A stretch of DNA of 64,000 bases from Rhodanobacter sp. (GTDB taxonomy: Bacteria; Pseudomonadota; Gammaproteobacteria; Xanthomonadales; Rhodanobacteraceae), in assembly GCA_040371205.1 (NCBI GenBank), contig AP031382.1, forward strand, positions 682,001 through 746,000, written 5' to 3'. Under the pieces are notes generated by a model that worked only from the letters and a program-made list of their open reading frames with translations, searched no databases and had not been told where the DNA came from. Below are positions 1 through 64,000 of the stretch, piece by piece. Positions within the stretch are counted from its first letter, which is position 1. Every line of letters begins with the position of its first letter. The position numbers and the translations under genes are program-made.

Positions 1-1
1 C

Positions 2-3000
2 ACCGGCGGCCTGGTGGCCTCCACGCTGAATCTCTCCGACCAGAACTTCCTGGCCGGCAACTACGTCTTCTCCGATCCCGGCAATACCCGCAGCGTCGTC
101 AACCAGGGCCAACTCAAGGCCAACAGCGGCGGCACGCTCGCCCTGATCGGCCATCAGGCCATCAACCTGCGCAGCATGCAGGCCAGCCTCGGCAGCGTGG
201 TGCTCGGCGCCGGCGGCACCGCCCAGCTCACGTTGGCCGGCAACAAGCTCATCAAGTTCGAGGTACGGCAGAGCGCACTCGGTGCCCTGGCGCAGAACGG
301 CGGCCTGATCCAGGCCGACGGCGGGCAGGTCATCCTCAGCGCCGGCGCCAGGGACAGCCTGCTTGCCAGCACGGTCAACAACGACGGCATCGTCGAAGCC
401 CGCACCGTGCAAGGCCAGTCCGGCCACATCCTGCTGCTCTCCGGCATGCAGGCCGGCACGACGCAGGTTGGCGGCACGCTCGACGCCAGCGCGCCCGATG
501 GCGGCCATGGCGGCGCCATCGAGACCAGCGGCGCCCACGTACAGGTGGCCGACAGCGCGCACGTCACCACCAAGGCGGAGCACGACCAGTCCGGCAACTG
601 GCTGATCGACCCCACCGACTTCACCATCGCCGCCAGCGGCGGCGACATGACCGGCGCCGCGCTGACCTCGGCCTTGACCGCCGGCAACGTCGCCATCCAG
701 AGCAGCAGCGGCGCCGGCGGCACGGCCGGCGACATCAACGTCAACGATACCGTGGGCTGGAGCGCCAATACGCTCACGCTCAACGCGCAGCACGACATCA
801 ACATCAACGCCGCGCTCAACGGCAGCGCCAGCGCCGGTCTTGCGCTGTGGTACGGCCAGGGCGCGGTGGCGGCTGGCAACACGGCCAGCTACAACGTCAA
901 CGCGAAGGTCAGCCTGGCCAGCACCGGCAGCTTCCAGACCGTGCTGGGCAGCGACGGCAGTGCGATCAACTGGACCATCGTCACCAGCGTCGGAACAGCG
1001 TTCGATACCAGCGGCATCACCTTGCAGGGCATCAGTGGCAACCTGGCCGGCCACTACGTGCTGGGCGCGGACATCGACGCCAGCGGCACGAGCAACTGGG
1101 CTTCGGGCTTCGGCGGCACGGGCTTCGCACCTATCGGCATGGTTTACGGCAGCGGCAACAACGCCTTCACCGGCATGTTCGACGGGCTGGGGCACGTCAT
1201 CAGCGGCCTCACCATCAACTTGCCCGGCAACAACGGCACGGGCCTGTTTTACAACCTCAATGGCGCGACGGTCAGGAACGTCGGGCTGGTCGGCGGCGCT
1301 ATCACCGGCAACAGCAATACCGGCGCGCTGACGGGTTATGCCTACGGCGGCAGCGTCATCGACAACGTGTATGCCGCGGTCAATATCAACGGCAATGGCG
1401 CGGGTACGGGCCATGTCGGCGGCTTGGTGGGCTATATGAGTGGCGGCAGTATCAGCAACTCCCACACCACGGGTGGCGTCGGTGTCTACAACGCCTATCA
1501 GATCGGCGGCCTGGTGGGCTACCTGGATGGCGGCAGCATCAGCAATTCCTACGCCGGCGGCAATGTCAGCACCTCCGTTACCAGTGGCGGCAGCAATTCG
1601 TCGGCGGGCGGCCTGGTGGGCTACGTGGCGAATGGGGGCAGCATCAGCAACAGCTACGCCACCGGCAGCGTCCAGGGGCAATCCTCGCTGGGCGGCCTGG
1701 TGGGCTGGCTCTACAGCGGCAGCGTCAGCAACGTCTACGCCACGGGCAACGTCAGCCTCAACACGGGCAACCGCTTTGCGTTTGGCGGTCTGGTGGGGCG
1801 ATTCAACAGCGGCAGCATCAGCAACGCCTACGCCACGGGCACTGTCACAGGCAACTACCAAAGCTCCGAAGGCGGGGGGCTGATCGGCTGGATGCAGGGC
1901 GGCAGCGTCAGCGACACCTACGCGACGGGCAGCGTCAACCTTGGCGGAAATGCCAGCTTTGTATTTGGCGGTCTGGTCGGCGAGCTCGACGCGGGTAGCG
2001 TCAGCAACAGTTTCTACGCCACCACCGACAGTGGCGGTGGCGCCATCAACAACGGCGGCAGCGTCGACGCTTTCTCCGAATGGACCGGCAATACCATCGG
2101 CACGGGCAAGACCTATGCGCAACTCCAGGCGCTGTCCACCTTTGCAAGCTGGGGCAGCGATATCGACGGCGAAGGCGGCACCGGCAGCGTCTGGCGCATT
2201 TACGACGGTTACAGCACGCCCTTGTTGCGCTCTTTCCTTACCCCGCTTGCCGCCACGCTCCAGATCGGCCCGGGCAAAACGTATGACGGCAGCGCCGCCA
2301 GCGGCAGCACCAGCTACACGCTGAGCGATGCGACGGCTACCGTGGGCGGCGCCGGCGGCAGCGTCAGCTATTCCACCGGCAGCAAGAATGCGGGCACCTA
2401 CAGCGTGGCCAACGGCAAGCTGTCGGTCACCGGTGGCCTGTATTCCAACCAGACCGGCTACGACATCAGCTATGTCGGCAGCTACGTGATTGCACAAAAA
2501 CAGCTCTCGGGCACGGTCACCGTCAGCAACAAGGTCTACGACGGCACCACGACGGCTGCGGTGAGCGGCACGTTGAACGCCGCGGGCATCATCAGCGGCG
2601 ACGTGGTGAGCCTCAACACCAATGGCGGGAACTTCGCCGACAAGAATGTCGGCACCGGCAAGGTGGTGAATGTAGGCAGCGCGCTGCAAGGCGCGGATGC
2701 AGGCAATTACCTGCTGGTCAACACGGGCGGAACCCTCACCGCCAACATCACGCCCAGACAGGTCACCGTCACCGGCCTTGTCGCCGACGACAAGACCTAT
2801 GACGGCACGACGGTTGCCATCCTGGGCAACTGGGGCAGCGTGGATACCGGCATTGCCGGAGAAACCCTGACGCTGACGCACGGCACGGCCAGTTTCGCCA
2901 ACGCCAATGCTGCCAACGGCGTTGCCGTCACGGCGACGGGGTACGGCCTTGCGGACGGCAGCGACCTTGCCAGCAACTACCAGTTGACCGGCACCAGCGC

Positions 3001-6000
3001 CACCACCACGGCGAACATCACGCCGGCACTGTTGACCTACACCGCCAACGCGGCAAGCCGCACCTACGGCGCAGCCAACCCTGCGCTCAGCGGCACGCTC
3101 ACCGGCTTCGTCAATGGCGAAACGCTGGCCAGCGCCACCACCGGCACGTTGAGCTGGACGACCTCGGCCAGCAACACCAGCAACGTGGGCAGCTATGCCA
3201 TCGGCGGCGGCGGCCTCGTGGCGAACAACGGCAACTATGTCTTCGCCCAGGCGGCGGGCAATGCCACTGCGCTGACAGTGACGCCGGCGGCGCTGACGGT
3301 GACGGCAAACGACGCGAGCAAGGTCTACGGCCAAACGCCGACGCTGACGGGTTTCACCAGCATCGGTCTGCAGAACGGCGAGACCATAGGCAGCGTGACG
3401 GAGTCGAGCGCGGGTGCCTCGGCAACCTCGGGCGTGGGCACGTATGCGATTGGGGCCGGCAACGCGACGGGCGGTACGTTCAACGCGAACAACTACACGA
3501 TCAGCTACGTGGACGGCAGCCTGTCGGTGACGCCGGCGTTGCTGACGGTGACGGCGAACGACGCGAGCAAGGTGTACGGCCAGACGCCGACGCTGACGGG
3601 CTTCACCAGCGTCGGCCTGCAGAACGGCGAAACGATAGGCAGCGTGACGGAATCCGGCGCAGGCGCCTCGGCAACGGCGAGTGTGGCGGGCGGCCCGTAC
3701 GGCATCGCCGCCAGCAACGCGACGGGCGGCACGTTCGATGCGAACAACTACACGATCAGCTACGTCGACGGCAGCCTGACGGTGACGCCGGCCACGTTGA
3801 CCTATATGGCCGACGCGGCAAGCCGTACCTATGGTGCAGCCAACCCTGCGCTCAGCGGCACGCTTACCGGCTTCGTCAACGGCGAAACGCTGGTCAGCGC
3901 CACCACAGGCACGTTGAGCTGGACGACCTCGGCCAGTAACACCAGCAACGTGGGCAGCTATGCCATCGGCGGTGGCGGCCTGGCCGCGAACAACGGCAAC
4001 TACGTCTTCGCCCAGGCGGCGGGCAACGCCACTGCGCTGACAGTGACGCCGGCGCTGCTGACGGTGACGGCGAGCGACACGAGCAAGGTGTACGGCCAGA
4101 CGCCGACGCTGACGGGTTTCACCAGCATCGGCCTGCAGAACGGCGAGACGATAGGCAGCGTGACGGAGTCGAGCGCGGGTGCCTCGGCAAGCTCGGGCGT
4201 GGGCACGTATGCGATTGGGGCCGGCAACGCGACGGGCGGCACGTTCAACGCGAACAACTACACGATCAGCTATGTCGACGGCAGCCTGTCGGTGACGCCG
4301 GCGCTGCTGACGGTGACGGCGAACGACGCGAGCAAGGTGTATGGCCAGACGCCGACGCTGACGGGCTTCACCAGCGTCGGCCTGCAGAACGGCGAGACGA
4401 TAGGCAGTGTGACGGAATCCAGCGCAGGCGCCTCGGCAACGTCGGGCGTGGGCTCGTATGCGATTGGGGCCAGCAACGCGACGGGCGGCACGTTCGACGC
4501 GAACAACTACACGATCAGCTACGTGGACGGCAGCCTGTCGGTGACGCCGGCGCTGCTGACGGTGACGGCGAGCGACGCGAGCAAGGTCTACGGCCAGACG
4601 CCGACGCTGACAGGTTTCACCAGCGTCGGCCTGCAGAACGGCGAAACGATAGGCAGTGTGACGGAGTCGAGCGCAGGCGCCTTGGCAACGTCGGGCGTGG
4701 GCACGTATGCGATTGGGGCCAGCAACGCGACGGGCGGCACGTTCGACGCAAACAACTACACGATCAGCTACGTGGACGGCAGCCTGTCGGTGACGCCGGC
4801 GCTGCTGACGGTGACGGCGAACGACGCGAGCAAGGTCTACGGCCAGACGCCGACGCTGACAGGTTTCACCAGCGTCGGCCTGCAGAACGGCGAGACCATA
4901 GGCAGCGTGACGGAATCCAGCGCAGGCGCATCGGCGACGTCGGGCGTGGGCACGTATGCGATTGGGGCCAGTGGCGCGACGGGCGGCACGTTCGACGCGA
5001 ACAACTACACGATCAGCTACGTGGACGGCAGCCTGTCGGTGACGCCGGCGCTGCTGACGGTGACGGCGAACGACGCGAGCAAGGTGTATGGCCAGACGCC
5101 GACGTTGACGGGCTTCACCAGCGTCGGCCTGCAGAACGGCGAGACGATAGGCAGCGTCGCAGAGACGAGTGCAGGCGCCTCGGCGACGTCGGGCGTGGGC
5201 ACGTATGCGATTGGGGTCAGTGGCGCGACGGGCGGCACGTTCGACGCGAACAACTACACGATCAGCTACGTGGACGGCAGCCTGTCGGTGACGCCGGCGC
5301 TGCTGACGGTGACGGCGAACGACGCGAGCAAGGTGTATGGCCAGACGCCGACGTTGACGGGCTTCACCAGCGTCGGCCTGCAGAACGGCGAGACGATAGG
5401 CAGCGTCGCAGAGACGAGTGCAGGCGCCTCGGCGACGTCGGGCGTGGGCACGTATGCGATTGGGGTCAGTGGCGCGACGGGCGGCACGTTCGACGCGAAC
5501 AACTACACGATCAGCTACGTGGACGGCAGCTTGGCGGTGACGCCGGCGCTGCTGACAGTGACGGCGAGCGACGTGAGCAAGGTGTACGGCCAGACGCCGG
5601 CGTTGACGGGTTTCACCAGCATCGGCCTGCAGAACGGCGAGACGATAGGCAGCGTGACGGAATCCAGCGCAGGCGCATCGGCGACGGCGAGCGTGGCGGG
5701 CGGTCCGTATGGCATCACCGCCAGCAACGCGACGGGCGGCACGTTCAACGCAAGCAACTACACGATCAGCTACGTCGACGGCAGCCTGTCGGTGGCGCCG
5801 GCCACGTTGACCTATATGGCCGACGCGGCAAGCCGTACCTATGGTGCAGCCAACCCTGCGCTCAGCGGCACGCTTACCGGCTTCGTCAACGGCGAAACGC
5901 TGGTCAGCGCCACCACCGGCACGTTGAGCTGGACAACTCCAGCCGCCAACACCAGCAACGTAGGCAGCTATGCCATTGATGGTGGCGGCCTGGCCGCGAA

Positions 6001-6982
6001 CAACGGCAACTACGTCTTCGCCCAGGCGGCGGGCAACGCCACTGCGCTGACAGTGACCCCGGCAACGCTGACCTACGCCGCCGACGCGGCGGATCGTACC
6101 TACGGCGCCACCAACCCATCATTCAGCGGCATGCTCACCGGTTTCATGAATGGCGAAACGCTGGCCACCGCTACCACCGGCGTGTTGGTGTGGACGACCT
6201 CGGCCGGCAACACCAGCAATGTGGGCAGCTACGCCGTCGACGGTGGCGGCCTGGTGGCGAACAACGGCAACTACGTCTTCGCCCAAGCCGCAGGCAACAC
6301 CGCGGCGTTGACGGTGACGCCGGCGGCATTGACGGTGACGGCGAACGACGCGAGCAAGGTGTACGGCCAGACGCCGACACTGACGGGCTTCACCAGCATC
6401 GGCCTGCAGAACGGCGAGACCATAGGCAGCGTGACGGAGGCAAGCACAGGTGCGTCGGCAACCGCAGGCGTGGCCGGCGGCCCGTATGCGATCACCGCCA
6501 GCAACGCGACGGGCGGTACGTTCGACGCAAGCAACTACGCAATCACCTACATGGCCGGCAGCCTAGTGGTGACGCCCGCGCCGCTGACGGTGAAGGCGAA
6601 CGACGCGACCAGGGTCGCGGACGGCGTGCCGTACGAAGGCGGCAACGGCGTGACGATGACGGGTTTCGTCAATGGCGAGGACGCCAGTGTGCTCGGCGGC
6701 ACGCTCACCTATGGCGGCAGTTCGCAAGGCGCATTGGAGCCGGGCCGCTACGTGATCGCGCCGGGCGGCCTGACGTCGGCCAACTACAGCGTGAACTTCG
6801 ACGATGGCGAGCTGGTGCTCGGCGGTTCGCCCGCTTCACAGGGCGCCGTTGCCGCGGCGCAATCGGGGGCCGGTGACGGTGCGGCGGAGAGCCGCAGAAG
6901 CGCCCGAATGGGCCGCATCGGGGGTGCCGGCCTGATCCGCTCCATCGGTGCGGGCGTGCGGTTGCCGGCCGGCGTGAATTGA
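2..6982 (+). CDS. Two-partner secretion exoprotein (TpsA/FHA-like adhesin) with GLUG and MBG/YDG repeats, 5' partial
   Basis: This is the 3' part of a very large secreted adhesin; the reading frame is already open at base 2, so the signal peptide and most of the TPS secretion domain lie upstream. The first ~200 codons carry the glycine/asparagine-rich beta-helix style of the filamentous-haemagglutinin TPS region (for example TGGLVASTLNLSDQNF). Codons ~430-670 contain GLUG-type repeats (GGLVGY..GGSISNSYA). From about base 2250 to 6815 the protein is an array of MBG/YDG-like domains (KVYDGTT, then SRTYGA and SKVYGQ units). It ends in a short basic tail with no LPXTG or obvious C-terminal toxin module. 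The transporter gene follows after 82 bp, as in other two-partner systems. A surface adhesin or biofilm role is inferred from the family; the ligand is unknown. Confidence 0.9.
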   Translation, partial: TGGLVASTLNLSDQNFLAGNYVFSDPGNTRSVVNQGQLKANSGGTLALIGHQAINLRSMQASLGSVVLGAGGTAQLTLAGNKLIKFEVRQSALGALAQNGGLIQADGGQVILSAGARDSLLASTVNNDGIVEARTVQGQSGHILLLSGMQAGTTQVGGTLDASAPDGGHGGAIETSGAHVQVADSAHVTTKAEHDQSGNWLIDPTDFTIAASGGDMTGAALTSALTAGNVAIQSSSGAGGTAGDINVNDTVGWSANTLTLNAQHDININAALNGSASAGLALWYGQGAVAAGNTASYNVNAKVSLASTGSFQTVLGSDGSAINWTIVTSVGTAFDTSGITLQGISGNLAGHYVLGADIDASGTSNWASGFGGTGFAPIGMVYGSGNNAFTGMFDGLGHVISGLTINLPGNNGTGLFYNLNGATVRNVGLVGGAITGNSNTGALTGYAYGGSVIDNVYAAVNINGNGAGTGHVGGLVGYMSGGSISNSHTTGGVGVYNAYQIGGLVGYLDGGSISNSYAGGNVSTSVTSGGSNSSAGGLVGYVANGGSISNSYATGSVQGQSSLGGLVGWLYSGSVSNVYATGNVSLNTGNRFAFGGLVGRFNSGSISNAYATGTVTGNYQSSEGGGLIGWMQGGSVSDTYATGSVNLGGNASFVFGGLVGELDAGSVSNSFYATTDSGGGAINNGGSVDAFSEWTGNTIGTGKTYAQLQALSTFASWGSDIDGEGGTGSVWRIYDGYSTPLLRSFLTPLAATLQIGPGKTYDGSAASGSTSYTLSDATATVGGAGGSVSYSTGSKNAGTYSVANGKLSVTGGLYSNQTGYDISYVGSYVIAQKQLSGTVTVSNKVYDGTTTAAVSGTLNAAGIISGDVVSLNTNGGNFADKNVGTGKVVNVGSALQGADAGNYLLVNTGGTLTANITPRQVTVTGLVADDKTYDGTTVAILGNWGSVDTGIAGETLTLTHGTASFANANAANGVAVTATGYGLADGSDLASNYQLTGTSATTTANITPALLTYTANAASRTYGAANPALSGTLTGFVNGETLASATTGTLSWTTSASNTSNVGSYAIGGGGLVANNGNYVFAQAAGNATALTVTPAALTVTANDASKVYGQTPTLTGFTSIGLQNGETIGSVTESSAGASATSGVGTYAIGAGNATGGTFNANNYTISYVDGSLSVTPALLTVTANDASKVYGQTPTLTGFTSVGLQNGETIGSVTESGAGASATASVAGGPYGIAASNATGGTFDANNYTISYVDGSLTVTPATLTYMADAASRTYGAANPALSGTLTGFVNGETLVSATTGTLSWTTSASNTSNVGSYAIGGGGLAANNGNYVFAQAAGNATALTVTPALLTVTASDTSKVYGQTPTLTGFTSIGLQNGETIGSVTESSAGASASSGVGTYAIGAGNATGGTFNANNYTISYVDGSLSVTPALLTVTANDASKVYGQTPTLTGFTSVGLQNGETIGSVTESSAGASATSGVGSYAIGASNATGGTFDANNYTISYVDGSLSVTPALLTVTASDASKVYGQTPTLTGFTSVGLQNGETIGSVTESSAGALATSGVGTYAIGASNATGGTFDANNYTISYVDGSLSVTPALLTVTANDASKVYGQTPTLTGFTSVGLQNGETIGSVTESSAGASATSGVGTYAIGASGATGGTFDANNYTISYVDGSLSVTPALLTVTANDASKVYGQTPTLTGFTSVGLQNGETIGSVAETSAGASATSGVGTYAIGVSGATGGTFDANNYTISYVDGSLSVTPALLTVTANDASKVYGQTPTLTGFTSVGLQNGETIGSVAETSAGASATSGVGTYAIGVSGATGGTFDANNYTISYVDGSLAVTPALLTVTASDVSKVYGQTPALTGFTSIGLQNGETIGSVTESSAGASATASVAGGPYGITASNATGGTFNASNYTISYVDGSLSVAPATLTYMADAASRTYGAANPALSGTLTGFVNGETLVSATTGTLSWTTPAANTSNVGSYAIDGGGLAANNGNYVFAQAAGNATALTVTPATLTYAADAADRTYGATNPSFSGMLTGFMNGETLATATTGVLVWTTSAGNTSNVGSYAVDGGGLVANNGNYVFAQAAGNTAALTVTPAALTVTANDASKVYGQTPTLTGFTSIGLQNGETIGSVTEASTGASATAGVAGGPYAITASNATGGTFDASNYAITYMAGSLVVTPAPLTVKANDATRVADGVPYEGGNGVTMTGFVNGEDASVLGGTLTYGGSSQGALEPGRYVIAPGGLTSANYSVNFDDGELVLGGSPASQGAVAAAQSGAGDGAAESRRSARMGRIGGAGLIRSIGAGVRLPAGVN
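1320..2020 (+). repeat. GLUG-type repeat region within the adhesin
   Basis: Seven to eight degenerate ~30-40 codon repeats with the pattern GGLVG(Y/W/R)..(G)GS(I/V)SN(S/V/A)YATG. This is the GLUG motif of bacterial surface proteins. The units differ in sequence, so they are older than the MBG repeats downstream. Confidence 0.75.
3025..6575 (+). repeat. Array of ~83-codon MBG-type repeats in the adhesin
   Basis: Two related repeat families alternate. Ten units carry SKVYGQTP (period about 249 bp, KVYG codons near 3320, 3569, 4084, 4333, 4582, 4831, 5080, 5329, 5578 and 6356). Four longer units carry (S/D)RTYGA (near 3060, 3825, 5835 and 6100). Seven KVYGQ units, from about 4050 to 5797, are uninterrupted. 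Units are mostly above 85% alike at the nucleotide level by eye, which makes this region prone to recombination and assembly collapse. Confidence 0.9.
5017..5514 (+). repeat. Perfect tandem duplication of a 249-bp MBG unit
   Basis: The units at 5017-5265 and 5266-5514 appear identical base for base. Both carry variants that are rare among the other units (VAETSAG in place of VTESSAG, and GVSGAT). The identity ends just after the second copy, where LSV becomes LAV. This points to a recent in-frame unit gain. Confidence 0.85.
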
Positions 6983-7064
6983 TGGTGCCGGGCTGGCGCG
7001 GTGCCGCGAACGTGTTGCGGCACGCGCAGCGCCCGGCCTGGTTTTGTGCGTCCTTTTCGAGATC

Positions 7065-8762
7065 ATGATGCGATTCGCCAAAGCAAGCCCACTCGCTCTT
7101 TCCCTGTGCGCCGCCATGGCACTGCCGCTCGCGGTGCGCGCCCAGCAGGTGCCGCCGGATGCCGGCTCGACCCTGCGCGACACCCAGCAACGTCCGCTGG
7201 AGGTGCCGCGCGCCGGCCCCGCCTTGCCGCGCGCTCCGGCGCGACCGGCGTTGCGTGCGGATAGGGGCGTGCGCTTCACGGTGAAGGCGGTACGGGTGAG
7301 CGGCAATACCACGTTCGATGAGTCGACGCTGCGGGCACTGGTGAGCAGCGACCTGCTCGGCAAGCGCGTGTCGCTGGCCGATTTGCAGTCGGCGGCGGCG
7401 AAGATCACGGCGTATTACCGCGCGCACGGTTTCCTGGTGGCGAGGGCATACGTGCCCGTCCAGAAGATCGACGAAGAGGGCGCGAGCGTCGAGATCGCGG
7501 TGATCGAAGGCGTGCTCGGCAAGCTGACGGTAAACAACCAGTCGCGGCTGTCGGCGGCGACGCTGGCGCGCTTCATGGCGCCGGTGCATCCGGGTGCGCC
7601 GATGACGGCGGATACGCTGGGTCGACAGATCCTGCTGCTGTCGGATCAGGCGGGCGTGCCGCCGGACGGCGGGGTCGATGCGGTGCTGCGTGCGGGGCGC
7701 GAAACCGGTCAGTCCGACGTGGATCTGGATGTCGGGCGCATGCCGCTGCTCACCGGCCGGGTGGGACTGGACAACTACGGCAGCCGCTACACGGGCACCA
7801 CGCGCACCACCGGTCAGGTCAACCTGCTTTCGCCTTTCGGCCTCGGCGACTCGTTCGCGTTCAACTACCTCGATTCGTTCGATGGCCTGCGCTCCGGTGC
7901 ATTCGCAGCCGCCATGCCTGTCGGCGGCGACGGCCTGAGCGTCGGCGCCACCTACGTCGATGCGAGCTACCGGCTTGGCGGGGATTTCGCCAGCCTGCAG
8001 GCTTCGGGCACGGCGCATTCCACGGGGCTGTACGTCTCCTATCCGTGGGTACGGACGGAGCGCTGGAACTTCGGCACCAGCCTGGGCGTGGATCATCACT
8101 GGTTCGTCGACCGCCTCGGCATCACCAACACGGTGACGCCCAAGCACGTGGATGTGATGAACCTGACTTTGAGCGGCGACCTGCGCGACGCGCTGACGCC
8201 CGATAGCGTTTTTTCGTGGAGAGCGGTACTGGAGTCCGGCCATGTGGGCATCGACACGCCGGATGCCGGAACGATGGCGGCGCGGACGGCGGGCCACTTC
8301 CGCAAGTTCAATGCTTCGCTTCTGTACCTGCAGGCACTTTCGCGCGATTGGACGGTCTACGGCAGCCTGGCCGCGCAACGCTCGTCGCGGAACCTGGACA
8401 GTTCGGAACAATTGACGCTCGGCGGCCCCTACTCGGTGCGTGCCTATCCGATAGGCGCGGCTGCGGGAGACGAGGGCGAGGTCGGCACCATCGAACTGCG
8501 CCATGGCCTGCCGCAGGTGTATGGCTGCGCACCTAGCTTGGTGATCTTTGCCGACAGGGGCCTTCTGCGCATCAATCACACGCCGTTCGCGCCTGGAACC
8601 AACAGCATCGCTTTGGGCACGGCGGGCCTGGGATTCACGATCGCCAAGGCCGGCAATTTCAGCGCAGAGTTTTATTGGGCCGTAAAGAACACGAGTTCAA
8701 CGCTGGCTTCCGGCGACGGCCGCTCCAATCGGGTGTGGGGACAAGTCGCGATGTACTTCTGA
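7065..8762 (+). CDS. Two-partner secretion outer-membrane transporter (TpsB, ShlB/FhaC/HecB family)
   Basis: A 565-residue Omp85-superfamily protein that would export the upstream adhesin across the outer membrane. ATG 7065 (or 7068) is followed by a clear signal peptide ending near VRAQQ; the frame extends to a GTG at 7044, which would add residues ahead of the signal and is less likely. A POTRA region is visible at about residues 70-150 (FTVKAVRVSGNTTFDE..LL) with a second one at about 150-240. The 16-strand barrel follows, with the L6-type motif GGPYSVRAYP at about residue 455 and FADRGLL further on. The last residues are VAMYF, an outer-membrane C-terminal aromatic signature. The L6 tetrad reads VRAY rather than the usual VRGY. 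Confidence 0.92.
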   Translation: MMRFAKASPLALSLCAAMALPLAVRAQQVPPDAGSTLRDTQQRPLEVPRAGPALPRAPARPALRADRGVRFTVKAVRVSGNTTFDESTLRALVSSDLLGKRVSLADLQSAAAKITAYYRAHGFLVARAYVPVQKIDEEGASVEIAVIEGVLGKLTVNNQSRLSAATLARFMAPVHPGAPMTADTLGRQILLLSDQAGVPPDGGVDAVLRAGRETGQSDVDLDVGRMPLLTGRVGLDNYGSRYTGTTRTTGQVNLLSPFGLGDSFAFNYLDSFDGLRSGAFAAAMPVGGDGLSVGATYVDASYRLGGDFASLQASGTAHSTGLYVSYPWVRTERWNFGTSLGVDHHWFVDRLGITNTVTPKHVDVMNLTLSGDLRDALTPDSVFSWRAVLESGHVGIDTPDAGTMAARTAGHFRKFNASLLYLQALSRDWTVYGSLAAQRSSRNLDSSEQLTLGGPYSVRAYPIGAAAGDEGEVGTIELRHGLPQVYGCAPSLVIFADRGLLRINHTPFAPGTNSIALGTAGLGFTIAKAGNFSAEFYWAVKNTSSTLASGDGRSNRVWGQVAMYF

Positions 8763-8847
8763 GCCGCCAACCGCCCTTTGCAGGCGTGCGGCGATGTCGA
8801 CCAGCCTGCAAGGGCTTACCTCAGTCTCCAGTACTGATTCCATCCAT

Positions 8848-8873
8848 GAGCCCCCGGTTTCGGGGGCTCTTTT
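8848..8873 (+). terminator. Rho-independent terminator after tpsB
   Basis: GAGCCCCCG, loop GTTT, CGGGGGCTC, then a short T run. The 9-bp perfect GC-rich stem ends the two-partner secretion operon 86 bp after the tpsB stop. Confidence 0.9.
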
Positions 8874-9196
8874 CTGAGGCGAGTTTGGGTGCCGAACTGC
8901 TTCGCCGCTTCCGCGCGGGCTGAATTACGTTAAAAAATGGCAAGCCGCGTGAGCCTCTTCGCATTTGGGCCGCGTACTGCTTCAGGATCCCCAACCCGCG
9001 GTCGAAACAAGGGCTGCCTGCGAGGGGCCGTTCGTTGTTGGGAGCAGAGGGCCGCAGTAGCATCCACCAGAGACGATTAGATGTAGCGGGACGCTGCATC
9101 GGATCAGGGTCTTAGGCGCCGTCGTCACGATGGGTGGCGCAACCTCTGCCACAGTCGTCGCGACTCTGACGGACATGGCGTGGGCTTGGGGGGGGT
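8874..9196. other. Intergenic stretch without a recognisable gene
   Basis: 323 bp between the tpsB terminator and the MASE1 gene. Short ORFs on both strands lack ribosome sites and protein-like composition. The G-rich run just before 9197 may serve as the ribosome binding site of the next gene. No RNA gene or clear promoter box was recognised. Confidence 0.5.
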
Positions 9197-10795
9197 ATGC
9201 AAGCAGGAAAGAGGGCTCGGAACCTTTTGCGGCAGGCCGGCGTGGTAGTGGTTTACCTGGTGGCGCTCGTGCTGTTCCGACAGGTTTCGATCCCTCACTG
9301 GATCATCCTGACCGGTTTCCATCTTGCGGTTCTCATGCTCGTGCCGTATCGGTACTGGCCGGCGCTGTTCGTGGGCGACACCCTCCGCCTGGCCTATGTC
9401 AGCTACAACTGCCTGGACCAGTTCGGTCCGCTCTGGGCTGCGGTGAACATCATTCCCTCGCTTGCGTTAGAGGCTCCCGTCGTGTGGTGGTTCCGCCAGC
9501 GCCTGCGGCTTTTCCCCGAGAGGGGTGCGGTGAACATGGCGGCCTTCGTTTCCTGTGCGCTGATCGTTGCCGTCATAGCCACCGGCATCACCATCGGCCA
9601 ATTGCAAATCACGCCGCTCCCGCCGGGTTATGTCATCCATTACGGCCAGGTCATCGCGCGCCTGGTGCTGGGCAATTTCATGGGAGTGCTGACGGTCGCG
9701 CCGTTCGCCCTGGTGGTGTGCCAGTGGTTTGCCGGGGAGCGTCGCGGCGGCAGGCGCCGGTTGCGCGAGGTGCTTGAAAGCCGCCTGTTCCTGGAGAGCG
9801 TGTTCGCGGTCATCCCGACACTGTGCTTCCTGGGCTGGGTCGGCCATGGCAACGAACATGTGCGCGGCATCGCGCAGATGGCCATGTTCCTTCCCGTCAT
9901 CGTCATGGCGCTGCGGCATGGTTGGCAGGGCGCGGCGACCGCCGGCATGATGGCGAGCATCGGCATCGTCCTGCTCATGCCTGCAAGGAACGACCCGGCG
10001 ACCCTGCAGGCGGAAACGCTGGTGGCGATGGCCATTTCCACCATGCTGCTGATTGGCGCGCGCCTGACCCGTCTGGACCATCGGGCGCAGCAGGAGCGCT
10101 GGGATTCGCACATGGCGATGGCGCTGGCCCAGCGCAACATCGCGCTGGGCGAAGCCCATCTGCGGATCACCGCCCAGTCGCTGGACGAGCTGCGCGACTC
10201 CCTCGATGGCGTGTTCGGCCTGATGCTGGCGCGCCTGCGCCACTCGCAGCCCACGGTGAACGACATCGGCTACCGGCGTCACGCCCAGCATGCGCAGGAG
10301 CAGCTTGTTCTGCTGACCGACAGCCTCAGTCCTTCGATGCTGCGCGAGTGCATCCTGCCGGATGCGCTGCTCCAGGGCATGCTGCCGCGTGCACTGCAGG
10401 ACGCCGGAGTGAAGTACTGGTGCGACTTCCGCGGGCCGGCGAGCCGCCTGCCGCAGCCGATGGCGCTGGCTGTCTATCGCGTCGTGTGCGAAGCCGTAGC
10501 CGAAGCCTGCGCCACCCGGGGGCCGTCGGACGTGCTGGTGAAGATACGCTGCGGCGCCCGGAACTCCGCTGCATGGGCGGTTGCGATGGTGGAAACGCGC
10601 CGTGACCCCGACCGATCCGGGGATGTGGTCTGGGAGCCGCTGCTGCAGCGCATCCAGTCGAGTACCACCGGGCTGGGCCGGAAGGCCATCGAGGACCGTG
10701 CGGCTACCTTCGACGGCGCGGTGCGCGAACGCCTGATACCCGGCGGGCGGCGCCTCATCGTGTCCTTCCGCGGTGAAAACCACCCCTGCGATTGA
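9197..10795 (+). CDS. MASE1-domain membrane protein with degenerate histidine-kinase-like C-terminus
   Basis: 532 residues. Residues ~10-300 hold about eight hydrophobic segments of the MASE1 sensor type (LVALVLFRQVSIPHWIILTG, GNFMGVLTVAPFALV and similar). Residues ~310-350 form a helical stretch where a NarL-type kinase would have its LHD phosphoacceptor box; here it reads DELRDSLDG, with no histidine. The following region resembles a HATPase fold of the NarX group (YRVVCEAVAEACATRG for the N box, TGLGRKAIEDRAATFDG for the G2 box). The N-box asparagine is replaced by glutamate and no DxGxG is seen. Inference: a membrane sensor that has lost kinase activity, or a very divergent kinase. Start ATG 9197 follows a G-rich stretch. 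It stands alone, convergent with the next gene. Confidence 0.7.
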   Translation: MQAGKRARNLLRQAGVVVVYLVALVLFRQVSIPHWIILTGFHLAVLMLVPYRYWPALFVGDTLRLAYVSYNCLDQFGPLWAAVNIIPSLALEAPVVWWFRQRLRLFPERGAVNMAAFVSCALIVAVIATGITIGQLQITPLPPGYVIHYGQVIARLVLGNFMGVLTVAPFALVVCQWFAGERRGGRRRLREVLESRLFLESVFAVIPTLCFLGWVGHGNEHVRGIAQMAMFLPVIVMALRHGWQGAATAGMMASIGIVLLMPARNDPATLQAETLVAMAISTMLLIGARLTRLDHRAQQERWDSHMAMALAQRNIALGEAHLRITAQSLDELRDSLDGVFGLMLARLRHSQPTVNDIGYRRHAQHAQEQLVLLTDSLSPSMLRECILPDALLQGMLPRALQDAGVKYWCDFRGPASRLPQPMALAVYRVVCEAVAEACATRGPSDVLVKIRCGARNSAAWAVAMVETRRDPDRSGDVVWEPLLQRIQSSTTGLGRKAIEDRAATFDGAVRERLIPGGRRLIVSFRGENHPCD

Positions 10796-10807
10796 ACGCA
10801 GGGGTGG
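10776..10807 (-). terminator. Terminator of the small secreted-protein gene, overlapping the end of the MASE1 gene
   Basis: CCACCCCTGC (10780-10789), 8-nt loop, GCAGGGGTGG (10798-10807): a perfect 10-bp stem. Read on the minus strand it is followed by TTTT, so it terminates the minus-strand gene whose stop is at 10816. It spans the stop codon of the convergent MASE1 gene and may act in both directions. Confidence 0.8.
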
Positions 10808-10815
10808 TGCGGAGA

Positions 10816-11280
10816 TCAAGGTCCGCTGGCACCCTTGATGTTGCAGTCGATCGGGTCGCACGCGGCTTGCGCCGCCGCGGCGTTCAAGCGCAAGGTGCCA
10901 TCGCTCAAGGGGGTGACGGTTACCGCCGTCTGGCCGTCGTTGTAGACCGTGGATGGCGAGGCCGTTGGCACGGCCGTGGTGGTGGCGGCGGCCGGCTGGC
11001 TGGGCGTCGTCACCAACTGGGCGTACGCACCGATCGGAAGGGTGATGTACTGGCCGCCCGCGGTGCCGACACTGCCAAGTACGTTGCCGTTGATGTCGTT
11101 GATCTGGATGTAAAGGATCCCGCCCATCGTGAAGGCGTAGACGTGGTAGTTCGGGTTGGTGCTGACGTCGCTGGCATTGGGCCATGCCTGACCGAGGCCG
11201 GTGGCCGGTGTGGAGGCCAATGCAGGGCTGGTGGCGCAGGCGAGCGACGTGGCGAGGATGACACGTGATAAGAGACGCAT
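10816..11280 (-). CDS. Small secreted hypothetical protein
   Basis: 154 residues with a clean signal peptide (MRLLSRVILATSLACATSPALAS) and no further hydrophobic segment. The mature part begins GLGQAWPNASDVSTNPNYHVY and continues with short beta-rich stretches (GGILYIQINDINGNVLGSVG). A Thr/Ala/Pro-rich linker lies in the middle, and two cysteines near the C-terminus (CDPIDC) could form a disulfide. I recognise the pattern as a conserved xanthomonad hypothetical protein but know no function. It has its own terminator, and the 237 bp upstream should hold its promoter. Confidence 0.8.
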   Translation of the reverse strand: MRLLSRVILATSLACATSPALASTPATGLGQAWPNASDVSTNPNYHVYAFTMGGILYIQINDINGNVLGSVGTAGGQYITLPIGAYAQLVTTPSQPAAATTTAVPTASPSTVYNDGQTAVTVTPLSDGTLRLNAAAAQAACDPIDCNIKGASGP

Positions 11281-11517
11281 GGCAAACCCCCTTTGGGTCG
11301 GTGAAACGCACTTCCTTCAAGCCCGGCATCGGTCGCCAGGCACTCAAGCCGGAAGCCGACACGCTCGACGAAATGCCCCGTCCGGCGGGCTTCCGCCGAA
11401 GCAGCGCCAGGTTTCATCGAGAGTGGGCCGCCGGTTGCGGGGGGAGGAGCTTAGTCCTGGGGGTGAAAGGCCTGCGTGACGGCGGGCTGTGCCTGGGCGT
11501 GTCCGGAATCGTGCCGC

Positions 11518-12387
11518 TCAGCGCCGGCCGATGGCGTCCAGCTCCGCCAGTGCATCGGCCGGCAATGCCAGTGACGCCGCCGCGAGGTTCTCGCGCAGAT
11601 GGCCGACCGACGAGGTGCCAGGGATCAGCAGGACGTTCGGCGAGCGATGCAGCAGCCAGGCGAGCGCCACCTGCATCGGCGTGGCGCCGAGGCGTTTGGC
11701 CACGCTGTCGAGCCGGTCCGATTGCAGTGGGCTGAAGCCGCCCAGGGGAAAGAACGGTACGTAGGCGACATCCATGGCGCACAGTGCGTCGATCAGCTCG
11801 TCGTCCTGGCGCTGCGCGAGGTTGTACTGGTTTTGCACGCATGCCAGGGGCGCGATGGATTGCGCCTGCTCGACCTGCGCGAGGGTCGCGTTGCTCAGGC
11901 CGAGGTGTCGGATCAGGCCTTTCGCGCGCAGCTCGGCCAGCGCGCTGAATTGCGGCTCGATGCTGCCTTCTTTCGGGGCGTGCACGTCGCCCATGAGGCG
12001 CAGGTTCACCACGTCGAGCGTGTCGAGGCCGAGGTTGCGCAGGTTGTCGTGCACGGCGCGGGTCAGCTCGACGGGGCTTTGCGCGGGGTTCCACGAAGCG
12101 TCGGCGCCGCGCACGGCCCCCACCTTGGTCACGATCGTGAGTCCGTCCGGATACGGGCTGAGCGCCTCGCGTATCAGGTGGTTGGTGACGTGCGGGCCGT
12201 AGAAGTCGCTGGTGTCGATGTGGTCGACGCCCGCCGCGACGGCTTCGCGCAGCACTTCAAGTGCTCCGGCCGGGTCCTTCGGCGGTCCGAACACGCCAGG
12301 GCCGGCGAGCTGCATGGCGCCATAGCCCATGCGGTGGACGTCGCGGTCGCCGAGTCGGAAGGTGCCGGCTTTTTCGAGGGTATTCAT
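11518..12387 (-). CDS. Aldo/keto reductase, YdbC-like
   Basis: 289-residue NADPH-dependent oxidoreductase with the (beta/alpha)8 fold of the AKR superfamily, cytoplasmic. Visible features are the N-terminal RMGYGAMQLAGPGVFG, the catalytic Asp/Tyr segment DHIDTSDFYGP, the lysine in TIVTKVG, and the C-terminal cofactor-binding LIPGTSSVGHLRENL. The position of the usual catalytic histidine reads NLRLMGD, an arginine, as I recall for E. coli YdbC. It is divergent from a LysR regulator 103 bp away, which probably controls it. The physiological substrate is not evident. Confidence 0.88.
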   Translation of the reverse strand: MNTLEKAGTFRLGDRDVHRMGYGAMQLAGPGVFGPPKDPAGALEVLREAVAAGVDHIDTSDFYGPHVTNHLIREALSPYPDGLTIVTKVGAVRGADASWNPAQSPVELTRAVHDNLRNLGLDTLDVVNLRLMGDVHAPKEGSIEPQFSALAELRAKGLIRHLGLSNATLAQVEQAQSIAPLACVQNQYNLAQRQDDELIDALCAMDVAYVPFFPLGGFSPLQSDRLDSVAKRLGATPMQVALAWLLHRSPNVLLIPGTSSVGHLRENLAAASLALPADALAELDAIGRR

Positions 12388-12490
12388 GCGTTACTCCAGG
12401 GAGTGGCGGTGGGGTGTCGGGGAGCATAGGGATTGACCACTCCATCGTTAATCCATTGGAATCGGCACGGGTTGTACGGATAGCCGAACA
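12388..12490. promoter_or_regulatory. Divergent promoter region between the aldo/keto reductase and LysR genes
   Basis: 103 bp serving both genes. It contains the AT-richer stretch CCATCGTTAATCCATTGGAA, where a LysR T-N11-A type site would be expected. No exact operator can be assigned from one sequence. Confidence 0.5.
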
Positions 12491-13399
12491 ATGAATGCCG
12501 ATTTGCCGGACCTCTTCGCCTTTCTTGCCGTGGCGCGTGCGGGCGGCTTCCGTGAAGCGGCGCGCACCGGGGATGCCTCGGCATCAAGCCTCAGCGAGGC
12601 GGTGCGCCGCCTGGAAGCCGGGCTGGGCGTTCGCCTGTTGAACCGCACCACGCGCAGCGTTGCGCCGACCGAGGCAGGCGCGCGGCTGGTCGAGCGGCTG
12701 CTGCCGGCGCTCGGCGAGGTGGAGGCCGCACTCGACGTGGTGAACCACTACCGCGACAACCCGGCGGGAACCTTGCGCATCAACGTGCCTGCCAACGTGG
12801 CGCGCACGGTGCTGTTGCCCATCATCGCCCCGTTCCTCAGACGGTATGCCGACATCCGCATCGAGGTGGTGGTGGAAGACAGCTTTGTCGACCTGCTGGC
12901 GGCGGGCTGCGATGCGGGGATCCGCTACGACGACCGGCTGGAGCAGGACATGATCGCCCTGCCCATCGGTCCGCGCACGCAGCGCATGATCACGGCGGCT
13001 TCTCCGGAGTACCTGGCGGCCCATGGCGAGCCGGAGCACCCGCGGGATCTGCTCCGGCACCGTTGCATCCGCGGCCAGTTCGCAGGGGGCGCCACGCCGG
13101 CATGGGAATTCGAGTGCGACGGAGAAATCGTCCGCATCGACGCGCCGGGCCCGCTGCAGGTGCGCCAGGGCGCGGCCCTCGACCTGGCGGTGGGCGGTGC
13201 GCTGCAGGGGCTGGGCATCATCCATCTGTTCGAGGATTGGCTGCGGCCGCATCTGGACAGCGGTGCGCTCGTGCCCATCCTGCAACCGTGGTGCCAGTCC
13301 TTCAGCGGCCCCTATCTCTACTATCCGGGGCGCAGGCATCTGCCGGCACCGCTCAAGGCGTTCGTGGAGTTCGTGCGCCACGACGTGCCGTCGACGTGA
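12491..13399 (+). CDS. LysR-family transcriptional regulator
   Basis: 302 residues. The N-terminal winged helix-turn-helix (residues ~5-65: FLAVARAGGFREAARTGDASASSLSEAVRR split across the helix pair, then LLNRTTRSVAPTEAG) is the classic LysR signature. The remainder is a two-lobed effector domain (TLRINVPANVARTVLLPIIAPFL.., WEFECDGE). It resembles LysR members that guard a neighbouring oxidoreductase gene, so it most likely regulates the divergent aldo/keto reductase. Effector unknown. Confidence 0.92.
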   Translation: MNADLPDLFAFLAVARAGGFREAARTGDASASSLSEAVRRLEAGLGVRLLNRTTRSVAPTEAGARLVERLLPALGEVEAALDVVNHYRDNPAGTLRINVPANVARTVLLPIIAPFLRRYADIRIEVVVEDSFVDLLAAGCDAGIRYDDRLEQDMIALPIGPRTQRMITAASPEYLAAHGEPEHPRDLLRHRCIRGQFAGGATPAWEFECDGEIVRIDAPGPLQVRQGAALDLAVGGALQGLGIIHLFEDWLRPHLDSGALVPILQPWCQSFSGPYLYYPGRRHLPAPLKAFVEFVRHDVPST

Positions 13400-13548
13400 T
13401 GCCTGGCTCCGGCGATCGGGGGCGAATCACTCGCGGCGGTGCCATCGGACGTTGGCTTGGGCGGGTTTGCCGCGCCTTGCGGCACATGGATTTGGATCGG
13501 TTGAAGTCAGGGTCTCGCTCGAACTTGCCCGAGAATTTTGCATTGCGA

Positions 13549-13605
13549 CATGCATGCGCTGCAGGTCGGTGTTAGCGTCCATGTAGAACGATCTAAATTT
13601 GATCG
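13549..13605 (+). promoter_or_regulatory. Promoter region and LacI-type operator of the GH2-GH3-GH125-GH92-GH2 operon
   Basis: GTAGAACGATCTAA (13583-13596) has the central CG of LacI-family operators and lies in a wider imperfect palindrome CGATCTAAATTTGATCG (13589-13605). A CATGCA element starts at 13549, 36 bp before the AGAACG core. The same two-part arrangement occurs ahead of the second TonB receptor and the third GH92 gene. A TAGCGT at 13573 could be the -10 box. Confidence 0.7.
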
Positions 13606-13655
13606 GCGACCAATGCACCACGGTTGCCCGCATCGTGGGATGGAAGAGAGGGGCA

Positions 13656-16325
13656 ATGAAGAAGCCTTGGATGCAACGCATGCCAGGATGCTGCTGGCGA
13701 CTTCTGCTGCTGGCCGCTTGCGTGCTGGCCGTACCGCCGCCGGTCGAGGCGGCGCAGTTGGCGACGCAATCGCTGGATGGCGGCTGGCAATTCCGCCTGG
13801 CGCCCGGTGACAAACACGCCGCCGAGCATCCGGATGTTGCGCGCTGGCTGCCGGCGAGCGTGCCGGGCACCGTGCAGACCGACCTGCTTGCCGCGAAGCT
13901 GGTCGCCGACCCCTACGTGCGCGACAACGAAGCGAAGATCCAGTGGGTGGGCTTGTCCGACTGGCAATACCGCAGCACCTTCGCCGTGGATGCGGCCACC
14001 TTGAAGCGCGGGCACGTGGATCTGGTGTTCGACGGCCTGGACACCTTTGCCGACGTCTCGCTCAACGGCCACCGGTTGCTGGCCGCCGACAACATGTTCC
14101 GCCGCTGGCGCGTGCCGGCGAAGGCGTGGCTGCATGCGGGGACGAACACGCTGGTGGTCACCCTGCATTCGCCGATCGCGCGCCTGCAACCGTGGTTGCT
14201 GAAGCAGCCCTACGCGCTGCCGGGCGAGTTCGACACGCCCTTCGGCGATGAACCCGAAGGCAAGCAGACCGCCAACTACGTGCGCAAGGCCGCCTGGCAG
14301 TACGGCTGGGACTGGGGGCCGCGCATCGTCACCGAAGGCATCTGGAAGGACGTGAAGCTGGAGAGCTGGGACACGTTGCGCCTCGCGGATTTCCACATTG
14401 CGCAGCCGAAAGTCACTGCGGACATGGCCGAGCTGCAGGCGCAACTCGACCTCCGCGCCGACGCCGCCGGCACGGCCAAGGTCATGTTGCGCTGGCGCGC
14501 GCCGGACGGCGCCGTGCAGTCGCAGGCCAGCGACGTCGCGCTCAAGGCCGGCGACAACCGCGTCGCCGTGCCGCTGCGCATCGCCGATCCGCAGCGCTGG
14601 TGGCCGGTGGGCTACGGCGCGCCGAACCTGTACGACTTCCACGTCGAGGTGGACATGGACGGCCACGCCGTGGCCAGCGCGGACCGCAGCACCGGCCTGC
14701 GCAGCATCGAGCTGCGGCGGCAGAAGGATCGCTGGGGCAGGAGCTTCGAGTTCGTGGTGAACGGCGTGCCGATCTTCGCCAAGGGCGCCGACGTCGTCCC
14801 GCAGGACATGTTCCCGAACCGCGTCACGCCGGCGCGCATCGACGCGATGCTGCAGTCCGCGCGCGATGCCAACATGAACATGCTGCGCGTCTGGGGCGGC
14901 GGCTACTACTTCGACGACACGTTCTACGCCGAGGCCGACAAGCTGGGCCTGATGGTGTGGCAGGACTTCATGTTCGGCGGCGCGATCCCGCCCTACGACG
15001 AGGCTTTCCGCGACAACACGCGCGTCGAGGCGATCCAGCAGGTGGATCGCCTGCGCGACCATCCCTCCATCGTCCTGTGGTGCGGCAACAACGAGGTCGA
15101 GACCGCGTGGGAGTCGTGGGACGGCAGCTTGAAGCTCAAGGCCACGGAGCCCAAGGCCGAAGTGCAGCGCATCGAACAAGGCATGCGCGAACTGTTCGAC
15201 CACACGCTGCGCGACGCGGTGGCGACACAGTCGCCCGAAACGCCGTACTGGCCGAGCACGCCGAGCAGCGACTACGACACCAAGGCCAACGTGCTGGACG
15301 ACGGCGACTACCACTACTGGAACGTGTGGTCGGGCGACGCGCTGCCGCCGACGGCCTACCTCGACGTCACCCCGCGCTTCCAGTCCGAGTACGGGCTGCA
15401 GTCCTTCCCGTCCATGGCCACGCTGCGCAGCGTGCTCGCGCCGGCCGATCTCGACATCGATTCGCCCGTGCTGCGCGCGCACCAGAAATTCGACAAGGGC
15501 CGCGGCAACCAGCGCCTGCTGATGTACGTGGAGCGCGAGTACGGCAAGCCGAAGGACTTCGCATCGCTGGTTTACCTGAGCCAGGTCATGCAGGCCGAAG
15601 GCATCCAGCTCGCCGCCGAACACCTGCGCGCCTCGCGTCCGCAGAGCATGGGTTCGCTGTACTGGCAGCTCAACGACGTGTGGCCCGGCGTGACCTGGGC
15701 CAGCATCGACTACTACGGCCGCTGGAAGGCGCTGCAGTACCACGCCAGGCGTTTCTATGCGCCGCTGCGCGTGGTGGCCATCCGCAAGGATGGCAAGACG
15801 CAGGTGTCGCTGGTCTCCGACCGCACCGAAGCATTCGACGCCGAGTTGCGCGTGCGCGTGCTCGGCATGGACGGCAAGACGCTGTGGGAGCACGCGCAGC
15901 CGGCGCACGTGGCGGCGCTGGCGAGTACGCCGGCCGGCGACTACACCGATGCACAGCTGCTGCATGGCGCCGATCCGCGCCGCACGGTGGCGGTGTTCGA
16001 GTTGCTGGACCACGGCAAGCCGGTCTCGCGCCATCTGGTCTACTTCGACGACGCGAAGAACCTGGCATTGCCCGATCCCGGCCTGAAGGCGGAGCTGTCC
16101 GCCGACGGCCGCAGCGTCACGGTGAGTGCCCAGCACCTTGCGCGCGAGGTGTGGGTGGATTTCGGCGAGGCCGGTGCCGATGCGCGCCTGTCCGACAACG
16201 CGTTCGACCTGCTGCCCGGCGAGTCGGTGACCTTGCGCGTCGACAGCACTGCCGATGCAGCCGCATTGCGGCGTGCGTTGACGGTGCGCAGCCTGTACGG
16301 CGCCACGGCAGGCACGCCGCCATGA
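13656..16325 (+). CDS. Exported GH2 beta-mannosidase (NixH-like)
   Basis: 889 residues. It removes beta-linked mannose from the non-reducing end, in N-glycan breakdown the core Man-beta-1,4-GlcNAc. The start ATG 13656 has an AGAGGGG ribosome site and opens a signal peptide (CCWRLLLLAACVLAV). The upstream in-frame start at 13599 lies inside the operator and is rejected. Domain order is the GH2 sugar-binding jelly roll (residues ~30-200), Ig-like domain, then TIM barrel. The acid/base glutamate is in WCGNNE (about E480) and the nucleophile in QSEYG (about E578), the beta-mannosidase form of these motifs. First gene of a tight operon; its stop overlaps the next start by 4 bp (ATGA). Confidence 0.93.
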   Translation: MKKPWMQRMPGCCWRLLLLAACVLAVPPPVEAAQLATQSLDGGWQFRLAPGDKHAAEHPDVARWLPASVPGTVQTDLLAAKLVADPYVRDNEAKIQWVGLSDWQYRSTFAVDAATLKRGHVDLVFDGLDTFADVSLNGHRLLAADNMFRRWRVPAKAWLHAGTNTLVVTLHSPIARLQPWLLKQPYALPGEFDTPFGDEPEGKQTANYVRKAAWQYGWDWGPRIVTEGIWKDVKLESWDTLRLADFHIAQPKVTADMAELQAQLDLRADAAGTAKVMLRWRAPDGAVQSQASDVALKAGDNRVAVPLRIADPQRWWPVGYGAPNLYDFHVEVDMDGHAVASADRSTGLRSIELRRQKDRWGRSFEFVVNGVPIFAKGADVVPQDMFPNRVTPARIDAMLQSARDANMNMLRVWGGGYYFDDTFYAEADKLGLMVWQDFMFGGAIPPYDEAFRDNTRVEAIQQVDRLRDHPSIVLWCGNNEVETAWESWDGSLKLKATEPKAEVQRIEQGMRELFDHTLRDAVATQSPETPYWPSTPSSDYDTKANVLDDGDYHYWNVWSGDALPPTAYLDVTPRFQSEYGLQSFPSMATLRSVLAPADLDIDSPVLRAHQKFDKGRGNQRLLMYVEREYGKPKDFASLVYLSQVMQAEGIQLAAEHLRASRPQSMGSLYWQLNDVWPGVTWASIDYYGRWKALQYHARRFYAPLRVVAIRKDGKTQVSLVSDRTEAFDAELRVRVLGMDGKTLWEHAQPAHVAALASTPAGDYTDAQLLHGADPRRTVAVFELLDHGKPVSRHLVYFDDAKNLALPDPGLKAELSADGRSVTVSAQHLAREVWVDFGEAGADARLSDNAFDLLPGESVTLRVDSTADAAALRRALTVRSLYGATAGTPP

Positions 16326-18916
16326 CGAAACGCCTCGCCGGTGCGGCGATTCTCGCGCTGCTGCTGGCGGCGACCGGTGCCATGGCGCAAACGCAGAGCG
16401 CAACGGCGCGCGCGCAGGCGCTGGTGGCGAGGATGACGCTGGCGGAGAAAGTGTCGCAGTTGCAGAACGACGCGCCGGCGATCCCGCGTCTCGGCGTGCC
16501 GGCCTACGAGTGGTGGAACGAGGGCCTGCACGGCCATGCGCGCGACGGATACGCCACCGTGTTCCCGCAGGCCATCGGCCTGGCCGCGAGCTGGGACGCG
16601 CCGCTGTTGCAGGCCGTGGGAACCGTGGTGTCGGTCGAAGCACGCGCCCGCTTCAACGCGGTCGGCGCGGGGCACGCGCACCAGCGCTACCAGGGGCTGA
16701 CCATCTGGTCGCCCAACATCAACATCGACCGTGATCCGCGCTGGGGCCGCGGCCAGGAAACCTACGGCGAGGATCCGTTGCTCACCGGCAGCCTCGCGGT
16801 GGCTTTCGTGCATGGCATCCAGGGCGACGACCCGCGCCACCCGCGCGCCATCGCCACGCCCAAGCACTTCGTGGCGCACAGCGGGCCGGAAACCGGCCGC
16901 GACAGCTTCGATGCGGTGGTCTCGCCGCACGACCTGGAAGACACCTACCTGCCGGCCTTCCGTGCGGCGGTCACCGCGGGCGACGCGGGTTCGGTGATGT
17001 GTTCCTACAACGCCTTGAACGGCGTGCCAACCTGCGCCGACGCGATGCTGCTGGACACCTGGCTGCGCAAGGACTGGGGCTTCAAGGGCTACGTGGTGTC
17101 CGACTGCGACGCGGTGGGCGACATCGCGGCCTTCCATCACTACAAACCCGACGACGTGCAGGCTGCCGCGGCCGCCCTGGCTGCGGGAACCGACCTCGAC
17201 TGCGGCCACACCTACGCGAACCTTGCCGCGGCGGTGCGCAAGGGTGCAATCCCCGAATCCGCGCTGGATGTCGCGCTGGTGCGGTTGTTCGCCGCGCGCT
17301 ATCGCCTCGGCGAGCTGGGCAGCGACGATCCGTATGCGCAGATTGGCGCGAGCGAGATCGACAGCGCAGCGCATCGCAAGCTGGCCTTGCAGGCCGCGCT
17401 GGAGTCGCTGGTGCTGCTGAAGAACGCGCACGCCACGCTGCCCTTGCACAGCGGCCTGCGCCTCGCGGTGATCGGCCCCGACGCGGACACGCTAGAGACG
17501 CTGGAGGCGAACTACCACGGTACCGCGCGCATGCCGGTGACGCCATTGCAGGGCATGCGCGAACGCTTCGGCGCCGACCGTGTCAGCTACGCCCAAGGCG
17601 CGCCGGTGGCTGCCGGTGTACCGGTTCCCGTGCCGGAGACGGCGTTGCGCACGCCGGATGGCGCGGCGGGCCTCCGCGGTGCGTATTACGCGAACGCGGA
17701 TTTCGGCGGCGAGGCCACGCTCGTTCGTACCGATCGTACGATCGACTTCGACTGGGACCGCGCGGCGCCTGCCGCCGGCCTCGATGCCAGTCATTACGCG
17801 GTGCGCTGGAGCGGCGAGCTGCTGCCGCCGGGTCCGGGCGACTACCTTCTGGCCGTGCACGTGGATCGCTGCTTCGACTGCGACGCGCACGATGCGGTGC
17901 GCCTGTTCCTGGACGGCAAGCCGCTGCTCGCGGACGACGGCGACGACAAGCACATGCAGGCGAAGCTGCATTTCACCGACGACCAACCGCACACGCTGCG
18001 CATGGAGCTGCTACACCGCAGCCGCGACGGCGGCGTGCGCCTGCAATGGCTGGCGCCACCCGCGGCGCAGCTGGCCGAAGCCGACCGCGCGATGCGCGCG
18101 GCGGACGCGGTGGTCGCCTTCGTCGGCCTCTCGCCCGACGTCGAGGGCGAGGCCTTGCGGGTCGAGGTGTCCGGCTTTGCCGGCGGCGACCGCACATCGC
18201 TGGCGCTGCCGGCGCCGCAGCGCGCGTTGCTGGAGCGTGCCGCAGCCTCCGGCAAGCCGCTGGTGGTGGTGCTGATGTCCGGCGGCGCGGTGGCGCTGGA
18301 CTGGGCGAAGCAGCACGCCGACGCCATCCTCGCCGCGTGGTATCCGGGGCAGGCCGGCGGCACCGCGATCGCGCAGGTATTGGCAGGCGACAGCAATCCG
18401 GCCGGCCGCCTGCCGGTGACGTTCTACCGTTCGGTGCACGACCTGCCGCCGTTCACCAGCTATGCGATGCAGGGGCGCACCTACCGCTATTTCCGCGGCA
18501 CGCCGCTGTACCCGTTCGGCTATGGCCTGAGCTACACGCGCTTCGATTACAGCGCGCCCACCTTGTCGACGGAGACGCTGAAGGCGGGCGACCCGCTGCA
18601 GGTCAGCGCCGAGTTGCGCAACGCCGGAGCACGCGCGGGCGACGAAGTGGTGCAGGTGTACCTCGACGTGCCGCCGTCGCCATTGGCGCCGCGGCATGTG
18701 CTGGTGGGTTTCCGGCGCGTGCATCTCGCGCCGGGCGAACGCCGGCGCGTGGAGTTCATACTCTCGCCGCGCGACGTGAGCCGCGTGGACGCGGCAGGCA
18801 CGCGCGCCGTCGAACCCGGCCGCTATCGCGTGTTCATCGGCGGCGGCCAACCCGGCGATGCCGCGGGTGTCGCATCCACGTTCACCATCGAAGGCCAGCA
18901 GGTGGTCGCACCATGA
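16322..18916 (+). CDS. Exported GH3 glycosidase with PA14 insertion (NixI-like, beta-xylosidase/beta-glucosidase)
   Basis: 864 residues with a signal peptide (MTKRLAGAAILALLLAATGAMA). GH3 N-terminal barrel: WWNEGLHG, NINIDRDPRWGRGQETYGEDP, KHFVAHSGPE, and the nucleophile motif VVSDCDAVGD with Asp at about residue 261. A PA14 domain (about residues 450-590, GLRGAYYANADFGGEA.., DYLLAVHVDRCFDC) interrupts the second GH3 domain, and a fibronectin-III-like domain closes the protein. In Xanthomonas campestris the GH3 at this operon position (NixI) is a beta-1,2-xylosidase acting on plant N-glycans. The order here supports the same job, though plain beta-glucosidase or xylan beta-xylosidase activity cannot be excluded. 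Overlaps both neighbours by 4 bp. Confidence 0.88.
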   Translation: MTKRLAGAAILALLLAATGAMAQTQSATARAQALVARMTLAEKVSQLQNDAPAIPRLGVPAYEWWNEGLHGHARDGYATVFPQAIGLAASWDAPLLQAVGTVVSVEARARFNAVGAGHAHQRYQGLTIWSPNINIDRDPRWGRGQETYGEDPLLTGSLAVAFVHGIQGDDPRHPRAIATPKHFVAHSGPETGRDSFDAVVSPHDLEDTYLPAFRAAVTAGDAGSVMCSYNALNGVPTCADAMLLDTWLRKDWGFKGYVVSDCDAVGDIAAFHHYKPDDVQAAAAALAAGTDLDCGHTYANLAAAVRKGAIPESALDVALVRLFAARYRLGELGSDDPYAQIGASEIDSAAHRKLALQAALESLVLLKNAHATLPLHSGLRLAVIGPDADTLETLEANYHGTARMPVTPLQGMRERFGADRVSYAQGAPVAAGVPVPVPETALRTPDGAAGLRGAYYANADFGGEATLVRTDRTIDFDWDRAAPAAGLDASHYAVRWSGELLPPGPGDYLLAVHVDRCFDCDAHDAVRLFLDGKPLLADDGDDKHMQAKLHFTDDQPHTLRMELLHRSRDGGVRLQWLAPPAAQLAEADRAMRAADAVVAFVGLSPDVEGEALRVEVSGFAGGDRTSLALPAPQRALLERAAASGKPLVVVLMSGGAVALDWAKQHADAILAAWYPGQAGGTAIAQVLAGDSNPAGRLPVTFYRSVHDLPPFTSYAMQGRTYRYFRGTPLYPFGYGLSYTRFDYSAPTLSTETLKAGDPLQVSAELRNAGARAGDEVVQVYLDVPPSPLAPRHVLVGFRRVHLAPGERRRVEFILSPRDVSRVDAAGTRAVEPGRYRVFIGGGQPGDAAGVASTFTIEGQQVVAP

Positions 18917-20361
18917 CTGATCGCACAGTAACCCTGCTCAACCGCCGCGACCTGCTCAAGCTGATGGGCGTCGGCGCCGCCGCCTTGGCCGTGCCGCGCC
19001 TCGCCATGGCCGGAGCGGCAAAGGCGTTCGCCAGCCATCGGCCGCCGGCCGACAAGCGCAAGTTCACCAGCAGCGCGGTGGAAGCGGAGATCGCGCGCGT
19101 GCAGGCGAAGATCGGCGACCCGGAACTCGCGTGGCTGTTCGGCAACTGCTACCCGAACACGCTGGACACCACGGTGCAGACCGGCACGCTGCGCGGCAAG
19201 CCGGACACCTTCATCGTCACCGGCGACATCGACGCGATGTGGTTGCGCGACTCTTCCGCGCAGGTGTGGCCCTACCTGCCGCTGGCCGCGCAGGACGCGT
19301 CGCTGCGCCGGCTGTACCGCGGACTGATCCACCGGCACGCGGCGTGCATCGCGATCGACCCGTATGCCAACGCCTTCCTGCCCGATCCGCAAGCGCACAC
19401 CACGCTGAGCTGGGCGCAGCACGACCTCACCGACATGAAACCCGGCGTGGCCGAGCGGAAGTGGGAAGTCGACTCGCTGTGCTGGACCATCCGCATCGCC
19501 CACGGCTACTGGAAGGCCACCGGCGACCGCGTGCCGTTCGACGACGACTGGCGTGCCGCGATGCACGCGGTGCTGGCGACCTTCCGCACGCAGCAGCGCA
19601 AGCATGGGCCGGGGCCGTACCACTTCCAGCGCGCATCGGCGGTGCCCACCGACACCGTGCCGCTGGACGGCTACGGCAATCCGGCGGTGCCGGTGGGGAT
19701 GATCTTCTCGATGTTCCGACCCTCGGACGATGCCTGCATCTATCCGCTGTTCGTGCCGGCCAATGCCTTCGCCGTGGTATCGCTGCGGCAGCTGGCCGAG
19801 ATGTCGCGCGCGCTGCACGGCGATGCCGCGTTCGCCGCCGATTGCGAGGCGCTGGCTGCCGAGGTGCAGGCTGCGCTGGAAAAACATGCGCTGATGCACG
19901 AGGGCGGCGGGGACTTCTGGGCCTACGAGGCGGACGGCTACGGCAACCAGCTGTTCATGGACGACGCCAACGTGCCCAGCCTGCTGGCCTTGCCGTACCT
20001 CGGCTTCTGCGCGAAGAACGACGCGCGCTACCGGCGCACGCGCGCCCGCGCCTGGGGCGGACGCAACCCGTACTTCTTCCGCGGCACCGCGGCGGAGGGC
20101 ATCGGCGGCCCGCACGAAGGCCTGCGCATGATCTGGCCGATGTCGCTGATGGTGCGCGCGCTCACCAGCGAGGACGCCGGCGAGATCCGCCAGTGCCTGC
20201 ACTGGCTCAAGACCACGCATGCCGGCACCGGCTTCATGCACGAGGCTTTCGATCAGGACGATCCCGCGAAATTCACCCGGCCCTGGTTCGCCTGGGCCAA
20301 CAGCCTGTTCGGCGAGTTGATCGTCGAGCTGGCCGACCATCACCCCGAACTGCTGCGCTAG
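18913..20361 (+). CDS. GH125 exo-alpha-1,6-mannosidase with Tat-type signal (NixJ-like)
   Basis: 482 residues. The N-terminus NRRDLLKLMGVGAAALAV is a twin-arginine signal, so the enzyme is probably exported folded. GH125 hallmarks are TGDIDAMWLRDSSAQ (residues 103-117), WEVDSLCWTIRIAHGYWKATGD, GIGGPHEGLRMIWPMSL and the C-terminal HEAFDQDDPAKFTRPWFAWAN. The family cleaves non-reducing alpha-1,6-mannose with inversion. In the Xanthomonas nix system the GH125 removes the alpha-1,6-mannose after GH92 and GH3 action, which matches the neighbours here. Start overlaps the GH3 stop (ATGA). Confidence 0.93.
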   Translation: MTDRTVTLLNRRDLLKLMGVGAAALAVPRLAMAGAAKAFASHRPPADKRKFTSSAVEAEIARVQAKIGDPELAWLFGNCYPNTLDTTVQTGTLRGKPDTFIVTGDIDAMWLRDSSAQVWPYLPLAAQDASLRRLYRGLIHRHAACIAIDPYANAFLPDPQAHTTLSWAQHDLTDMKPGVAERKWEVDSLCWTIRIAHGYWKATGDRVPFDDDWRAAMHAVLATFRTQQRKHGPGPYHFQRASAVPTDTVPLDGYGNPAVPVGMIFSMFRPSDDACIYPLFVPANAFAVVSLRQLAEMSRALHGDAAFAADCEALAAEVQAALEKHALMHEGGGDFWAYEADGYGNQLFMDDANVPSLLALPYLGFCAKNDARYRRTRARAWGGRNPYFFRGTAAEGIGGPHEGLRMIWPMSLMVRALTSEDAGEIRQCLHWLKTTHAGTGFMHEAFDQDDPAKFTRPWFAWANSLFGELIVELADHHPELLR

Positions 20362-20398
20362 TCGCCGCACTCCACATTCCCCGAAGGAGCCCACGAAC

Positions 20399-22843
20399 AT
20401 GGTGACCCGCAGACGATTCCTGCAAGGCGCAGCGGCATTGACTCTGCTTGGCGGCATTGCACCGCGCGGCGCGCTGGCCGCGGCGCGCGGGCAGGGCAGC
20501 GCCGAAGCGCTGACCGGCATGGCGAAGAACGGCGTGTCGCGCTGGGTCGACGTGTTCGTCGGCACCGGCGGCCACGGCCACACCTATCCCGGTGCGTCGA
20601 TGCCGTGGGGCATGGTGCAGCTCTCGCCCGACACCAACGACTTCGGCTGGGACGCCTGCTCGGGCTACCACCAGGCCGACGGTTCGATCATGGGTTTCTC
20701 GCACACCCACCTGAGCGGCACCGGCGCCAGCGACATGCTCGACGTGCTGGTGATGCCGGCGCAGGGCGAGGTGCTGCTCGACCCGGGTGCGCGCGGCCTG
20801 CCGGAGGAAAACTACTACTCGAAGTTCGACGGCGCGGCGCACGGACCGCACCTCACCGCGAACGCGGTGGCGCATCCGGGCAAGGGTTATCGCTCGCGCT
20901 ACGACAAGGCCTCCGAGCGCGGCGTGCCCGGCTATTACCGCGTGCACCTCACCGATCACGACATCCTCGCGGAGCTGACCGCCACGCTGCGCACGGGCCT
21001 GCACCGCTACACCTTCGCCAAGGGCGGCAAGGCGCACCTGCTGGTCGACTTCGCGCACGGCTACCACGACGACCCCAAGGTGCCGTGCAAGGTCTCGGAC
21101 GCCACATTGAAGCTGGTGGGCAAGGACACCCTGGTCGGCGGCCGCCGCGTGCACCAGTGGGCGAACGGCCGCCATATCTACTTCGCGATGAAGCTGTCGC
21201 GGCCGTTCGCGCAGGCCACGCTGTACAGCGAGAACCAGCCGCTGCCCAGCGGCACGGGCGAGGCCAAGGGCACGCACCTCAAGGCCGCCCTGCACCTGGA
21301 CGAGGCGAGCAGCGCGCCGCTGCTGGTGAAGGTGGGCATCTCCGCCGTGGATACCGACGGCGCGTTGCGCAACCTGGAATCGGAACTGCCCGGTTGGGAT
21401 TTCGAGCACGTGCGGGAGACCGCGGCGGAGGCCTGGGAAACCGAGCTGTCGCGCATCCGCATCGACACGCCGTCGGAGACGGCGAAGCGCTCGTTCTACA
21501 GCTCGCTCTACCACACCATGCTCGCGCCCACGCTGTTCAGCGACGTGGACGGTCGCTACCGCGGCATGGATCTGGCGGTGCACGAATTGCCGCAGGGCCA
21601 GCACAACTACAGCACCTACTCGCTGTGGGACACCTACCGCGCGCTGCATCCGCTGTACACGCTGTACCAGCCCGACAAGGTGCCCGACCTGGTCAACGGC
21701 CTGGTGCGCATGGCCGCGGAAAGCCCGGACGGCCCACCGGTATGGCCGCTGCAGGGCGTGGAAACCGGCTGCATGATCGGCTACCACTCCGCCGTGGTCA
21801 TCGCCGAGGCGCAGGCCAAGGGTTTCGCCGGCATCGACTACGCCAAGGCGTGGCCGATCTACCGCAAGCGCGCCTTCGACGACGACTACCGTGGCCTGCC
21901 GCTGTACCGCAAGCTCGGCTACATCCCCGCCGACCAGGAGTGGGAGTCGGTGAGCAAGACGCTGGAGTATTCCTACGACGACTGGGCGCTGTCGCACCTG
22001 GCCGAGCGCCTGGGCGAGAAAGACGACGCCCAGCGCCTGCGCGAACGTTCGCGCAACTACCGCCACGTGTTCGACGAGAAGATCACCTTCGTGCGCCCGC
22101 GCGACAGCAAGGGCCAGTGGATCGAGCCGTTCGATCCGCGCGAGATGGGGCATTTCGACAAGTGGCGCGACTTCACCGAGTCGAACCCGTGGGAGGCCAC
22201 CTTCCTCAACCAGCACGACCTGTACGGCTACATGCCGATGTTCGGCAGCGTGGCCGCGTTCGAGCGCAAGCTGGACGGGCTGTTCACCACCAGCTCCCGG
22301 TTGCCCGCCGATGCGCCGCCGGACATCGCCGGCATGATCGGCCAATACGCGCACGGCAACGAACCCAGCCACCACGTGGCCTACCTCTACGCCTACACCG
22401 GCAGCCACTGGAAGACCCAGTCGCGCGTGCGCATGCTGCTGGAAACCATGTATCCGCCGCTGCCCGACGGCATCGCCGGCAACGACGATTGCGGCCAGAT
22501 GGCGGCGTGGTACGTGCTGAGCGCGTTGGGCCTGTACGCGGTCGACCCGGTGAGCGCGAACTACGTGTTCGGCAGCCCGCTGTTCGATCGTGCCGAAATG
22601 GCGCTGGGCGAAGGCCGGAAGCTCATCGTCGAGACGCGCGGCAACGGCCCGGGCAAGGCCTACATCCAGTCCGTGACGTGGAACGGCAAGCCGTGGACGA
22701 AGAGCTGGATCGGCCACGCGGAACTCGCGGCCGGCGGCACGCTGGTGTTCGAGATGGGCGACCAGCCGAACAGGAAGTTCGGCGCCGCGCCGGAAGACCG
22801 GCCGCCGTCGTTCGGCCGTCTCGTTACGGAAACCAAAGCATAA
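20399..22843 (+). CDS. GH92 alpha-mannosidase with Tat-type signal (NixK-like), first of three
   Basis: 814 residues. Tat-like leader VTRRRFLQGAAALTLLGG at the N-terminus. GH92 signatures: DVFVGTGGHGHTYPGASMPW, GFSHTHLSGTGASD, GVETGCMIGYHSA with the probable catalytic acid near E455, GNEPSHHVAYLYAY, and the catalytic-base region AGNDDCGQMAAWYV (D696/D697). GH92 enzymes are calcium-dependent inverting exo-alpha-mannosidases, mostly alpha-1,2 or alpha-1,3. By operon position it matches NixK, which removes alpha-1,3-mannose. A ribosome site (GAAGGAG) precedes the ATG, 37 bp after GH125. Confidence 0.93.
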   Translation: MVTRRRFLQGAAALTLLGGIAPRGALAAARGQGSAEALTGMAKNGVSRWVDVFVGTGGHGHTYPGASMPWGMVQLSPDTNDFGWDACSGYHQADGSIMGFSHTHLSGTGASDMLDVLVMPAQGEVLLDPGARGLPEENYYSKFDGAAHGPHLTANAVAHPGKGYRSRYDKASERGVPGYYRVHLTDHDILAELTATLRTGLHRYTFAKGGKAHLLVDFAHGYHDDPKVPCKVSDATLKLVGKDTLVGGRRVHQWANGRHIYFAMKLSRPFAQATLYSENQPLPSGTGEAKGTHLKAALHLDEASSAPLLVKVGISAVDTDGALRNLESELPGWDFEHVRETAAEAWETELSRIRIDTPSETAKRSFYSSLYHTMLAPTLFSDVDGRYRGMDLAVHELPQGQHNYSTYSLWDTYRALHPLYTLYQPDKVPDLVNGLVRMAAESPDGPPVWPLQGVETGCMIGYHSAVVIAEAQAKGFAGIDYAKAWPIYRKRAFDDDYRGLPLYRKLGYIPADQEWESVSKTLEYSYDDWALSHLAERLGEKDDAQRLRERSRNYRHVFDEKITFVRPRDSKGQWIEPFDPREMGHFDKWRDFTESNPWEATFLNQHDLYGYMPMFGSVAAFERKLDGLFTTSSRLPADAPPDIAGMIGQYAHGNEPSHHVAYLYAYTGSHWKTQSRVRMLLETMYPPLPDGIAGNDDCGQMAAWYVLSALGLYAVDPVSANYVFGSPLFDRAEMALGEGRKLIVETRGNGPGKAYIQSVTWNGKPWTKSWIGHAELAAGGTLVFEMGDQPNRKFGAAPEDRPPSFGRLVTETKA

Positions 22844-22857
22844 GCAAAGGCAGGCAC

Positions 22858-24726
22858 ATGATCGGCAAGGGCGAGATGCGGCGCGTGATGGTGAAAATCG
22901 GTCTGCTTGCCGCCATGGGGGTTACCCCCATGGCGATGGCGGCACCGGATCAGGCGGCCACATGGAGCGGCAAGCTCGCGCCTTTGGCGACACCATGGAC
23001 GGCCAAGGTCTCGCCCTCCAATGCGTTGCCGGATTACCCGCGCCCGCAGCTCGCCCGGCCGTCGCTGGCGCATCCGCAATGGATGAACTTGAATGGCCTT
23101 TGGCAGTTCGCGCCGGACGACGGCAAGAGCGCACCGCCGTTCGGCAAGACACTGCCGGGGCGTGTGCTGGTGCCGTACCCGATCGAGTCCGTGCTGTCGG
23201 GCGTGCAGCAGCATGCCGATTTCATGTTCTATCGCCGGCTGGTGACCATCCCGCCGGCATTCACCGCACACGGCCAGCACGTATGGCTGAACTTCGGCGC
23301 GGTGGACCGCGAGGCCACGGTCTACGTCAACGGCAAGCGGGCGGCCCGGCATGTGGGAGGCTACACGTCCTTCAGCGTGGACATCACGCCCTATCTTCAT
23401 GCGCATGGGACGCAGGAGATCATCGTCGCCGTGCACGCGCCGGTGGACAGCCTCAACGTGATGGTCGGCAAGCAGCGCCTGAAGCCGGGCGGCATCTTCT
23501 ACACGGCGGCCTCGGGCATCTGGCAGTCGGTGTGGCTGGAGCCGGCACCGGCCACCAGCCTCGCGCAACTGGTCTTCACGCCAAGCCAGCGGCTGGATGC
23601 CTTCACCGTAACCGCCAGGGTGCACGGGGACAGTGATGGCGCCGCACTGCACGTAACCGCTTATGCAGGCGACAAGGTAGCAGGGGAGGCCAGCGGCCCG
23701 GCGAACCAGGCGTTGCATTTGGCGATTGCACACCCGCGCCTGTGGAGCCCCGACGACCCCTTCCTCTACACCTTCAAGGCCACGCTCACGCGCGACGGGC
23801 AAAGCGACGAAGTGACCAGTTACGCCGGCCTGCGCAGCATTGCCGTCGAGCCAGTCCACGGGCGCAACCGCATTGTGTTGAACGGCAAGCCGATCTTTCT
23901 TCTGGCGACGCTGGACCAGGGTTATTGGCCGGACGGCATCTACACCGCGCCTACCGACGCCGCGTTGAGGTTCGACATCCAGAAGACCAGGGACCTCGGT
24001 TTCAACACCATCCGCAAGCACATCAAGGTCGAACCGGCGCGCTGGTATTACTGGGCCGACCGCCTCGGCGTGATGGTGTGGCAGGACATGCCGGCGCTGC
24101 CCACAGATCGCAACGACAAGCTCAGCGAGGCCGACAAGGCCAACTTCCGCACGCAGGTGTCGGCCATCGTCGACCAGCTGAAGGGCACGACGGCGATCAT
24201 CGGCTGGATTCCCTTCAACGAAGGCTGGGGCCAGTGGAGCATCCCCGCCGCGGCCGAACTCGCCGCGCAGATCAAGCAGCTCGACCCGTCGCGCCTGGTC
24301 GATGCGCGCAGCGGCGCCAACTGCTGCGACATGAAGGGCGACCCGCATGCCGGCGACGTCTACGACGTGCATGACTATCAAGGGCCGGGCCTGCCCGATC
24401 CGGATGCCACGCGTGCCGCCATCGACGGTGAACACGGCGGTCTCACCCTTGGCATTCCCGGTCATGTCTGGCCCGGTACGCCGATCAACCCCTATGGCGC
24501 GGTGAAGGATCGCGCGGCGCTGGTTGCCGGCTATGTCGCCAATACCCGAGTGCTGCTGGACAAGGGGGTGCCCAAGGGCATGTCCGGCAGCGTCTACACC
24601 CAGATCACCGATGTCGAAGGCGAGCACAACGGCCTGTTCACCTACGACCGCAAGGTTGAAAAAGTGGATGAGGCCAAGGTGCGTGCGATCAATCTAGCGT
24701 TAATCCGTGCGGGTGGAGCGCCGTGA
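22858..24726 (+). CDS. Exported GH2-family glycoside hydrolase (last gene of nix-like operon)
   Basis: 622 residues; shorter than a typical GH2 galactosidase, with jelly roll, Ig-like domain and barrel and no C-terminal extra domains. A signal peptide is visible (VMVKIGLLAAMGVTPMAMA). The start may be ATG 22858 or 22876. Sugar-binding domain: FMFYRRLVTIPPAF, REATVYVNGKRAARHVGGYT. Acid/base glutamate in WIPFNEGWGQW; the nucleophile is probably the glutamate in AAIDGEHGG. Specificity is not obvious: it is neither a canonical beta-galactosidase nor the mannosidase type (no WCGNNE). It follows GH92 by 14 bp and belongs to the same transcript. Confidence 0.85.
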   Translation: MIGKGEMRRVMVKIGLLAAMGVTPMAMAAPDQAATWSGKLAPLATPWTAKVSPSNALPDYPRPQLARPSLAHPQWMNLNGLWQFAPDDGKSAPPFGKTLPGRVLVPYPIESVLSGVQQHADFMFYRRLVTIPPAFTAHGQHVWLNFGAVDREATVYVNGKRAARHVGGYTSFSVDITPYLHAHGTQEIIVAVHAPVDSLNVMVGKQRLKPGGIFYTAASGIWQSVWLEPAPATSLAQLVFTPSQRLDAFTVTARVHGDSDGAALHVTAYAGDKVAGEASGPANQALHLAIAHPRLWSPDDPFLYTFKATLTRDGQSDEVTSYAGLRSIAVEPVHGRNRIVLNGKPIFLLATLDQGYWPDGIYTAPTDAALRFDIQKTRDLGFNTIRKHIKVEPARWYYWADRLGVMVWQDMPALPTDRNDKLSEADKANFRTQVSAIVDQLKGTTAIIGWIPFNEGWGQWSIPAAAELAAQIKQLDPSRLVDARSGANCCDMKGDPHAGDVYDVHDYQGPGLPDPDATRAAIDGEHGGLTLGIPGHVWPGTPINPYGAVKDRAALVAGYVANTRVLLDKGVPKGMSGSVYTQITDVEGEHNGLFTYDRKVEKVDEAKVRAINLALIRAGGAP

Positions 24727-25175
24727 AGCGTTTCGATTAATCCGGCTTTATTGCCGAGCCGAATAATGAGTACAGAGTGGAGGAAGGCATGGTCTTTCTC
24801 CAGACCGCCGTTTGTCCTGATTTCATGCATTGAATTGAACGGCAATGCTTTAGGTCGGGGTTCATTGGCGCAAATCGATTAATGAAGGGTAAAGATTTTG
24901 CGCGGTGCAGCGTGACATGGCGCACCTCGGCGTATAAGTTTCAAAGACGATTTAGATCGATACAAATTCGGCTTTTTTGGACGCCCGTGGGGTGACCTGG
25001 CGTTGCGAGGATTTGCGTGTCGTGAAGGGGTTTCGATAGGCGTGCCAAGGATTATCTGCGGGGTGCCGGAGGCTGTTATGGCGACGTGAATGAATTGTCT
25101 ATCCAGACAGGGCCAGGAGGAGATGTCGCGCTGACTCCAATAAACAATGCGCGCCAATGAAATGGGGATTCAAAC
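24727..25175. promoter_or_regulatory. Intergenic regulatory region ahead of the first TonB receptor
   Basis: 449 bp without a gene. It holds a degenerate LacI-type operator TTAGATCGATACAA (24952-24965; 11 of 14 match the form ahead of the third GH92) and, upstream, two TCGATTAAT words (CG at 24734 and 24876) that may be further weak sites. The region is AT-richer than its neighbours. No convincing terminator for the preceding operon is seen. Confidence 0.55.
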
Positions 25176-28100
25176 ATGATCCGTCTATCGCGTGTTTTTG
25201 CACGAAAGCCATTGTATGCGGCGCTTACTCTGGCGATCCTGTCTTTTGAGGGCGGCCTGCCGGTAGCCGTTCATGCCCAGCAGGCGCCGGCAAGCTCGCC
25301 TCAGCAGACGACCGACAGCACGACATCCGGCACGACCAAGACGGATGGCAAGAAGAAGGCCGGAAGCGAAAAACCCGTCTTGTTGCAAGGTATGGTCGTC
25401 ACGGGCTACCGCCAGTCGATCGACGAAAACCTGCAGGACAAGCGCAACACCAACGAGATCGTGGAAGTCGTCAACGCGCAGAACATCGCGCAGTTTCCCG
25501 CCCAGAACATCGCCGATGCCCTGCAGTTCGTTCCGGGCGTGGTGATCAGCCGCAGCGACGGCGAGGGCAAGAACATCAGCATCCGTGGCCTGGCGCCGGA
25601 GCTGACGCTGACCGAGCTCAACGGCAACTACGTTGCCTCCGCCGATACCTCGAGCGGGCTCGACCGTTCGTTCAATTACCAGTTGCTGCCGGCCAACATG
25701 TTCTCCAGCGTCAAGCTCTACAAGAGCCAGATGGCGTCGCTGGACGAAGGCGGTATCGGCGGCGTGGTGGAGGCGCACACGCGCAAGCCGCTGGACATGA
25801 AGCCCAACGACGGCTTCGTCACCGTCAACGGAACGGGCGCCGACAACAACGGCAAGATCAATCCGCAGGTATCCGGGCTGTATTCCTGGCACAACAGCGA
25901 CCGCACTTTCGGTGTGCTGGTGAGCGGCGCCTACGACAAGCGGCAGGAAACCGAATACACGTCCAACGCCTCGAACTGGTACTGGTGGGCCAACAACTAC
26001 GCCACCCAGCCGCCGGTGAGCGTCGGCGGCAGCCCGTTCGGCAACTACGTGGAGCCCAACATTCCCGAATGGGGCAACGTCCCGCCGGGCGGCATCGTCG
26101 ACCAGGGTGGCCGCGCCTATTCGGGTTACTGGATGCCGCAGCAGTTCAGCACCTCCCAGACGCAGTTGAACCTGAAGAACAAGGCCGCCCAGCTGACCTT
26201 GCAGTTCAAGCCCAGCGACCATTTCGGGCTGACGGCCAATTACTTCCGCTTCCAGTTGGACCGCACCCAGATCACCAATACGCTGGAAATTCCCGAGTGG
26301 AACCTGCCCACCGACACCTACGCGAACCAGCAGGGCAATCTGCTGGCGCCCAACGGACTGACGTTCGACCCGTCGGGCACGATTGTCACCGGCGCCAACT
26401 ACCGGTTGCCGGCGGCTGGCACGGGATGCAACTCGCTGACCAACCCGGTCACCGGCGCGCAACGCCAGCCGGTGGACGTCTGCTCCACGCAGACGCCGTG
26501 GCTCAATGGCAACTACTCCGTCGAAAAGGCGACGTCGCAGACCGCCAACATCGAGGGTGAATGGAATACCGGCGGCATCCTCAGCGGTACGTTCAACCTT
26601 GGCCGCACCTGGGCCACGGGCGGCCCGTCGGTGGAGTTCGGCGTGGCGGCCAAGCCGCGCAACTTCGTCAACGGGCAGTGGGTGAACGGTGCCCAGTACA
26701 GCCAGTGGACCCTGAACGGCACGCCAGGCATCTCGGCCTCGACGGATACGCTGCAAAACATGCTGGGCGGCGAGGGGCAGGTGGATCTGGGTTCCACCGG
26801 CTCCGGCTTCGTCAACACCGCGACGTCGCAGAACGTCGCCCAGGCCGATTTCACGCTGGATTTCGACGATGGCTGGCTGTCGTCGGTGCAGTTCGGCGCC
26901 AAGTACCGCTACAACACCGCCTTCCAGCAGAGTGGCCAGCTGCGCTGGTACTGCCCCGGCACGGACCAGCAGTTCCAGAGTTGCGACCCCAATGCCGGCA
27001 ACCTGCAGTCGAGTCTTCTGTTGCCGTACGAGCTGACCACCAACACGCTCGCCTACCACGACAACATCTTCCCGGGGATCAACTTCCCGGCGTACTACAG
27101 CTACCTCAACCAGACCTACGATCCCGTCAAGTACATGGATCCCGACAATCAGGCGCGGGTGCGCGAGTCGATTGGGGCGGCCTACGTGCAGGTGAATTTC
27201 GACACCGACACCCTGCACGGCAACTTCGGCCTGCGCTACGTGGATACCCTGCAGGACGTGACCACCGCCGATCAGGTCACCACGTACTTCGCGGACTACT
27301 ATCACGCCCCGGATGGAACCATCCTGATCTGTCCGGCCAGCGGCGTGAACTCCGCTGGCGGTCCGTGCGCTCCCGGCGATTTCGAATATCTCCCCCAGCA
27401 GTGCTCATCGTATGCGGACGGACAAGCCGGGAAGTGCTCGTACTACGAGGCCTACACCCTCAACACCCAGCGCCGGCGCTACCGGAACTTCCTGCCCAGC
27501 TTCAACCTGGTGTGGAATTTCGCCGACAACTTCGATCTGCGTGCCGCCGCCAACCGCGCCATGGCACGCGCCAACTACGGCGATCTGGCCCAGCTGGGCA
27601 GCCTCAACAACTACCTCCCGACCTATTACGCCGATCGCAGCCAGTTCGGCGCGCCGCTGCCCGGCTGGTATGGCAGCGGTGCGGACAACAACCTGCAGCC
27701 CTTCCTCGCCACCCAATACGACGCGGCGGTCGAGTGGTACTACGCGCCGGAATCGGTGTTGGGCTTCGACCTGTTCTACAAGACGGTGAAGAACTTCGTG
27801 GTGCCGGTCCAGGTGAACAACTTCACGGTGGACGTGAACGGCACGCCGACACCGTTCGCGCAGTACAGCACCAATGCCAACGGGCAGGCCGGCGTTTCCA
27901 AGGGCGTCGAGCTGTACACGCAGCACACGTGGTCGTCGGGCTTCGGCGTCATCGCGAACTATACGCTCAACAAGACCAACTCGACGGCGGTTTCCATCGG
28001 CGACACGCGGATCGGCAGCGCCTCGCTGATCGGCAGCGCGAAATACGCGGGGAACCTCTCGCTGTTCTACCAGAAGAACGGGCTGCTGCTGCGCGCGTCG

Positions 28101-28358
28101 TCCAACTGGACCGGCCGCGTGATGGACGGGCTGGCCGCCGGCCTGCCCGAGTACACCTCGCCTTACAACGAGGTCGACCTGAACGGCCAGTACGAGATCA
28201 ACAAGCACCTGATGGTCACCGCATCGGTCCTCAACCTGACGCGTTCCACGACCCGTTCCTACCTGGGCAGCGATACGACCGACCGCCTGAATACGCTCGA
28301 GTACGACGGGCGCCAGTACTACGTGGGTCTCACGTACAACTTCGGAACCAATGACTGA
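25176..28358 (+). CDS. TonB-dependent receptor (Xanthomonas/Caulobacter type), first of three
   Basis: 1060-residue outer-membrane transporter for import of large oligosaccharides with TonB energy. Signal peptide to about VAVHAQQ, then a Thr/Lys-rich spacer. Plug domain at residues ~70-200: MVVTGYRQSIDENLQDKR, EIVEVVNAQNIAQFPAQNIADAL, ISIRGLAPELTLTELNG, and GGIGGVVEAHTRKPLD closing the plug. The rest is a barrel with many alternating aromatic strands and ends YVGLTYNFGTND. It lies directly ahead of a GH92 gene (102 bp) and behind a LacI-type operator, so glycans rich in mannose are the likely cargo (inference). Confidence 0.93.
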   Translation: MIRLSRVFARKPLYAALTLAILSFEGGLPVAVHAQQAPASSPQQTTDSTTSGTTKTDGKKKAGSEKPVLLQGMVVTGYRQSIDENLQDKRNTNEIVEVVNAQNIAQFPAQNIADALQFVPGVVISRSDGEGKNISIRGLAPELTLTELNGNYVASADTSSGLDRSFNYQLLPANMFSSVKLYKSQMASLDEGGIGGVVEAHTRKPLDMKPNDGFVTVNGTGADNNGKINPQVSGLYSWHNSDRTFGVLVSGAYDKRQETEYTSNASNWYWWANNYATQPPVSVGGSPFGNYVEPNIPEWGNVPPGGIVDQGGRAYSGYWMPQQFSTSQTQLNLKNKAAQLTLQFKPSDHFGLTANYFRFQLDRTQITNTLEIPEWNLPTDTYANQQGNLLAPNGLTFDPSGTIVTGANYRLPAAGTGCNSLTNPVTGAQRQPVDVCSTQTPWLNGNYSVEKATSQTANIEGEWNTGGILSGTFNLGRTWATGGPSVEFGVAAKPRNFVNGQWVNGAQYSQWTLNGTPGISASTDTLQNMLGGEGQVDLGSTGSGFVNTATSQNVAQADFTLDFDDGWLSSVQFGAKYRYNTAFQQSGQLRWYCPGTDQQFQSCDPNAGNLQSSLLLPYELTTNTLAYHDNIFPGINFPAYYSYLNQTYDPVKYMDPDNQARVRESIGAAYVQVNFDTDTLHGNFGLRYVDTLQDVTTADQVTTYFADYYHAPDGTILICPASGVNSAGGPCAPGDFEYLPQQCSSYADGQAGKCSYYEAYTLNTQRRRYRNFLPSFNLVWNFADNFDLRAAANRAMARANYGDLAQLGSLNNYLPTYYADRSQFGAPLPGWYGSGADNNLQPFLATQYDAAVEWYYAPESVLGFDLFYKTVKNFVVPVQVNNFTVDVNGTPTPFAQYSTNANGQAGVSKGVELYTQHTWSSGFGVIANYTLNKTNSTAVSIGDTRIGSASLIGSAKYAGNLSLFYQKNGLLLRASSNWTGRVMDGLAAGLPEYTSPYNEVDLNGQYEINKHLMVTASVLNLTRSTTRSYLGSDTTDRLNTLEYDGRQYYVGLTYNFGTND

Positions 28359-28460
28359 CAACGTGGGCAAGCCGATCCGGGGATGTGCCGGTTGATCCAG
28401 CACGTCCCCGGTCGTCTGGCATCGTGGAGAGTGCGATTTCCTCTCCTCGCTGGAGGAGTC

Positions 28461-30866
28461 ATGCAAATGTCCAATGAGCATCGAGGCAACCGCATTTCGC
28501 CGATCCGCCGCCGTTGCGGCGCGATAGCGGCCGCCATGGTGATCGCCATGCTGGGAAGCGGGGCAGGGCATGCCCGCGCGGGCGGCGCGCCGCAGCAACC
28601 GATGCAGGCCGTGGATGAGGCCAACCCGCTCGTCGGTACGGCACCGTTGGACCAGCAGGCGCTGATCGGCAACGCGCCGCCGCCGGGCGAACTGCTTTAT
28701 TCGGGCATGCTTTCACCGGGCGCGATACTGCCGCACGGCGCAGTCGAAGCGGCACCGGTCAATGTCAACATCGACCTTGCCTATCCGGCGGGCGTCGCCG
28801 CACCCTACTACTACGCCAAGCCGACCATGATCGGCTTCACCGGCGGCGGCGGCTCGACCTATGGCGGCAATGCCCAGCCGATGATCATGCCGGTGGTGGG
28901 CGATTGGACCATGCCGCCGGATTACGCGCAGTCGTATTACGACAAGGCGACCGAAAAGGCGTCGCCGGGCTATTACTCGGTCTATCTCGACACCTCCCAT
29001 ACCAAGGTCGAGCTGACCGCGACACAGTGGACCAGCCTGATGCGGTTCACCTTCCCCGCAAGCCATCGCTCGAACGTGGTGGTCAACCTGCCTCGCGAGG
29101 GCGGCGACATCGAAGTGGTCGACGACCACACCCTTCGTGGCGTAAGCACGGACAAGCACTCGTGGGGCGGCGAGGACGGTCCCTGGTTCGTCGCCGAGTT
29201 CTCGCGGCCTTTCGCCAAGTTCGGCACCTTCCGCGCGGTACATCACGATGGCGACGGATTTCTCGGTGACGAAGACGTCGAAGCTGGCCGGCGTAATGTG
29301 TCGGGTAGCTATGCGGGCGCCTGGGTTACCTTCGACACGCAGGCCGGCGAGCAGGTGCTGGTGCGGATCGCCCATGGCCACAGCGCGGCGGAAGCCGAGC
29401 AGCGCCTGCATGCCAACGATGCGATCCGGGATTTCGACCGCGCGCACGCGAGTGCACGCGCAGCCTGGGCGCAGTTGCTTGACCGCGTGCAGGTCACCGG
29501 CGGCACGCCGAAGCAGCGCATGCTGTTCTATTCGACGCTCTACCACTCTTTCGCCAGCCCGCAGCTGGTTGCGCGCAAGGGCGAGCGTTTCACCGGCGCC
29601 GATGGAAAGGTGCATGTCGCCGGATACGACCGCTACGGACCGGTGCCGTTCTGGGACACTGGCCGCAATCAAATCGTGCTGCTGATGCTGATCGAGCCGA
29701 ACGTCGTGCAGGACATCATGCGTTCGGAACTGGACCGCGCGCGCGAACACGGCTACATGGACACGTCCTTCCACGGCGACCACGCGTCGCTGATGTACGA
29801 CGGCGCGTTTCAACGCGGCATTCCGTTCAACTACGCCGCGGCTTACGCCTACCTGCGCAAGAACGCGACCGATCCCGCGGGTCCGCGCGGTTACCTGGCC
29901 GAGTACATGAAGAACGGCTGGATCGCCGACATCGTGCCGCCCGGCAACCCGAGTCCACCGTATGCCGGCGGCAAGGCGGGCGTCGCCACCACGCTGGAAT
30001 ACGCCTGGGACGATCATGCGCTGGCCGACATCGCGCGCCGGCTCGGCAAGATGGATGACGCGCAGATGTTTCTGCGCCGCGCCGCGAACTACCGCAACGT
30101 GTTCGACCCCTCGGTCGGCTTCATGCGCGGCAGGACCGCCGACGGCCAGTGGATCGCGCCGTTCGATCCGGGTGAGCCTTACTACAACTTCATGATGAAG
30201 GAAGCCTCGGGCTGGTCCACGCTGTGGCTGGTGCCGCACGACGTGCAAGGCCTGGCCGACCTGCTCGGCGGGCGCGCCGCCTTCGATGCCAAGCTCGACG
30301 CGTTCTTCTCCACGCCTTACCGCGCCAAGGGCATCTGTCGCGATTGCACCGGCATGGTGGGGGAATATGTGCAAGGCAACCAGCCGGACCAGCAGGCCGC
30401 CTATCTCTACGCCTGGGGCGGCCAGCCTTGGAAGACGCAGGCGCTGGTGCGCCGCATCCTCGCCGAGCTGTACGGCAGCGACGCCAGCGGTTACGCCTAT
30501 CCCGGTATGGACGACCAGGGCTCGACCTCGTCCTGGTACGTGCTCAGCGCGATGGGGTTCTATCCGGTGGATCCGTCCAGCCCGGACTACATCCTGGGCA
30601 GCCCGATCTTCGACCGGGTGCGCATGCGCATGGGCAACGGCAAGATGCTCGAGATCGACGCACTCAACAATTCGGCGCGTAACATGTATATCCAATCCGC
30701 CACGCTCAACGGCAAGCCGTGGAACAAGCCATGGTTCAGTCAGGCCGATATCGTCGACGGCGCCAAACTCGTGTTGACGATGGGGCCGAAGCCGAACAAA
30801 TCCTGGGGCGCCGAGCCGGACGATGCGCCGCCCTCGATGACGATGCGCAAAGCAGGCACGAACTAA
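28461..30866 (+). CDS. Divergent GH92-family protein, second of three
   Basis: 801 residues. ATG 28461 has a strong TGGAGGAG ribosome site; the longer frame from 28383 lacks one. Signal peptide GAIAAAMVIAMLGSGAGHARA. The GH92 fold is recognisable in MLFYSTLYHSFASPQL, YAWDDHALADIARRLG and MGFYPVDPSSPDYILGSP. It departs from the two other GH92 proteins at key places. The acid motif E-T-x-C-M-x-G-Y-H is replaced by MDTSFHGDHAS (D434), and GNDD.GQM.AW becomes GMDDQGSTSSW. The N-terminal GTGG.GHT.PGA signature is also absent. It probably belongs to another GH92 subgroup with a different linkage or aglycone, for example phosphomannose-type glycans. Co-transcribed with the upstream receptor. Confidence 0.82.
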   Translation: MQMSNEHRGNRISPIRRRCGAIAAAMVIAMLGSGAGHARAGGAPQQPMQAVDEANPLVGTAPLDQQALIGNAPPPGELLYSGMLSPGAILPHGAVEAAPVNVNIDLAYPAGVAAPYYYAKPTMIGFTGGGGSTYGGNAQPMIMPVVGDWTMPPDYAQSYYDKATEKASPGYYSVYLDTSHTKVELTATQWTSLMRFTFPASHRSNVVVNLPREGGDIEVVDDHTLRGVSTDKHSWGGEDGPWFVAEFSRPFAKFGTFRAVHHDGDGFLGDEDVEAGRRNVSGSYAGAWVTFDTQAGEQVLVRIAHGHSAAEAEQRLHANDAIRDFDRAHASARAAWAQLLDRVQVTGGTPKQRMLFYSTLYHSFASPQLVARKGERFTGADGKVHVAGYDRYGPVPFWDTGRNQIVLLMLIEPNVVQDIMRSELDRAREHGYMDTSFHGDHASLMYDGAFQRGIPFNYAAAYAYLRKNATDPAGPRGYLAEYMKNGWIADIVPPGNPSPPYAGGKAGVATTLEYAWDDHALADIARRLGKMDDAQMFLRRAANYRNVFDPSVGFMRGRTADGQWIAPFDPGEPYYNFMMKEASGWSTLWLVPHDVQGLADLLGGRAAFDAKLDAFFSTPYRAKGICRDCTGMVGEYVQGNQPDQQAAYLYAWGGQPWKTQALVRRILAELYGSDASGYAYPGMDDQGSTSSWYVLSAMGFYPVDPSSPDYILGSPIFDRVRMRMGNGKMLEIDALNNSARNMYIQSATLNGKPWNKPWFSQADIVDGAKLVLTMGPKPNKSWGAEPDDAPPSMTMRKAGTN

Positions 30867-31309
30867 CCGACATTCCCGTGCCCGCGATCCCGGAAGGTGC
30901 CCTGTCCATGGCAGCGACCGCTTTCGAACCGTGCTGCGCTCACGCTGGACGGCCCGGTTCGGCTGTTCCATGACGGAGTGAAGCCAATCGAGAGCAGCCG
31001 AGCTGGTCCGGATCGGTGGGGCGCCGGCCATATTGCGTTGCGGCATGCATTGCATCGGACGTAGTGATAGCTTTAAATATGGAACGATCTAAATTTCTTC
31101 GCAAATTTGGATAAGCTGAAGAAAGACCACTAGGAATGCGGGGTTCCGAGCGTGCTTGTGAAGCGTGGCGGCGGGTGGTGATTTCACCCTGAATTGTCAC
31201 GATCTAATCAAGCCGGGTGTCAAAGAAAGCAAGCGGAATCGAACGGGTCAGGGGTGTCTCGCCGGTTCGCGTGACAACAACAAACAACCATGTTGAGGGA
31301 GGGGTTTCC
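30867..31309 (+). promoter_or_regulatory. Leader region of the second TonB receptor with two LacI-type operators
   Basis: 443 bp without a gene. Operator 1: ATGGAACGATCTAA at 31079-31092, followed by ATTT. Operator 2: TTGTCACGATCTAA at 31194-31207, 115 bp downstream. A CATGCA element starts at 31044, 37 bp before the first GGAACG, and TTGCAT (31050) with TAAATA (31074) could be -35/-10 boxes. The receptor's ribosome site GAGGGAGGGG lies at the end of the region. Confidence 0.65.
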
Positions 31310-34300
31310 ATGCGTCATGCCATCGCATTGCGTCGCAATGCACTTGTGAGTGCGCTTTCCATCGCGCTGCTGTCGCCGCTTGTCGTGCAGGCGCAAACAG
31401 CCTCGTCCGGCGATGCCCAGTCCGCGCAGCCCAATTCGGCGCAGCCGGCCAACCAGAAGAATGCGGTGAAGCTGCAGGCGGTCATGGTGACCGGCTCGAT
31501 GATCCCGCGCGTGGAGGTCGAAGGGCCGGCGCCGGTGGTCAGCATTTCGGGCGCAGAGATCAAGCAGCAGGGTTTCACCACGCTGTGGGAATTCCTGGAT
31601 TCGCTACCGCAGATGGGGCAGCAACCGCAAGATCCGGCCAGTTGGGGGGCCACCGCGGTGAATGCGCGCCCGGTGAATCTACGCAACCTGGGTGCTGGTT
31701 TCAGTCTGCTGATGATTAACGGCGTTCGCGTGGTGGATTACCCGCAACCGCTGGGCGCGCAGAGCAGCTTCCAGAACTACGCAAACCTGCCTACTGGCAT
31801 GATCGATCATGTCGAGATCCTGGCTTCCGGTGCCTCGTCGATCTACGGTTCGGATGCGGTGGCGGGCGTGGTCAACGTGATCCTGAAGAAGAACTACCAG
31901 GGTGACAATCTGCAGGTCACCGGCGGCGGCGCCACCCGTGGCGGCCGCGCCTATGGCGACATCAATTTCTCCGGTGGCAAGTCCGGCGAAAACTGGCATA
32001 TCCTCTACAACGTGGAGAAATCCAACCGCTCAGCCTTGTGGGGCATGGATCGGCCCTATCAGGACTCGGTGGCGGATGCGGGCTACGGCGCCTGGGGGCC
32101 GGCCGCGCGGATGTTCGGTTACCAGTACGACACGGCCGGTGCCATCGCGCTCTCCGCGATGGACGGCAACGGCCATTACATCACCCCGCCGACGGGCACC
32201 TGCGGCAAGTTCAGCAACTCGCAGTTGAGCCAGTCGCATAGCGTCAGTACCAGCGGCACGCAGATCACCGGTACCACCGACAATGGCTATTACTGTTCGC
32301 AGCCCGCCCTGTTTCAGAACTGGGTGCTGACGCCAGGCAGCCGCACCACCGACGGTTACTTTGCCGGCGAGTACGATTTCAGCAATGGCCTGCAATTCTA
32401 CGGCTCGGCGGCCCTGTACAACACGGTGGGTATCTCGCAGACCCAGTTGCCCTTCTTTGGTTACGGTGGCCCGTTCTATGACTCGAGCACGGGGCAAACC
32501 ATCAACGCACTCGACCGCCAGTTGACCGCGCAGGAAATCGGCACGTCCGCCAATACCCATGACCGCGAGCAGAACTGGAACATCACGGCCGGCCTGCGCG
32601 GCACCATGTTCGACGGCAACTTCAACTGGGACTTCAGCCTCAACAGCCAGAAGTACATCGTGCGCGAGGACTTTACGGGCATGGACCAGGCGGCCATGAA
32701 CAACTTCTTCCTCGGGCCGCAGATGGGGACCACCGCAGGTGGGCTGCCCATCTACGCCATCAACTGGCAGCGCTTCTGGAACCCCATCACGCCGCAGCAA
32801 TACAGCCAGTTCGGGGTCAATGGCGAGAACACGGCGGAGTCGTCGCTGAACCAGGCGCAGTTCCGCATCAACGGCGACCTGTTCAAGTTCCCGTGGGTGG
32901 ACGAGTCGGTGGGTTGGGCGGCCGTGCTGGAAGCTGCGGACAACGATTTCCTGCTGTCGCCGGATCCGCGCGAGGCCAACAGCGCGACCTTCGTGGACCC
33001 CTTCTATAACGACAACTTTGGCGGCGGCAGCCGACAGCGCTTTTCGCTGGGCACCGAGTTCCGCGTGCCTATCCTGAACTCGCTGACTTGGACCATCTCC
33101 GGCCGCCTCGACAAGTACCACGACGCCAGCAGCGCCGACATTGCCCGTACCTGGGGCACCGGCCTCGAATGGCGCCCGCTCGACAGCCTGCTGATCCGCG
33201 GCAGCTACGGCACCAATTTCAAGGCGCCGGACATGGAGGCAATCTACCAGGGCGGCTCCGTCGTGCCGCAAGGCATTTACGAGGATTATTACCAGTGCAT
33301 CAACGCCATCAAGGCTGGCAACACCTCGAGCACCTGGTGCGACGGTAATACTCAACGTCCCCAGTCGCAGTGGTACGAGCAGAGAACGGTCGGCGGCCCG
33401 GATCTGGTGCCGGAGACCGGCCACTCCTGGACCTATGGTTTTGTGTGGCAGATTCCGGGCGTGCAGGGCTTGTCCGTGTCTGCCGACTACTGGCACATGG
33501 GTGTGAGTAACGCCATCGAGTACATCGGCCAGAGCACCGTGCTCCAGGACGAGGCTGGCTGCCTTACCGGCTATCAGGCGGACGGCTCGACGGGTCTGTC
33601 GCCGTACACCGCGCACGTACCGGGATCGGCGTATTGCCAGATGGTGATAGCGGATGTGCAGCGCAATGCGGCAGGCCAGATCACCTCAGTGCAATCCGGC
33701 CCGATCAACGAGGCCTCGCTCTATGTGAGCGGTGTCGATGCCTCGCTGCAGTACAAGCTGAATACCGAGGAATACGGCAATTTCACCACCAGCATCAACT
33801 ACACCGACAACCTCTCGTACAAGCAGCGCGTGCTGTCTTCCGACCCGTTGTTGAACACTCGTTACAACAACGTGGCGAGCAGGGTTACCTGGATCGGCAC
33901 TTGGCAGAAGGGCGATTGGAACGCGTCGATCTCCGGCGTGCGCGATGGCCGCATGCGCGCACCTGGCTACGGTAACTGCAACACGCTAGCCAATGGCATC
34001 CAGCCGAGCCCGGTGACTTACGTCAGCAGTGACGGGACGACGGTCCATACCGGCGTTTGCCAGATCGGCGGGGTAACCGTCAATGACACCGTCTACTACG
34101 GCCATGTGCCGACGTGGATCACCTGGAGCGGCTCGATCGGCTGGCAGATCAACCCAGAGACCAAGCTGAGCTTCACAGTGTCCAATATCTTCGACAGGGT
34201 CTCTTCGATCCCGTACTACGCCGGTGGCTTCGAGTTCGTCACCACCGGCCAGACCGGCAGCGAATACAACGGTCGCGAAATGTTCCTGACGTTTGACTAC

Positions 34301-34312
34301 AAGCTCGACTGA
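31310..34312 (+). CDS. TonB-dependent receptor, second of three
   Basis: 1000 residues from ATG 31310, chosen because of the GAGGGAGGGG ribosome site and the signal peptide RRNALVSALSIALLSPLVVQAQ that follows; an upstream in-frame GTG at 31217 would add 31 residues ahead of the signal. Plug domain: MVTGSMIPRVEVEGPAPV, TLWEFLDSLPQM, VNLRNLGAGFSLLMINGVRV, DHVEILASGASSIYGSDAVA. This is the iron/vitamin-like plug form rather than that of the first receptor, so the two are not recent duplicates. The barrel ends EMFLTFDYKLD. It is a single-gene unit with its own operators and terminator. Mannoside cargo is inferred from the shared operator. Confidence 0.92.
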   Translation: MRHAIALRRNALVSALSIALLSPLVVQAQTASSGDAQSAQPNSAQPANQKNAVKLQAVMVTGSMIPRVEVEGPAPVVSISGAEIKQQGFTTLWEFLDSLPQMGQQPQDPASWGATAVNARPVNLRNLGAGFSLLMINGVRVVDYPQPLGAQSSFQNYANLPTGMIDHVEILASGASSIYGSDAVAGVVNVILKKNYQGDNLQVTGGGATRGGRAYGDINFSGGKSGENWHILYNVEKSNRSALWGMDRPYQDSVADAGYGAWGPAARMFGYQYDTAGAIALSAMDGNGHYITPPTGTCGKFSNSQLSQSHSVSTSGTQITGTTDNGYYCSQPALFQNWVLTPGSRTTDGYFAGEYDFSNGLQFYGSAALYNTVGISQTQLPFFGYGGPFYDSSTGQTINALDRQLTAQEIGTSANTHDREQNWNITAGLRGTMFDGNFNWDFSLNSQKYIVREDFTGMDQAAMNNFFLGPQMGTTAGGLPIYAINWQRFWNPITPQQYSQFGVNGENTAESSLNQAQFRINGDLFKFPWVDESVGWAAVLEAADNDFLLSPDPREANSATFVDPFYNDNFGGGSRQRFSLGTEFRVPILNSLTWTISGRLDKYHDASSADIARTWGTGLEWRPLDSLLIRGSYGTNFKAPDMEAIYQGGSVVPQGIYEDYYQCINAIKAGNTSSTWCDGNTQRPQSQWYEQRTVGGPDLVPETGHSWTYGFVWQIPGVQGLSVSADYWHMGVSNAIEYIGQSTVLQDEAGCLTGYQADGSTGLSPYTAHVPGSAYCQMVIADVQRNAAGQITSVQSGPINEASLYVSGVDASLQYKLNTEEYGNFTTSINYTDNLSYKQRVLSSDPLLNTRYNNVASRVTWIGTWQKGDWNASISGVRDGRMRAPGYGNCNTLANGIQPSPVTYVSSDGTTVHTGVCQIGGVTVNDTVYYGHVPTWITWSGSIGWQINPETKLSFTVSNIFDRVSSIPYYAGGFEFVTTGQTGSEYNGREMFLTFDYKLD

Positions 34313-34338
34313 TCCCTCTCAGGTTGAGCTTTCCCCAG

Positions 34339-34366
34339 CGCCCCGGCTCTGCCGGGGCGTTTTTTT
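34339..34366 (+). terminator. Rho-independent terminator after the second TonB receptor
   Basis: CGCCCCGG, loop CTCTG, CCGGGGCG, followed by seven T. The 8-bp GC stem is perfect and lies 26 bp after the stop codon. Confidence 0.95.
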
Positions 34367-34431
34367 AGCGCATCGCGGCAAGCCTCCAGCCATGCGCGCA
34401 CGGGCATACGCGTTGCGACGGTGGAGACGAA

Positions 34432-34453
34432 CATGCCCGCTTGCGCGGGCATG
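34432..34453. repeat. REP-like palindromic hairpin
   Basis: CATGCCCGC, loop TTGC, GCGGGCATG: a perfect 9-bp stem in the convergent gap between the receptor and the isomerase gene. The motif resembles dispersed xanthomonad palindromes. It could also stop minus-strand transcription, although no T run follows. Confidence 0.6.
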
Positions 34454-34488
34454 ACGTCGACGGAACCGGGCAGTGAAGGCGTCTGGCG

Positions 34489-35721
34489 TTAGCGCGCGCG
34501 CAGTTGGAGCAGTTCGTAGCAAGCGCCCATGGTGTGGTAGTCCACCTTGCCGGCCGGGCTCTTCTCGTCGCTGACTTTGCGGTTGTCGCGGGTGAGGATG
34601 CGGTACCACGCGCCGTATTGGTGGTCGACGAAGTGCTGCCAGGAATACGACCACAGCCTGTCGTGCCACGCGGCGTAGCCGGCGTCGCCGGTACGGGCGT
34701 GCAGCAGGGCGGCGGCGGCCAGCGATTCGGCCTGCACCCAGAAGTATTTGTCGTCGTCGCACACGCTGCCGTCGGGCGCGAAGCCGTAGCACAGGCCGCC
34801 GTGCGTCTCGTCCCACGCATGTTTCACCGCGGTGTCGAACAGGTGGCGTGCGGTGGGCAGGATCCAGGGCTCCTCGCGGTTGCGTTCCAGCAGCAGCGAT
34901 TCGAGGATCAACAGCAGCTTGGTCCATTCGGTCTGGTGGCCGGGCTGGAAGCCCCAGGGGCGGAACAGGTGCTTGGGGTCGTCCTTGTGGTATTCCCAGT
35001 CGATGCGCCACTGCGTGTCGTAGTGCTCCCACACCAGGCCGTCGGCCAGCGCGGCCTGGCGGCGCGTGATGTGCTCGGCCAGCATCAGCGCGCGGTCGAG
35101 GTAGCGCACCTCGTCGCTGGCCTGGTAGGCGGCCAGCATGGCCTCGCACATGTGCATGTTGGCGTTCTGGCCGCGGTAGCCGCTGAAGTTCCACTCCGCG
35201 TCGGCTTCGTCGCGGTACAAGCCGGTTCCGGCGTCCCAGAAGCGGCGTTCGAGCAGATTCCAGGTTTCGTCCATCCATGCGGCAGCTTCGGCGACGCCGG
35301 CCTTGCGCGCGCTGGCGTAGGCCAACAGCACGAAGGCGACGCCGTAGGCATGGTTGGTGCGGTCCTCCGGCGCGCCGTCCTGGATCGTCCATGCATAGCC
35401 GCCGCTCTGCGCATCGCGGTGCACCTCGCGCAGGTAACGCAGGCCGTGCTGCACGGCATCGAGATATTCGGCGGCGAGCTTCGCGTCGTCGGCGAATTCG
35501 ATGGCTGCCATCGCGTAGTTGAAGACGAAGCGCGTGCTGCTCACCAGGTGGCGGTGGCTGCGGTCGTAGATCGTGCCGTCGTCCTTGTAGTAGTGGAAGA
35601 AACCGCCGGCCGGGTCGATGGCGTGCGGGTGGTAGAACGCCATGGTGTCGGCGATGTGCCGGCGCAGGAAGGCGGGCGAGTTGAAGTCGGGCAGCGGCGT
35701 GGCGGGCAGTACGGAGCGCAT
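34489..35721 (-). CDS. AGE-family sugar epimerase/isomerase (probable D-mannose isomerase)
   Basis: 410 residues, cytoplasmic, (alpha/alpha)6 barrel of the N-acylglucosamine 2-epimerase superfamily. Motifs: SSTRFVFNYAMA near residue 60, RGQNANMHMCEAML, FQPGHQTEWTKLL with a probable catalytic histidine, FWVQAESLAAAALL and the C-terminal DYHTMGACYELL with the second histidine. Family members interconvert mannose with fructose or glucose, or epimerise GlcNAc/cellobiose. The adjacent kinase and hexose transporter and the surrounding mannosidases favour mannose to fructose. Last gene of the lacI operon; 11 bp separate it from the kinase gene. Confidence 0.85.
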   Translation of the reverse strand: MRSVLPATPLPDFNSPAFLRRHIADTMAFYHPHAIDPAGGFFHYYKDDGTIYDRSHRHLVSSTRFVFNYAMAAIEFADDAKLAAEYLDAVQHGLRYLREVHRDAQSGGYAWTIQDGAPEDRTNHAYGVAFVLLAYASARKAGVAEAAAWMDETWNLLERRFWDAGTGLYRDEADAEWNFSGYRGQNANMHMCEAMLAAYQASDEVRYLDRALMLAEHITRRQAALADGLVWEHYDTQWRIDWEYHKDDPKHLFRPWGFQPGHQTEWTKLLLILESLLLERNREEPWILPTARHLFDTAVKHAWDETHGGLCYGFAPDGSVCDDDKYFWVQAESLAAAALLHARTGDAGYAAWHDRLWSYSWQHFVDHQYGAWYRILTRDNRKVSDEKSPAGKVDYHTMGACYELLQLRAR

Positions 35722-35732
35722 GTGTGTCGGAC

Positions 35733-36707
35733 TCAGGAATGGGAGGCCATGAAGGCGAGGACTTCGTCGGTGGTCGGCAGCGCGACGAACGAGCCCTGCC
35801 GCGTCACCGCAATGGCGGCGGCAGCGGCGGCATGGCGCAGCGTGTCGTGCAGTCGCGGCAGCGCGGTGACCAACGCATCGAGGTCATGCGGGCCGGTGCC
35901 CAGCTCGGCCAGCTGCTGCAGCAGGCCGCCCACGAAGGCGTCGCCCGCCGCGGTGCTGTCGACCATCGGTACGCGGTAGGCGGGCAGTTCGCCCTCGGCA
36001 TCGGGATGGAACCAGCGCAGCGGATTGGGGCCGTCGGTGACCACCAGCAGGCGCGTGCAGCCTTGCCAGAGGCGCGCCAGCATCGCTTCCTCGCCGTCCA
36101 CCGCCAGCCAGGCGAATTCCTCGGCGCTGAGCTTCACCAGGTCGGCGAGCTGCAGGGCGGGCCACACTTCCGTGTGCGCATCGGCACCTTGCGGCCACAA
36201 CGCGGGGCGCAGGTTGAGGTCGAAGCTCACCAGTGCGCCGGCGGCGCGCGCGCGGCGCATGCCTTCGCGGGTGGTTTCCGCTGCGGCCGGCTCCGTCATG
36301 CTGTTGGAGCAGACGTGGAACACCGCGGTGCCGTCGAACGCATCGGTGCGGAAGTGTTCCGGGCGGAACAGCAGGTCGGCCGAGGGCGGGCGGTAGAAGC
36401 TGAAGCTGCGGTCGCCGTGCGCGTCCAGCGCCACGAAGGCCAGTGCGGTGTTCGCTTCGCCGGTGCGCGCCACATCGCGGGTGTCCACGTTGGCGTGGAG
36501 CAGGCTGTCGAGCAGGAAGTCGCCGAACAGGTCCTTGCCGAGCATGCCGGCGAAGCGCGCGGCGCCGCCGAGCTTCGCCACCGCCACCGCCACGTTGGCG
36601 GGCGCGCCGCCGGCGAAGGGCACGAAGGCCTGCGGATAGCCGTGCGGGTCGCGGCCTTCGGCATGGAAATCGATCAGGGCTTCGCCGAAGCAGAGTACGG
36701 AACGCAT
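35733..36707 (-). CDS. PfkB-family sugar kinase (probable fructokinase)
   Basis: 324 residues, ribokinase fold, cytoplasmic. N-terminal FGEALIDFHA, the di-glycine substrate motif PFAGGAPANVAVAVAKLGG, and the C-terminal ATP/anion-hole motif DSTAAGDAFVGGLL, whose aspartate is the catalytic base. It would phosphorylate the ketose made by the neighbouring isomerase, giving fructose-6-phosphate; mannokinase activity is the alternative. The ATG at 36707 lies 14 bp after the transporter stop in a tight operon. Confidence 0.87.
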   Translation of the reverse strand: MRSVLCFGEALIDFHAEGRDPHGYPQAFVPFAGGAPANVAVAVAKLGGAARFAGMLGKDLFGDFLLDSLLHANVDTRDVARTGEANTALAFVALDAHGDRSFSFYRPPSADLLFRPEHFRTDAFDGTAVFHVCSNSMTEPAAAETTREGMRRARAAGALVSFDLNLRPALWPQGADAHTEVWPALQLADLVKLSAEEFAWLAVDGEEAMLARLWQGCTRLLVVTDGPNPLRWFHPDAEGELPAYRVPMVDSTAAGDAFVGGLLQQLAELGTGPHDLDALVTALPRLHDTLRHAAAAAAIAVTRQGSFVALPTTDEVLAFMASHS

Positions 36708-36721
36708 CGTGCGGTATACCT

Positions 36722-38029
36722 TTAGTTGGCGTCGCGGATCTTCGATCCGCGCAGGCCGTAGAACAGGATGAAGGCGTAGCACAGCACCGGCAGCACGAAG
36801 GCGTGGTGCACGCCGAGATGGTCGGCCAGCACGCCCTGCAGCCACGGGATCACCGCGCCGCCGACGATGGCCATGATGAGCAGGCTGGACGCCTTGTCGG
36901 TGAGCGGCCCCAGCTTCTCGATGCCCAGCGCGAAGATGGTGGGGAACATGATCGAGTTGAACAGTCCCACGGCGACGATGCTGTACATCGCCAGGTGGCC
37001 TTCGGTCATCATGCTGGTCAGCACCAGCACGCCCGCGATGGCGGCGAACACCGCCAGTAATCGGCGCGGGTTGAGCCATGCCAGCAGGAAGGTGCCGAGG
37101 AAGCGGCCGATCATCGCGCCGGTCCAGTAGAAGCTCACGTAGCGCGCGGCCTGCTGCTCGGTCATGGCGCCGATGTCGGGCTGGGTGATGTAGTTGATGA
37201 GGAAGCTGCCGATGGCCACCTCCGCGCCCACGTAGCAGAAGATCGCCAGCACGCCGTAGGCCACGTGCGGAATGCGCAGCGCGTCGCCCAGTGTGTGCTT
37301 GCGGCCGTCGGCCTGTCCGCCGGCCTCGGCCAGCGGCGGCAGGTGGAACAGCGCCACGAACACCGCCAGCAGGAACAGCACGGCGGCCAGCACGAGGTAA
37401 GGCATCTGCACCGAATGCGCCTGCTGCGCACGATAGGCTGCCTGCTGCAGGGCGGGCAGGGCGGCGACCTGGTCGGCGGTCAGCATCACGCCGGAAAGGA
37501 TCAGTATGCCGCCCACCCAGGGCGCCACGGCGGTGCCGAACGAGTTGAGCGTCTGCGCCAGCGTCAAGCGGCTGGAGCCGGTGCGCGCGGGGCCGAGCAG
37601 GGCGACGTAGGGATTGGCCGCCACCTGCAGCACGGTGATGCCGGTGGCCAGGACGAAGAACGCGAACAGGAACAGCGGATAGCTCTGCCACTCCGCCGCC
37701 GGCCAGAACAGCAGCGCGCCGATGCCCGCCACCGCGAGCCCCGCCACCATGCCGCGCTTGAAGCCCAGCCGCTCGACCAGCCGGCCGGCCGGCAGGGCCA
37801 TCAGGAAGTACGCGCCGAAGAACACCGACTGCACCAGCATCACCCGCGTGTAATCGAGCGTGAAAAGCGCTTTCAGATGCGGGATCAGGATGTCGTTGAG
37901 GCTGGTCAGCGCACCCCACATGAAGAAGATCACCGAGCAGGCCATCATCGCCAGCGGGTAGTCGGTATAGCGTCCGCTGCCAGGGCCGGTGCCGTCGTCG
38001 GCGGTCTGCGTCGATGTGTTGAAAGCCAT
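36722..38029 (-). CDS. FucP-family sugar:H+ symporter (MFS)
   Basis: 435 residues with about 12 transmembrane segments in the inner membrane. The N-terminus has MMACSVIFFMWGALTSLNDILIPHLK and the family's VLQVAANPYVALLGP plus LAQTLNSFGTAVAPWVGG, typical of the glucose/galactose/fucose FGHS group of the major facilitator superfamily. It probably imports the free mannose or other hexose released by the periplasmic hydrolases. An AGGGGA ribosome site precedes ATG 38029, 27 bp after the lacI stop. Confidence 0.9.
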   Translation of the reverse strand: MAFNTSTQTADDGTGPGSGRYTDYPLAMMACSVIFFMWGALTSLNDILIPHLKALFTLDYTRVMLVQSVFFGAYFLMALPAGRLVERLGFKRGMVAGLAVAGIGALLFWPAAEWQSYPLFLFAFFVLATGITVLQVAANPYVALLGPARTGSSRLTLAQTLNSFGTAVAPWVGGILILSGVMLTADQVAALPALQQAAYRAQQAHSVQMPYLVLAAVLFLLAVFVALFHLPPLAEAGGQADGRKHTLGDALRIPHVAYGVLAIFCYVGAEVAIGSFLINYITQPDIGAMTEQQAARYVSFYWTGAMIGRFLGTFLLAWLNPRRLLAVFAAIAGVLVLTSMMTEGHLAMYSIVAVGLFNSIMFPTIFALGIEKLGPLTDKASSLLIMAIVGGAVIPWLQGVLADHLGVHHAFVLPVLCYAFILFYGLRGSKIRDAN

Positions 38030-38056
38030 GCGGTTCCCCTGCCTTAGTGTGCGAAA

Positions 38057-39115
38057 TCAGATGGCGGGCGGCGGGCAGCAGCTGCCGCGCACGACCAGCT
38101 GCACCGGCGCCACGGTGCGTTGCGGTCCGGCCTGCGGATCGCGCAGGCGCTGCAGCAGCAGTTCGGCGGCCTGCTTGCCGCGCGCACGCGGCGTCGAGGC
38201 CAGCGTGGTCAGCGGCGGCGCGCTCAAAGCGGCCTCGGCGATGTCGTCGAAGCCGGTGACGGCGAAGTCGCGGCCGGGCTGGATGCCGCGCTGGTACAGG
38301 CCGAGCATCAGGCCCAGTGCCACCGCGTCGTTGTAGCAGACCGCCGCGGTGGGTGCGGGCGCATCGAAGAACAGGGCGCCGCATTGCGCCGCGGCGTCCA
38401 CGCGGTTCGGCGCGCACTCGATGCGCCAGTGCGGTTCGATCGGCAGGCCGGCGGCCTGCATCGCTTCGAGGTAACCGGCGTGGCGCTGCTGGCAGGAGCT
38501 GGAGCCGGCGTGTCCGCCGAAGAAGGCGATGCGCTTCTGGCCCAGCGCGATCAGGTGCTCGGTGGCCAGCCGTGCGCCGCGCTGGTTGTCCAGCATCAGC
38601 CGGTCCCAGGGCGCGTCGGGCGAAACCGCGCCGGCCAGTTCGCGATTGAACAGCAGCAGCGGGGTGCGTATGCCGATGGTCTTCAGCACCTGGCCGGCGC
38701 CGCTGCCCTCGGCGGGCGACAGGATGATGCCGGCCGGATCATGTTCCAGCAGCGAGGCCAGCACCTGCTGTTCGCGCGCGATGGATTCGCCCGTGCTGCC
38801 GAGCAGGGTGACATAGCCGGTGCCGCCCAGCGCTTCGTCCACGCCGGTGGCGAATTCGGCGAAGAACGGGTTGGCCAGGTCGTTCAGCACCAGCGCAATG
38901 CTGGACGAGGTGCGCCGGCGCAGGTTGGCCGCGGCGCGGTTGTAGACGTAACCTTGGCGGCGCAGCTCTTCTTCGACGCGGGCCCGCGTATGCTTGTTCA
39001 CCAGGGGGCTGCCGCGCAGCACCAGCGACACGGTGGCGCGCGACACGTCGCAGCCAGCGGCGATGTCGGTAAGGGTGATCTTGCGATTGGCGTGAGGTGC
39101 GCTGTCCGTGGCCAT
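38057..39115 (-). CDS. LacI-family transcriptional regulator of the mannoside island
   Basis: 352 residues from ATG 39115. The HTH covers residues ~13-60 (ITLTDIAAGCDVSRATVSLV) with the hinge helix YNRAAANLRR, followed by a periplasmic-binding-protein-like effector domain (IALVLNDLANPFFAEFATGVD, AVTGFDDIAEAALSAPPLTT). First gene of the operon with the MFS transporter, kinase and isomerase. An operator-like 14-mer lies 18 bp upstream of its start, which suggests autoregulation, and copies of that sequence precede the glycan-degrading units. Mannose or a phosphorylated derivative is the probable inducer (inference). Confidence 0.92.
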   Translation of the reverse strand: MATDSAPHANRKITLTDIAAGCDVSRATVSLVLRGSPLVNKHTRARVEEELRRQGYVYNRAAANLRRRTSSSIALVLNDLANPFFAEFATGVDEALGGTGYVTLLGSTGESIAREQQVLASLLEHDPAGIILSPAEGSGAGQVLKTIGIRTPLLLFNRELAGAVSPDAPWDRLMLDNQRGARLATEHLIALGQKRIAFFGGHAGSSSCQQRHAGYLEAMQAAGLPIEPHWRIECAPNRVDAAAQCGALFFDAPAPTAAVCYNDAVALGLMLGLYQRGIQPGRDFAVTGFDDIAEAALSAPPLTTLASTPRARGKQAAELLLQRLRDPQAGPQRTVAPVQLVVRGSCCPPPAI

Positions 39116-39132
39116 GGGTCGCCTGTGGTCGC

Positions 39133-39146
39133 TTGGAACGATCAAA
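39133..39146. promoter_or_regulatory. LacI-type operator ahead of lacI
   Basis: TTGGAACGATCAAA, centre CG at 39139/39140, 18 bp upstream of the lacI ATG. It matches the site at 39224 in 11 of 14 positions. A repressor here would block its own operon. Confidence 0.7.
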
Positions 39147-39185
39147 ATGTAGCCTAAGCCTGCCGCCAGTGGTTCCGCGATGCAA

Positions 39186-39242
39186 CATGCAGTTGCTTGC
39201 GCTGCAATGGTAGCGTCTGCAGCTTGGAACGATTCAAATTTT
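39186..39242 (+). promoter_or_regulatory. Promoter region and LacI-type operator of the third GH92 gene
   Basis: TTGGAACGATTCAA (39224-39237) followed by ATTTT, with CATGCA starting at 39186, 40 bp before GGAACG, and TAGCGT at 39211 as a possible -10 box. It lies 86 bp before the GH92 start in the intergenic region shared divergently with lacI. Confidence 0.7.
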
Positions 39243-39322
39243 GTGATCGCCCCGGATTCCCGGACGCAAAGGCGCGGCACCGGCCGGCCGCGCTTCCAGA
39301 TATTCCACGCGGAGTGAGACCC

Positions 39323-41656
39323 ATGAAGCAGCACCGTTTGCAGGCCTGGCTGGTATGGGCGATGGCTTCCTCGCTCGCCCTGTCTTCCGCGGCCGCCATC
39401 GCGGCGGACGGCCATGCGGCGGCGGTCGATCCGCGCATCGGCACCGGCGGCGACGGTCATACCTTCCCCGGCGCCACGGTGCCGTTCGGCATGATCCAGC
39501 TTTCGCCCGACACCGCGATGCCGGACTTCAAGCATGCCTACAAATGGGCGGCCGGCTACCAGTACGGCGATCCCACCATCATGGGCTTCTCGCACACGCA
39601 CTTCTCCGGTTCCGGCCATTCGGACCTGGGCGACGTGCTGGTGATGCCGATCGCCGGCGACGTGAAGCTCGATCCGGGCGACGCGGACAAGCCGGGCAGC
39701 GGCTACCGTTCGCGCTTCAGCCACGCCAGCGAAGTGGAGCAGGCCGGCTATTACGCGGTGACGCTGTCCGACTACGGCGTGCGCGCCGAGCTTACCGCCA
39801 GCCGCCGCGTCGGCTGGCACCGCTACACCTTTCCCAAGGACCGGCCGGCGCACCTGCTGCTCGACCTGCGGCCCAGCATCTACGACTACCCCGGCAAGGT
39901 GCTGTGGGCCAGCCTGCGCGTGCGCGCCGACGGCACGGTGACCGGCTGCCGCACCACGCGCGGCTGGGCGCCGGGGCGCGAGCTGTGCTTCGCGATGCGC
40001 TTCAACCAGCCGATGGTGTCGCGCGAGCTGTACGACCGCGAGACGGACGTGGTCTACAAGGGCTTCGCCGGCCCGGGCAACCAGCCGCAGGACAGCAACG
40101 ACGAGAACGGCCGCGCGCTGGAAGGCGTGTTCGACTTCGGCAAGCTGGCCGCTCCGCTGCTGGTGAAGGTGGCGATCTCGCCGGTGAGCGAGGCCAATGC
40201 CATCGACAACCTCGACCGCGACGGCAAGGGCTGGGACTTCGACGCGCGCCGCGCCGCGGCGACGGCGGACTGGAACAAGGCGCTGTCGGCGATCGACGTG
40301 GACGGCACGCCGGCGCAGCGCACCGGCTTCTACACCGCGCTCTACCACGCGATGCTGGCGCCCACCCTGAGCATGGACGCCAACGGCGAATACCGCGGCC
40401 CCGACCACCAGGTGCACAAGGCGGACGGCTTCGACTTCTATTCGAGCTGGTCGATGTGGGACGTGTACCGCGCCGAGGAACCCTTGATCGTGCTGCTGCG
40501 GCCCGACCTCAGCACGCAGTTCATCCGCTCGCTGATCGCCGCGCAGCAGGCCAGCCCGTTCGGCATGTTGCCGGTGTGGGCCTACCAGGGGCTGGAAACC
40601 TGGTGCATGACCGGCTACCACGCGGTGGCGGTGATCGCCGACGCCTACATCAAGGGCGTGCGCGGCTTCGACGCGAACGCTGCGCTCAAGGCGATGGTCT
40701 CCACCGCCACCTACGGCAACTACGGCGACCTCGCCGATTACATGAAGCTCGGCTACGTGCCCATCGACAAGGAAACGGAAGCCGGCTCCAAGACCCAGGA
40801 ATACGCCTACGACGACTGGACCATCGCGCAGATGGCCAAGGCGATGGGCCGCAAGGACATCTACGCCACCTTCGAAAAGCGTTCGACCAACTGGCGCAAC
40901 GTGTGGGATCCCAAGACCGGCTTCATGCGCGCCAAGCTCAGCAACGGCCAGTTCCGCACGCCGTTCGATCCCACCTCCGCCGCCTACGGCAGCGACTACA
41001 CCGAGGCCAACGCGTGGCAGTACTCCTGGTACGTGCCGCAGGACGTGCCGGGCCTGATCGCGGCCTACGGCGGCGACGCCAAGTTCGTCGGCAAGCTCGA
41101 CCAGCTGTTCGACGCCAAGGTCGATCCGTCCGTGTTCAAGAACGTGGAGGACATCACCGGGCTGATCGGCTGGTACGCGCACGGCAACGAGCCCAGCCAC
41201 CACATCGCTTACCTCTACGATTACGCCGGTGCGCCGTGGAAGACCCAGCAGCGGCTCAAGCAGATCATGGACAGCCAGTACGGCATCACGCCGGACGGCC
41301 TGGCCGGCAACGACGACCTCGGCCAGATGTCGGCTTGGTACATCTTCACCGCGCTGGGTTTCTATCCCGTCACGCCGGCCAGCGATGTCTATGCCATCGG
41401 CCGGCCCTTCGTGCCCAGGGCGGTGTTGCACCTGGAGAACGGCCACACCTTCACCATCGTGGCCGAGCACATGGACGACGCGCATCCCTACGTCGGTGCC
41501 GTGTTCCTCGACGGCAAGCCGCTGGATCGTCCCTTCCTGCGCCATGGCCAGATCCTCGCCGGCGGCGAACTGCGCTTCGTGATGCAGGCCAGGCCGAACA
41601 TGCAGTGGGGGGCAGCCATGGCGGCGAGGCCGACGACGGTTGGCGCCAAGCCATAG
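39323..41656 (+). CDS. GH92 alpha-mannosidase, third of three
   Basis: 777 residues. ATG 39323 follows a GGAGTGAG ribosome site and starts a Sec signal peptide (LVWAMASSLALSSAAAIAA). Canonical GH92 motifs: DPRIGTGGDGHTFPGATVPF, GFSHTHFSGSGHSD, GLETWCMTGYHAV (probable acid near E425), GNEPSHHIAYLYDY and AGNDDLGQMSAWYI with the catalytic-base aspartates. It is an exo-alpha-mannosidase, calcium-dependent by family. Unlike the first GH92 it carries a Sec rather than a Tat signal. Single-gene unit, divergent from lacI and behind its own operator. Confidence 0.93.
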   Translation: MKQHRLQAWLVWAMASSLALSSAAAIAADGHAAAVDPRIGTGGDGHTFPGATVPFGMIQLSPDTAMPDFKHAYKWAAGYQYGDPTIMGFSHTHFSGSGHSDLGDVLVMPIAGDVKLDPGDADKPGSGYRSRFSHASEVEQAGYYAVTLSDYGVRAELTASRRVGWHRYTFPKDRPAHLLLDLRPSIYDYPGKVLWASLRVRADGTVTGCRTTRGWAPGRELCFAMRFNQPMVSRELYDRETDVVYKGFAGPGNQPQDSNDENGRALEGVFDFGKLAAPLLVKVAISPVSEANAIDNLDRDGKGWDFDARRAAATADWNKALSAIDVDGTPAQRTGFYTALYHAMLAPTLSMDANGEYRGPDHQVHKADGFDFYSSWSMWDVYRAEEPLIVLLRPDLSTQFIRSLIAAQQASPFGMLPVWAYQGLETWCMTGYHAVAVIADAYIKGVRGFDANAALKAMVSTATYGNYGDLADYMKLGYVPIDKETEAGSKTQEYAYDDWTIAQMAKAMGRKDIYATFEKRSTNWRNVWDPKTGFMRAKLSNGQFRTPFDPTSAAYGSDYTEANAWQYSWYVPQDVPGLIAAYGGDAKFVGKLDQLFDAKVDPSVFKNVEDITGLIGWYAHGNEPSHHIAYLYDYAGAPWKTQQRLKQIMDSQYGITPDGLAGNDDLGQMSAWYIFTALGFYPVTPASDVYAIGRPFVPRAVLHLENGHTFTIVAEHMDDAHPYVGAVFLDGKPLDRPFLRHGQILAGGELRFVMQARPNMQWGAAMAARPTTVGAKP

Positions 41657-41777
41657 CCGCGCTTGCAGCGGACGCCGGAGACGGCTTGGCCGACGGCACG
41701 AAACCTGCGCAGAATAGGCGGGTGCCCGCTGGGGAGCCGGGCGTTTCCGAACAGGAGCCGTCGATGGTCCGTGTCCG

Positions 41778-43574
41778 ATGAAAGCCAAGGGTCCGCCGCG
41801 CTGGCGGTTTGCCGGCCTGTTGTTCGCGATGTTCGTCATCGTGGCGCTGCCGTACCTTGCCACGCGCGCGATGGGCGACGAGACGCAGCGGGTCAACGGC
41901 TGGCTCGACCAGACCAGCACGATCAAGGCGCTCACCTACCAGATCGCCTACCTGGTCCGCGACAGCGAGGCGGCAAGTTACCGCATCCTCGCCGGTGACG
42001 GCGACAACGCCATCGAAGAGCGCGCCGGCAGCGCCAAGCGGCGGACGCCGGCCCTGCTGAACCAGTTGCGCGCGTTGACGCAGGGCAACCCCGGTCAGCA
42101 GGCAAGCATCGGCGCGCTGGAAAGCGCGGTCAACGGACGCATCACCCTGCTGAGCCAGGCGATCGGCCGATTGCACAGTGGCGATATCGTGGGCGCGCGG
42201 CAATCGCTGCGCGACACCAGCGACCTGTTCCGGATGCATGCGTTGATCCAAAGCATCGCGCAGTCTGCGGATCACCTCGTGGACGAGCGCAGCCGCGAGG
42301 TCGACCTGCAGATGCACCGCAGCCGGCTCCTGCTCGCGTTGATCGCGCTCGCGCAGCTGCTGCTGCTGATCGTGGTGGTGGTCACCTCCGAGCGGCAGAT
42401 CGGCAAGCGCCAGCTGGCGGAAACCCGCGAAGGGCGCGCGGTGCTGCGTTCGCAGATGATCGTGCAGGCGGTGCGCGAACCGATCGCGCTGTTCGACGGG
42501 CAACTGCGCAGCCTGCTGGTGAACGCGGCCTTCGCCGAGCTGTACGGGTTGGATCCCAAGCACTCGCATGCGCTGTCGTTGCCGCAGATCGGCAACGGCG
42601 CATGGAGGGATGGCGCCTTGCTGCAGCGGCTCAAGGACGTGCTCCTGCGCGATCGCGAGCTGTGGGACTACGAGGTCGTGCAGCACACCCCCGACGGCGT
42701 GGAGCGCCACATGGTGATCAATGCGCGCCGCATCCAGCAGCAGGACAGCGACGCGCAGGCGTTGCTGATCACGGTAAGCGACGTCACTGCGCGCGCGCTG
42801 GCCGAACACAAGGTCAACGAGCTCAACCACCAGCTCGAAGGCAAGGTGGCGCAGATCACCGACGTCAACCGCGAGCTGGAGGCCTTCAGCTATTCCGTCT
42901 CGCACGACCTGCGTGCGCCGCTGCGCCACATCGCCGGCTTCGCACGCAAGCTGCGCCAGCACCTCGGCGAGCGGGTGGACGACACGAGCAGCCATTACCT
43001 CGACGTGATCGGCGGCTCGGCGCAGCGCATGGGCCAGCTGATCGAGGACCTGCTGGTGTTCTCGCGCCTCGGCCGCGGCGCGCTGCGCCTGCAGCCGGTG
43101 GACATGCAATCGCTGGCCGAGGAAGCGCGCGCCATGTACACGGCCGAGGTGCCGGAGCGGAGCATCAGCTGGTCCATCGCGCCGCTGCCCATCGTGGTGG
43201 GCGACGAGAACATGCTGCGCACCGTCTGGCAGAACCTGATCGGCAACGCGGTGAAGTACACCGGCCAGCGCGCACATGCGCACATTGCCGTGGACGTGCA
43301 GCGCGGCCACGGCGGCGACTACGAGTTCAGCGTGTGCGACGATGGCGCCGGTTTCGACATGCAGTACGCCGACAAATTGTTCGGCGTGTTCCAGCGCCTG
43401 CATCGCGCTTCGGATTTCCCCGGCAACGGCATCGGCCTCGCCAATGTGCGGCGCATCCTGGGCCGCCACGGCGGACGGGTCTGGGCCGTGGCCGAGCCGG
43501 AGCAGGGCGCGCGTTTCTATTTCACCCTGCCGGCACGGGATTTGTCCGGCTTACCTACCGAGAGGCTTTCATGA
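41778..43574 (+). CDS. CHASE3-PAS sensor histidine kinase
   Basis: 598 residues. Transmembrane segment at residues ~12-30, a CHASE3 periplasmic domain to about 185 (DETQRVNGWLDQTSTIKALTYQIAYLVRDSE), a second membrane segment (LLLALIALAQLLLLIVVVV), a PAS-like domain (about 235-345), then HisKA with the phosphoacceptor in YSVSHDLRAPLRHIAGFA (H376). The HATPase has WQNLIGNAVKYTG, CDDGAGFDM, FQRLHRASDFPGNGIGL. The arrangement is like bacteriophytochrome-type kinases that pair with small receivers. The stop overlaps the next start (ATGA), so the response regulator is co-translated. The signal is unknown. Confidence 0.92.
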   Translation: MKAKGPPRWRFAGLLFAMFVIVALPYLATRAMGDETQRVNGWLDQTSTIKALTYQIAYLVRDSEAASYRILAGDGDNAIEERAGSAKRRTPALLNQLRALTQGNPGQQASIGALESAVNGRITLLSQAIGRLHSGDIVGARQSLRDTSDLFRMHALIQSIAQSADHLVDERSREVDLQMHRSRLLLALIALAQLLLLIVVVVTSERQIGKRQLAETREGRAVLRSQMIVQAVREPIALFDGQLRSLLVNAAFAELYGLDPKHSHALSLPQIGNGAWRDGALLQRLKDVLLRDRELWDYEVVQHTPDGVERHMVINARRIQQQDSDAQALLITVSDVTARALAEHKVNELNHQLEGKVAQITDVNRELEAFSYSVSHDLRAPLRHIAGFARKLRQHLGERVDDTSSHYLDVIGGSAQRMGQLIEDLLVFSRLGRGALRLQPVDMQSLAEEARAMYTAEVPERSISWSIAPLPIVVGDENMLRTVWQNLIGNAVKYTGQRAHAHIAVDVQRGHGGDYEFSVCDDGAGFDMQYADKLFGVFQRLHRASDFPGNGIGLANVRRILGRHGGRVWAVAEPEQGARFYFTLPARDLSGLPTERLS

Positions 43575-44017
43575 TGAATCGCCACATCCGTACCATCCTG
43601 CTGGTCGAAGACAGCATGGCCGACGCCGAGATGTCGCTGGACGCGTTGCGCGAGGCCAACCTCGCCAACCCGGTGGTGCACCTGGAGGATGGCGTGGAGT
43701 GCATGGACTGGCTGCAATGCCGCGGCGCCTGGGCCAGGCGCGAACCCGGCAATCCCGCGGTGGTGCTGCTGGACATCAAGATGCCGCGCATGGACGGCCT
43801 GGAGGTGCTCAAGCGCATGCGCTCCGACGAGAGCTTCCGGCGCGTTCCGGTGGTGATCCTGTCCTCCTCGCGCGAAGAGAGCGACCTCGTGCAAAGCTGG
43901 GACCTCGGCGTCAACGCCTACGTCATCAAGCCGGTGGACGTGGATCAGTTCTTCAACGCCGTGCGCACGCTGGGACAGTTCTGGGCCGTGCTCAACCAGG
44001 CGCCCGACTACGACTGA
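43571..44017 (+). CDS. Single-domain response regulator (CheY/Rcp1-like)
   Basis: 148 residues, receiver only. Acidic pair in LLVEDSMADAE, phosphoacceptor D68 in VVLLDIKMPRMDG, the LSSS switch and the conserved lysine K120 in AYVIKPVDVDQF. It is the Rcp1-type receiver that usually follows a phytochrome-like kinase. Without an output domain it likely acts on the next gene's product or on a protein elsewhere. Starts inside the upstream kinase stop codon. Confidence 0.93.
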   Translation: MMNRHIRTILLVEDSMADAEMSLDALREANLANPVVHLEDGVECMDWLQCRGAWARREPGNPAVVLLDIKMPRMDGLEVLKRMRSDESFRRVPVVILSSSREESDLVQSWDLGVNAYVIKPVDVDQFFNAVRTLGQFWAVLNQAPDYD

Positions 44018-44058
44018 GGCCATGGACGGGGCGGGACACCGGGACGATGGAGGAACCT

Positions 44059-45606
44059 ATGCACGGCAGCGACACGCGCCCGATCCGGGTGCTGCTGGTG
44101 GAAGACAGCCGCGAGGATGCCGAACTGGCGCTGGCGGAGCTGGTCGACGACGCGCTGGCCCATGAAGCGCGCGTGGTCGACGATGAGGCGGCCTACCTCG
44201 CCGCGCTGCGCGAGTTCGCGCCGGACATCGTGCTGTCCGACCTCAGCCTGCCGGGTTTCTCCGGCCAACGAGCGCTGGAGCTGCTGCGCCAGCGCGATGC
44301 GGAGCTGCCCTTCATCTATGTGTCCGGCACGCTGGGCGAAGAGGCGGCCATCGCCGCGCTGCGCAACGGCGCCACCGACTACATCCTCAAGCAGAACCCG
44401 GCGCGCCTCGCCAGCGCCGTGCGACGCGCGCTGGCCGAAGCCGCCGAGCACCGCGCCAGCCAGCGCGCCGAGGCTGGGCTGATCCGCGCGCAGCGTTTCG
44501 AGAGCCTGGCAATGCTGGCCGGCGGCCTCAGCCATGACCTGCGCAACCTGCTGCAGCCGCTGCTGCTGGCCGGCGAAAGCCTGCGCGAACACGGCGGCGA
44601 CCCGCAGCTCGCCCGGCTGGGCGAACTGGTGCGCGACTGCGGCAAGCGCGGCCTCGAGATGGTGCAGTCCATGCTCTCCTTCGCGCGCGGCGCACGCCGC
44701 GAGGAACCGATGCGCCTGGGCGCCTTGATGGATGCGCTGGGTCTGCTGCTGCAAGGCAGCGTGCCGCGCGCCATCCGCATGCAGATGACCGTGGATACGC
44801 CGGAGCTGGAATTCGCCGGCAACCACACCGAGCTGCAGCAATGCCTGCTCAACCTTTGCCTCAACGCCATCCAGGCCATGCCGGACGGCGGCGAGCTGCG
44901 TATCGAGACGGCGCAGCAGCAACTGGAGGCGGAGTTCTTTCAGGCCGGCGAACAGGCGTATGCGGGCCGTTACCTGCGCCTGAGCGTGATCGACACCGGC
45001 AGCGGCATGGGCGACGACGTGCTGGCCCGCCTGTTCGAGCCGTTCTTCACCACCAAGGAAAGCGGCACCGGCCTCGGCCTGTTGTCGTGCCGGCGCATCG
45101 TCGCCAGCCATGGCGGTGTGATGCGCGTGGACAGCGCGCCGGGCCGCGGCACCCGCTTCGACCTCTACATCCCGCTGCAGGAAGCCAGCGCCGACGCCGG
45201 TGAGCCGGGCGACGACATCAACGCGCTCGAAGGCAACGGCGAGCGCGTGCTGGTGGTGGCCGAGACCGCCAGCGAACTTTCCCTGCTCAGCGACACGCTG
45301 GATGCCTGGGGCTACCGGCCCAGCGCCAGCCAGAGCGGTACCGCTGCATTGCAGTGGATCGCCGCGAACGGCCTGCCCGACCTGGTGCTGATGAACGCCG
45401 ACATGAACCTGTTCACGGGCGAGCGCCTGCTCGCCGCGCTGATCGCGCGTGGCTACGACGGCGCCGTGCTGATGCTGGCGCGTCCCGAGGCGCCGCCGCG
45501 CCTCGGCGGCCTGCCCGCGCTGCCGCGCCTGCAGGTGCTCGACAAGCCGATCACCACGCGCAAGCTGCTGCGCGCGCTGCGTGCGGCGCTGGCTGGGACT
45601 GCTTGA
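44059..45606 (+). CDS. Hybrid receiver - histidine kinase - pseudoreceiver
   Basis: 515 residues. ATG 44059 is chosen because GGAGG lies 5 bp before it; ATG 44047 would add four residues. N-terminal receiver: LLVEDSREDAE, D61 in VLSDLSLPGFSG, K111 in DYILKQN. HisKA with H159 in LAGGLSHDLRNLLQPLL, and a complete HATPase (LNLCLNAIQAMPDGG, VIDTGSGMG, FEPFFTTKESGTGLGL). A third domain (about 395-515) has the receiver fold, but its acidic pair reads AETAS and its acceptor position reads LMNADM (N446), while the lysine K496 is kept. It probably works with the two preceding genes as one phosphorelay. Confidence 0.9.
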   Translation: MHGSDTRPIRVLLVEDSREDAELALAELVDDALAHEARVVDDEAAYLAALREFAPDIVLSDLSLPGFSGQRALELLRQRDAELPFIYVSGTLGEEAAIAALRNGATDYILKQNPARLASAVRRALAEAAEHRASQRAEAGLIRAQRFESLAMLAGGLSHDLRNLLQPLLLAGESLREHGGDPQLARLGELVRDCGKRGLEMVQSMLSFARGARREEPMRLGALMDALGLLLQGSVPRAIRMQMTVDTPELEFAGNHTELQQCLLNLCLNAIQAMPDGGELRIETAQQQLEAEFFQAGEQAYAGRYLRLSVIDTGSGMGDDVLARLFEPFFTTKESGTGLGLLSCRRIVASHGGVMRVDSAPGRGTRFDLYIPLQEASADAGEPGDDINALEGNGERVLVVAETASELSLLSDTLDAWGYRPSASQSGTAALQWIAANGLPDLVLMNADMNLFTGERLLAALIARGYDGAVLMLARPEAPPRLGGLPALPRLQVLDKPITTRKLLRALRAALAGTA

Positions 45607-45790
45607 GGTTGAATGCCGGTGCTGGGTGCTGAAACAGGACGGATTCGCACGCGCCTGCCTCGGCAAAGTCGGAACTCGACGATGCCCACGTCGCCACCGG
45701 GATCGTCCGGGAGTTGCTCCGCAAGCAGGACTGCATCCAGTTCGGGGCGATAGCCCTGCCATGAATGCAGAACCATTTTGCGCGGGAAGG

Positions 45791-46153
45791 TCACGGGCTC
45801 CGATGCACGGGTGAAACGGCGGAAGAGCCAGCCGCTTCGGGTGCGCTGTTGGCGCACGAGGTCATTTCTGCGGCCTCTGGCGGCGTAAAGCCAACATGGC
45901 CATAACCCGCCGCCTTGAAAGCGCCTACGATCTTTACCGCAGTGCCCATGCCCATGCTTGGGCAGAAGGTGAGGTCAACTTGGGTAGTGTCCGGTGGGCC
46001 GAGGCGAGCTATCGCTCCGGCAAGGTCGGTGGTGATGCCGGCAACGATGAACTTGCCGTTTGGGAGGGCGAGCAGAGCCTGCTCCTTGATGGGGGGCGCT
46101 GCGGAGCAGGCAATCAGCGGAATCGCAAGAATTGCGGAGACGAGATATTTCAT
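45791..46153 (-). CDS. Small lipoprotein with an ExbD/TolR-like periplasmic domain
   Basis: 120 residues from ATG 46153 (46174 is possible). The N-terminus MKYLVSAILAIPLIACSAAPP is a lipoprotein signal with the lipobox LIAC. The rest, NGKFIVAGITTDLAGAIARL, a segment corresponding to the ExbD beta strand (QVDLTFCPSMGMG), and FKAAGYGHVGFTPPEA, follows the pattern of the C-terminal domain of ExbD/TolR proteins, where an anchor helix normally precedes it. I know no characterised protein of this build; homology is inferred from pattern only. It lies downstream of the sigma-54 regulator on the same strand with a 113-bp gap. Confidence 0.7.
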   Translation of the reverse strand: MKYLVSAILAIPLIACSAAPPIKEQALLALPNGKFIVAGITTDLAGAIARLGPPDTTQVDLTFCPSMGMGTAVKIVGAFKAAGYGHVGFTPPEAAEMTSCANSAPEAAGSSAVSPVHRSP

Positions 46154-46266
46154 CGGTACCAGCGCCAAAGTCATGGTGACCGGGCCGACCGCCTTGAATG
46201 GAACCCTCAGGCATCGGGCCAGCTCGATGGTCGTGCAAGCGAAGCGGGGGAAAGCGGTGAGGTTGC

Positions 46267-47667
46267 TCAGTCGATGCCCAGCTTCTTCAGCTTGTAGCGC
46301 AGCGCGCGGAAGGTGATGCCGAGCTTCTTCGCCGCGGCGGTCTTGTTGTAGCGCGATTCCTCCAGCGCCTTCACGATCGCGTTGCGTTCGAGGTTGCTGA
46401 TGTAGTCGTCGAGGCCGCCGTCGGCGGTGGCGCTGGCCGGTGCCGGCGCCGCGGCGGGAACCGCATGGCCGGGCATCGCCGGCGTGGCGGATTCCGCGCG
46501 CGGCTGGCGCTGCGGCAGCATCAGGTCGGAGGCGTCGATGCGGTCGCCGTCGCACATGGCGGTGGCGCGCTCGAGGATGTTCTCCAGCTCGCGCACGTTG
46601 CCGGGAAAGTCGTAGCCTTCCAGCGCCTGCTGCGCCTCGGGCAGCAGGTGGCGCGGGGTGCCGCCGTCCTTGCGGGCCAGGCCCTGCAGGATGTGGCCGG
46701 CCAGCAGCGGCACGTCGCCGCGGCGCTCGCGCAGCGGCGGCACGCGCAGCTCGATCACGTTGATGCGGTAGAACAGGTCCTGACGGAACTGGCCCTGCTC
46801 GACCAGCGCGGCGAGGTTCTTGTGCGTGGCGGAGAGGATGCGCACGTCCACCGGCACCTCCTCGCGCGCGCCGACCGGGCGCACCGCTTTCTCCTGGATC
46901 GCGCGCAGCAGCTTCACCTGCATGTGCAGCGGCAGCTCGGCCACCTCGTCGAGGAACAGCGTGCCGCCGTGCGCGGCCTGGAACAGGCCTTCCTTGTCGG
47001 TGTGCGCGCCGGTGAAGCTGCCTTTGCGGTGGCCGAAGAATTCGCTCTCCATCAGCTCGGACGGAATCGCGCCGCAGTTCACCGGCACGAACGGGCCGCT
47101 GGCGCGCGGACCCTGCTCGTGGATGAGACGGGCGACCAGCTCCTTGCCCACGCCGGATTCGCCGGCGATGTATACCGGCGCCTGGTTGCGCGCGAGCTTG
47201 GCGATGGTGGAGCGCACCTGCTGCATGACCGCCGAATCGCCGACCAGCCGCTCGCCCGCGCTGCCTGCCTTGGCCGCCGCCTTGCCGCTGCGCCGTTCCT
47301 CGGCCAGCCGCAGCGCGGTGCGCACCAGCTGGCGCAGCATCTGGATGTCCACCGGCTTGGAGACGAAGTCGAACGCGCCGGCCTTCAGCGCGTTCACCGC
47401 GGCGTCCACGTTGCCGTAGGCGGTGATCATTGCCGCCGGCATCTCGGGATGGTTGGCCGAGATGTATTCGAGGATTTCGTGGCCGCTGCCGTCGGGCAGG
47501 CGCATGTCGGTGAAGCAGAGGTCGTAGCTGCGCTCGCCCAGCGCGCGTCGCGCCTCGGAAACCGTGCCCACCGCATCCACCTGCAGATCCATGCGGCCCA
47601 GCGTGATGGTGAGCAGTTCGCGGATGTCGCGCTCGTCGTCGATGACCAGGACGGTCTGTTGGCTCAT
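46267..47667 (-). CDS. Sigma-54-dependent response regulator (NtrC family, PilR-like)
   Basis: 466 residues from ATG 47667. Receiver with D54 in LCFTDMRLPDGSG and lysine in DFVSKPVD; AAA+ domain with Walker A GESGVGKE, the sigma-54 contact loop as GSFTGA, Walker B GGTLFLDEVAELP; Fis-type C-terminal HTH (YNKTAAAKKLGITFRALRYK). The wording around FFGHRKGSFTGAHTDKEGLF is most like PilR of the type IV pilus system. No PilS-type kinase gene adjoins it, so assignment to pilus control is an inference. Confidence 0.88.
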   Translation of the reverse strand: MSQQTVLVIDDERDIRELLTITLGRMDLQVDAVGTVSEARRALGERSYDLCFTDMRLPDGSGHEILEYISANHPEMPAAMITAYGNVDAAVNALKAGAFDFVSKPVDIQMLRQLVRTALRLAEERRSGKAAAKAGSAGERLVGDSAVMQQVRSTIAKLARNQAPVYIAGESGVGKELVARLIHEQGPRASGPFVPVNCGAIPSELMESEFFGHRKGSFTGAHTDKEGLFQAAHGGTLFLDEVAELPLHMQVKLLRAIQEKAVRPVGAREEVPVDVRILSATHKNLAALVEQGQFRQDLFYRINVIELRVPPLRERRGDVPLLAGHILQGLARKDGGTPRHLLPEAQQALEGYDFPGNVRELENILERATAMCDGDRIDASDLMLPQRQPRAESATPAMPGHAVPAAAPAPASATADGGLDDYISNLERNAIVKALEESRYNKTAAAKKLGITFRALRYKLKKLGID

Positions 47668-47740
47668 GGTTCGTTCGGCAATGGCGGTATTGCGGACGAG
47701 GATACTCGTGGCGCCGACAGGGGCAAAGCCTTGCCGGCGT

Positions 47741-48814
47741 TCAGCGTTCCAGCCGGCTTCCAAAGAAGCCGACGATGGCGGCGTAGGCCTGCTTCGATTC
47801 CGGCATCTGCGGGTCGGAGAAGAACGAATGCCACATGCCTTCCCACACGCGCAGTTCGGTGGGTACGCCCGCTTCGCGCAGCAGCTCGTTGCTGTGCACG
47901 ACCGAGCTCATCGCCATGTCGCGCGTGCCGGTGATCAGCAGGGTGGGCGGGAACTTCGCGAGCAGCGCAGGCGACAGGCCGGGTTGCACCAGCGGGTCGT
48001 CCGGGTTGGCGCCGCGGAAGTAGGGCAGTGCGGCGAGGCCGAGCGGATGCGCGGGCACGCCCTGTCCGTTGAGCAACGGGGCGACATAGGACGAATCGCC
48101 GCCGAGGTCGGTCAGCGCGCCGCAGAACATGCCGATCGCGCCGGGCACCGGCAGGCCGTCGTGGATGAAGCGCGCCACCGATTCGCCGGTGAGGATGCCG
48201 CCGGCCGAGCAGCCGTAGATGCCGATCTCGCCCGGCCTGTGGGTCTTCAGCAGCGCGCGGTAGACCTTCTCCACGTCATCGCTGGCGGCGGGGTAGGTGT
48301 ATTCCGGCCCTTGCCGGTAGTCCACGCCGATCACCTCGATGCGGCCGAGGCTGGCGATCGGGATGGCCTCGACCAGCGCGCCGCTGTGCGCGCCCCACAG
48401 GAAGGCGCCGCCGTGCAGGTTGAGCAGCACGCGATGGCGGTTCTCCGGCGACACGCCTTGTGCGGGCCGCACCACGTCCACGCCCACGCCGGCGATGGTG
48501 TCGCGGCTGAGCTTCACCGGGTAGAGCTTTTCCATCAACTGCGCGCGGGCGCTGTTCTGCCTGTCGTAGAACGCGCGGCTTTCGGCGATGGGCGCGGTGA
48601 TCGGCGGCGCCTTGGCGCCGTAGGCGAGCATCCCGGGGAAGAACGCGCGCGCCTGCGGCGAGGCGAATGCCGAGTAGGGCACGCTGGCGGCGGGTGCGGT
48701 GACGGTGCCGTTGGCCTGCACACCCGGCTTGGCATCCTGCGCCGTGGCCGTGGCGGCAAACAGGCCGGTGCACAGCAGTGTCGCGGTCAGGCGATGGAAC
48801 GTTGAACGGCGCAT
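47741..48814 (-). CDS. Exported alpha/beta-hydrolase esterase (HSL/alpha-beta hydrolase-3 type)
   Basis: 357 residues. ATG 48814 has a GGAGA ribosome site; a longer frame to 48883 would place 23 residues before the signal peptide. Signal: FHRLTATLLCTGLFAATATAQ. Oxyanion-hole motif LHGGAFLWGAH, nucleophile elbow YGCSAGG, catalytic histidine in VWEGMWHSFF. It is the last gene of the alpha-glucoside operon and would act in the periplasm. Removal of acyl groups from the imported saccharide is a reasonable guess. Confidence 0.85.
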   Translation of the reverse strand: MRRSTFHRLTATLLCTGLFAATATAQDAKPGVQANGTVTAPAASVPYSAFASPQARAFFPGMLAYGAKAPPITAPIAESRAFYDRQNSARAQLMEKLYPVKLSRDTIAGVGVDVVRPAQGVSPENRHRVLLNLHGGAFLWGAHSGALVEAIPIASLGRIEVIGVDYRQGPEYTYPAASDDVEKVYRALLKTHRPGEIGIYGCSAGGILTGESVARFIHDGLPVPGAIGMFCGALTDLGGDSSYVAPLLNGQGVPAHPLGLAALPYFRGANPDDPLVQPGLSPALLAKFPPTLLITGTRDMAMSSVVHSNELLREAGVPTELRVWEGMWHSFFSDPQMPESKQAYAAIVGFFGSRLER

Positions 48815-48879
48815 GGCGATTCTCCGCGTGTCGGTGGGGCGCGCTTCTGTCGTTGACGAAGGCGTGCGGTGCGCGGCGC

Positions 48880-50529
48880 TCATGGCGTCGCGGCCTTATG
48901 CGGTGCGCGCTCGATCAGCTGGTGCAGCTTGAGGTACACGCCGTTGGTCCAGCCGAAGCCGACCACGTTCTGCGTGTAGCCGGCGGTGATCTTCACGTCG
49001 GCGTTGCCGCTCGCCATGTTGTATTTCTCGCGGATGGTGCCGTCGTGGGCGAAGCCGTTGTCCACGGTGGCCATGAACTTCATCGCGATGCGCCGCGCGT
49101 CGGTGTCGAAGCCGTAGTTTTCCAGCCCCTTCGCCACCAGCCAGTTGGTCGGCGCCCAGCCGAAGGGCGCATCCCACTGCGCACCGGTGGCGCGCGTGCT
49201 CATGGCCAGCCCGCCGGGCTGCTCGAACAGCGCCAGCTTGCCGCGCAGCGCCTGCGCTTGCTGCGCGGAAGCGGCGCCGGCCCACAACGGGTAGAACAGG
49301 GTGAGGTAGGGATCGTCGGACGGTTTGCCGGCGACGAAGTCGTAATCCAGGTACAGGCCCTGTGCGGGCTGCCACAGGTATTTGTCCATCGCCGCCTTGC
49401 GCGCGGCCGCCGCCTGTTGCCAGTGCGCGGCGTCGGCGGTCTTGCCCAGCGCGGCGGCGAAGTCGTGCAGATTGCGTTCGTAGCGGTAGAGCAGGCTGTT
49501 CAGCCCCACCGGGGCGTAGTGGTGGGTGGAGCCGGCGAACGGGCCGAAGTGGAAGTCGGTGTCGAAGCCCGACTCGCGCATCGCGCGGTCGCCGAGGTAG
49601 TAGTCGGCGGTGAGGCGGTAGCCGTCGGCCCAGGCATCGGCGCAGACCTGCGAGGTCGCGACATCGCAGCTCGCGGTTTTCAGCCGCACCGCTTCGGCGG
49701 CATCGGGGTGTTGCGATGCCTTGATCAGGTAATCAGGGTCCTGCGCAGGGTGTGCGAGCAGCCAGCGGATCACGCCCTGGTAGTAGCTGGCGTCGTGCGC
49801 CTCCAGCACCGGGCCGTGGCCGTAGTCGAAATAGCGTGCGAGGCCGGTGTCGCCGGCACGGTGGCCGGGACGCGTCCACAGGTCGTGGTTGCGCACCGCC
49901 AGCGGATACGCCTGCGCCAGCCACGCGTGGCGTTCGGCGTCGTCGCGGAAACTGGCGGGATCGGCCAGCAGCGCGGCGATCATCGCGCCGAGGAAGGGCG
50001 GCTGCGAACGGCTGAGGTAGTAGCTGCGGTTGGCGTTGAGCACGCCGCCGTAGTGCTGCACCTCGAACAGCGCGTTGTCCACCATGTCGCGCGCCAGCGC
50101 CTCGTGGTGGTCGGCGAGCAGGCCCAGCTCGATGAAGTAGCTGTCCCAGCCGTACATCTCGTTGAAGAAGCCGCCGGGCACCACGTAGGGATGCGGCAGG
50201 TAAAGCAGGCCCTGCACCGGCAGGGTGGCCGGGTCGAACTCGCCGAGTTCGCGGATGCTCTGCGGCAGCCGGCGCACTTCCACGTGGCAGGCCTTGGCGA
50301 TGCGCGGCAGGTCGGCGGGCATCGGCAACCGGTGCGGCAGGTAGATCGCCAGCTGCGTGTCGCCCGGCCCCTTGCCGAAGGCGGAGCAGTCGTCCATCCG
50401 GCGGGTGAGCGTAGGCCACGCGTGGTGGATGTAGGCCAGCGTCTTCGCGGCGTCGGGTGTGGCTGCGGAGGCCGTGGTCGCGGAGGACGCCGCGAGCAGC
50501 AGGGCGGCAAGGCGGGCGTGGAGTTTCAT
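48880..50529 (-). CDS. treA: Periplasmic GH37 trehalase-like glycosidase
   Basis: 549 residues with a signal peptide (MKLHARLAALLLAASSATTASA). Trehalase signature 1: PGGFFNEMYGWDSYF (residues 118-132); signature 2: QWDAPFGWAPTNW. The acid aspartate is in ESGFDTDF and the base glutamate in REKYN, corresponding to the two catalytic residues of E. coli TreA; GFGWTNGVYLKL follows. The glycine-rich GGGGEY loop that normally lies between these last two motifs is replaced by a non-glycine stretch (DVKITAGYTQ), so substrate preference may differ from trehalose. Start overlaps the upstream GH65 stop (ATGA). Confidence 0.88.
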   Translation of the reverse strand: MKLHARLAALLLAASSATTASAATPDAAKTLAYIHHAWPTLTRRMDDCSAFGKGPGDTQLAIYLPHRLPMPADLPRIAKACHVEVRRLPQSIRELGEFDPATLPVQGLLYLPHPYVVPGGFFNEMYGWDSYFIELGLLADHHEALARDMVDNALFEVQHYGGVLNANRSYYLSRSQPPFLGAMIAALLADPASFRDDAERHAWLAQAYPLAVRNHDLWTRPGHRAGDTGLARYFDYGHGPVLEAHDASYYQGVIRWLLAHPAQDPDYLIKASQHPDAAEAVRLKTASCDVATSQVCADAWADGYRLTADYYLGDRAMRESGFDTDFHFGPFAGSTHHYAPVGLNSLLYRYERNLHDFAAALGKTADAAHWQQAAAARKAAMDKYLWQPAQGLYLDYDFVAGKPSDDPYLTLFYPLWAGAASAQQAQALRGKLALFEQPGGLAMSTRATGAQWDAPFGWAPTNWLVAKGLENYGFDTDARRIAMKFMATVDNGFAHDGTIREKYNMASGNADVKITAGYTQNVVGFGWTNGVYLKLHQLIERAPHKAATP

Positions 50530-52790
50530 GGCTGGGTGTCCCCGGCGGAATTAAGGGCGGTCATCGACAGGGCGGCGCGGCCATCGGCCTGGCGATGCAC
50601 GCGCACGTCGTACCAGTGGTTGCGGAAGCGGATGTGCCGCAGCGTCAGCGACGTCCAGCCGGCGGGCAGCACCGGCGGATAGGCCGGCACCAGTCCCTGC
50701 GGCTCGATGCGCAGGCCGGTGAAGCCGTATTCCAGGTTCTGCAGGAAACCGCCGCTGGCGGTGAGGAAGTAGCCGGTGTTGTTGCTGGGCGTCTCGGTGC
50801 GCACGGCGAACGGCGGCTTGATCACGTCTGCCTCCAGGTTGCGCTGGAACCAGTGCGCCGCGTCGGCGCCGTCGCCCACGGTGGCCGCGGCGATCGACAG
50901 CGGTGCCAGCCCCATGCTGTTCATGTCCTTGTCCGCGGCGGCGAGCGCGGCGGCGGCCGCGTAGTCGTGGCGGCGCACGGCGGGCGTCATCGGCAAGTCC
51001 AGCGACGGATACGACAGCAGCGGCAGCGAGCCGGCGGTACTGCTGCCGGGGCCTTGCGGCACGCTGGGATCGAAGGCGAGGTAGCGGTCTTCGCTAGCCG
51101 AGAACGGCAGGTACAGGCCATTGGCGACCTCGGCCCAGCGCGGATCGGCCTTGGCGCCCACGACCGCGGCGGCGGCACTGGCGATCTGCAGCGTCTTGCG
51201 TGCGGAGGCGTTGGTGTAGCTGTCGTTGGGCACGTCGCTGTGGTTCTCCTGTACCGAGGTGACGTGCAGGATTTCGTAGCGGTGGTGCGCCGCGTCGTAG
51301 CTGGCGCGGCTGACCCAGAAGTCGGCCAGCGCCCGGATCACCGGCCAGCCGTGCTGCCGCAGCCAGGCCTTGTCGCCGCTGGCCAGCCAGTACTGCCACT
51401 GCGCCAGCGCGATGTCGGCGTCGACGTGGATCTCGCGCTCGTCCAGCACAGCGGCGGAATGCGGCGTCTGCGATGTGCCGTCGTCGGGATCGGCCTCCCA
51501 CGGATACATCGCACCGCGCAGGCCGCGTGCCTTCGCGCGCGCCTCGGCGGCCGGCAGGGTGCGTGCACGGAAAGTCACCATGGATTCCGCGCGTTGCGGA
51601 TGCAGCAGTAACAGCGCGGGGAACACCCAGGAATCGCTGTCCCAGAACACATGGCCGCCGTAGCCCGGCGTCATGCCGCAGGCGCCGGTGGCCCAGGCGG
51701 TATCGGGCGTGACGTTGGACAGCAGGTAGTAGAGGTCCGCGTGCACGATGCGCTGCGCGGCCGGGTCGCCGTCGATCACCACGTCGGACTGCCACAGCGC
51801 ATGCCAGGCGGCCTGTTGTGCGTGCAGCAACGCGTCGAAGCCACGTTCGCGCGCCTGCGTGGCCAGGGCAAGGTCGGCCTGCGCATCGCCGCCCCAGCCT
51901 TCGCGCGAGACGGCGACGAATTTGGCGAAGCGGTAGTGCCGGTCCTTGCGCACGTCCAGCACCACGTCCAGCGCCAGCCGCAAGCCGTCGCGCACCACCC
52001 TGGTCGACACCGGATGCAGATCCTGCGGCAGCGACACGGCGACGGCCTCGGCCATCGTCGCGCTGTTCGCGGCGCGGCCGTCCAGCCACAGCGTCAGTCG
52101 TTCGGCATCGCCGTCGTGGGCCAGCACCGCGGTGGTGCCGGGATACCACAGCGCGGCGCGATCCGGCGTGGCGGGCGCCACGGGTTGCAGCTTCAGGTGG
52201 TACCTGTCCAGCTCCTGGTGCATCTGCGCGTCGGTGATGCGCGCCAGCGCGAAGCGCGGCTGGTGCGGCGCCCAGCCGTCCAGCGCGAACGACAGTTCCA
52301 CGCGGCCGTCGAAGTGCGGCGTGAGGACGAGCTGGCTGCCGGCGAGATGCGGCGAAGCCTGGCTCACCAGCGCGGTGACCTCGACCCCGGTGACGTGCGT
52401 GCCGTCGCGGTAGTCGTAGCGCGTGGACAGCGTGCCGTCGTGCATGTCCAGCGTCTGCGCGTAGTGCTGGAAATGCGCGGTGTCCAGCGGCGCGGCGTCG
52501 AGCCATGCGCCGCCGTCGGCGCGGTAGTCGATGCCGCTCCACGCGGGCACCACGGCGGGGCGTGCGACGTCGCCCGGCGTGCGGTCCATCAGGGCGACCA
52601 GATAGGCCGGCGTGTCCTCGGTGCCGCGCGGCGCGGTGAGCGTGGACGCGTAGCCGTTGCCCAGTTGGCCGGGGAAATAGTGCGGCCAGTCCGCGGCGCT
52701 GGCCTGCAGCACAAAGCTCGCATCGGTGGCGGCCAGCGCGGGCGTGGTCGTCAGCGCGAGCAGGGCGAAGGCAAGGGCAGCGTGTTTCAT
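50526..52790 (-). CDS. Exported GH65-family alpha-glucoside hydrolase, copy 1
   Basis: 754 residues with a signal peptide (KHAALAFALLALTTTPALA). GH65 fold: beta-sandwich with RGTEDTPAYLVALMD, then the (alpha/alpha)6 barrel with HVFWDSDSWVFPALLL and the catalytic-acid segment TSVQENHSDVPND (E515). C-terminal RTETPSNNTGYFLTASGGFLQNLEYGFTGLRIEP resembles acid-trehalase/ATHL1 and bacterial kojibiose-hydrolase proteins. The phosphate-site motif of GH65 phosphorylases is not seen, so hydrolysis is expected. Roughly half identical by eye to the second GH65 at 54749. Overlaps both neighbours by 4 bp. Confidence 0.86.
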   Translation of the reverse strand: MKHAALAFALLALTTTPALAATDASFVLQASAADWPHYFPGQLGNGYASTLTAPRGTEDTPAYLVALMDRTPGDVARPAVVPAWSGIDYRADGGAWLDAAPLDTAHFQHYAQTLDMHDGTLSTRYDYRDGTHVTGVEVTALVSQASPHLAGSQLVLTPHFDGRVELSFALDGWAPHQPRFALARITDAQMHQELDRYHLKLQPVAPATPDRAALWYPGTTAVLAHDGDAERLTLWLDGRAANSATMAEAVAVSLPQDLHPVSTRVVRDGLRLALDVVLDVRKDRHYRFAKFVAVSREGWGGDAQADLALATQARERGFDALLHAQQAAWHALWQSDVVIDGDPAAQRIVHADLYYLLSNVTPDTAWATGACGMTPGYGGHVFWDSDSWVFPALLLLHPQRAESMVTFRARTLPAAEARAKARGLRGAMYPWEADPDDGTSQTPHSAAVLDEREIHVDADIALAQWQYWLASGDKAWLRQHGWPVIRALADFWVSRASYDAAHHRYEILHVTSVQENHSDVPNDSYTNASARKTLQIASAAAAVVGAKADPRWAEVANGLYLPFSASEDRYLAFDPSVPQGPGSSTAGSLPLLSYPSLDLPMTPAVRRHDYAAAAALAAADKDMNSMGLAPLSIAAATVGDGADAAHWFQRNLEADVIKPPFAVRTETPSNNTGYFLTASGGFLQNLEYGFTGLRIEPQGLVPAYPPVLPAGWTSLTLRHIRFRNHWYDVRVHRQADGRAALSMTALNSAGDTQP

Positions 52791-54604
52791 GCGTTGGCTC
52801 CGGGCACGGCATCGAAGGCCACCGTCAGTCGCGCACGGTCGCCGTGGAACGGCACGGTGCCGTGCCAGACATAGGAGGGAAACAGCACCAGCATGCCGGC
52901 CGCCGGGCGCACCACGTGCTGCGCATGCAGCGGCGGCACGGTGGCGATGCCGGGCTCGCCGAAGGCGAGGCAGCCGTCCGGCGTGTCCGCATCGGCGATG
53001 CCGTCGGGCAGGTCGATGTAGCAGGCGGAGGAGATCCAACCGCGCGGATGCACGTGGTTGGCGTGGAAGCCTGCGTCGCGCAGCCGCACCGACCAGCTGC
53101 CGTTGAAACGATAGCTGCCGCGGTTGCGCCGGCGCAGCGCGTCGTCGCCGTGGCCGATGTGCGCGAGGTAGTCGCGGATCGGTGCGTCGAACGCGGCGAA
53201 CAGCGCGTGGATCACCGGGTCGTCGTGGCGCGCGAGGTCGGCGGTGGTCTCGGTGCCGTGGCGCAGCGACTGGAACAGCAGCGGATGGCCCTGCGGGTCG
53301 TGCAGTTTTTCCAGGCTGCGCTTGAGGTCGGCGAGGAAGTCGTCGAGCCGCGACCAGCCATCCGGCGTCTGCAGGCGATAGGGCTTCACCCGTTGCGCGT
53401 AGTCGCAATACGCGTCGTGGCGCGCATCGCCGAGCAAACGCCAGGCGGTGGTTTGCAGCGCGATCAGGTACTGGTCGTCCGGCGCGTCGGCGAGCAGGGC
53501 CTCGCACTCGGCCAGTGCCTGTTCCGCCTCGCCGGTGCCGAGCAGGGCGGCGGCGAGCAGGTTGCGCGCGGCCGGCGTGGGTGCGCGGGCCAGTGCGCGT
53601 CCGGCCAGGTCGCGCGCCAGTGCCGGATCGACGTCGAGTGCGGCGAGTCCCGCGCGCACCAGCAGGGCCGGCGAAGCCTGCGTGCGTGCCGCGAGGCTGG
53701 CGAGGCAGGCCAGCGCGCCCTGCGCATCGCCGGCGCCTTGCAGGATCGCGGCCTTGGCGGCGAGCAGGGCTTCGTCGCCGGCGAAGCGTTGCAATGCCTG
53801 GTCGAGCAGCGCGGTGGATTGCGCGTGGTCGCCGGTGCGCATCCATACCAGCCGCGCCAGGTGATCGTGCGCCTCGACGTTGCGGGGATCCTGCTGCAGG
53901 CCGTCGCGCAGTGCCGATTCGGCGCGTTCGAATTCGCCGAGTGCGATCAGGCTGCGCGCATGCGTGAAATGCACGCCCGCATCGCGGTGCCCCTGCGCCA
54001 GCGCGCGGTCGGCCAGGCGTTCGGCGTCGCGGTGCTGTTCCGCGGCGGCTAGCGCGATGGCCAATGCATGCGCCGCGCCGGCGTGCTCCGGTGCGGCCTC
54101 GGCGAGCCGGCGGTAGAAAGCGACGGCATCGTCGCGGCGGCCCAGCGCGACGAGTGCGGCCACATGCTGCGCGACCAGTTCGGCCGGCGCACGGCCGGTG
54201 GCGCACAGCGGTTCGACGATGGCCAGCGCTTCGGCGGGCCGCCGCCGGTCGTTGCAGTGGCGCGCCAGCAGCAGCGCGGCCTGCGGCAATCTGGTGGCCG
54301 CGCGCCGCAGCAGCGGCTCGGCTTCCTCGTCGCGGCCGGCGTTGAGCAGCAGCTCGCCCAGCGTGGCGAGCGTGGGCGCCCAGTGCGGATCGAGCGCCAG
54401 CGCCTGGCGCAGCAAGGCCTCCGCACCGTCGGTATCGCCCAGGCCGAGGCGCAGGCCGCCGAACAGGCGCAACGCTTCCACGCTGTCGGGATGTTCCGCC
54501 ACGATGGCCTGCAACCGGTCGTGCGCGCTGCGCAGGTCGCCGCCTTGCAGCAGTGCGCCGACCTGGCGCATGGATTCGAGCAGCGTGGGCGTGGCGGTGG
54601 GCAT
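52787..54604 (-). CDS. TPR protein with C-terminal 2OG-Fe(II) oxygenase-like domain
   Basis: 605 residues, no signal peptide, presumably cytoplasmic. Residues ~1-430 are successive tetratricopeptide-like helical pairs (AEALLRQALALDPHWAPTLATLGELLLNAG and similar, quoted in parts). The C-terminal ~150 residues match the 2OG-Fe(II) oxygenase family of the PF13759 type: GSYRFNGSWSVRL, HVHPRGWISSACYID (H517/H519), then VWHGTVPF with H581 and an arginine near 592 for 2-oxoglutarate. Start ATG 54604; a longer frame to 54697 runs into a repeat. Between two GH65 genes with a 4-bp overlap downstream. Its substrate is unknown. Confidence 0.85.
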   Translation of the reverse strand: MPTATPTLLESMRQVGALLQGGDLRSAHDRLQAIVAEHPDSVEALRLFGGLRLGLGDTDGAEALLRQALALDPHWAPTLATLGELLLNAGRDEEAEPLLRRAATRLPQAALLLARHCNDRRRPAEALAIVEPLCATGRAPAELVAQHVAALVALGRRDDAVAFYRRLAEAAPEHAGAAHALAIALAAAEQHRDAERLADRALAQGHRDAGVHFTHARSLIALGEFERAESALRDGLQQDPRNVEAHDHLARLVWMRTGDHAQSTALLDQALQRFAGDEALLAAKAAILQGAGDAQGALACLASLAARTQASPALLVRAGLAALDVDPALARDLAGRALARAPTPAARNLLAAALLGTGEAEQALAECEALLADAPDDQYLIALQTTAWRLLGDARHDAYCDYAQRVKPYRLQTPDGWSRLDDFLADLKRSLEKLHDPQGHPLLFQSLRHGTETTADLARHDDPVIHALFAAFDAPIRDYLAHIGHGDDALRRRNRGSYRFNGSWSVRLRDAGFHANHVHPRGWISSACYIDLPDGIADADTPDGCLAFGEPGIATVPPLHAQHVVRPAAGMLVLFPSYVWHGTVPFHGDRARLTVAFDAVPGANA

Positions 54605-54664
54605 CAGCTTGCGTGTGGCCGGTCGCAAGGGTCCGCCGTTCGCCCTGAGCGCAGCGCCGAAGGC

Positions 54665-54708
54665 GCGAAGTCGAAGGGCCGGCGCCAGGATGGGCACTTC
54701 GACTTCGC
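54665..54708. repeat. Inverted repeat, REP-like, between the oxygenase-like and GH65 genes
   Basis: GCGAAGTCGAAG (54665-54676) and CTTCGACTTCGC (54697-54708), a perfect 12-bp inverted repeat with a 20-nt spacer. The CTTCGACTTCGC and CGCCCTGAGC words are typical of dispersed xanthomonad repeats. Being inside an operon, the hairpin could tune mRNA stability. Confidence 0.65.
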
Positions 54709-54748
54709 CGCTGCGCGGCTATGCCCGGTGCGAACGGTTGGGGATGCG

Positions 54749-56995
54749 TCAGGGTTCATGGCGCACCAGCTTCGCCTTGCCCGCCGCATCGCGCTCCACG
54801 CTGATGTCGTAGCGCTTGCCGCGGAAGCTCACGCCTTTGAGCGTGACCGATTTCCAGCTCGGCGGCAGCACCGGCGCGTAGGCGGCGTCCAGCCCCTTGC
54901 CGTCGATGCGCAGGCCGGTGAGGCCGTAGACCAGGCTCTGGATGTAGCCGGCGGAGGTGGCGAGGATGTAGCCGGCGTTGTTGGCCACGGTCTCGGTGCG
55001 CACGTTGAACGGCGGCTTGAGGAAACCCACCAGGTTGCGCTGCAGCCACTCGCCGGCGGCCTTGCCGTCGCCGAGCTCCGCCTCGCCCACCGCCAGCATC
55101 ACCATCATCATTTCGTTGGGGTCGTCGCCGTGCGTCTTCAGCTCGTGCAACTGGAAGGCGAAGTCGTTGCGGCGCACCTGCGGCGACATCGGCAGGTCGA
55201 GGTTGGGGTACATCAGCCAGGCCAGCGAGGAGCCCATCCAGGTGATCTTGTCGTGCGGCACCGAGGGGTCGAAGTCGTAGTGGCGCTGCTCCGCCTCGTC
55301 GAACGGGATGTACATCCTGTCGGCGATGCGCGACCACTGCGGGTCGGGCGTGGCGCCGACCAGTTTCGCCGCCTTGACGGCGATGCGCAGCGCCTTCTGC
55401 GCGGCGGCGTTGGTGAAGGCGTCGTTGGGCACGTCGTTGTAGGCCTCGTCGGGCGAGGTGACGTGCAGGATCTCGTAGCGATCGTGCGCCTTGTCGTAGG
55501 TGACGCGGCTGGCCCAGAACTCGGCGATGCCGTGGATCACCGGCCAGCCGTCCTGCTTCAGCCAGTCCATGTCGCCCGTGGCGAGCCAGTATTGCCACTG
55601 CGCGATGGCGATGTCGGCGTTGACGTGGATCTCGCGGTAGACGTCGTAGGCAAAGTGCGGCGTGTTGTCGATGCCGGTCTGCGGATCGGCCTCCCACGGG
55701 TACATCAGGCCCTTCGCGCCGTACTGCTTCGCGCGCGCCAGCGCAGGCTGCATGGTGCGGTGGCGGAACATCACGATGGGCTTGGCGCGCTCGGGATGCA
55801 GCAACAGCAGCGCGGGGAACACCCACGAGTCGCTGTCCCAGAACGCGTGGCCGGCGTAGTTCGGGGTGAGCGCGCAGGCGCCCATCGGCCAGGCCGTGCC
55901 CACCGTGGTGTTGGACAGCAGGTAGTACAGGTCCGAATGCACGGCTTTCTGCACCTGCGGGTCGCCGTCGACCACGATGTCGGATTGCCACAACGCGTGC
56001 CACGCATCGCGGTGGCGCGCCAGCAACGCGTCGAAGCCGGTGTCGCGCGCCTGCGTGGCGAGCGCGAGGTCGGCCTTGGCGTCGCCACCCCAGCCTTCGC
56101 GCGAGACGGCGACGTACTTGGTGAAGGCGTAGCTGCGCCCCTGTTCGAGGTGCACCACCAGATCCAGCGACAGCTTGTACGGCCCCTTGCTCACCGTGGC
56201 GCTCTTCACCGCAACGCCGGCCGGCAGCTGCAGCGCGGCGGCCTCGGCCATCGCCAGGCCCTGTTCGGCGCGGCCGTCCAGCCACAGCGTGAGCGTCTTC
56301 GCATTGCCGTCGTTCGACAGTACCTGCGTGTAGCCGGGGTACCACACCGGCGCGCGGTCGGGCGTGGGCACCGGCTTGTTGTCCAGGTTCTGGCCGCTGG
56401 CGATCACCGCGGCGATCATCTGGTCGCCGCTTATGCTGCCGATGGGGAAGCGCGGCTGGTGCTCCGACCACAGGCGGATCGGGAAGCTGAGCTGCACGTC
56501 GCCGCTGAACTTCGGCGTGACGGTGAAGCGCACCGCGGCGAGGTGCGGGTCGGCCTGGCTGACGAAGCTCTGCACTTCCACGCCGCTGGACTTGTTCGCG
56601 TAGTCGAAGTCGTAGCGCGTGGTGAGCGTGGCGTCGTGCATGTCCAGCGTCTGCGCGTAGCCGGCGAAGATCTTCGCGTCCAGCCGCGTCGAGTTCAGCC
56701 AGCCGCCGCCGGGGTTGTAGTCGATCTCGTTCCAGCCGGGGATCGCCGCCGGGCGCGCGATGTCGCCCTTGGCGTAGTCCATGAAGGCGACCATGTAGCT
56801 GCGGTCGGGTTCGGTGCCGCGCGGCGAGGTCATCACCGAGAAGTAGCCGTTCGCCAGGTAGCTGGGGAAGTAGCTGCCGAAGTTCGCGCTGGTGCCGGTG
56901 AGCAGGAAACTGGGGTCGGTGGCGCCGTGGGCCAGCGGCGCGAGCAGTGCGCCGAGCAGGACGGATGTGGTGAGGCCGATACGGCGAAGTTTCAT
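54749..56995 (-). CDS. Exported GH65-family alpha-glucoside hydrolase, copy 2
   Basis: 748 residues with a signal peptide (RRIGLTTSVLLGALLAPLAHG). Same domain plan as the GH65 at 50526: RGTEPDRSYMVAFMD, HAFWDSDSWVFPALLL, catalytic-acid segment TSPDEAYNDVPND (E517) and RTETVANNAGYILATSAGYIQ. It retains the PDE of the classic GPDE motif, whereas copy 1 has VQE. No phosphorylase phosphate site is evident. Likely a periplasmic alpha-glucosidase of the acid trehalase/kojibiose hydrolase branch. Preceded by the MFS gene (53-bp gap). Confidence 0.87.
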   Translation of the reverse strand: MKLRRIGLTTSVLLGALLAPLAHGATDPSFLLTGTSANFGSYFPSYLANGYFSVMTSPRGTEPDRSYMVAFMDYAKGDIARPAAIPGWNEIDYNPGGGWLNSTRLDAKIFAGYAQTLDMHDATLTTRYDFDYANKSSGVEVQSFVSQADPHLAAVRFTVTPKFSGDVQLSFPIRLWSEHQPRFPIGSISGDQMIAAVIASGQNLDNKPVPTPDRAPVWYPGYTQVLSNDGNAKTLTLWLDGRAEQGLAMAEAAALQLPAGVAVKSATVSKGPYKLSLDLVVHLEQGRSYAFTKYVAVSREGWGGDAKADLALATQARDTGFDALLARHRDAWHALWQSDIVVDGDPQVQKAVHSDLYYLLSNTTVGTAWPMGACALTPNYAGHAFWDSDSWVFPALLLLHPERAKPIVMFRHRTMQPALARAKQYGAKGLMYPWEADPQTGIDNTPHFAYDVYREIHVNADIAIAQWQYWLATGDMDWLKQDGWPVIHGIAEFWASRVTYDKAHDRYEILHVTSPDEAYNDVPNDAFTNAAAQKALRIAVKAAKLVGATPDPQWSRIADRMYIPFDEAEQRHYDFDPSVPHDKITWMGSSLAWLMYPNLDLPMSPQVRRNDFAFQLHELKTHGDDPNEMMMVMLAVGEAELGDGKAAGEWLQRNLVGFLKPPFNVRTETVANNAGYILATSAGYIQSLVYGLTGLRIDGKGLDAAYAPVLPPSWKSVTLKGVSFRGKRYDISVERDAAGKAKLVRHEP

Positions 56996-57048
56996 GGACG
57001 CTCCCGTGGCATGGTCCGGCGCCTGCCATGGCGCGGTGGGTGGAAAGG

Positions 57049-58317
57049 CTATTTCGCGGCGAGGCGGATGCCGGGCGCGGGCGCGCCCATGCCGTGGCGG
57101 TCGGTCTCGCGCTTGAAGAGGAACAGCGTGACCAGGATCAGCGCCATCGGCACCAGCGAGAAATAGAACGCGTCGATGCCGTTGAAGCGCGAGAACACGA
57201 TGGCGGTGATGCGCGAGCCCAGCGTGCCGCCCAATGCGGAGAAGATCACGATCAGGCCGGTCATCGCCGCGTGCGCCGGTTTGGGCAGCGAGCTGAGCGC
57301 CACCGAGTTGATCACCGGGTAGATCGGCGCCATCAGCAGGCCGATCAACGGAATCAGGTAGGCGGCCGCGGGCGCGCTGAACCAGCCGACGTCGGGGCGC
57401 GCCGCCACGCCGCGCGCCAGCGGCAGCACCAGCAACACCAGCGCGCCCATGCCGAGCACGCAGACGTTCAGCAAGGTGTACCAGCGCACCCGACGCAGCA
57501 CCTGACCGGCGCCGATGCGGCCGATCGCGGTGGCGGCGGCGAGGATGCTCGCCATCTGGATGCTCATGGCATTCGGCAGTTTCAGGATCTCGTTGTTGAA
57601 GGTGGGCAGCCAGGTGCCGAAGCTCTGCTCGATCAGCACGTACAGGAAGGCCGAGGCGAGGAACACGTACACCAGCGGCCGCACGAACAGGTGGAGCATC
57701 TCCAGCAGCGAGCCGCGCATCGACTTGCCTTCGCCGCTGCGCGCGGCGGACTCGTCCATCTGCGAACCGGCCAGCAGCACGATCACCAGCACGCAGATCG
57801 CGGCGAGCAGCCAGTAGACGTTGAGCCAGGAAGGGTCGGCCGGCGCGTGCCGGTCCACGAAGGCGCTGAACAGCCAGCCGGCGATCAGCACGCCGACCAT
57901 GAACAGGCCCTCGATGGTGTTGGTCAGGCGGCCATGCTCGGCCTTGTCGCGGGTGAGCAGGCCGATCGACGAATAGACGGACACCTTGACCAGCGCGAAC
58001 GACACGCCGACGCAGGTGAACAGCAGTTCGGTGGTGTGGAAGCCGGGAAACATCGGCATCGACGCGCACGCCACGGCGACGATGGCCAGCGCGATCATCA
58101 TCGAGCGCCGGTAGCCGAGCAGCGGCAGGAACGACGCCACCAGGAACGAAGTGACCGCAATCGGCAGGTCCTTGAACAGTTCCAGCAGGCTGGCCTGCGG
58201 CTTGCCCACGCCGAAGGTGTAGATGGATTGCAGGATCACCGTGCCAACGCTGTTGAGCAGGATGGCGAAGACCACGTAGGTCAGCGCGAGTGCGGCGATC
58301 ATGCGATAACGATTCAT
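57049..58317 (-). CDS. MFS sugar transporter
   Basis: 422 residues with about 12 membrane-spanning segments, inner membrane. ATG 58317 has a GAGGTG ribosome site; a longer frame to 58368 does not. Segments such as RMIAALALTYVVFAILLNSVG, YRRSMMIALAIVAVACASM and IFSALGGTLGSRITAIVFS support the FucP-like branch of the superfamily, less clearly than the FucP protein at 36722. Its position between the receptor and the hydrolases suggests uptake of the released sugar or of the intact disaccharide, which the cytoplasmic GH65-HAD fusion would then use. Confidence 0.85.
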   Translation of the reverse strand: MNRYRMIAALALTYVVFAILLNSVGTVILQSIYTFGVGKPQASLLELFKDLPIAVTSFLVASFLPLLGYRRSMMIALAIVAVACASMPMFPGFHTTELLFTCVGVSFALVKVSVYSSIGLLTRDKAEHGRLTNTIEGLFMVGVLIAGWLFSAFVDRHAPADPSWLNVYWLLAAICVLVIVLLAGSQMDESAARSGEGKSMRGSLLEMLHLFVRPLVYVFLASAFLYVLIEQSFGTWLPTFNNEILKLPNAMSIQMASILAAATAIGRIGAGQVLRRVRWYTLLNVCVLGMGALVLLVLPLARGVAARPDVGWFSAPAAAYLIPLIGLLMAPIYPVINSVALSSLPKPAHAAMTGLIVIFSALGGTLGSRITAIVFSRFNGIDAFYFSLVPMALILVTLFLFKRETDRHGMGAPAPGIRLAAK

Positions 58318-58420
58318 GCGCACCTCGTGTAGGCGGGCTTCGCGGAAAAAGACGGCCCGAACCGCCATCGCGCAATCCGGGCCGAAACGCGGGGAGAGCC
58401 GTGTTGCTGGAGCTTGCTTG

Positions 58421-58460
58421 CCCTGCCGTCGCTGCCGCGTGTGCGGCGGCGACGGCAGGG
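58421..58460 (-). terminator. Strong hairpin between the third TonB receptor and the MFS gene
   Basis: CCCTGCCGTCGCTGCCGC (58421-58438), loop GTGT, GCGGCGGCGACGGCAGGG (58443-58460): an 18-bp stem with one mismatch, 17 bp after the receptor stop. No T run follows on the minus strand, so it may be a partial terminator or mRNA-stability element separating receptor from transporter expression. Confidence 0.7.
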
Positions 58461-58477
58461 TGTGCCTCAGGCCTGCG

Positions 58478-61024
58478 TCAGAACTGGTACTTTGCCTGGA
58501 AGGTGTACTGGTGGCCTTCCAGCGTGCGTGCCAGCAGCACGCCCGACGCGTCGGTGGCGTTGCCGGCGATGCGCGAGTTCGACTCGGTCAGGCCCAGCGT
58601 GTCGGTGACGTTGGAGCCGAGCAGGGTGAACACCCAGTGCTTGTTGTAGGTGTACTGCGCGCCGATGCTGAAGTCGGTATAGCTGCCCAGCTGCTGCAGC
58701 GCGAGCTGATCCTGGGTGTGCGATCCCACGTATTCCATCGTGGTCCACAGCATCAGCTCGCCTTGGGGCAGGTTGAAGTGCAGCGACGGCGTGATGCGTG
58801 CCTGGAACCTGGGCTGGCGCTGCAGCTGCTTGCCTTCGTAGGTGCTGACGAATTGGCCGGTGGGGTTGTCGCTTGTCGGCAAGCCGTAGAACACCGCATC
58901 GCCTTGGAAGTGCGAGTAGTGGCCGTCCATCCAGTCGCCCGAGGCGGTGATCGAGAACATCTGGTCCGGCGTGGTGGCGCGCACCTGGAAGTTGATGCCC
59001 TTGGTGTCCGAGCCGTAGGTGGAGTACCCGCCGAGCGGCACGCCAAGGATCGACGGCTGGTAGGACAGGCCGTTGAACTGGCGGTGGTAGAACGAGACGT
59101 CGGTGCTGAGCCAGTCGGCTGCGTACTTGTAGCCCACTTCGAAGTTCTGGATCTTCAGCAGCGGCGGCGTGTTGCCGGTGGCGTTGCCGCGCATGTCGTC
59201 GAAGCCGTTGAAGTGCGCGCCCTTGTTGGCGCGGACGTACACGGCCATGTTGTCCTGGATCTTGTAGGTCGCGCCCGCCGTCCACGACGTGTGGGTCTTG
59301 TTGTAGTCGGTGATCGAGTAGGTGCCGTTGCACATCGACACGCTGTTGTCGTAGAGCGTGTTGGCGTTGCCGTCGATGTTGACGCTGGAGAGGTTGCACA
59401 CGGTGTTGCGGGCGTCCTCATTCTCCACGCGCGCCGACGCGTCGAAGATCCACTGGTCGAGCTTCCAGGTGTCGGACAGGTAGAACGCCTTGTTGTCGGC
59501 CTTGCCGTTCTCGGTGATGTTGTAGCCGCCGTTGAAGATCAGGCCCTGCGCGTTGGTGACGTAGTAGGTCTGGCCGCCCTGCATGTAGCTCACGGCGATC
59601 GGCGTGGCGTTCGGCGTGTTGGTCATCAGCATCGGGTTGCCGAGCGACCAGCGGTCGTCGTCGGTGTAGTGCGCCAGGTACAGGCCGGCGGTCAGGGTGT
59701 TGCCCTCGAACAGCTCCCGGCTGATGCGGAAGTCGTTGACCACGTTGTGCAGGTTCTTGTGGATGTGCCACAGGCCCTGGCTGATCACGTCCAGGTTGGG
59801 ATCGGTGATGGTGCCGGCGCCATTGGTGTAGGCGGCGACGGGCGTGACGCCCGCGGGCACGCCGTTGTCGCTCTCCCACGAGCTGAGCGTCTGCGGGTTG
59901 GAGCCCGAGAACAGCGCGTTGGTGTCCATGTTGCCGCCGTCGACGAGGAACTTGTCGCTGACCGTCCAGCCGTTGCCGAAGTCCCAGTCGAAGTTGACGC
60001 CGAAGAAGCCGAGCTGCGCGCCGCGGCCGTCGGCGAGGTTCACGTTGGTGCCGCCGCCGGGGTAGCTCTCCAGGTAGGTGTGCTGCATCGCCGTGCTGTA
60101 GTACGTGCTGGTCAGCGGGTCGAAGCCGGGGTAGTCGGAGAACACGCCCGGGCGGTCCTGGATCAACGGAACCGGGGTGATGAACTGGTTCTTGTCGTCG
60201 AGGCCGCGCGCCCAGAACACCAGCGAGCCGTTGTCCCAGTCCTTGGTCAGCGTGGCGGTGAGCTGGCCGCCCTTGTCGGCGGGGTATTGCGGATCGCGCA
60301 CGCCGTTGGAGTCGCGGTAGAAGCCGCCCACGCTGCCGTACCAGCCGTTCCTGCCGATCGGGAAGCCGTAGAAGCCGTCGATGCGGCGCAGGTCGCCGGT
60401 GCCATAGGTGACGCCGATGTCGCCGGACGGCGTGTCGGTGCCCTGCTTGAGGATGTAGTTGGAGGTGAGGCCGATCTGGCCGTCGCCGAACACCACCGAC
60501 GGGCCACCCTCCAGCAGTTCCACGTGGTCGATGGTGTCGTCGAGGCGGAACATCGAGCTTTGCTCGAAGAACGACAGCGACGGCATGCCGTACAGCGGCG
60601 TGCCCATGATCTGGTTGGTGTAGAACGGCGCGTCGCCGCCGCCCGGGAAGCCGGCGATCTCGATATTGGCGCCGGTTTCGCCGCCGCTGGATTCGGGCCA
60701 CACGCCGGGCGCGAGTTTCAGCAGGTCCGCGGCGCTGCGCGGGTTGGCCTGCTGGATCTGGGCGTCGGTGGCGGTGGTGATCGAGTAGCTGGCGTCGATC
60801 TTGCGAACGCCTGCGCTGCTGGCCGAGCCGGTGACGACGACCTGCTGCAGCGACTTCACGTTCTTGCCGTTCTTCGCGTTGTTTTCGGCCTTCTGCGTGG
60901 CATTGGTGGCGGTGGCGGTGGCGGTGGCGGCCTGGCCGGTGTCCTGCGCCATCGCGGCGCCGGATGCCAGGGCGGCTGCGATCGCCGCGGACAAGGTCAA
61001 GCTTGTAAGTATGCGTGCACTCAT
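58478..61024 (-). CDS. TonB-dependent receptor, third of three
   Basis: 848 residues from ATG 61024, preferred over ATG 61039 because GGGGAG lies 8 bp upstream of it. Signal peptide MSARILTSLTLSAAIAAALA. A Thr/Ala/Lys-rich N-terminal spacer is followed by the plug (QQVVVTGSASSAGVRKIDAS, DLLKLAPGVWPESSGGETGA) and a barrel ending TFQAKYQF with the C-terminal phenylalanine. It should import alpha-glucosides for the surrounding GH65/GH37 enzymes (inferred from operon position). 32 bp after the GH65-HAD gene, same strand. Confidence 0.92.
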   Translation of the reverse strand: MSARILTSLTLSAAIAAALASGAAMAQDTGQAATATATATNATQKAENNAKNGKNVKSLQQVVVTGSASSAGVRKIDASYSITTATDAQIQQANPRSAADLLKLAPGVWPESSGGETGANIEIAGFPGGGDAPFYTNQIMGTPLYGMPSLSFFEQSSMFRLDDTIDHVELLEGGPSVVFGDGQIGLTSNYILKQGTDTPSGDIGVTYGTGDLRRIDGFYGFPIGRNGWYGSVGGFYRDSNGVRDPQYPADKGGQLTATLTKDWDNGSLVFWARGLDDKNQFITPVPLIQDRPGVFSDYPGFDPLTSTYYSTAMQHTYLESYPGGGTNVNLADGRGAQLGFFGVNFDWDFGNGWTVSDKFLVDGGNMDTNALFSGSNPQTLSSWESDNGVPAGVTPVAAYTNGAGTITDPNLDVISQGLWHIHKNLHNVVNDFRISRELFEGNTLTAGLYLAHYTDDDRWSLGNPMLMTNTPNATPIAVSYMQGGQTYYVTNAQGLIFNGGYNITENGKADNKAFYLSDTWKLDQWIFDASARVENEDARNTVCNLSSVNIDGNANTLYDNSVSMCNGTYSITDYNKTHTSWTAGATYKIQDNMAVYVRANKGAHFNGFDDMRGNATGNTPPLLKIQNFEVGYKYAADWLSTDVSFYHRQFNGLSYQPSILGVPLGGYSTYGSDTKGINFQVRATTPDQMFSITASGDWMDGHYSHFQGDAVFYGLPTSDNPTGQFVSTYEGKQLQRQPRFQARITPSLHFNLPQGELMLWTTMEYVGSHTQDQLALQQLGSYTDFSIGAQYTYNKHWVFTLLGSNVTDTLGLTESNSRIAGNATDASGVLLARTLEGHQYTFQAKYQF

Positions 61025-61056
61025 GTTCTGACTCCCCATCAGTTCGGATTTAAAGG

Positions 61057-64000
61057 TTATGCGGCGTCGGCGCGAGGCCTGGCCGATGGGCCGCTTGTCG
61101 TTCTGATCCGGTCGATGTCGAACGCGGCGATGTCCGGCAACAACAGGTCGGCTTCGGCCAGGGCGTCCGCCCCGCCGATGCCTATCGCCGCCATCCCGGC
61201 GGCGTGGATGCTGGCGATGCCCGCGGCGGCGTCTTCCACGCCGAGGCAATCCGCCGGCGCGAGGCCGAGGCCCGCGGCGGCGGCAAGGAAAATTTCCGGG
61301 TCGGGCTTGGATCGCGCGATGCGGCCGGCGTCGACCACGTAGTCGAACAGGCCGGCGATGCCCAGCCGTTCGATGAGCTGGGGCGCGTTGCGGCTGGCCG
61401 AGGCCAGCGCGGTCTTCAGCCCGGCGGCGCGCGCCGATTCCACCGCGGCGCGCGCGCCGGGCAGCAGGTGGCGCGGGTCGAGGCGTTCGATCAATTCGAC
61501 ATAGCGCGCGTTCTTGCGCGCCGCCAGCTCGGCCTTTTGCCCGGCGTCGTAGCGGCGCGGGGCACGCTCCAGCAGGATCTCCAGCGAGCCCATGCGGTCC
61601 ACGCCCTTCATGCGCTCGGCGGTGGCCTCGTCGAACGGGGCGCCGATCTCGTCGGCCAGTTGCTGCCAGGCCGCGCGATGCAAGACGGCGGTGTCGGCGA
61701 GCACGCCGTCGAGGTCGAAGATCACCGCCTTCAGCGTGGGCGACGATGCGGCCGGGTGCGCCAGCTGCAGCGTTTCGCCCCGGCGCAGCCGCTGCGGCTG
61801 GCCGCGATGCAGGAAATCCAGCTGTTCGCCCGCGCTCAGCGTGTAGCGCACGCCGGCGGCATCCACCTCGACGCGCAGCTGCGCGTCGCGCCAGCGCAGG
61901 CCGAAGCGGTAGCTGCGCCAGGCATGCGGCAGCTGCGGTGCGAAGGCGGGTTTGCCGCCTTGCACGCGCAGGCCGCCGTAGCCCCAGCCCAGGGCCAGCC
62001 AGCTGCCGGCCATCGCCGCCATGTGCAGGCCGTGTCCCGCGTTGCCGTGCGAGTCGTCCAGATCCACCCGCAGGGTGTCGAGGAAGTAGCGGTACGCCTC
62101 CGTCTCGCGGCCCACCTCGGCGGCGATCACCGCGAAGGTGGAGGCCGACAGCGTGGAGTCGTGCACGGTGACGCTTTCGTAGTAATCGAAGTTGCGCCGC
62201 TTGGCGGCCGCGGCCACGTCTTCGCCGGCCAGCATCAGGGCGAGCAGGGTGTCGGCCTGCTTGCATACCTGGTGGCGGTAGATGGTCAGCGGATGCCAGT
62301 GCAGCAGCAGCGGGCGCAGGGCGGGGTCGCGCATCTGCTCCGGCGTCAGCCGCGGCTTGTCGAGGAAGCCGTCGTCCTGTGGGAAGACGCCGAGTTCGGC
62401 ATCCTCGGCCAGGTACATCGCGTCGGCGGCGCGCCGCCACTGCGCGGGCTCGTCCGCGGCGAGGCCGATCTGCTGTACCAGTGCGGCGTGCTCGGCCGGG
62501 TGCATGGTAGCCAGCCATTCGATGGCGTCCGCGGCGTCGCGCAGGTGCCGCCGCGCCATGCGGTTGGTGTAGTGGTTGTTGTCGACCAGGGCGGAGTATT
62601 CGTCGGGCCCGGTGACTTCATGGATGCAGAAGGCGCCGCCGCGGCGCGGATTGGCGTGGCCGATCTGCAGCCAGATGCGCGCGGTCTCGCACAGCATCTC
62701 CGCGCCCATGTCGCGCATGAAATCCGTGTCGCCGCTGGCGTCCACGTACAGCCGGACTGCCCAGGCCACCGCCGCGTTGATGTGGTACTGCGCCGAGCCG
62801 CCGGGGAAATAGGCCGAGCACTCGTCGCCGGCGATGGTGCGCCACGGATACAGCGCACCCTGCGCATGGTTCAACTCGCGGGCGTGCGCGCGGGCGCGGT
62901 CCAGCGTGGCATGGCGCCAGGCCAGCATGTGCCGCGCCAGTTCGGGGGCGGCGGTGGCCAGCACCGGCAGCATGAAGACTTCGGCGTCCCAGAAGCAGTG
63001 GCCTTCGTAGCCTTCGCCGGTGAGACCCTTGGCGCCGATGCTGCCGTGGCCGTCGCGGTTGCCGGACTGGAACAGCTGGAACAGGTTGAAGCGCAGCGCC
63101 TGCTCGACCTCCGGCGCGCCGTCGATGGCAATATCCGCCGCGCGCCACAAGGCCTCGAGTTGCCCTGCCTGGCCGGCCCGCAGGGAGGGGAAGCCTGCGT
63201 GGCCGGCCGATGCCAGCGCATCCTTCGCGCGGGACAGCAGGGTGGGGTCGACGCCTGCCTCGGCGTCGGGAAGCGACCAGGCCCAGGCGGCGAATTTGTC
63301 CAGCGCCACTTCCGCGCCGGGTACGAGCTGGCCCGCGAAGGCCTGCACCACGCCATGCGGCGTGCGCTCTGCGTGGCGGAAGGCCAGCGCGCCGTCATCG
63401 GTCAGGCGATGGGTTTGCGCGCAGGCCAGCCGGATGCCGCTGTGCGTGGTGTGCTGGGCCACCCAGGCGAGATCGGCGTCGGCCTGGGCGTCGTGCAATT
63501 GCAGCCCGCCGCTGAGATGCGCGCCGATGCGCGGATCGTCGCCCTGGCCCACGGCCGCGCGCGTAGTGTCGATGGCCGATTCCAGGGTGATCGGGCCGCG
63601 ATAGTCAATCGAGCGCACGCGGTAGCGGATCGCCAGCACGCCGGGGCGATCCAGCGGCACCAGCCGTTCCGAGCGGATTTCCAGCGTGCCGCCGCCGGGC
63701 GCTCGCCAGCGCAGGGTGCGGCGGTAGCAGCCGTCGCGCAGGTCGAGCTGCCGTTCCAGCGCCAGCCATTCGCCCTGGTCCAGCCGCACGTCCGCATCGC
63801 CGAGCCGCAGCCGGATGCGGCTGGCGTCGGCCACGGGCAAGCGGGTGTCGGTACGGCGGGCAAAGCCGACGAAGCGCTCGTGGTACGCAATCGGCGAGCG
63901 CTCCCAGACGCCAGCGAGGAAACAGCCCTGGCTGGGGCTGTCGTCCTCCTCCAGGCCGCCGCGCACGCCCAGCGAGCCGTTGGCGAGGGCGAACAGGCTT
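61057..64000 (-). CDS. GH65 phosphorylase fused to beta-phosphoglucomutase, 5' end beyond window
   Basis: At least 980 codons remain; the frame is open to the window edge (FALANGSLGVRGG), so the true start lies outside. The GH65 part keeps the canonical acid motif GPDEYSALVDNNHYTN and, near its end, HDSTLSAS, the phosphate-site segment of GH65 phosphorylases that the two secreted copies lack. The last ~220 residues are a HAD domain: FDLDGVLADTAVLHR, SASRNAPQLIERLG, KPDPEIFLAAA and GVEDAAAGI, all typical of beta-phosphoglucomutase. No signal peptide is expected. It would convert a disaccharide plus phosphate to glucose and beta-glucose-1-phosphate, then to glucose-6-phosphate, in one protein. 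Confidence 0.9.
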   Translation of the reverse strand, partial: SLFALANGSLGVRGGLEEDDSPSQGCFLAGVWERSPIAYHERFVGFARRTDTRLPVADASRIRLRLGDADVRLDQGEWLALERQLDLRDGCYRRTLRWRAPGGGTLEIRSERLVPLDRPGVLAIRYRVRSIDYRGPITLESAIDTTRAAVGQGDDPRIGAHLSGGLQLHDAQADADLAWVAQHTTHSGIRLACAQTHRLTDDGALAFRHAERTPHGVVQAFAGQLVPGAEVALDKFAAWAWSLPDAEAGVDPTLLSRAKDALASAGHAGFPSLRAGQAGQLEALWRAADIAIDGAPEVEQALRFNLFQLFQSGNRDGHGSIGAKGLTGEGYEGHCFWDAEVFMLPVLATAAPELARHMLAWRHATLDRARAHARELNHAQGALYPWRTIAGDECSAYFPGGSAQYHINAAVAWAVRLYVDASGDTDFMRDMGAEMLCETARIWLQIGHANPRRGGAFCIHEVTGPDEYSALVDNNHYTNRMARRHLRDAADAIEWLATMHPAEHAALVQQIGLAADEPAQWRRAADAMYLAEDAELGVFPQDDGFLDKPRLTPEQMRDPALRPLLLHWHPLTIYRHQVCKQADTLLALMLAGEDVAAAAKRRNFDYYESVTVHDSTLSASTFAVIAAEVGRETEAYRYFLDTLRVDLDDSHGNAGHGLHMAAMAGSWLALGWGYGGLRVQGGKPAFAPQLPHAWRSYRFGLRWRDAQLRVEVDAAGVRYTLSAGEQLDFLHRGQPQRLRRGETLQLAHPAASSPTLKAVIFDLDGVLADTAVLHRAAWQQLADEIGAPFDEATAERMKGVDRMGSLEILLERAPRRYDAGQKAELAARKNARYVELIERLDPRHLLPGARAAVESARAAGLKTALASASRNAPQLIERLGIAGLFDYVVDAGRIARSKPDPEIFLAAAAGLGLAPADCLGVEDAAAGIASIHAAGMAAIGIGGADALAEADLLLPDIAAFDIDRIRTTSGPSARPRADAA

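Follow-up and report, generated by a model that had tools for sequence, protein, structure and literature searches.

In the Xanthomonas nix cluster, nixH to nixL encode glycoside hydrolases in the order GH2-GH3-GH125-GH92-GH2, and the island described here has the same gene order. In X. campestris, this cluster is reportedly under GlcNAc (Nag) control. NixE and NixL of Xanthomonas are described as a fucosidase and a beta-galactosidase, respectively (PMC5700972). The LacI-family sugar regulons of RegPrecise include that of ManR, for mannose and mannosides (Ravcheev et al., 2014, PMC4052901) and, compared by description, the present regulon shares with them a CG-centred even palindrome, predicted autoregulation and local sugar-catabolic targets. 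It also resembles the CUT loci with SuxR, as these are described by Blanvillain et al. (2007, PMC1790865), in that a TonB receptor, an inner-membrane transporter and a LacI repressor occur together.

We analyzed a stretch of 64,000 nucleotides of Rhodanobacter sp. (hereafter the window). There is strong support for one LacI-type regulator linking the transcription units of the mannoside island into one regulon, and we put the probability at roughly 0.86 that the 14-mers described below are operators of the LacI-family protein of the island, which would be the repressor of a mannose-responsive mannoside/N-glycan regulon. The genes of the island, identified by Pfam matches, are the following:

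13656..16325, forward strand: nixH-like GH2 beta-mannosidase (nearest solved chains 6bye and 6byc, named beta-mannosidase; the open frame begins at 13599)
16322..18916, forward strand: nixI-like GH3, beta-xylosidase-like (Pfam match on an overlapping longer frame; NCBIfam Xyl3A 790.6 bits, under the cut-off of 1250)
18913..20361, forward strand: nixJ-like GH125 alpha-mannosidase (longer frame)
20399..22843, forward strand: nixK-like GH92 alpha-mannosidase
22858..24726, forward strand: nixL-like GH2, beta-galactosidase/glucuronidase-like (longer frame; NCBIfam below cut-offs)
25176..28358, forward strand: TBDR1, TonB-dependent receptor (NCBIfam TIGR01782 above cut-off)
28383..30866, forward strand: GH92b, probably in one operon with TBDR1 (24-bp gap)
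31310..34312, forward strand: TBDR2, TonB-dependent receptor (the open frame begins at 31217)
34489..35721, reverse strand: AGE-superfamily epimerase/isomerase, probably a mannose isomerase (top PDB chains 3gt5 and 5x32, both named 2-epimerases; NCBIfam D-mannose isomerase 235.6 bits, under the cut-off of 600)
35733..36707, reverse strand: PfkB-family sugar kinase, probable fructokinase (best NCBIfam match fructokinase, below cut-off)
36722..38029, reverse strand: GluP/FucP-type MFS sugar symporter (TIGR01272 and TIGR00885 above cut-off)
38057..39115, reverse strand: LacI-family regulator of 352 aa with the recognition helix SRATVSL
39323..41656, forward strand: GH92c alpha-mannosidase, divergent from lacI (TIGR01180 above cut-off; the open frame begins at 39197)

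From this gene content, the predicted inducer is a mannose-derived sugar. An alternative, which we consider unlikely though deserving of weight, is that LacI binds these sites but senses a ligand other than mannose or a manno-oligosaccharide (such as fructose from the isomerase reaction), or that it activates some of the promoters. Judged from the protein families, the lacI operon would end in the formation of fructose and fructose-6-phosphate, and the best NCBIfam match of the island LacI is to MalI of E. coli (malI-malXY; NF007449), at 219.8 bits well below the cut-off of 310 and with different targets. Against this alternative, the recurrent partners of lacI are mannosidases, a GH92 or nixH gene adjoining lacI in 79 of 80 related loci, and the placement of the operators near the -10-like boxes fits repression.

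The island LacI carries the HTH domain PF00356 and the effector domain PF13377/PF00532, matched on the open frame containing the gene. The tetramerisation helix of LacI sits at the far C-terminus, and a C-terminal extension past the effector domain that could hold it is absent from the island protein, whose match covers residues 3–332 of the 360 of E. coli LacI and ends 3 residues short of its own C-terminus. The leucine of the hinge helix, which inserts into the central CG, is found as AANLR or AASLR in 80/80 loci. As the original prediction held, this is the only LacI protein of the island; seven further LacI-type HTHs are encoded elsewhere in the genome, one of these matches starting 364 bp past the right edge of the window. 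Among the eight proteins, Leu at position AA-20 occurs only in that of the island, the other seven having Arg, and across the 80 loci this residue is Leu in 78, Met in two and Arg in none (a TVSL-type helix, two with Met and one TISL). MalI likewise has Leu at AA-20. In the LacI-family recognition code as given in PMC2978694, Arg at AA-20 pairs with G at NT-6. The Camas recognition code covers a TVSR subgroup with Arg at AA-20; the island LacI is not a member of it and falls outside that code, and NT-6 of the motif is T in 97–100% of the lacI sites. Another LacI protein of this genome was rejected as the reader of the sites, as the other seven have Arg at AA-20. The presence of Lys at AA-15 alongside a CCGG-centred site in L143, L145 and L148 is no more than a hint of covariation, with exceptions in L147 (Lys, no CCGG site) and in L144 and L146 (Arg with a CCGG site).

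In 75 of the 80 related loci, the 600 bp ahead of lacI hold a site with at most two mismatches, exact in 57, a two-mismatch level that shuffled lacI upstream regions reached in approximately 0.7%; upstream of lacI in the other five (L134, L136, L137, L139, L145) there was no site with up to two mismatches. Titled loci include Rhodanobacter, Dyella, Frateuria and kin. In syntenic relatives the sites are retained at the same places. Over 233 genomes of the family, the exact motif is present in 138 of the 144 genomes that have a lacI orthologue and in 4 of the 89 that lack it (Fisher p ~1e-50, a value that overstates independence because the genomes are related; some of the 80 loci also share a genome). 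In total there are 347 exact sites in the orthologue genomes and 4 in the orthologue-free ones, vs 7 for the reversed control in all 233. The exceptions are G092, G126, G212 and G231 (exact site, no orthologue) and G114, G119, G141, G205, G227 and G228 (orthologue, no exact site).

That a different regulator, another LacI-type protein or one of another family, reads the sites while lacI is a passenger or a mere target would accord with the many sites far from lacI and with the seven further LacI-type HTHs of the genome. We consider this very improbable: motif presence tracks the lacI lineage over the 233 genomes, two sites lie within the promoter region of lacI itself, the Arg of the other seven proteins pairs with G where the motif has T, and the palindrome is CG-centred like most LacI-family motifs as described in PMC4052901.

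All six 14-mers of the original prediction were found as exact strings, at 13583, 24952, 31079, 31194, 39133 and 39224, and the operator-to-start distances match the proposed placement before the nix-like operon, both receptors, lacI and the third GH92 gene. The count of six was too low, as a site at 13492 had been overlooked and seven operators are likely in the window. These are given below without strand, with their ranks in two matrix scans (see below), together with a second element of the same promoters:

13492..13505: auxiliary nixH operator TTGGATCGGTTGAA, 91 bp upstream of the main one (out-of-genus rank 7)
13583..13596: main nixH operator GTAGAACGATCTAA (rank 4 with both matrices)
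24952..24965: TBDR1 operator TTAGATCGATACAA (rank 1 with both matrices)
31079..31092: main TBDR2 operator ATGGAACGATCTAA (rank 2 with both matrices)
31194..31207: auxiliary TBDR2 operator TTGTCACGATCTAA (rank 6 out-of-genus, rank 7 with the earlier matrix)
39133..39146: lacI-proximal operator TTGGAACGATCAAA (rank 5 with both matrices; also from the alignment and the flank logo of 75 proximal sites)
39224..39237: GH92c-proximal operator TTGGAACGATTCAA (rank 3 with both matrices; also from the alignment)
13544..13553, forward strand: second promoter element TGCGACATGC, 39 bp upstream of the main nixH operator
31039..31048, forward strand: second promoter element TGCGGCATGC, 40 bp upstream of the main TBDR2 operator
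39181..39190, forward strand: second promoter element TGCAACATGC, 43 bp upstream of the GH92c operator

From the end of the operator to the likely start codon there are 60 bp for nixH (13656), 211 bp for TBDR1 (25176), 218 and 103 bp for TBDR2 (31310), 18 bp for lacI (39115) and 86 bp for GH92c (39323). Among the nixH promoters examined in the genus, the main position holds a site in 11/11 and the 13492-type auxiliary site is present in 9/11 (absent from L158 and L160). The TBDR1 operator is placed identically in L169 and L171. In the TBDR2 promoters of 9/9 genomes examined (11 loci, two genomes being read twice), the main position is occupied and a partner site lies 109–115 bp away; in the window this partner is TTGTCACGATCTAA, with two mismatches to the pattern and 115 bp downstream of the main operator.

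Instead of operators, the shared blocks could be core-promoter elements common to promoters of one type, which we judge highly improbable. The main operators do come after -10-like boxes, TTGGAACGATCAAA directly following TACATT on the lacI strand, and the second block TGCRRCATGC, found exactly only three times in the window, is common to the same promoters; its looser form on the lacI strand, GCATGYYGCR, is present in 62 of 80 lacI upstream regions. Yet the motif is a near-perfect palindrome, auxiliary copies are also found ahead of a promoter (13492) and past one (31194), and the 89 genomes without an orthologue hold just 4 exact sites. Scanning the lacI-GH92c region for the sigma-70 consensus gave no match, and a tRNA search found none.

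The prediction of a LacI-type palindrome with a central CG was borne out, the CG being present in 100% of 75 proximal and 60 distal sites, which were themselves chosen by a CG-containing pattern with up to two mismatches tolerated. Whether the motif exceeds the genome background depends on the stringency. With at most one mismatch, the pattern TTRGAWCGWTCYAA has 7 sites in its own genome vs 1 for the control (the same pattern read backwards), and thus the five of these that lie in the island stand out genome-wide; one exact site is at 2195102. With up to two mismatches there are 18 sites vs 11, and weak sites are therefore not callable individually, while with up to three the motif is at background (163 vs 171). 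As significant by itself, 31194 was rejected, having two mismatches, at which level the background is 18 vs 11. Since TTRGAWCGWTCYAA was derived from the six sites, a matrix free of the genus is the cleaner test; it was derived from the sites ahead of lacI in 68 loci, none of them from the genus of the window (43 distinct 16-mers). The six sites occupy ranks 1–6 among 63,985 window positions (15.6–27.3 bits) and 13492 is at rank 7 (14.5 bits), the next position scoring only 4.8 bits. In 60 shuffled windows the best match had a mean of 9.8 bits and a maximum of 18.4, reaching at least 15 in 3/60, so that 31194 and 13492 fall within the range of rare chance matches and rest on their conservation. 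With an earlier matrix that included two loci of the genus (L100, L114), the six sites ranked 1–5 and 7, and 13492 ranked 6. Across the 80 loci, 143 sites were found at one mismatch vs 0 for the reversed control. A chance origin was rejected on the out-of-genus ranking and on these counts: a coincidence of AT-rich promoter DNA would fit the background levels at three mismatches and, nearly so, at two, but its likelihood is negligible given that ranking, the cross-species conservation and the 143 sites vs 0.

At 3/6 promoter regions (nixH, TBDR2 and lacI/GH92c) the operators form pairs 91 or 115 bp apart, a spacing that suggests looping. Among 87 lacI upstream regions (the 80 titled loci plus 7 from genus g17), two or more sites above 10 bits lie within 450 bp in 73, a single one in 10 and none in 4, with pair spacings of 88–96 bp in 48, 101–106 bp in 22 and 272–347 bp in 3. 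The 102 spacings of lacI, nix and TBDR pairs, from non-independent loci and with two TBDR2 loci counted twice, give a broad periodicity peak at 10.5–11.5 bp (R ~0.6). As the loci are non-independent and the signal is weak on the 22 unique spacings (R at most 0.28), helical phasing of the pairs is not claimed.

The view that a single island forms the regulon held in part: footprinting, co-occurrence and the recognition helix tie its units to one LacI, but there are members off the island too. A regulon confined to the island was rejected, as off-island sites precede a fourth GH92 gene, itself followed by a DUF1080 gene, and the only GH29 fucosidase gene of the genome; all four GH92 genes are therefore in site-bearing units. 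In relatives, among the matches listed, 34/38 remote sites precede GH92, GH76, GH29, nixH or TBDR1-GH92b, a raw share for regions picked before their gene content was known. At the other four (L154, L162, L168, L218) the site does not precede a clear mannosidase or its receptor; that in L218 precedes a DUF1080 gene, the family found after the fourth GH92 gene here.

In the favored reading, operators of the island LacI, a LacI dimer would bind the CG-centred palindrome tTTrGAtCGwTCyAAa. Each promoter would have one operator near or just past its -10-like box, and a bound repressor would thus block initiation, while a second operator 91 or 115 bp away (nixH, TBDR2, lacI/GH92c) may strengthen repression by cooperative binding or looping. 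LacI is predicted to repress its own operon (lacI, the MFS importer, fructokinase and mannose isomerase), the divergent GH92c, the nixHIJKL-like N-glycan operon, TBDR1-GH92b and TBDR2 and, off the island, the fourth GH92 and the GH29 fucosidase. The inducer that lifts the repression would be a mannose-type sugar freed from N-glycans or alpha-mannans. This soil-type bacterium thus appears to place the genes with which it removes mannose from glycans of plants and fungi under one sugar-sensing repressor. A fuller reading is tentative, and we think it rather doubtful as a whole: a dimeric LacI lacking the tetramerisation helix and outside the TVSR code would loop operator pairs stepping by about one helical turn (~91, 101 and 112 bp), together with a factor at TGCRRCATGC, over a dispersed N-glycan/alpha-mannan regulon, in a lineage that captured a nix operon lying outside the regulon in the Xanthomonas genomes examined.

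A search of titles and abstract openings found no paper describing this regulator or motif, and no word beginning with "Xanthomon" occurs in the main text of PMC4052901. As far as these searches show, the kind of gene switch is familiar, and the motif, membership and reach are new. Unlike the RegPrecise LacI regulons, the present one spans N-glycan and alpha-mannan enzymes and its sites are spread over the chromosome; the SuxR CUT locus as described handles sucrose, whereas the regulon here is wider and multi-promoter. It would provide a specific regulon for alpha-mannan and N-glycan use in Rhodanobacteraceae and relatives, with a motif able to propose members, and adds to the LacI recognition problem a well-populated non-TVSR class in which T replaces G at base 6. 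GH29, the family of NixE, is missing from the island and present in one copy elsewhere in the genome, beside the same operator. In three Xanthomonas genomes (those of L134, L136 and L137), the nix cluster has no site above 12 bits, and sites do precede TBDR-GH92 genes near lacI, which suggests that the same nix enzyme set is wired differently between related families.

The mannoside island spans 13.6–41.7 kb of the window, and the six CG-centred palindromic 14-mers that the original prediction had named as operators of its LacI protein are all exact and in place:

13583: main operator of the GH2-GH3-GH125-GH92-GH2 run, with the gene order of nixH-L
24952: operator of TBDR1, a TonB-dependent receptor, with GH92b
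31079 and 31194: operators of TBDR2, the second receptor
39133: operator of the minus-strand genes for LacI, an MFS sugar symporter, a PfkB kinase and an AGE-type isomerase
39224: operator of GH92c, the third GH92, divergent from the lacI run

Searching the 3.477-Mb genome (the window being its positions 682001–746000) with the pattern TTRGAWCGWTCYAA, and with the same pattern read backwards as a control, placed the motif above background at up to one mismatch: 7 sites versus 1 reversed, 5 of the 7 in the island. Two mismatches gave 18 sites versus 11, and three gave 163 versus 171. As this pattern was drawn from the sites themselves, a 16-bp matrix was built from sites upstream of lacI in 68 loci (43 distinct 16-mers), taken from the 80 titled ones that encode relatives of the island LacI protein (a few genomes give two loci). 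Omitted were the ten loci nearest to the window's lacI (L069–L077, L132) and two, L100 and L114, with matches to contigs from the same genus as the window. With this out-of-genus matrix the six sites occupy ranks 1–6 of 63,985 window positions (15.6–27.3 bits), followed by TTGGATCGGTTGAA at 13492 (14.5 bits), and the next position reaches 4.8 bits. In 60 shuffled windows the top match averaged 9.8 bits with a maximum of 18.4, three windows reaching 15. Five sites exceed anything in the shuffled windows; for 31194 and 13492 the matrix score is insufficient alone, and these depend on conservation. When L100 and L114 were retained, the six sites ranked 1–5 and 7, and 13492 came sixth.

The motif is conserved upstream of lacI. 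The best site within 600 bp had no mismatch in 57 of the 80 loci, one in 7, two in 11 and more than two in 5 (L134, L136, L137, L139, L145); in shuffled regions the best match had one mismatch in 0.05% and two in 0.7%. Across the whole loci, 143 sites were found at up to one mismatch (reversed control 0) and 185 at up to two (reversed control 9). The lacI-proximal site is preceded by a conserved TACATT, and its length extends to 16 bp, with a T at -1 in 89–95%. A CCGG-centred operator variant occurs upstream of lacI in L143, L145 and L148, together with a lysine at position AA-15; L147 (Lys, no CCGG) and L144 and L146 (Arg, CCGG) do not fit this pairing.

Among 233 family genomes, a lacI orthologue (best E < 1e-80, up to eight candidates scored per genome) was called in 144. 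At least one exact site is present in 138 of these 144, versus 4 of the 89 genomes without the orthologue (347 versus 4 exact sites; reversed control 7 across all 233). The exceptions are G114, G119, G141, G205, G227 and G228 (orthologue, no exact site), of which G205 has three one-mismatch sites and G119 weaker sites upstream of lacI (L182), and G092, G126, G212 and G231 (exact site, no orthologue). Although the 233 genomes are related, presence and absence alternate within the genera g2, g4, g23 and g24.

The own genome encodes eight LacI-type HTHs, and position AA-20 of the recognition helix is leucine in the island protein only (helix SRATVSL) and arginine in the other seven; of the 80 loci, 78 have Leu there, two have Met and none has Arg. 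According to Camas et al. (2010; PMC2978694), Arg at AA-20 accompanies a G at base 6 from the operator centre. By our own mapping of that numbering, base 6 is T in 97–100% of the lacI sites. Since it alone lacks Arg at AA-20, the island protein is expected to be the sole LacI of the genome that reads the motif. One of the seven HTHs with Arg at AA-20 starts 364 bp past the right edge of the window (G000:C1:746364, L007).

To the six operators we add 13492, 91 bp ahead of 13583, as a putative seventh. Both sites occur in 9 of the 11 nixH promoters examined in the genus, with a spacing of 91 bp in five and 99–101 bp in four, and the main site stands alone in L158 (G194) and L160 (G206); in an alignment of the nine, the block TTGGATCGGTTGAAG is invariant and its flanks are variable. 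The weak 31194 gains support because the TBDR2 pair, spaced by 109–115 bp, is kept in all nine genomes examined (11 loci, two genomes being read twice). With the pair 91 bp apart in the lacI/GH92c region, 3 of the 6 promoter regions of the own genome carry operator pairs; at the threshold applied, TBDR1 and the two off-island promoters have a single site each, barring a weak overlapping match.

The island LacI protein (352 aa) ends at a point aligning to residue 332 of E. coli LacI, beyond which we take the tetramerization tail of the latter to lie; this tail therefore appears to be missing. The protein would act as a dimer occupying the operator at the -10 region, and some promoters would add the help of a second operator 91–115 bp away. 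A further element, TGCRRCATGC, has three exact copies in the window (0.6 expected):

13544: 39 bp before the main nixH operator
31039: 40 bp before the main TBDR2 operator
39181: 43 bp before the GH92c operator

With one mismatch it is at background (43 versus 46 expected). The looser GCATGYYGCR, on the lacI strand, is present in 62 of the 80 lacI upstream regions (approximately 0.03 expected in each, judging by the remaining sequence of these loci), and 30 of the 67 exact TGCRRCATGC copies in the same loci sit 41–44 bp ahead of an operator. The element could serve as a -35 region or bind an activator.

Two genome sites at up to one mismatch fall outside the island: TTAGATCGATCTAA at 2195102 is 33 bp ahead of a fourth GH92 gene, behind which comes a DUF1080 gene, while TTATAACGATCCAA at 1045046 is 42 bp ahead of a gene for a GH29 fucosidase and has an aldo/keto reductase gene on its other side. 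Pfam matches give four GH92 genes in this genome and a single GH29 (no GH76 was found there), so each of these five belongs to a unit that has a site. The proposal of one LacI-controlled regulon holds at its core, supported by the conserved sites upstream of lacI, the motif–orthologue link and AA-20, while its limits at the island were drawn too narrowly.

In relatives, 38 remote regions were fetched by coordinate, before their genes were known, from among the matches listed (L151–L168, n = 18; L207–L226, n = 20). The site lies ahead of a GH92, GH76, GH29, nixH or TBDR1-GH92b gene in 34 of the 38 (raw fraction; 15/18 and 19/20), mostly within 600 bp. In the exceptions it adjoins a 680-aa protein without Pfam match (L154), an outer-membrane barrel protein (L162), DUF1080 (L218) or no recognized gene (L168). 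Two operators, at 9281 and 9353 (72 bp apart), precede the 680-aa protein of L154, possibly a new mannoside protein. A conserved leader (GGGGGATCACCGCGCC ... GCGCACATCAAAAGTATGGGGAGA) lies between operator and TBDR1 start in L164 and L167, which come from two g6 genomes.

The wiring of nix appears to differ between lineages. In genus g17, a site lies upstream of a TBDR-GH2-GH125 operon in all seven genomes with the region fetched, and at equal distance from GH125 in an eighth. Among five genomes behind titled loci searched for GH125, it is present in those of L134, L136 and L137, all Xanthomonas, and was not found in X. chitinilytica (L128) or Pseudoxanthomonas mexicana (L130). The nix clusters of these three Xanthomonas genomes, with at least 6 kb upstream, contain no site above 12 bits, yet sites lie ahead of their TBDR-GH92 genes near lacI; region L230 has one two-mismatch match beyond nixK. 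This suggests that the nix operon joined or left the LacI regulon by lineage.

The symporter, kinase and isomerase are kept downstream of lacI in 62 of the 80 loci, contig ends cutting some others, and a GH92 or nixH gene adjoins lacI in 79. The regulated genes would form a path of uptake across the outer membrane, trimming of N-glycan or alpha-mannan by GH92, GH125, GH2, GH3 and GH29 enzymes, and monosaccharide import, after which mannose would be isomerized to fructose and phosphorylated. Given this path and the conserved neighbors of lacI, the inducer is probably mannose or an alpha-manno-oligosaccharide.

Elsewhere in the window, at 14–8762, a ShlB/FhaC-type transporter comes after a 2322-aa frame that matches 15 MBG and 2 YDG domains, an arrangement resembling two-partner secretion. 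At 48880–63966, where no operator scores highly, three genes may make up a locus for trehalose or another alpha-glucobiose:

48880–50529: trehalase-like gene
57049–58368: MFS transporter
61057–63966: GH65-HAD fusion

In the literature searched, with RegPrecise and most subscription papers outside reach, no paper describing the regulon was found. A LacI-family sugar regulon is a known kind of system; its motif, its membership, a helix class other than TVSR and its extension to N-glycan genes seem to be new.
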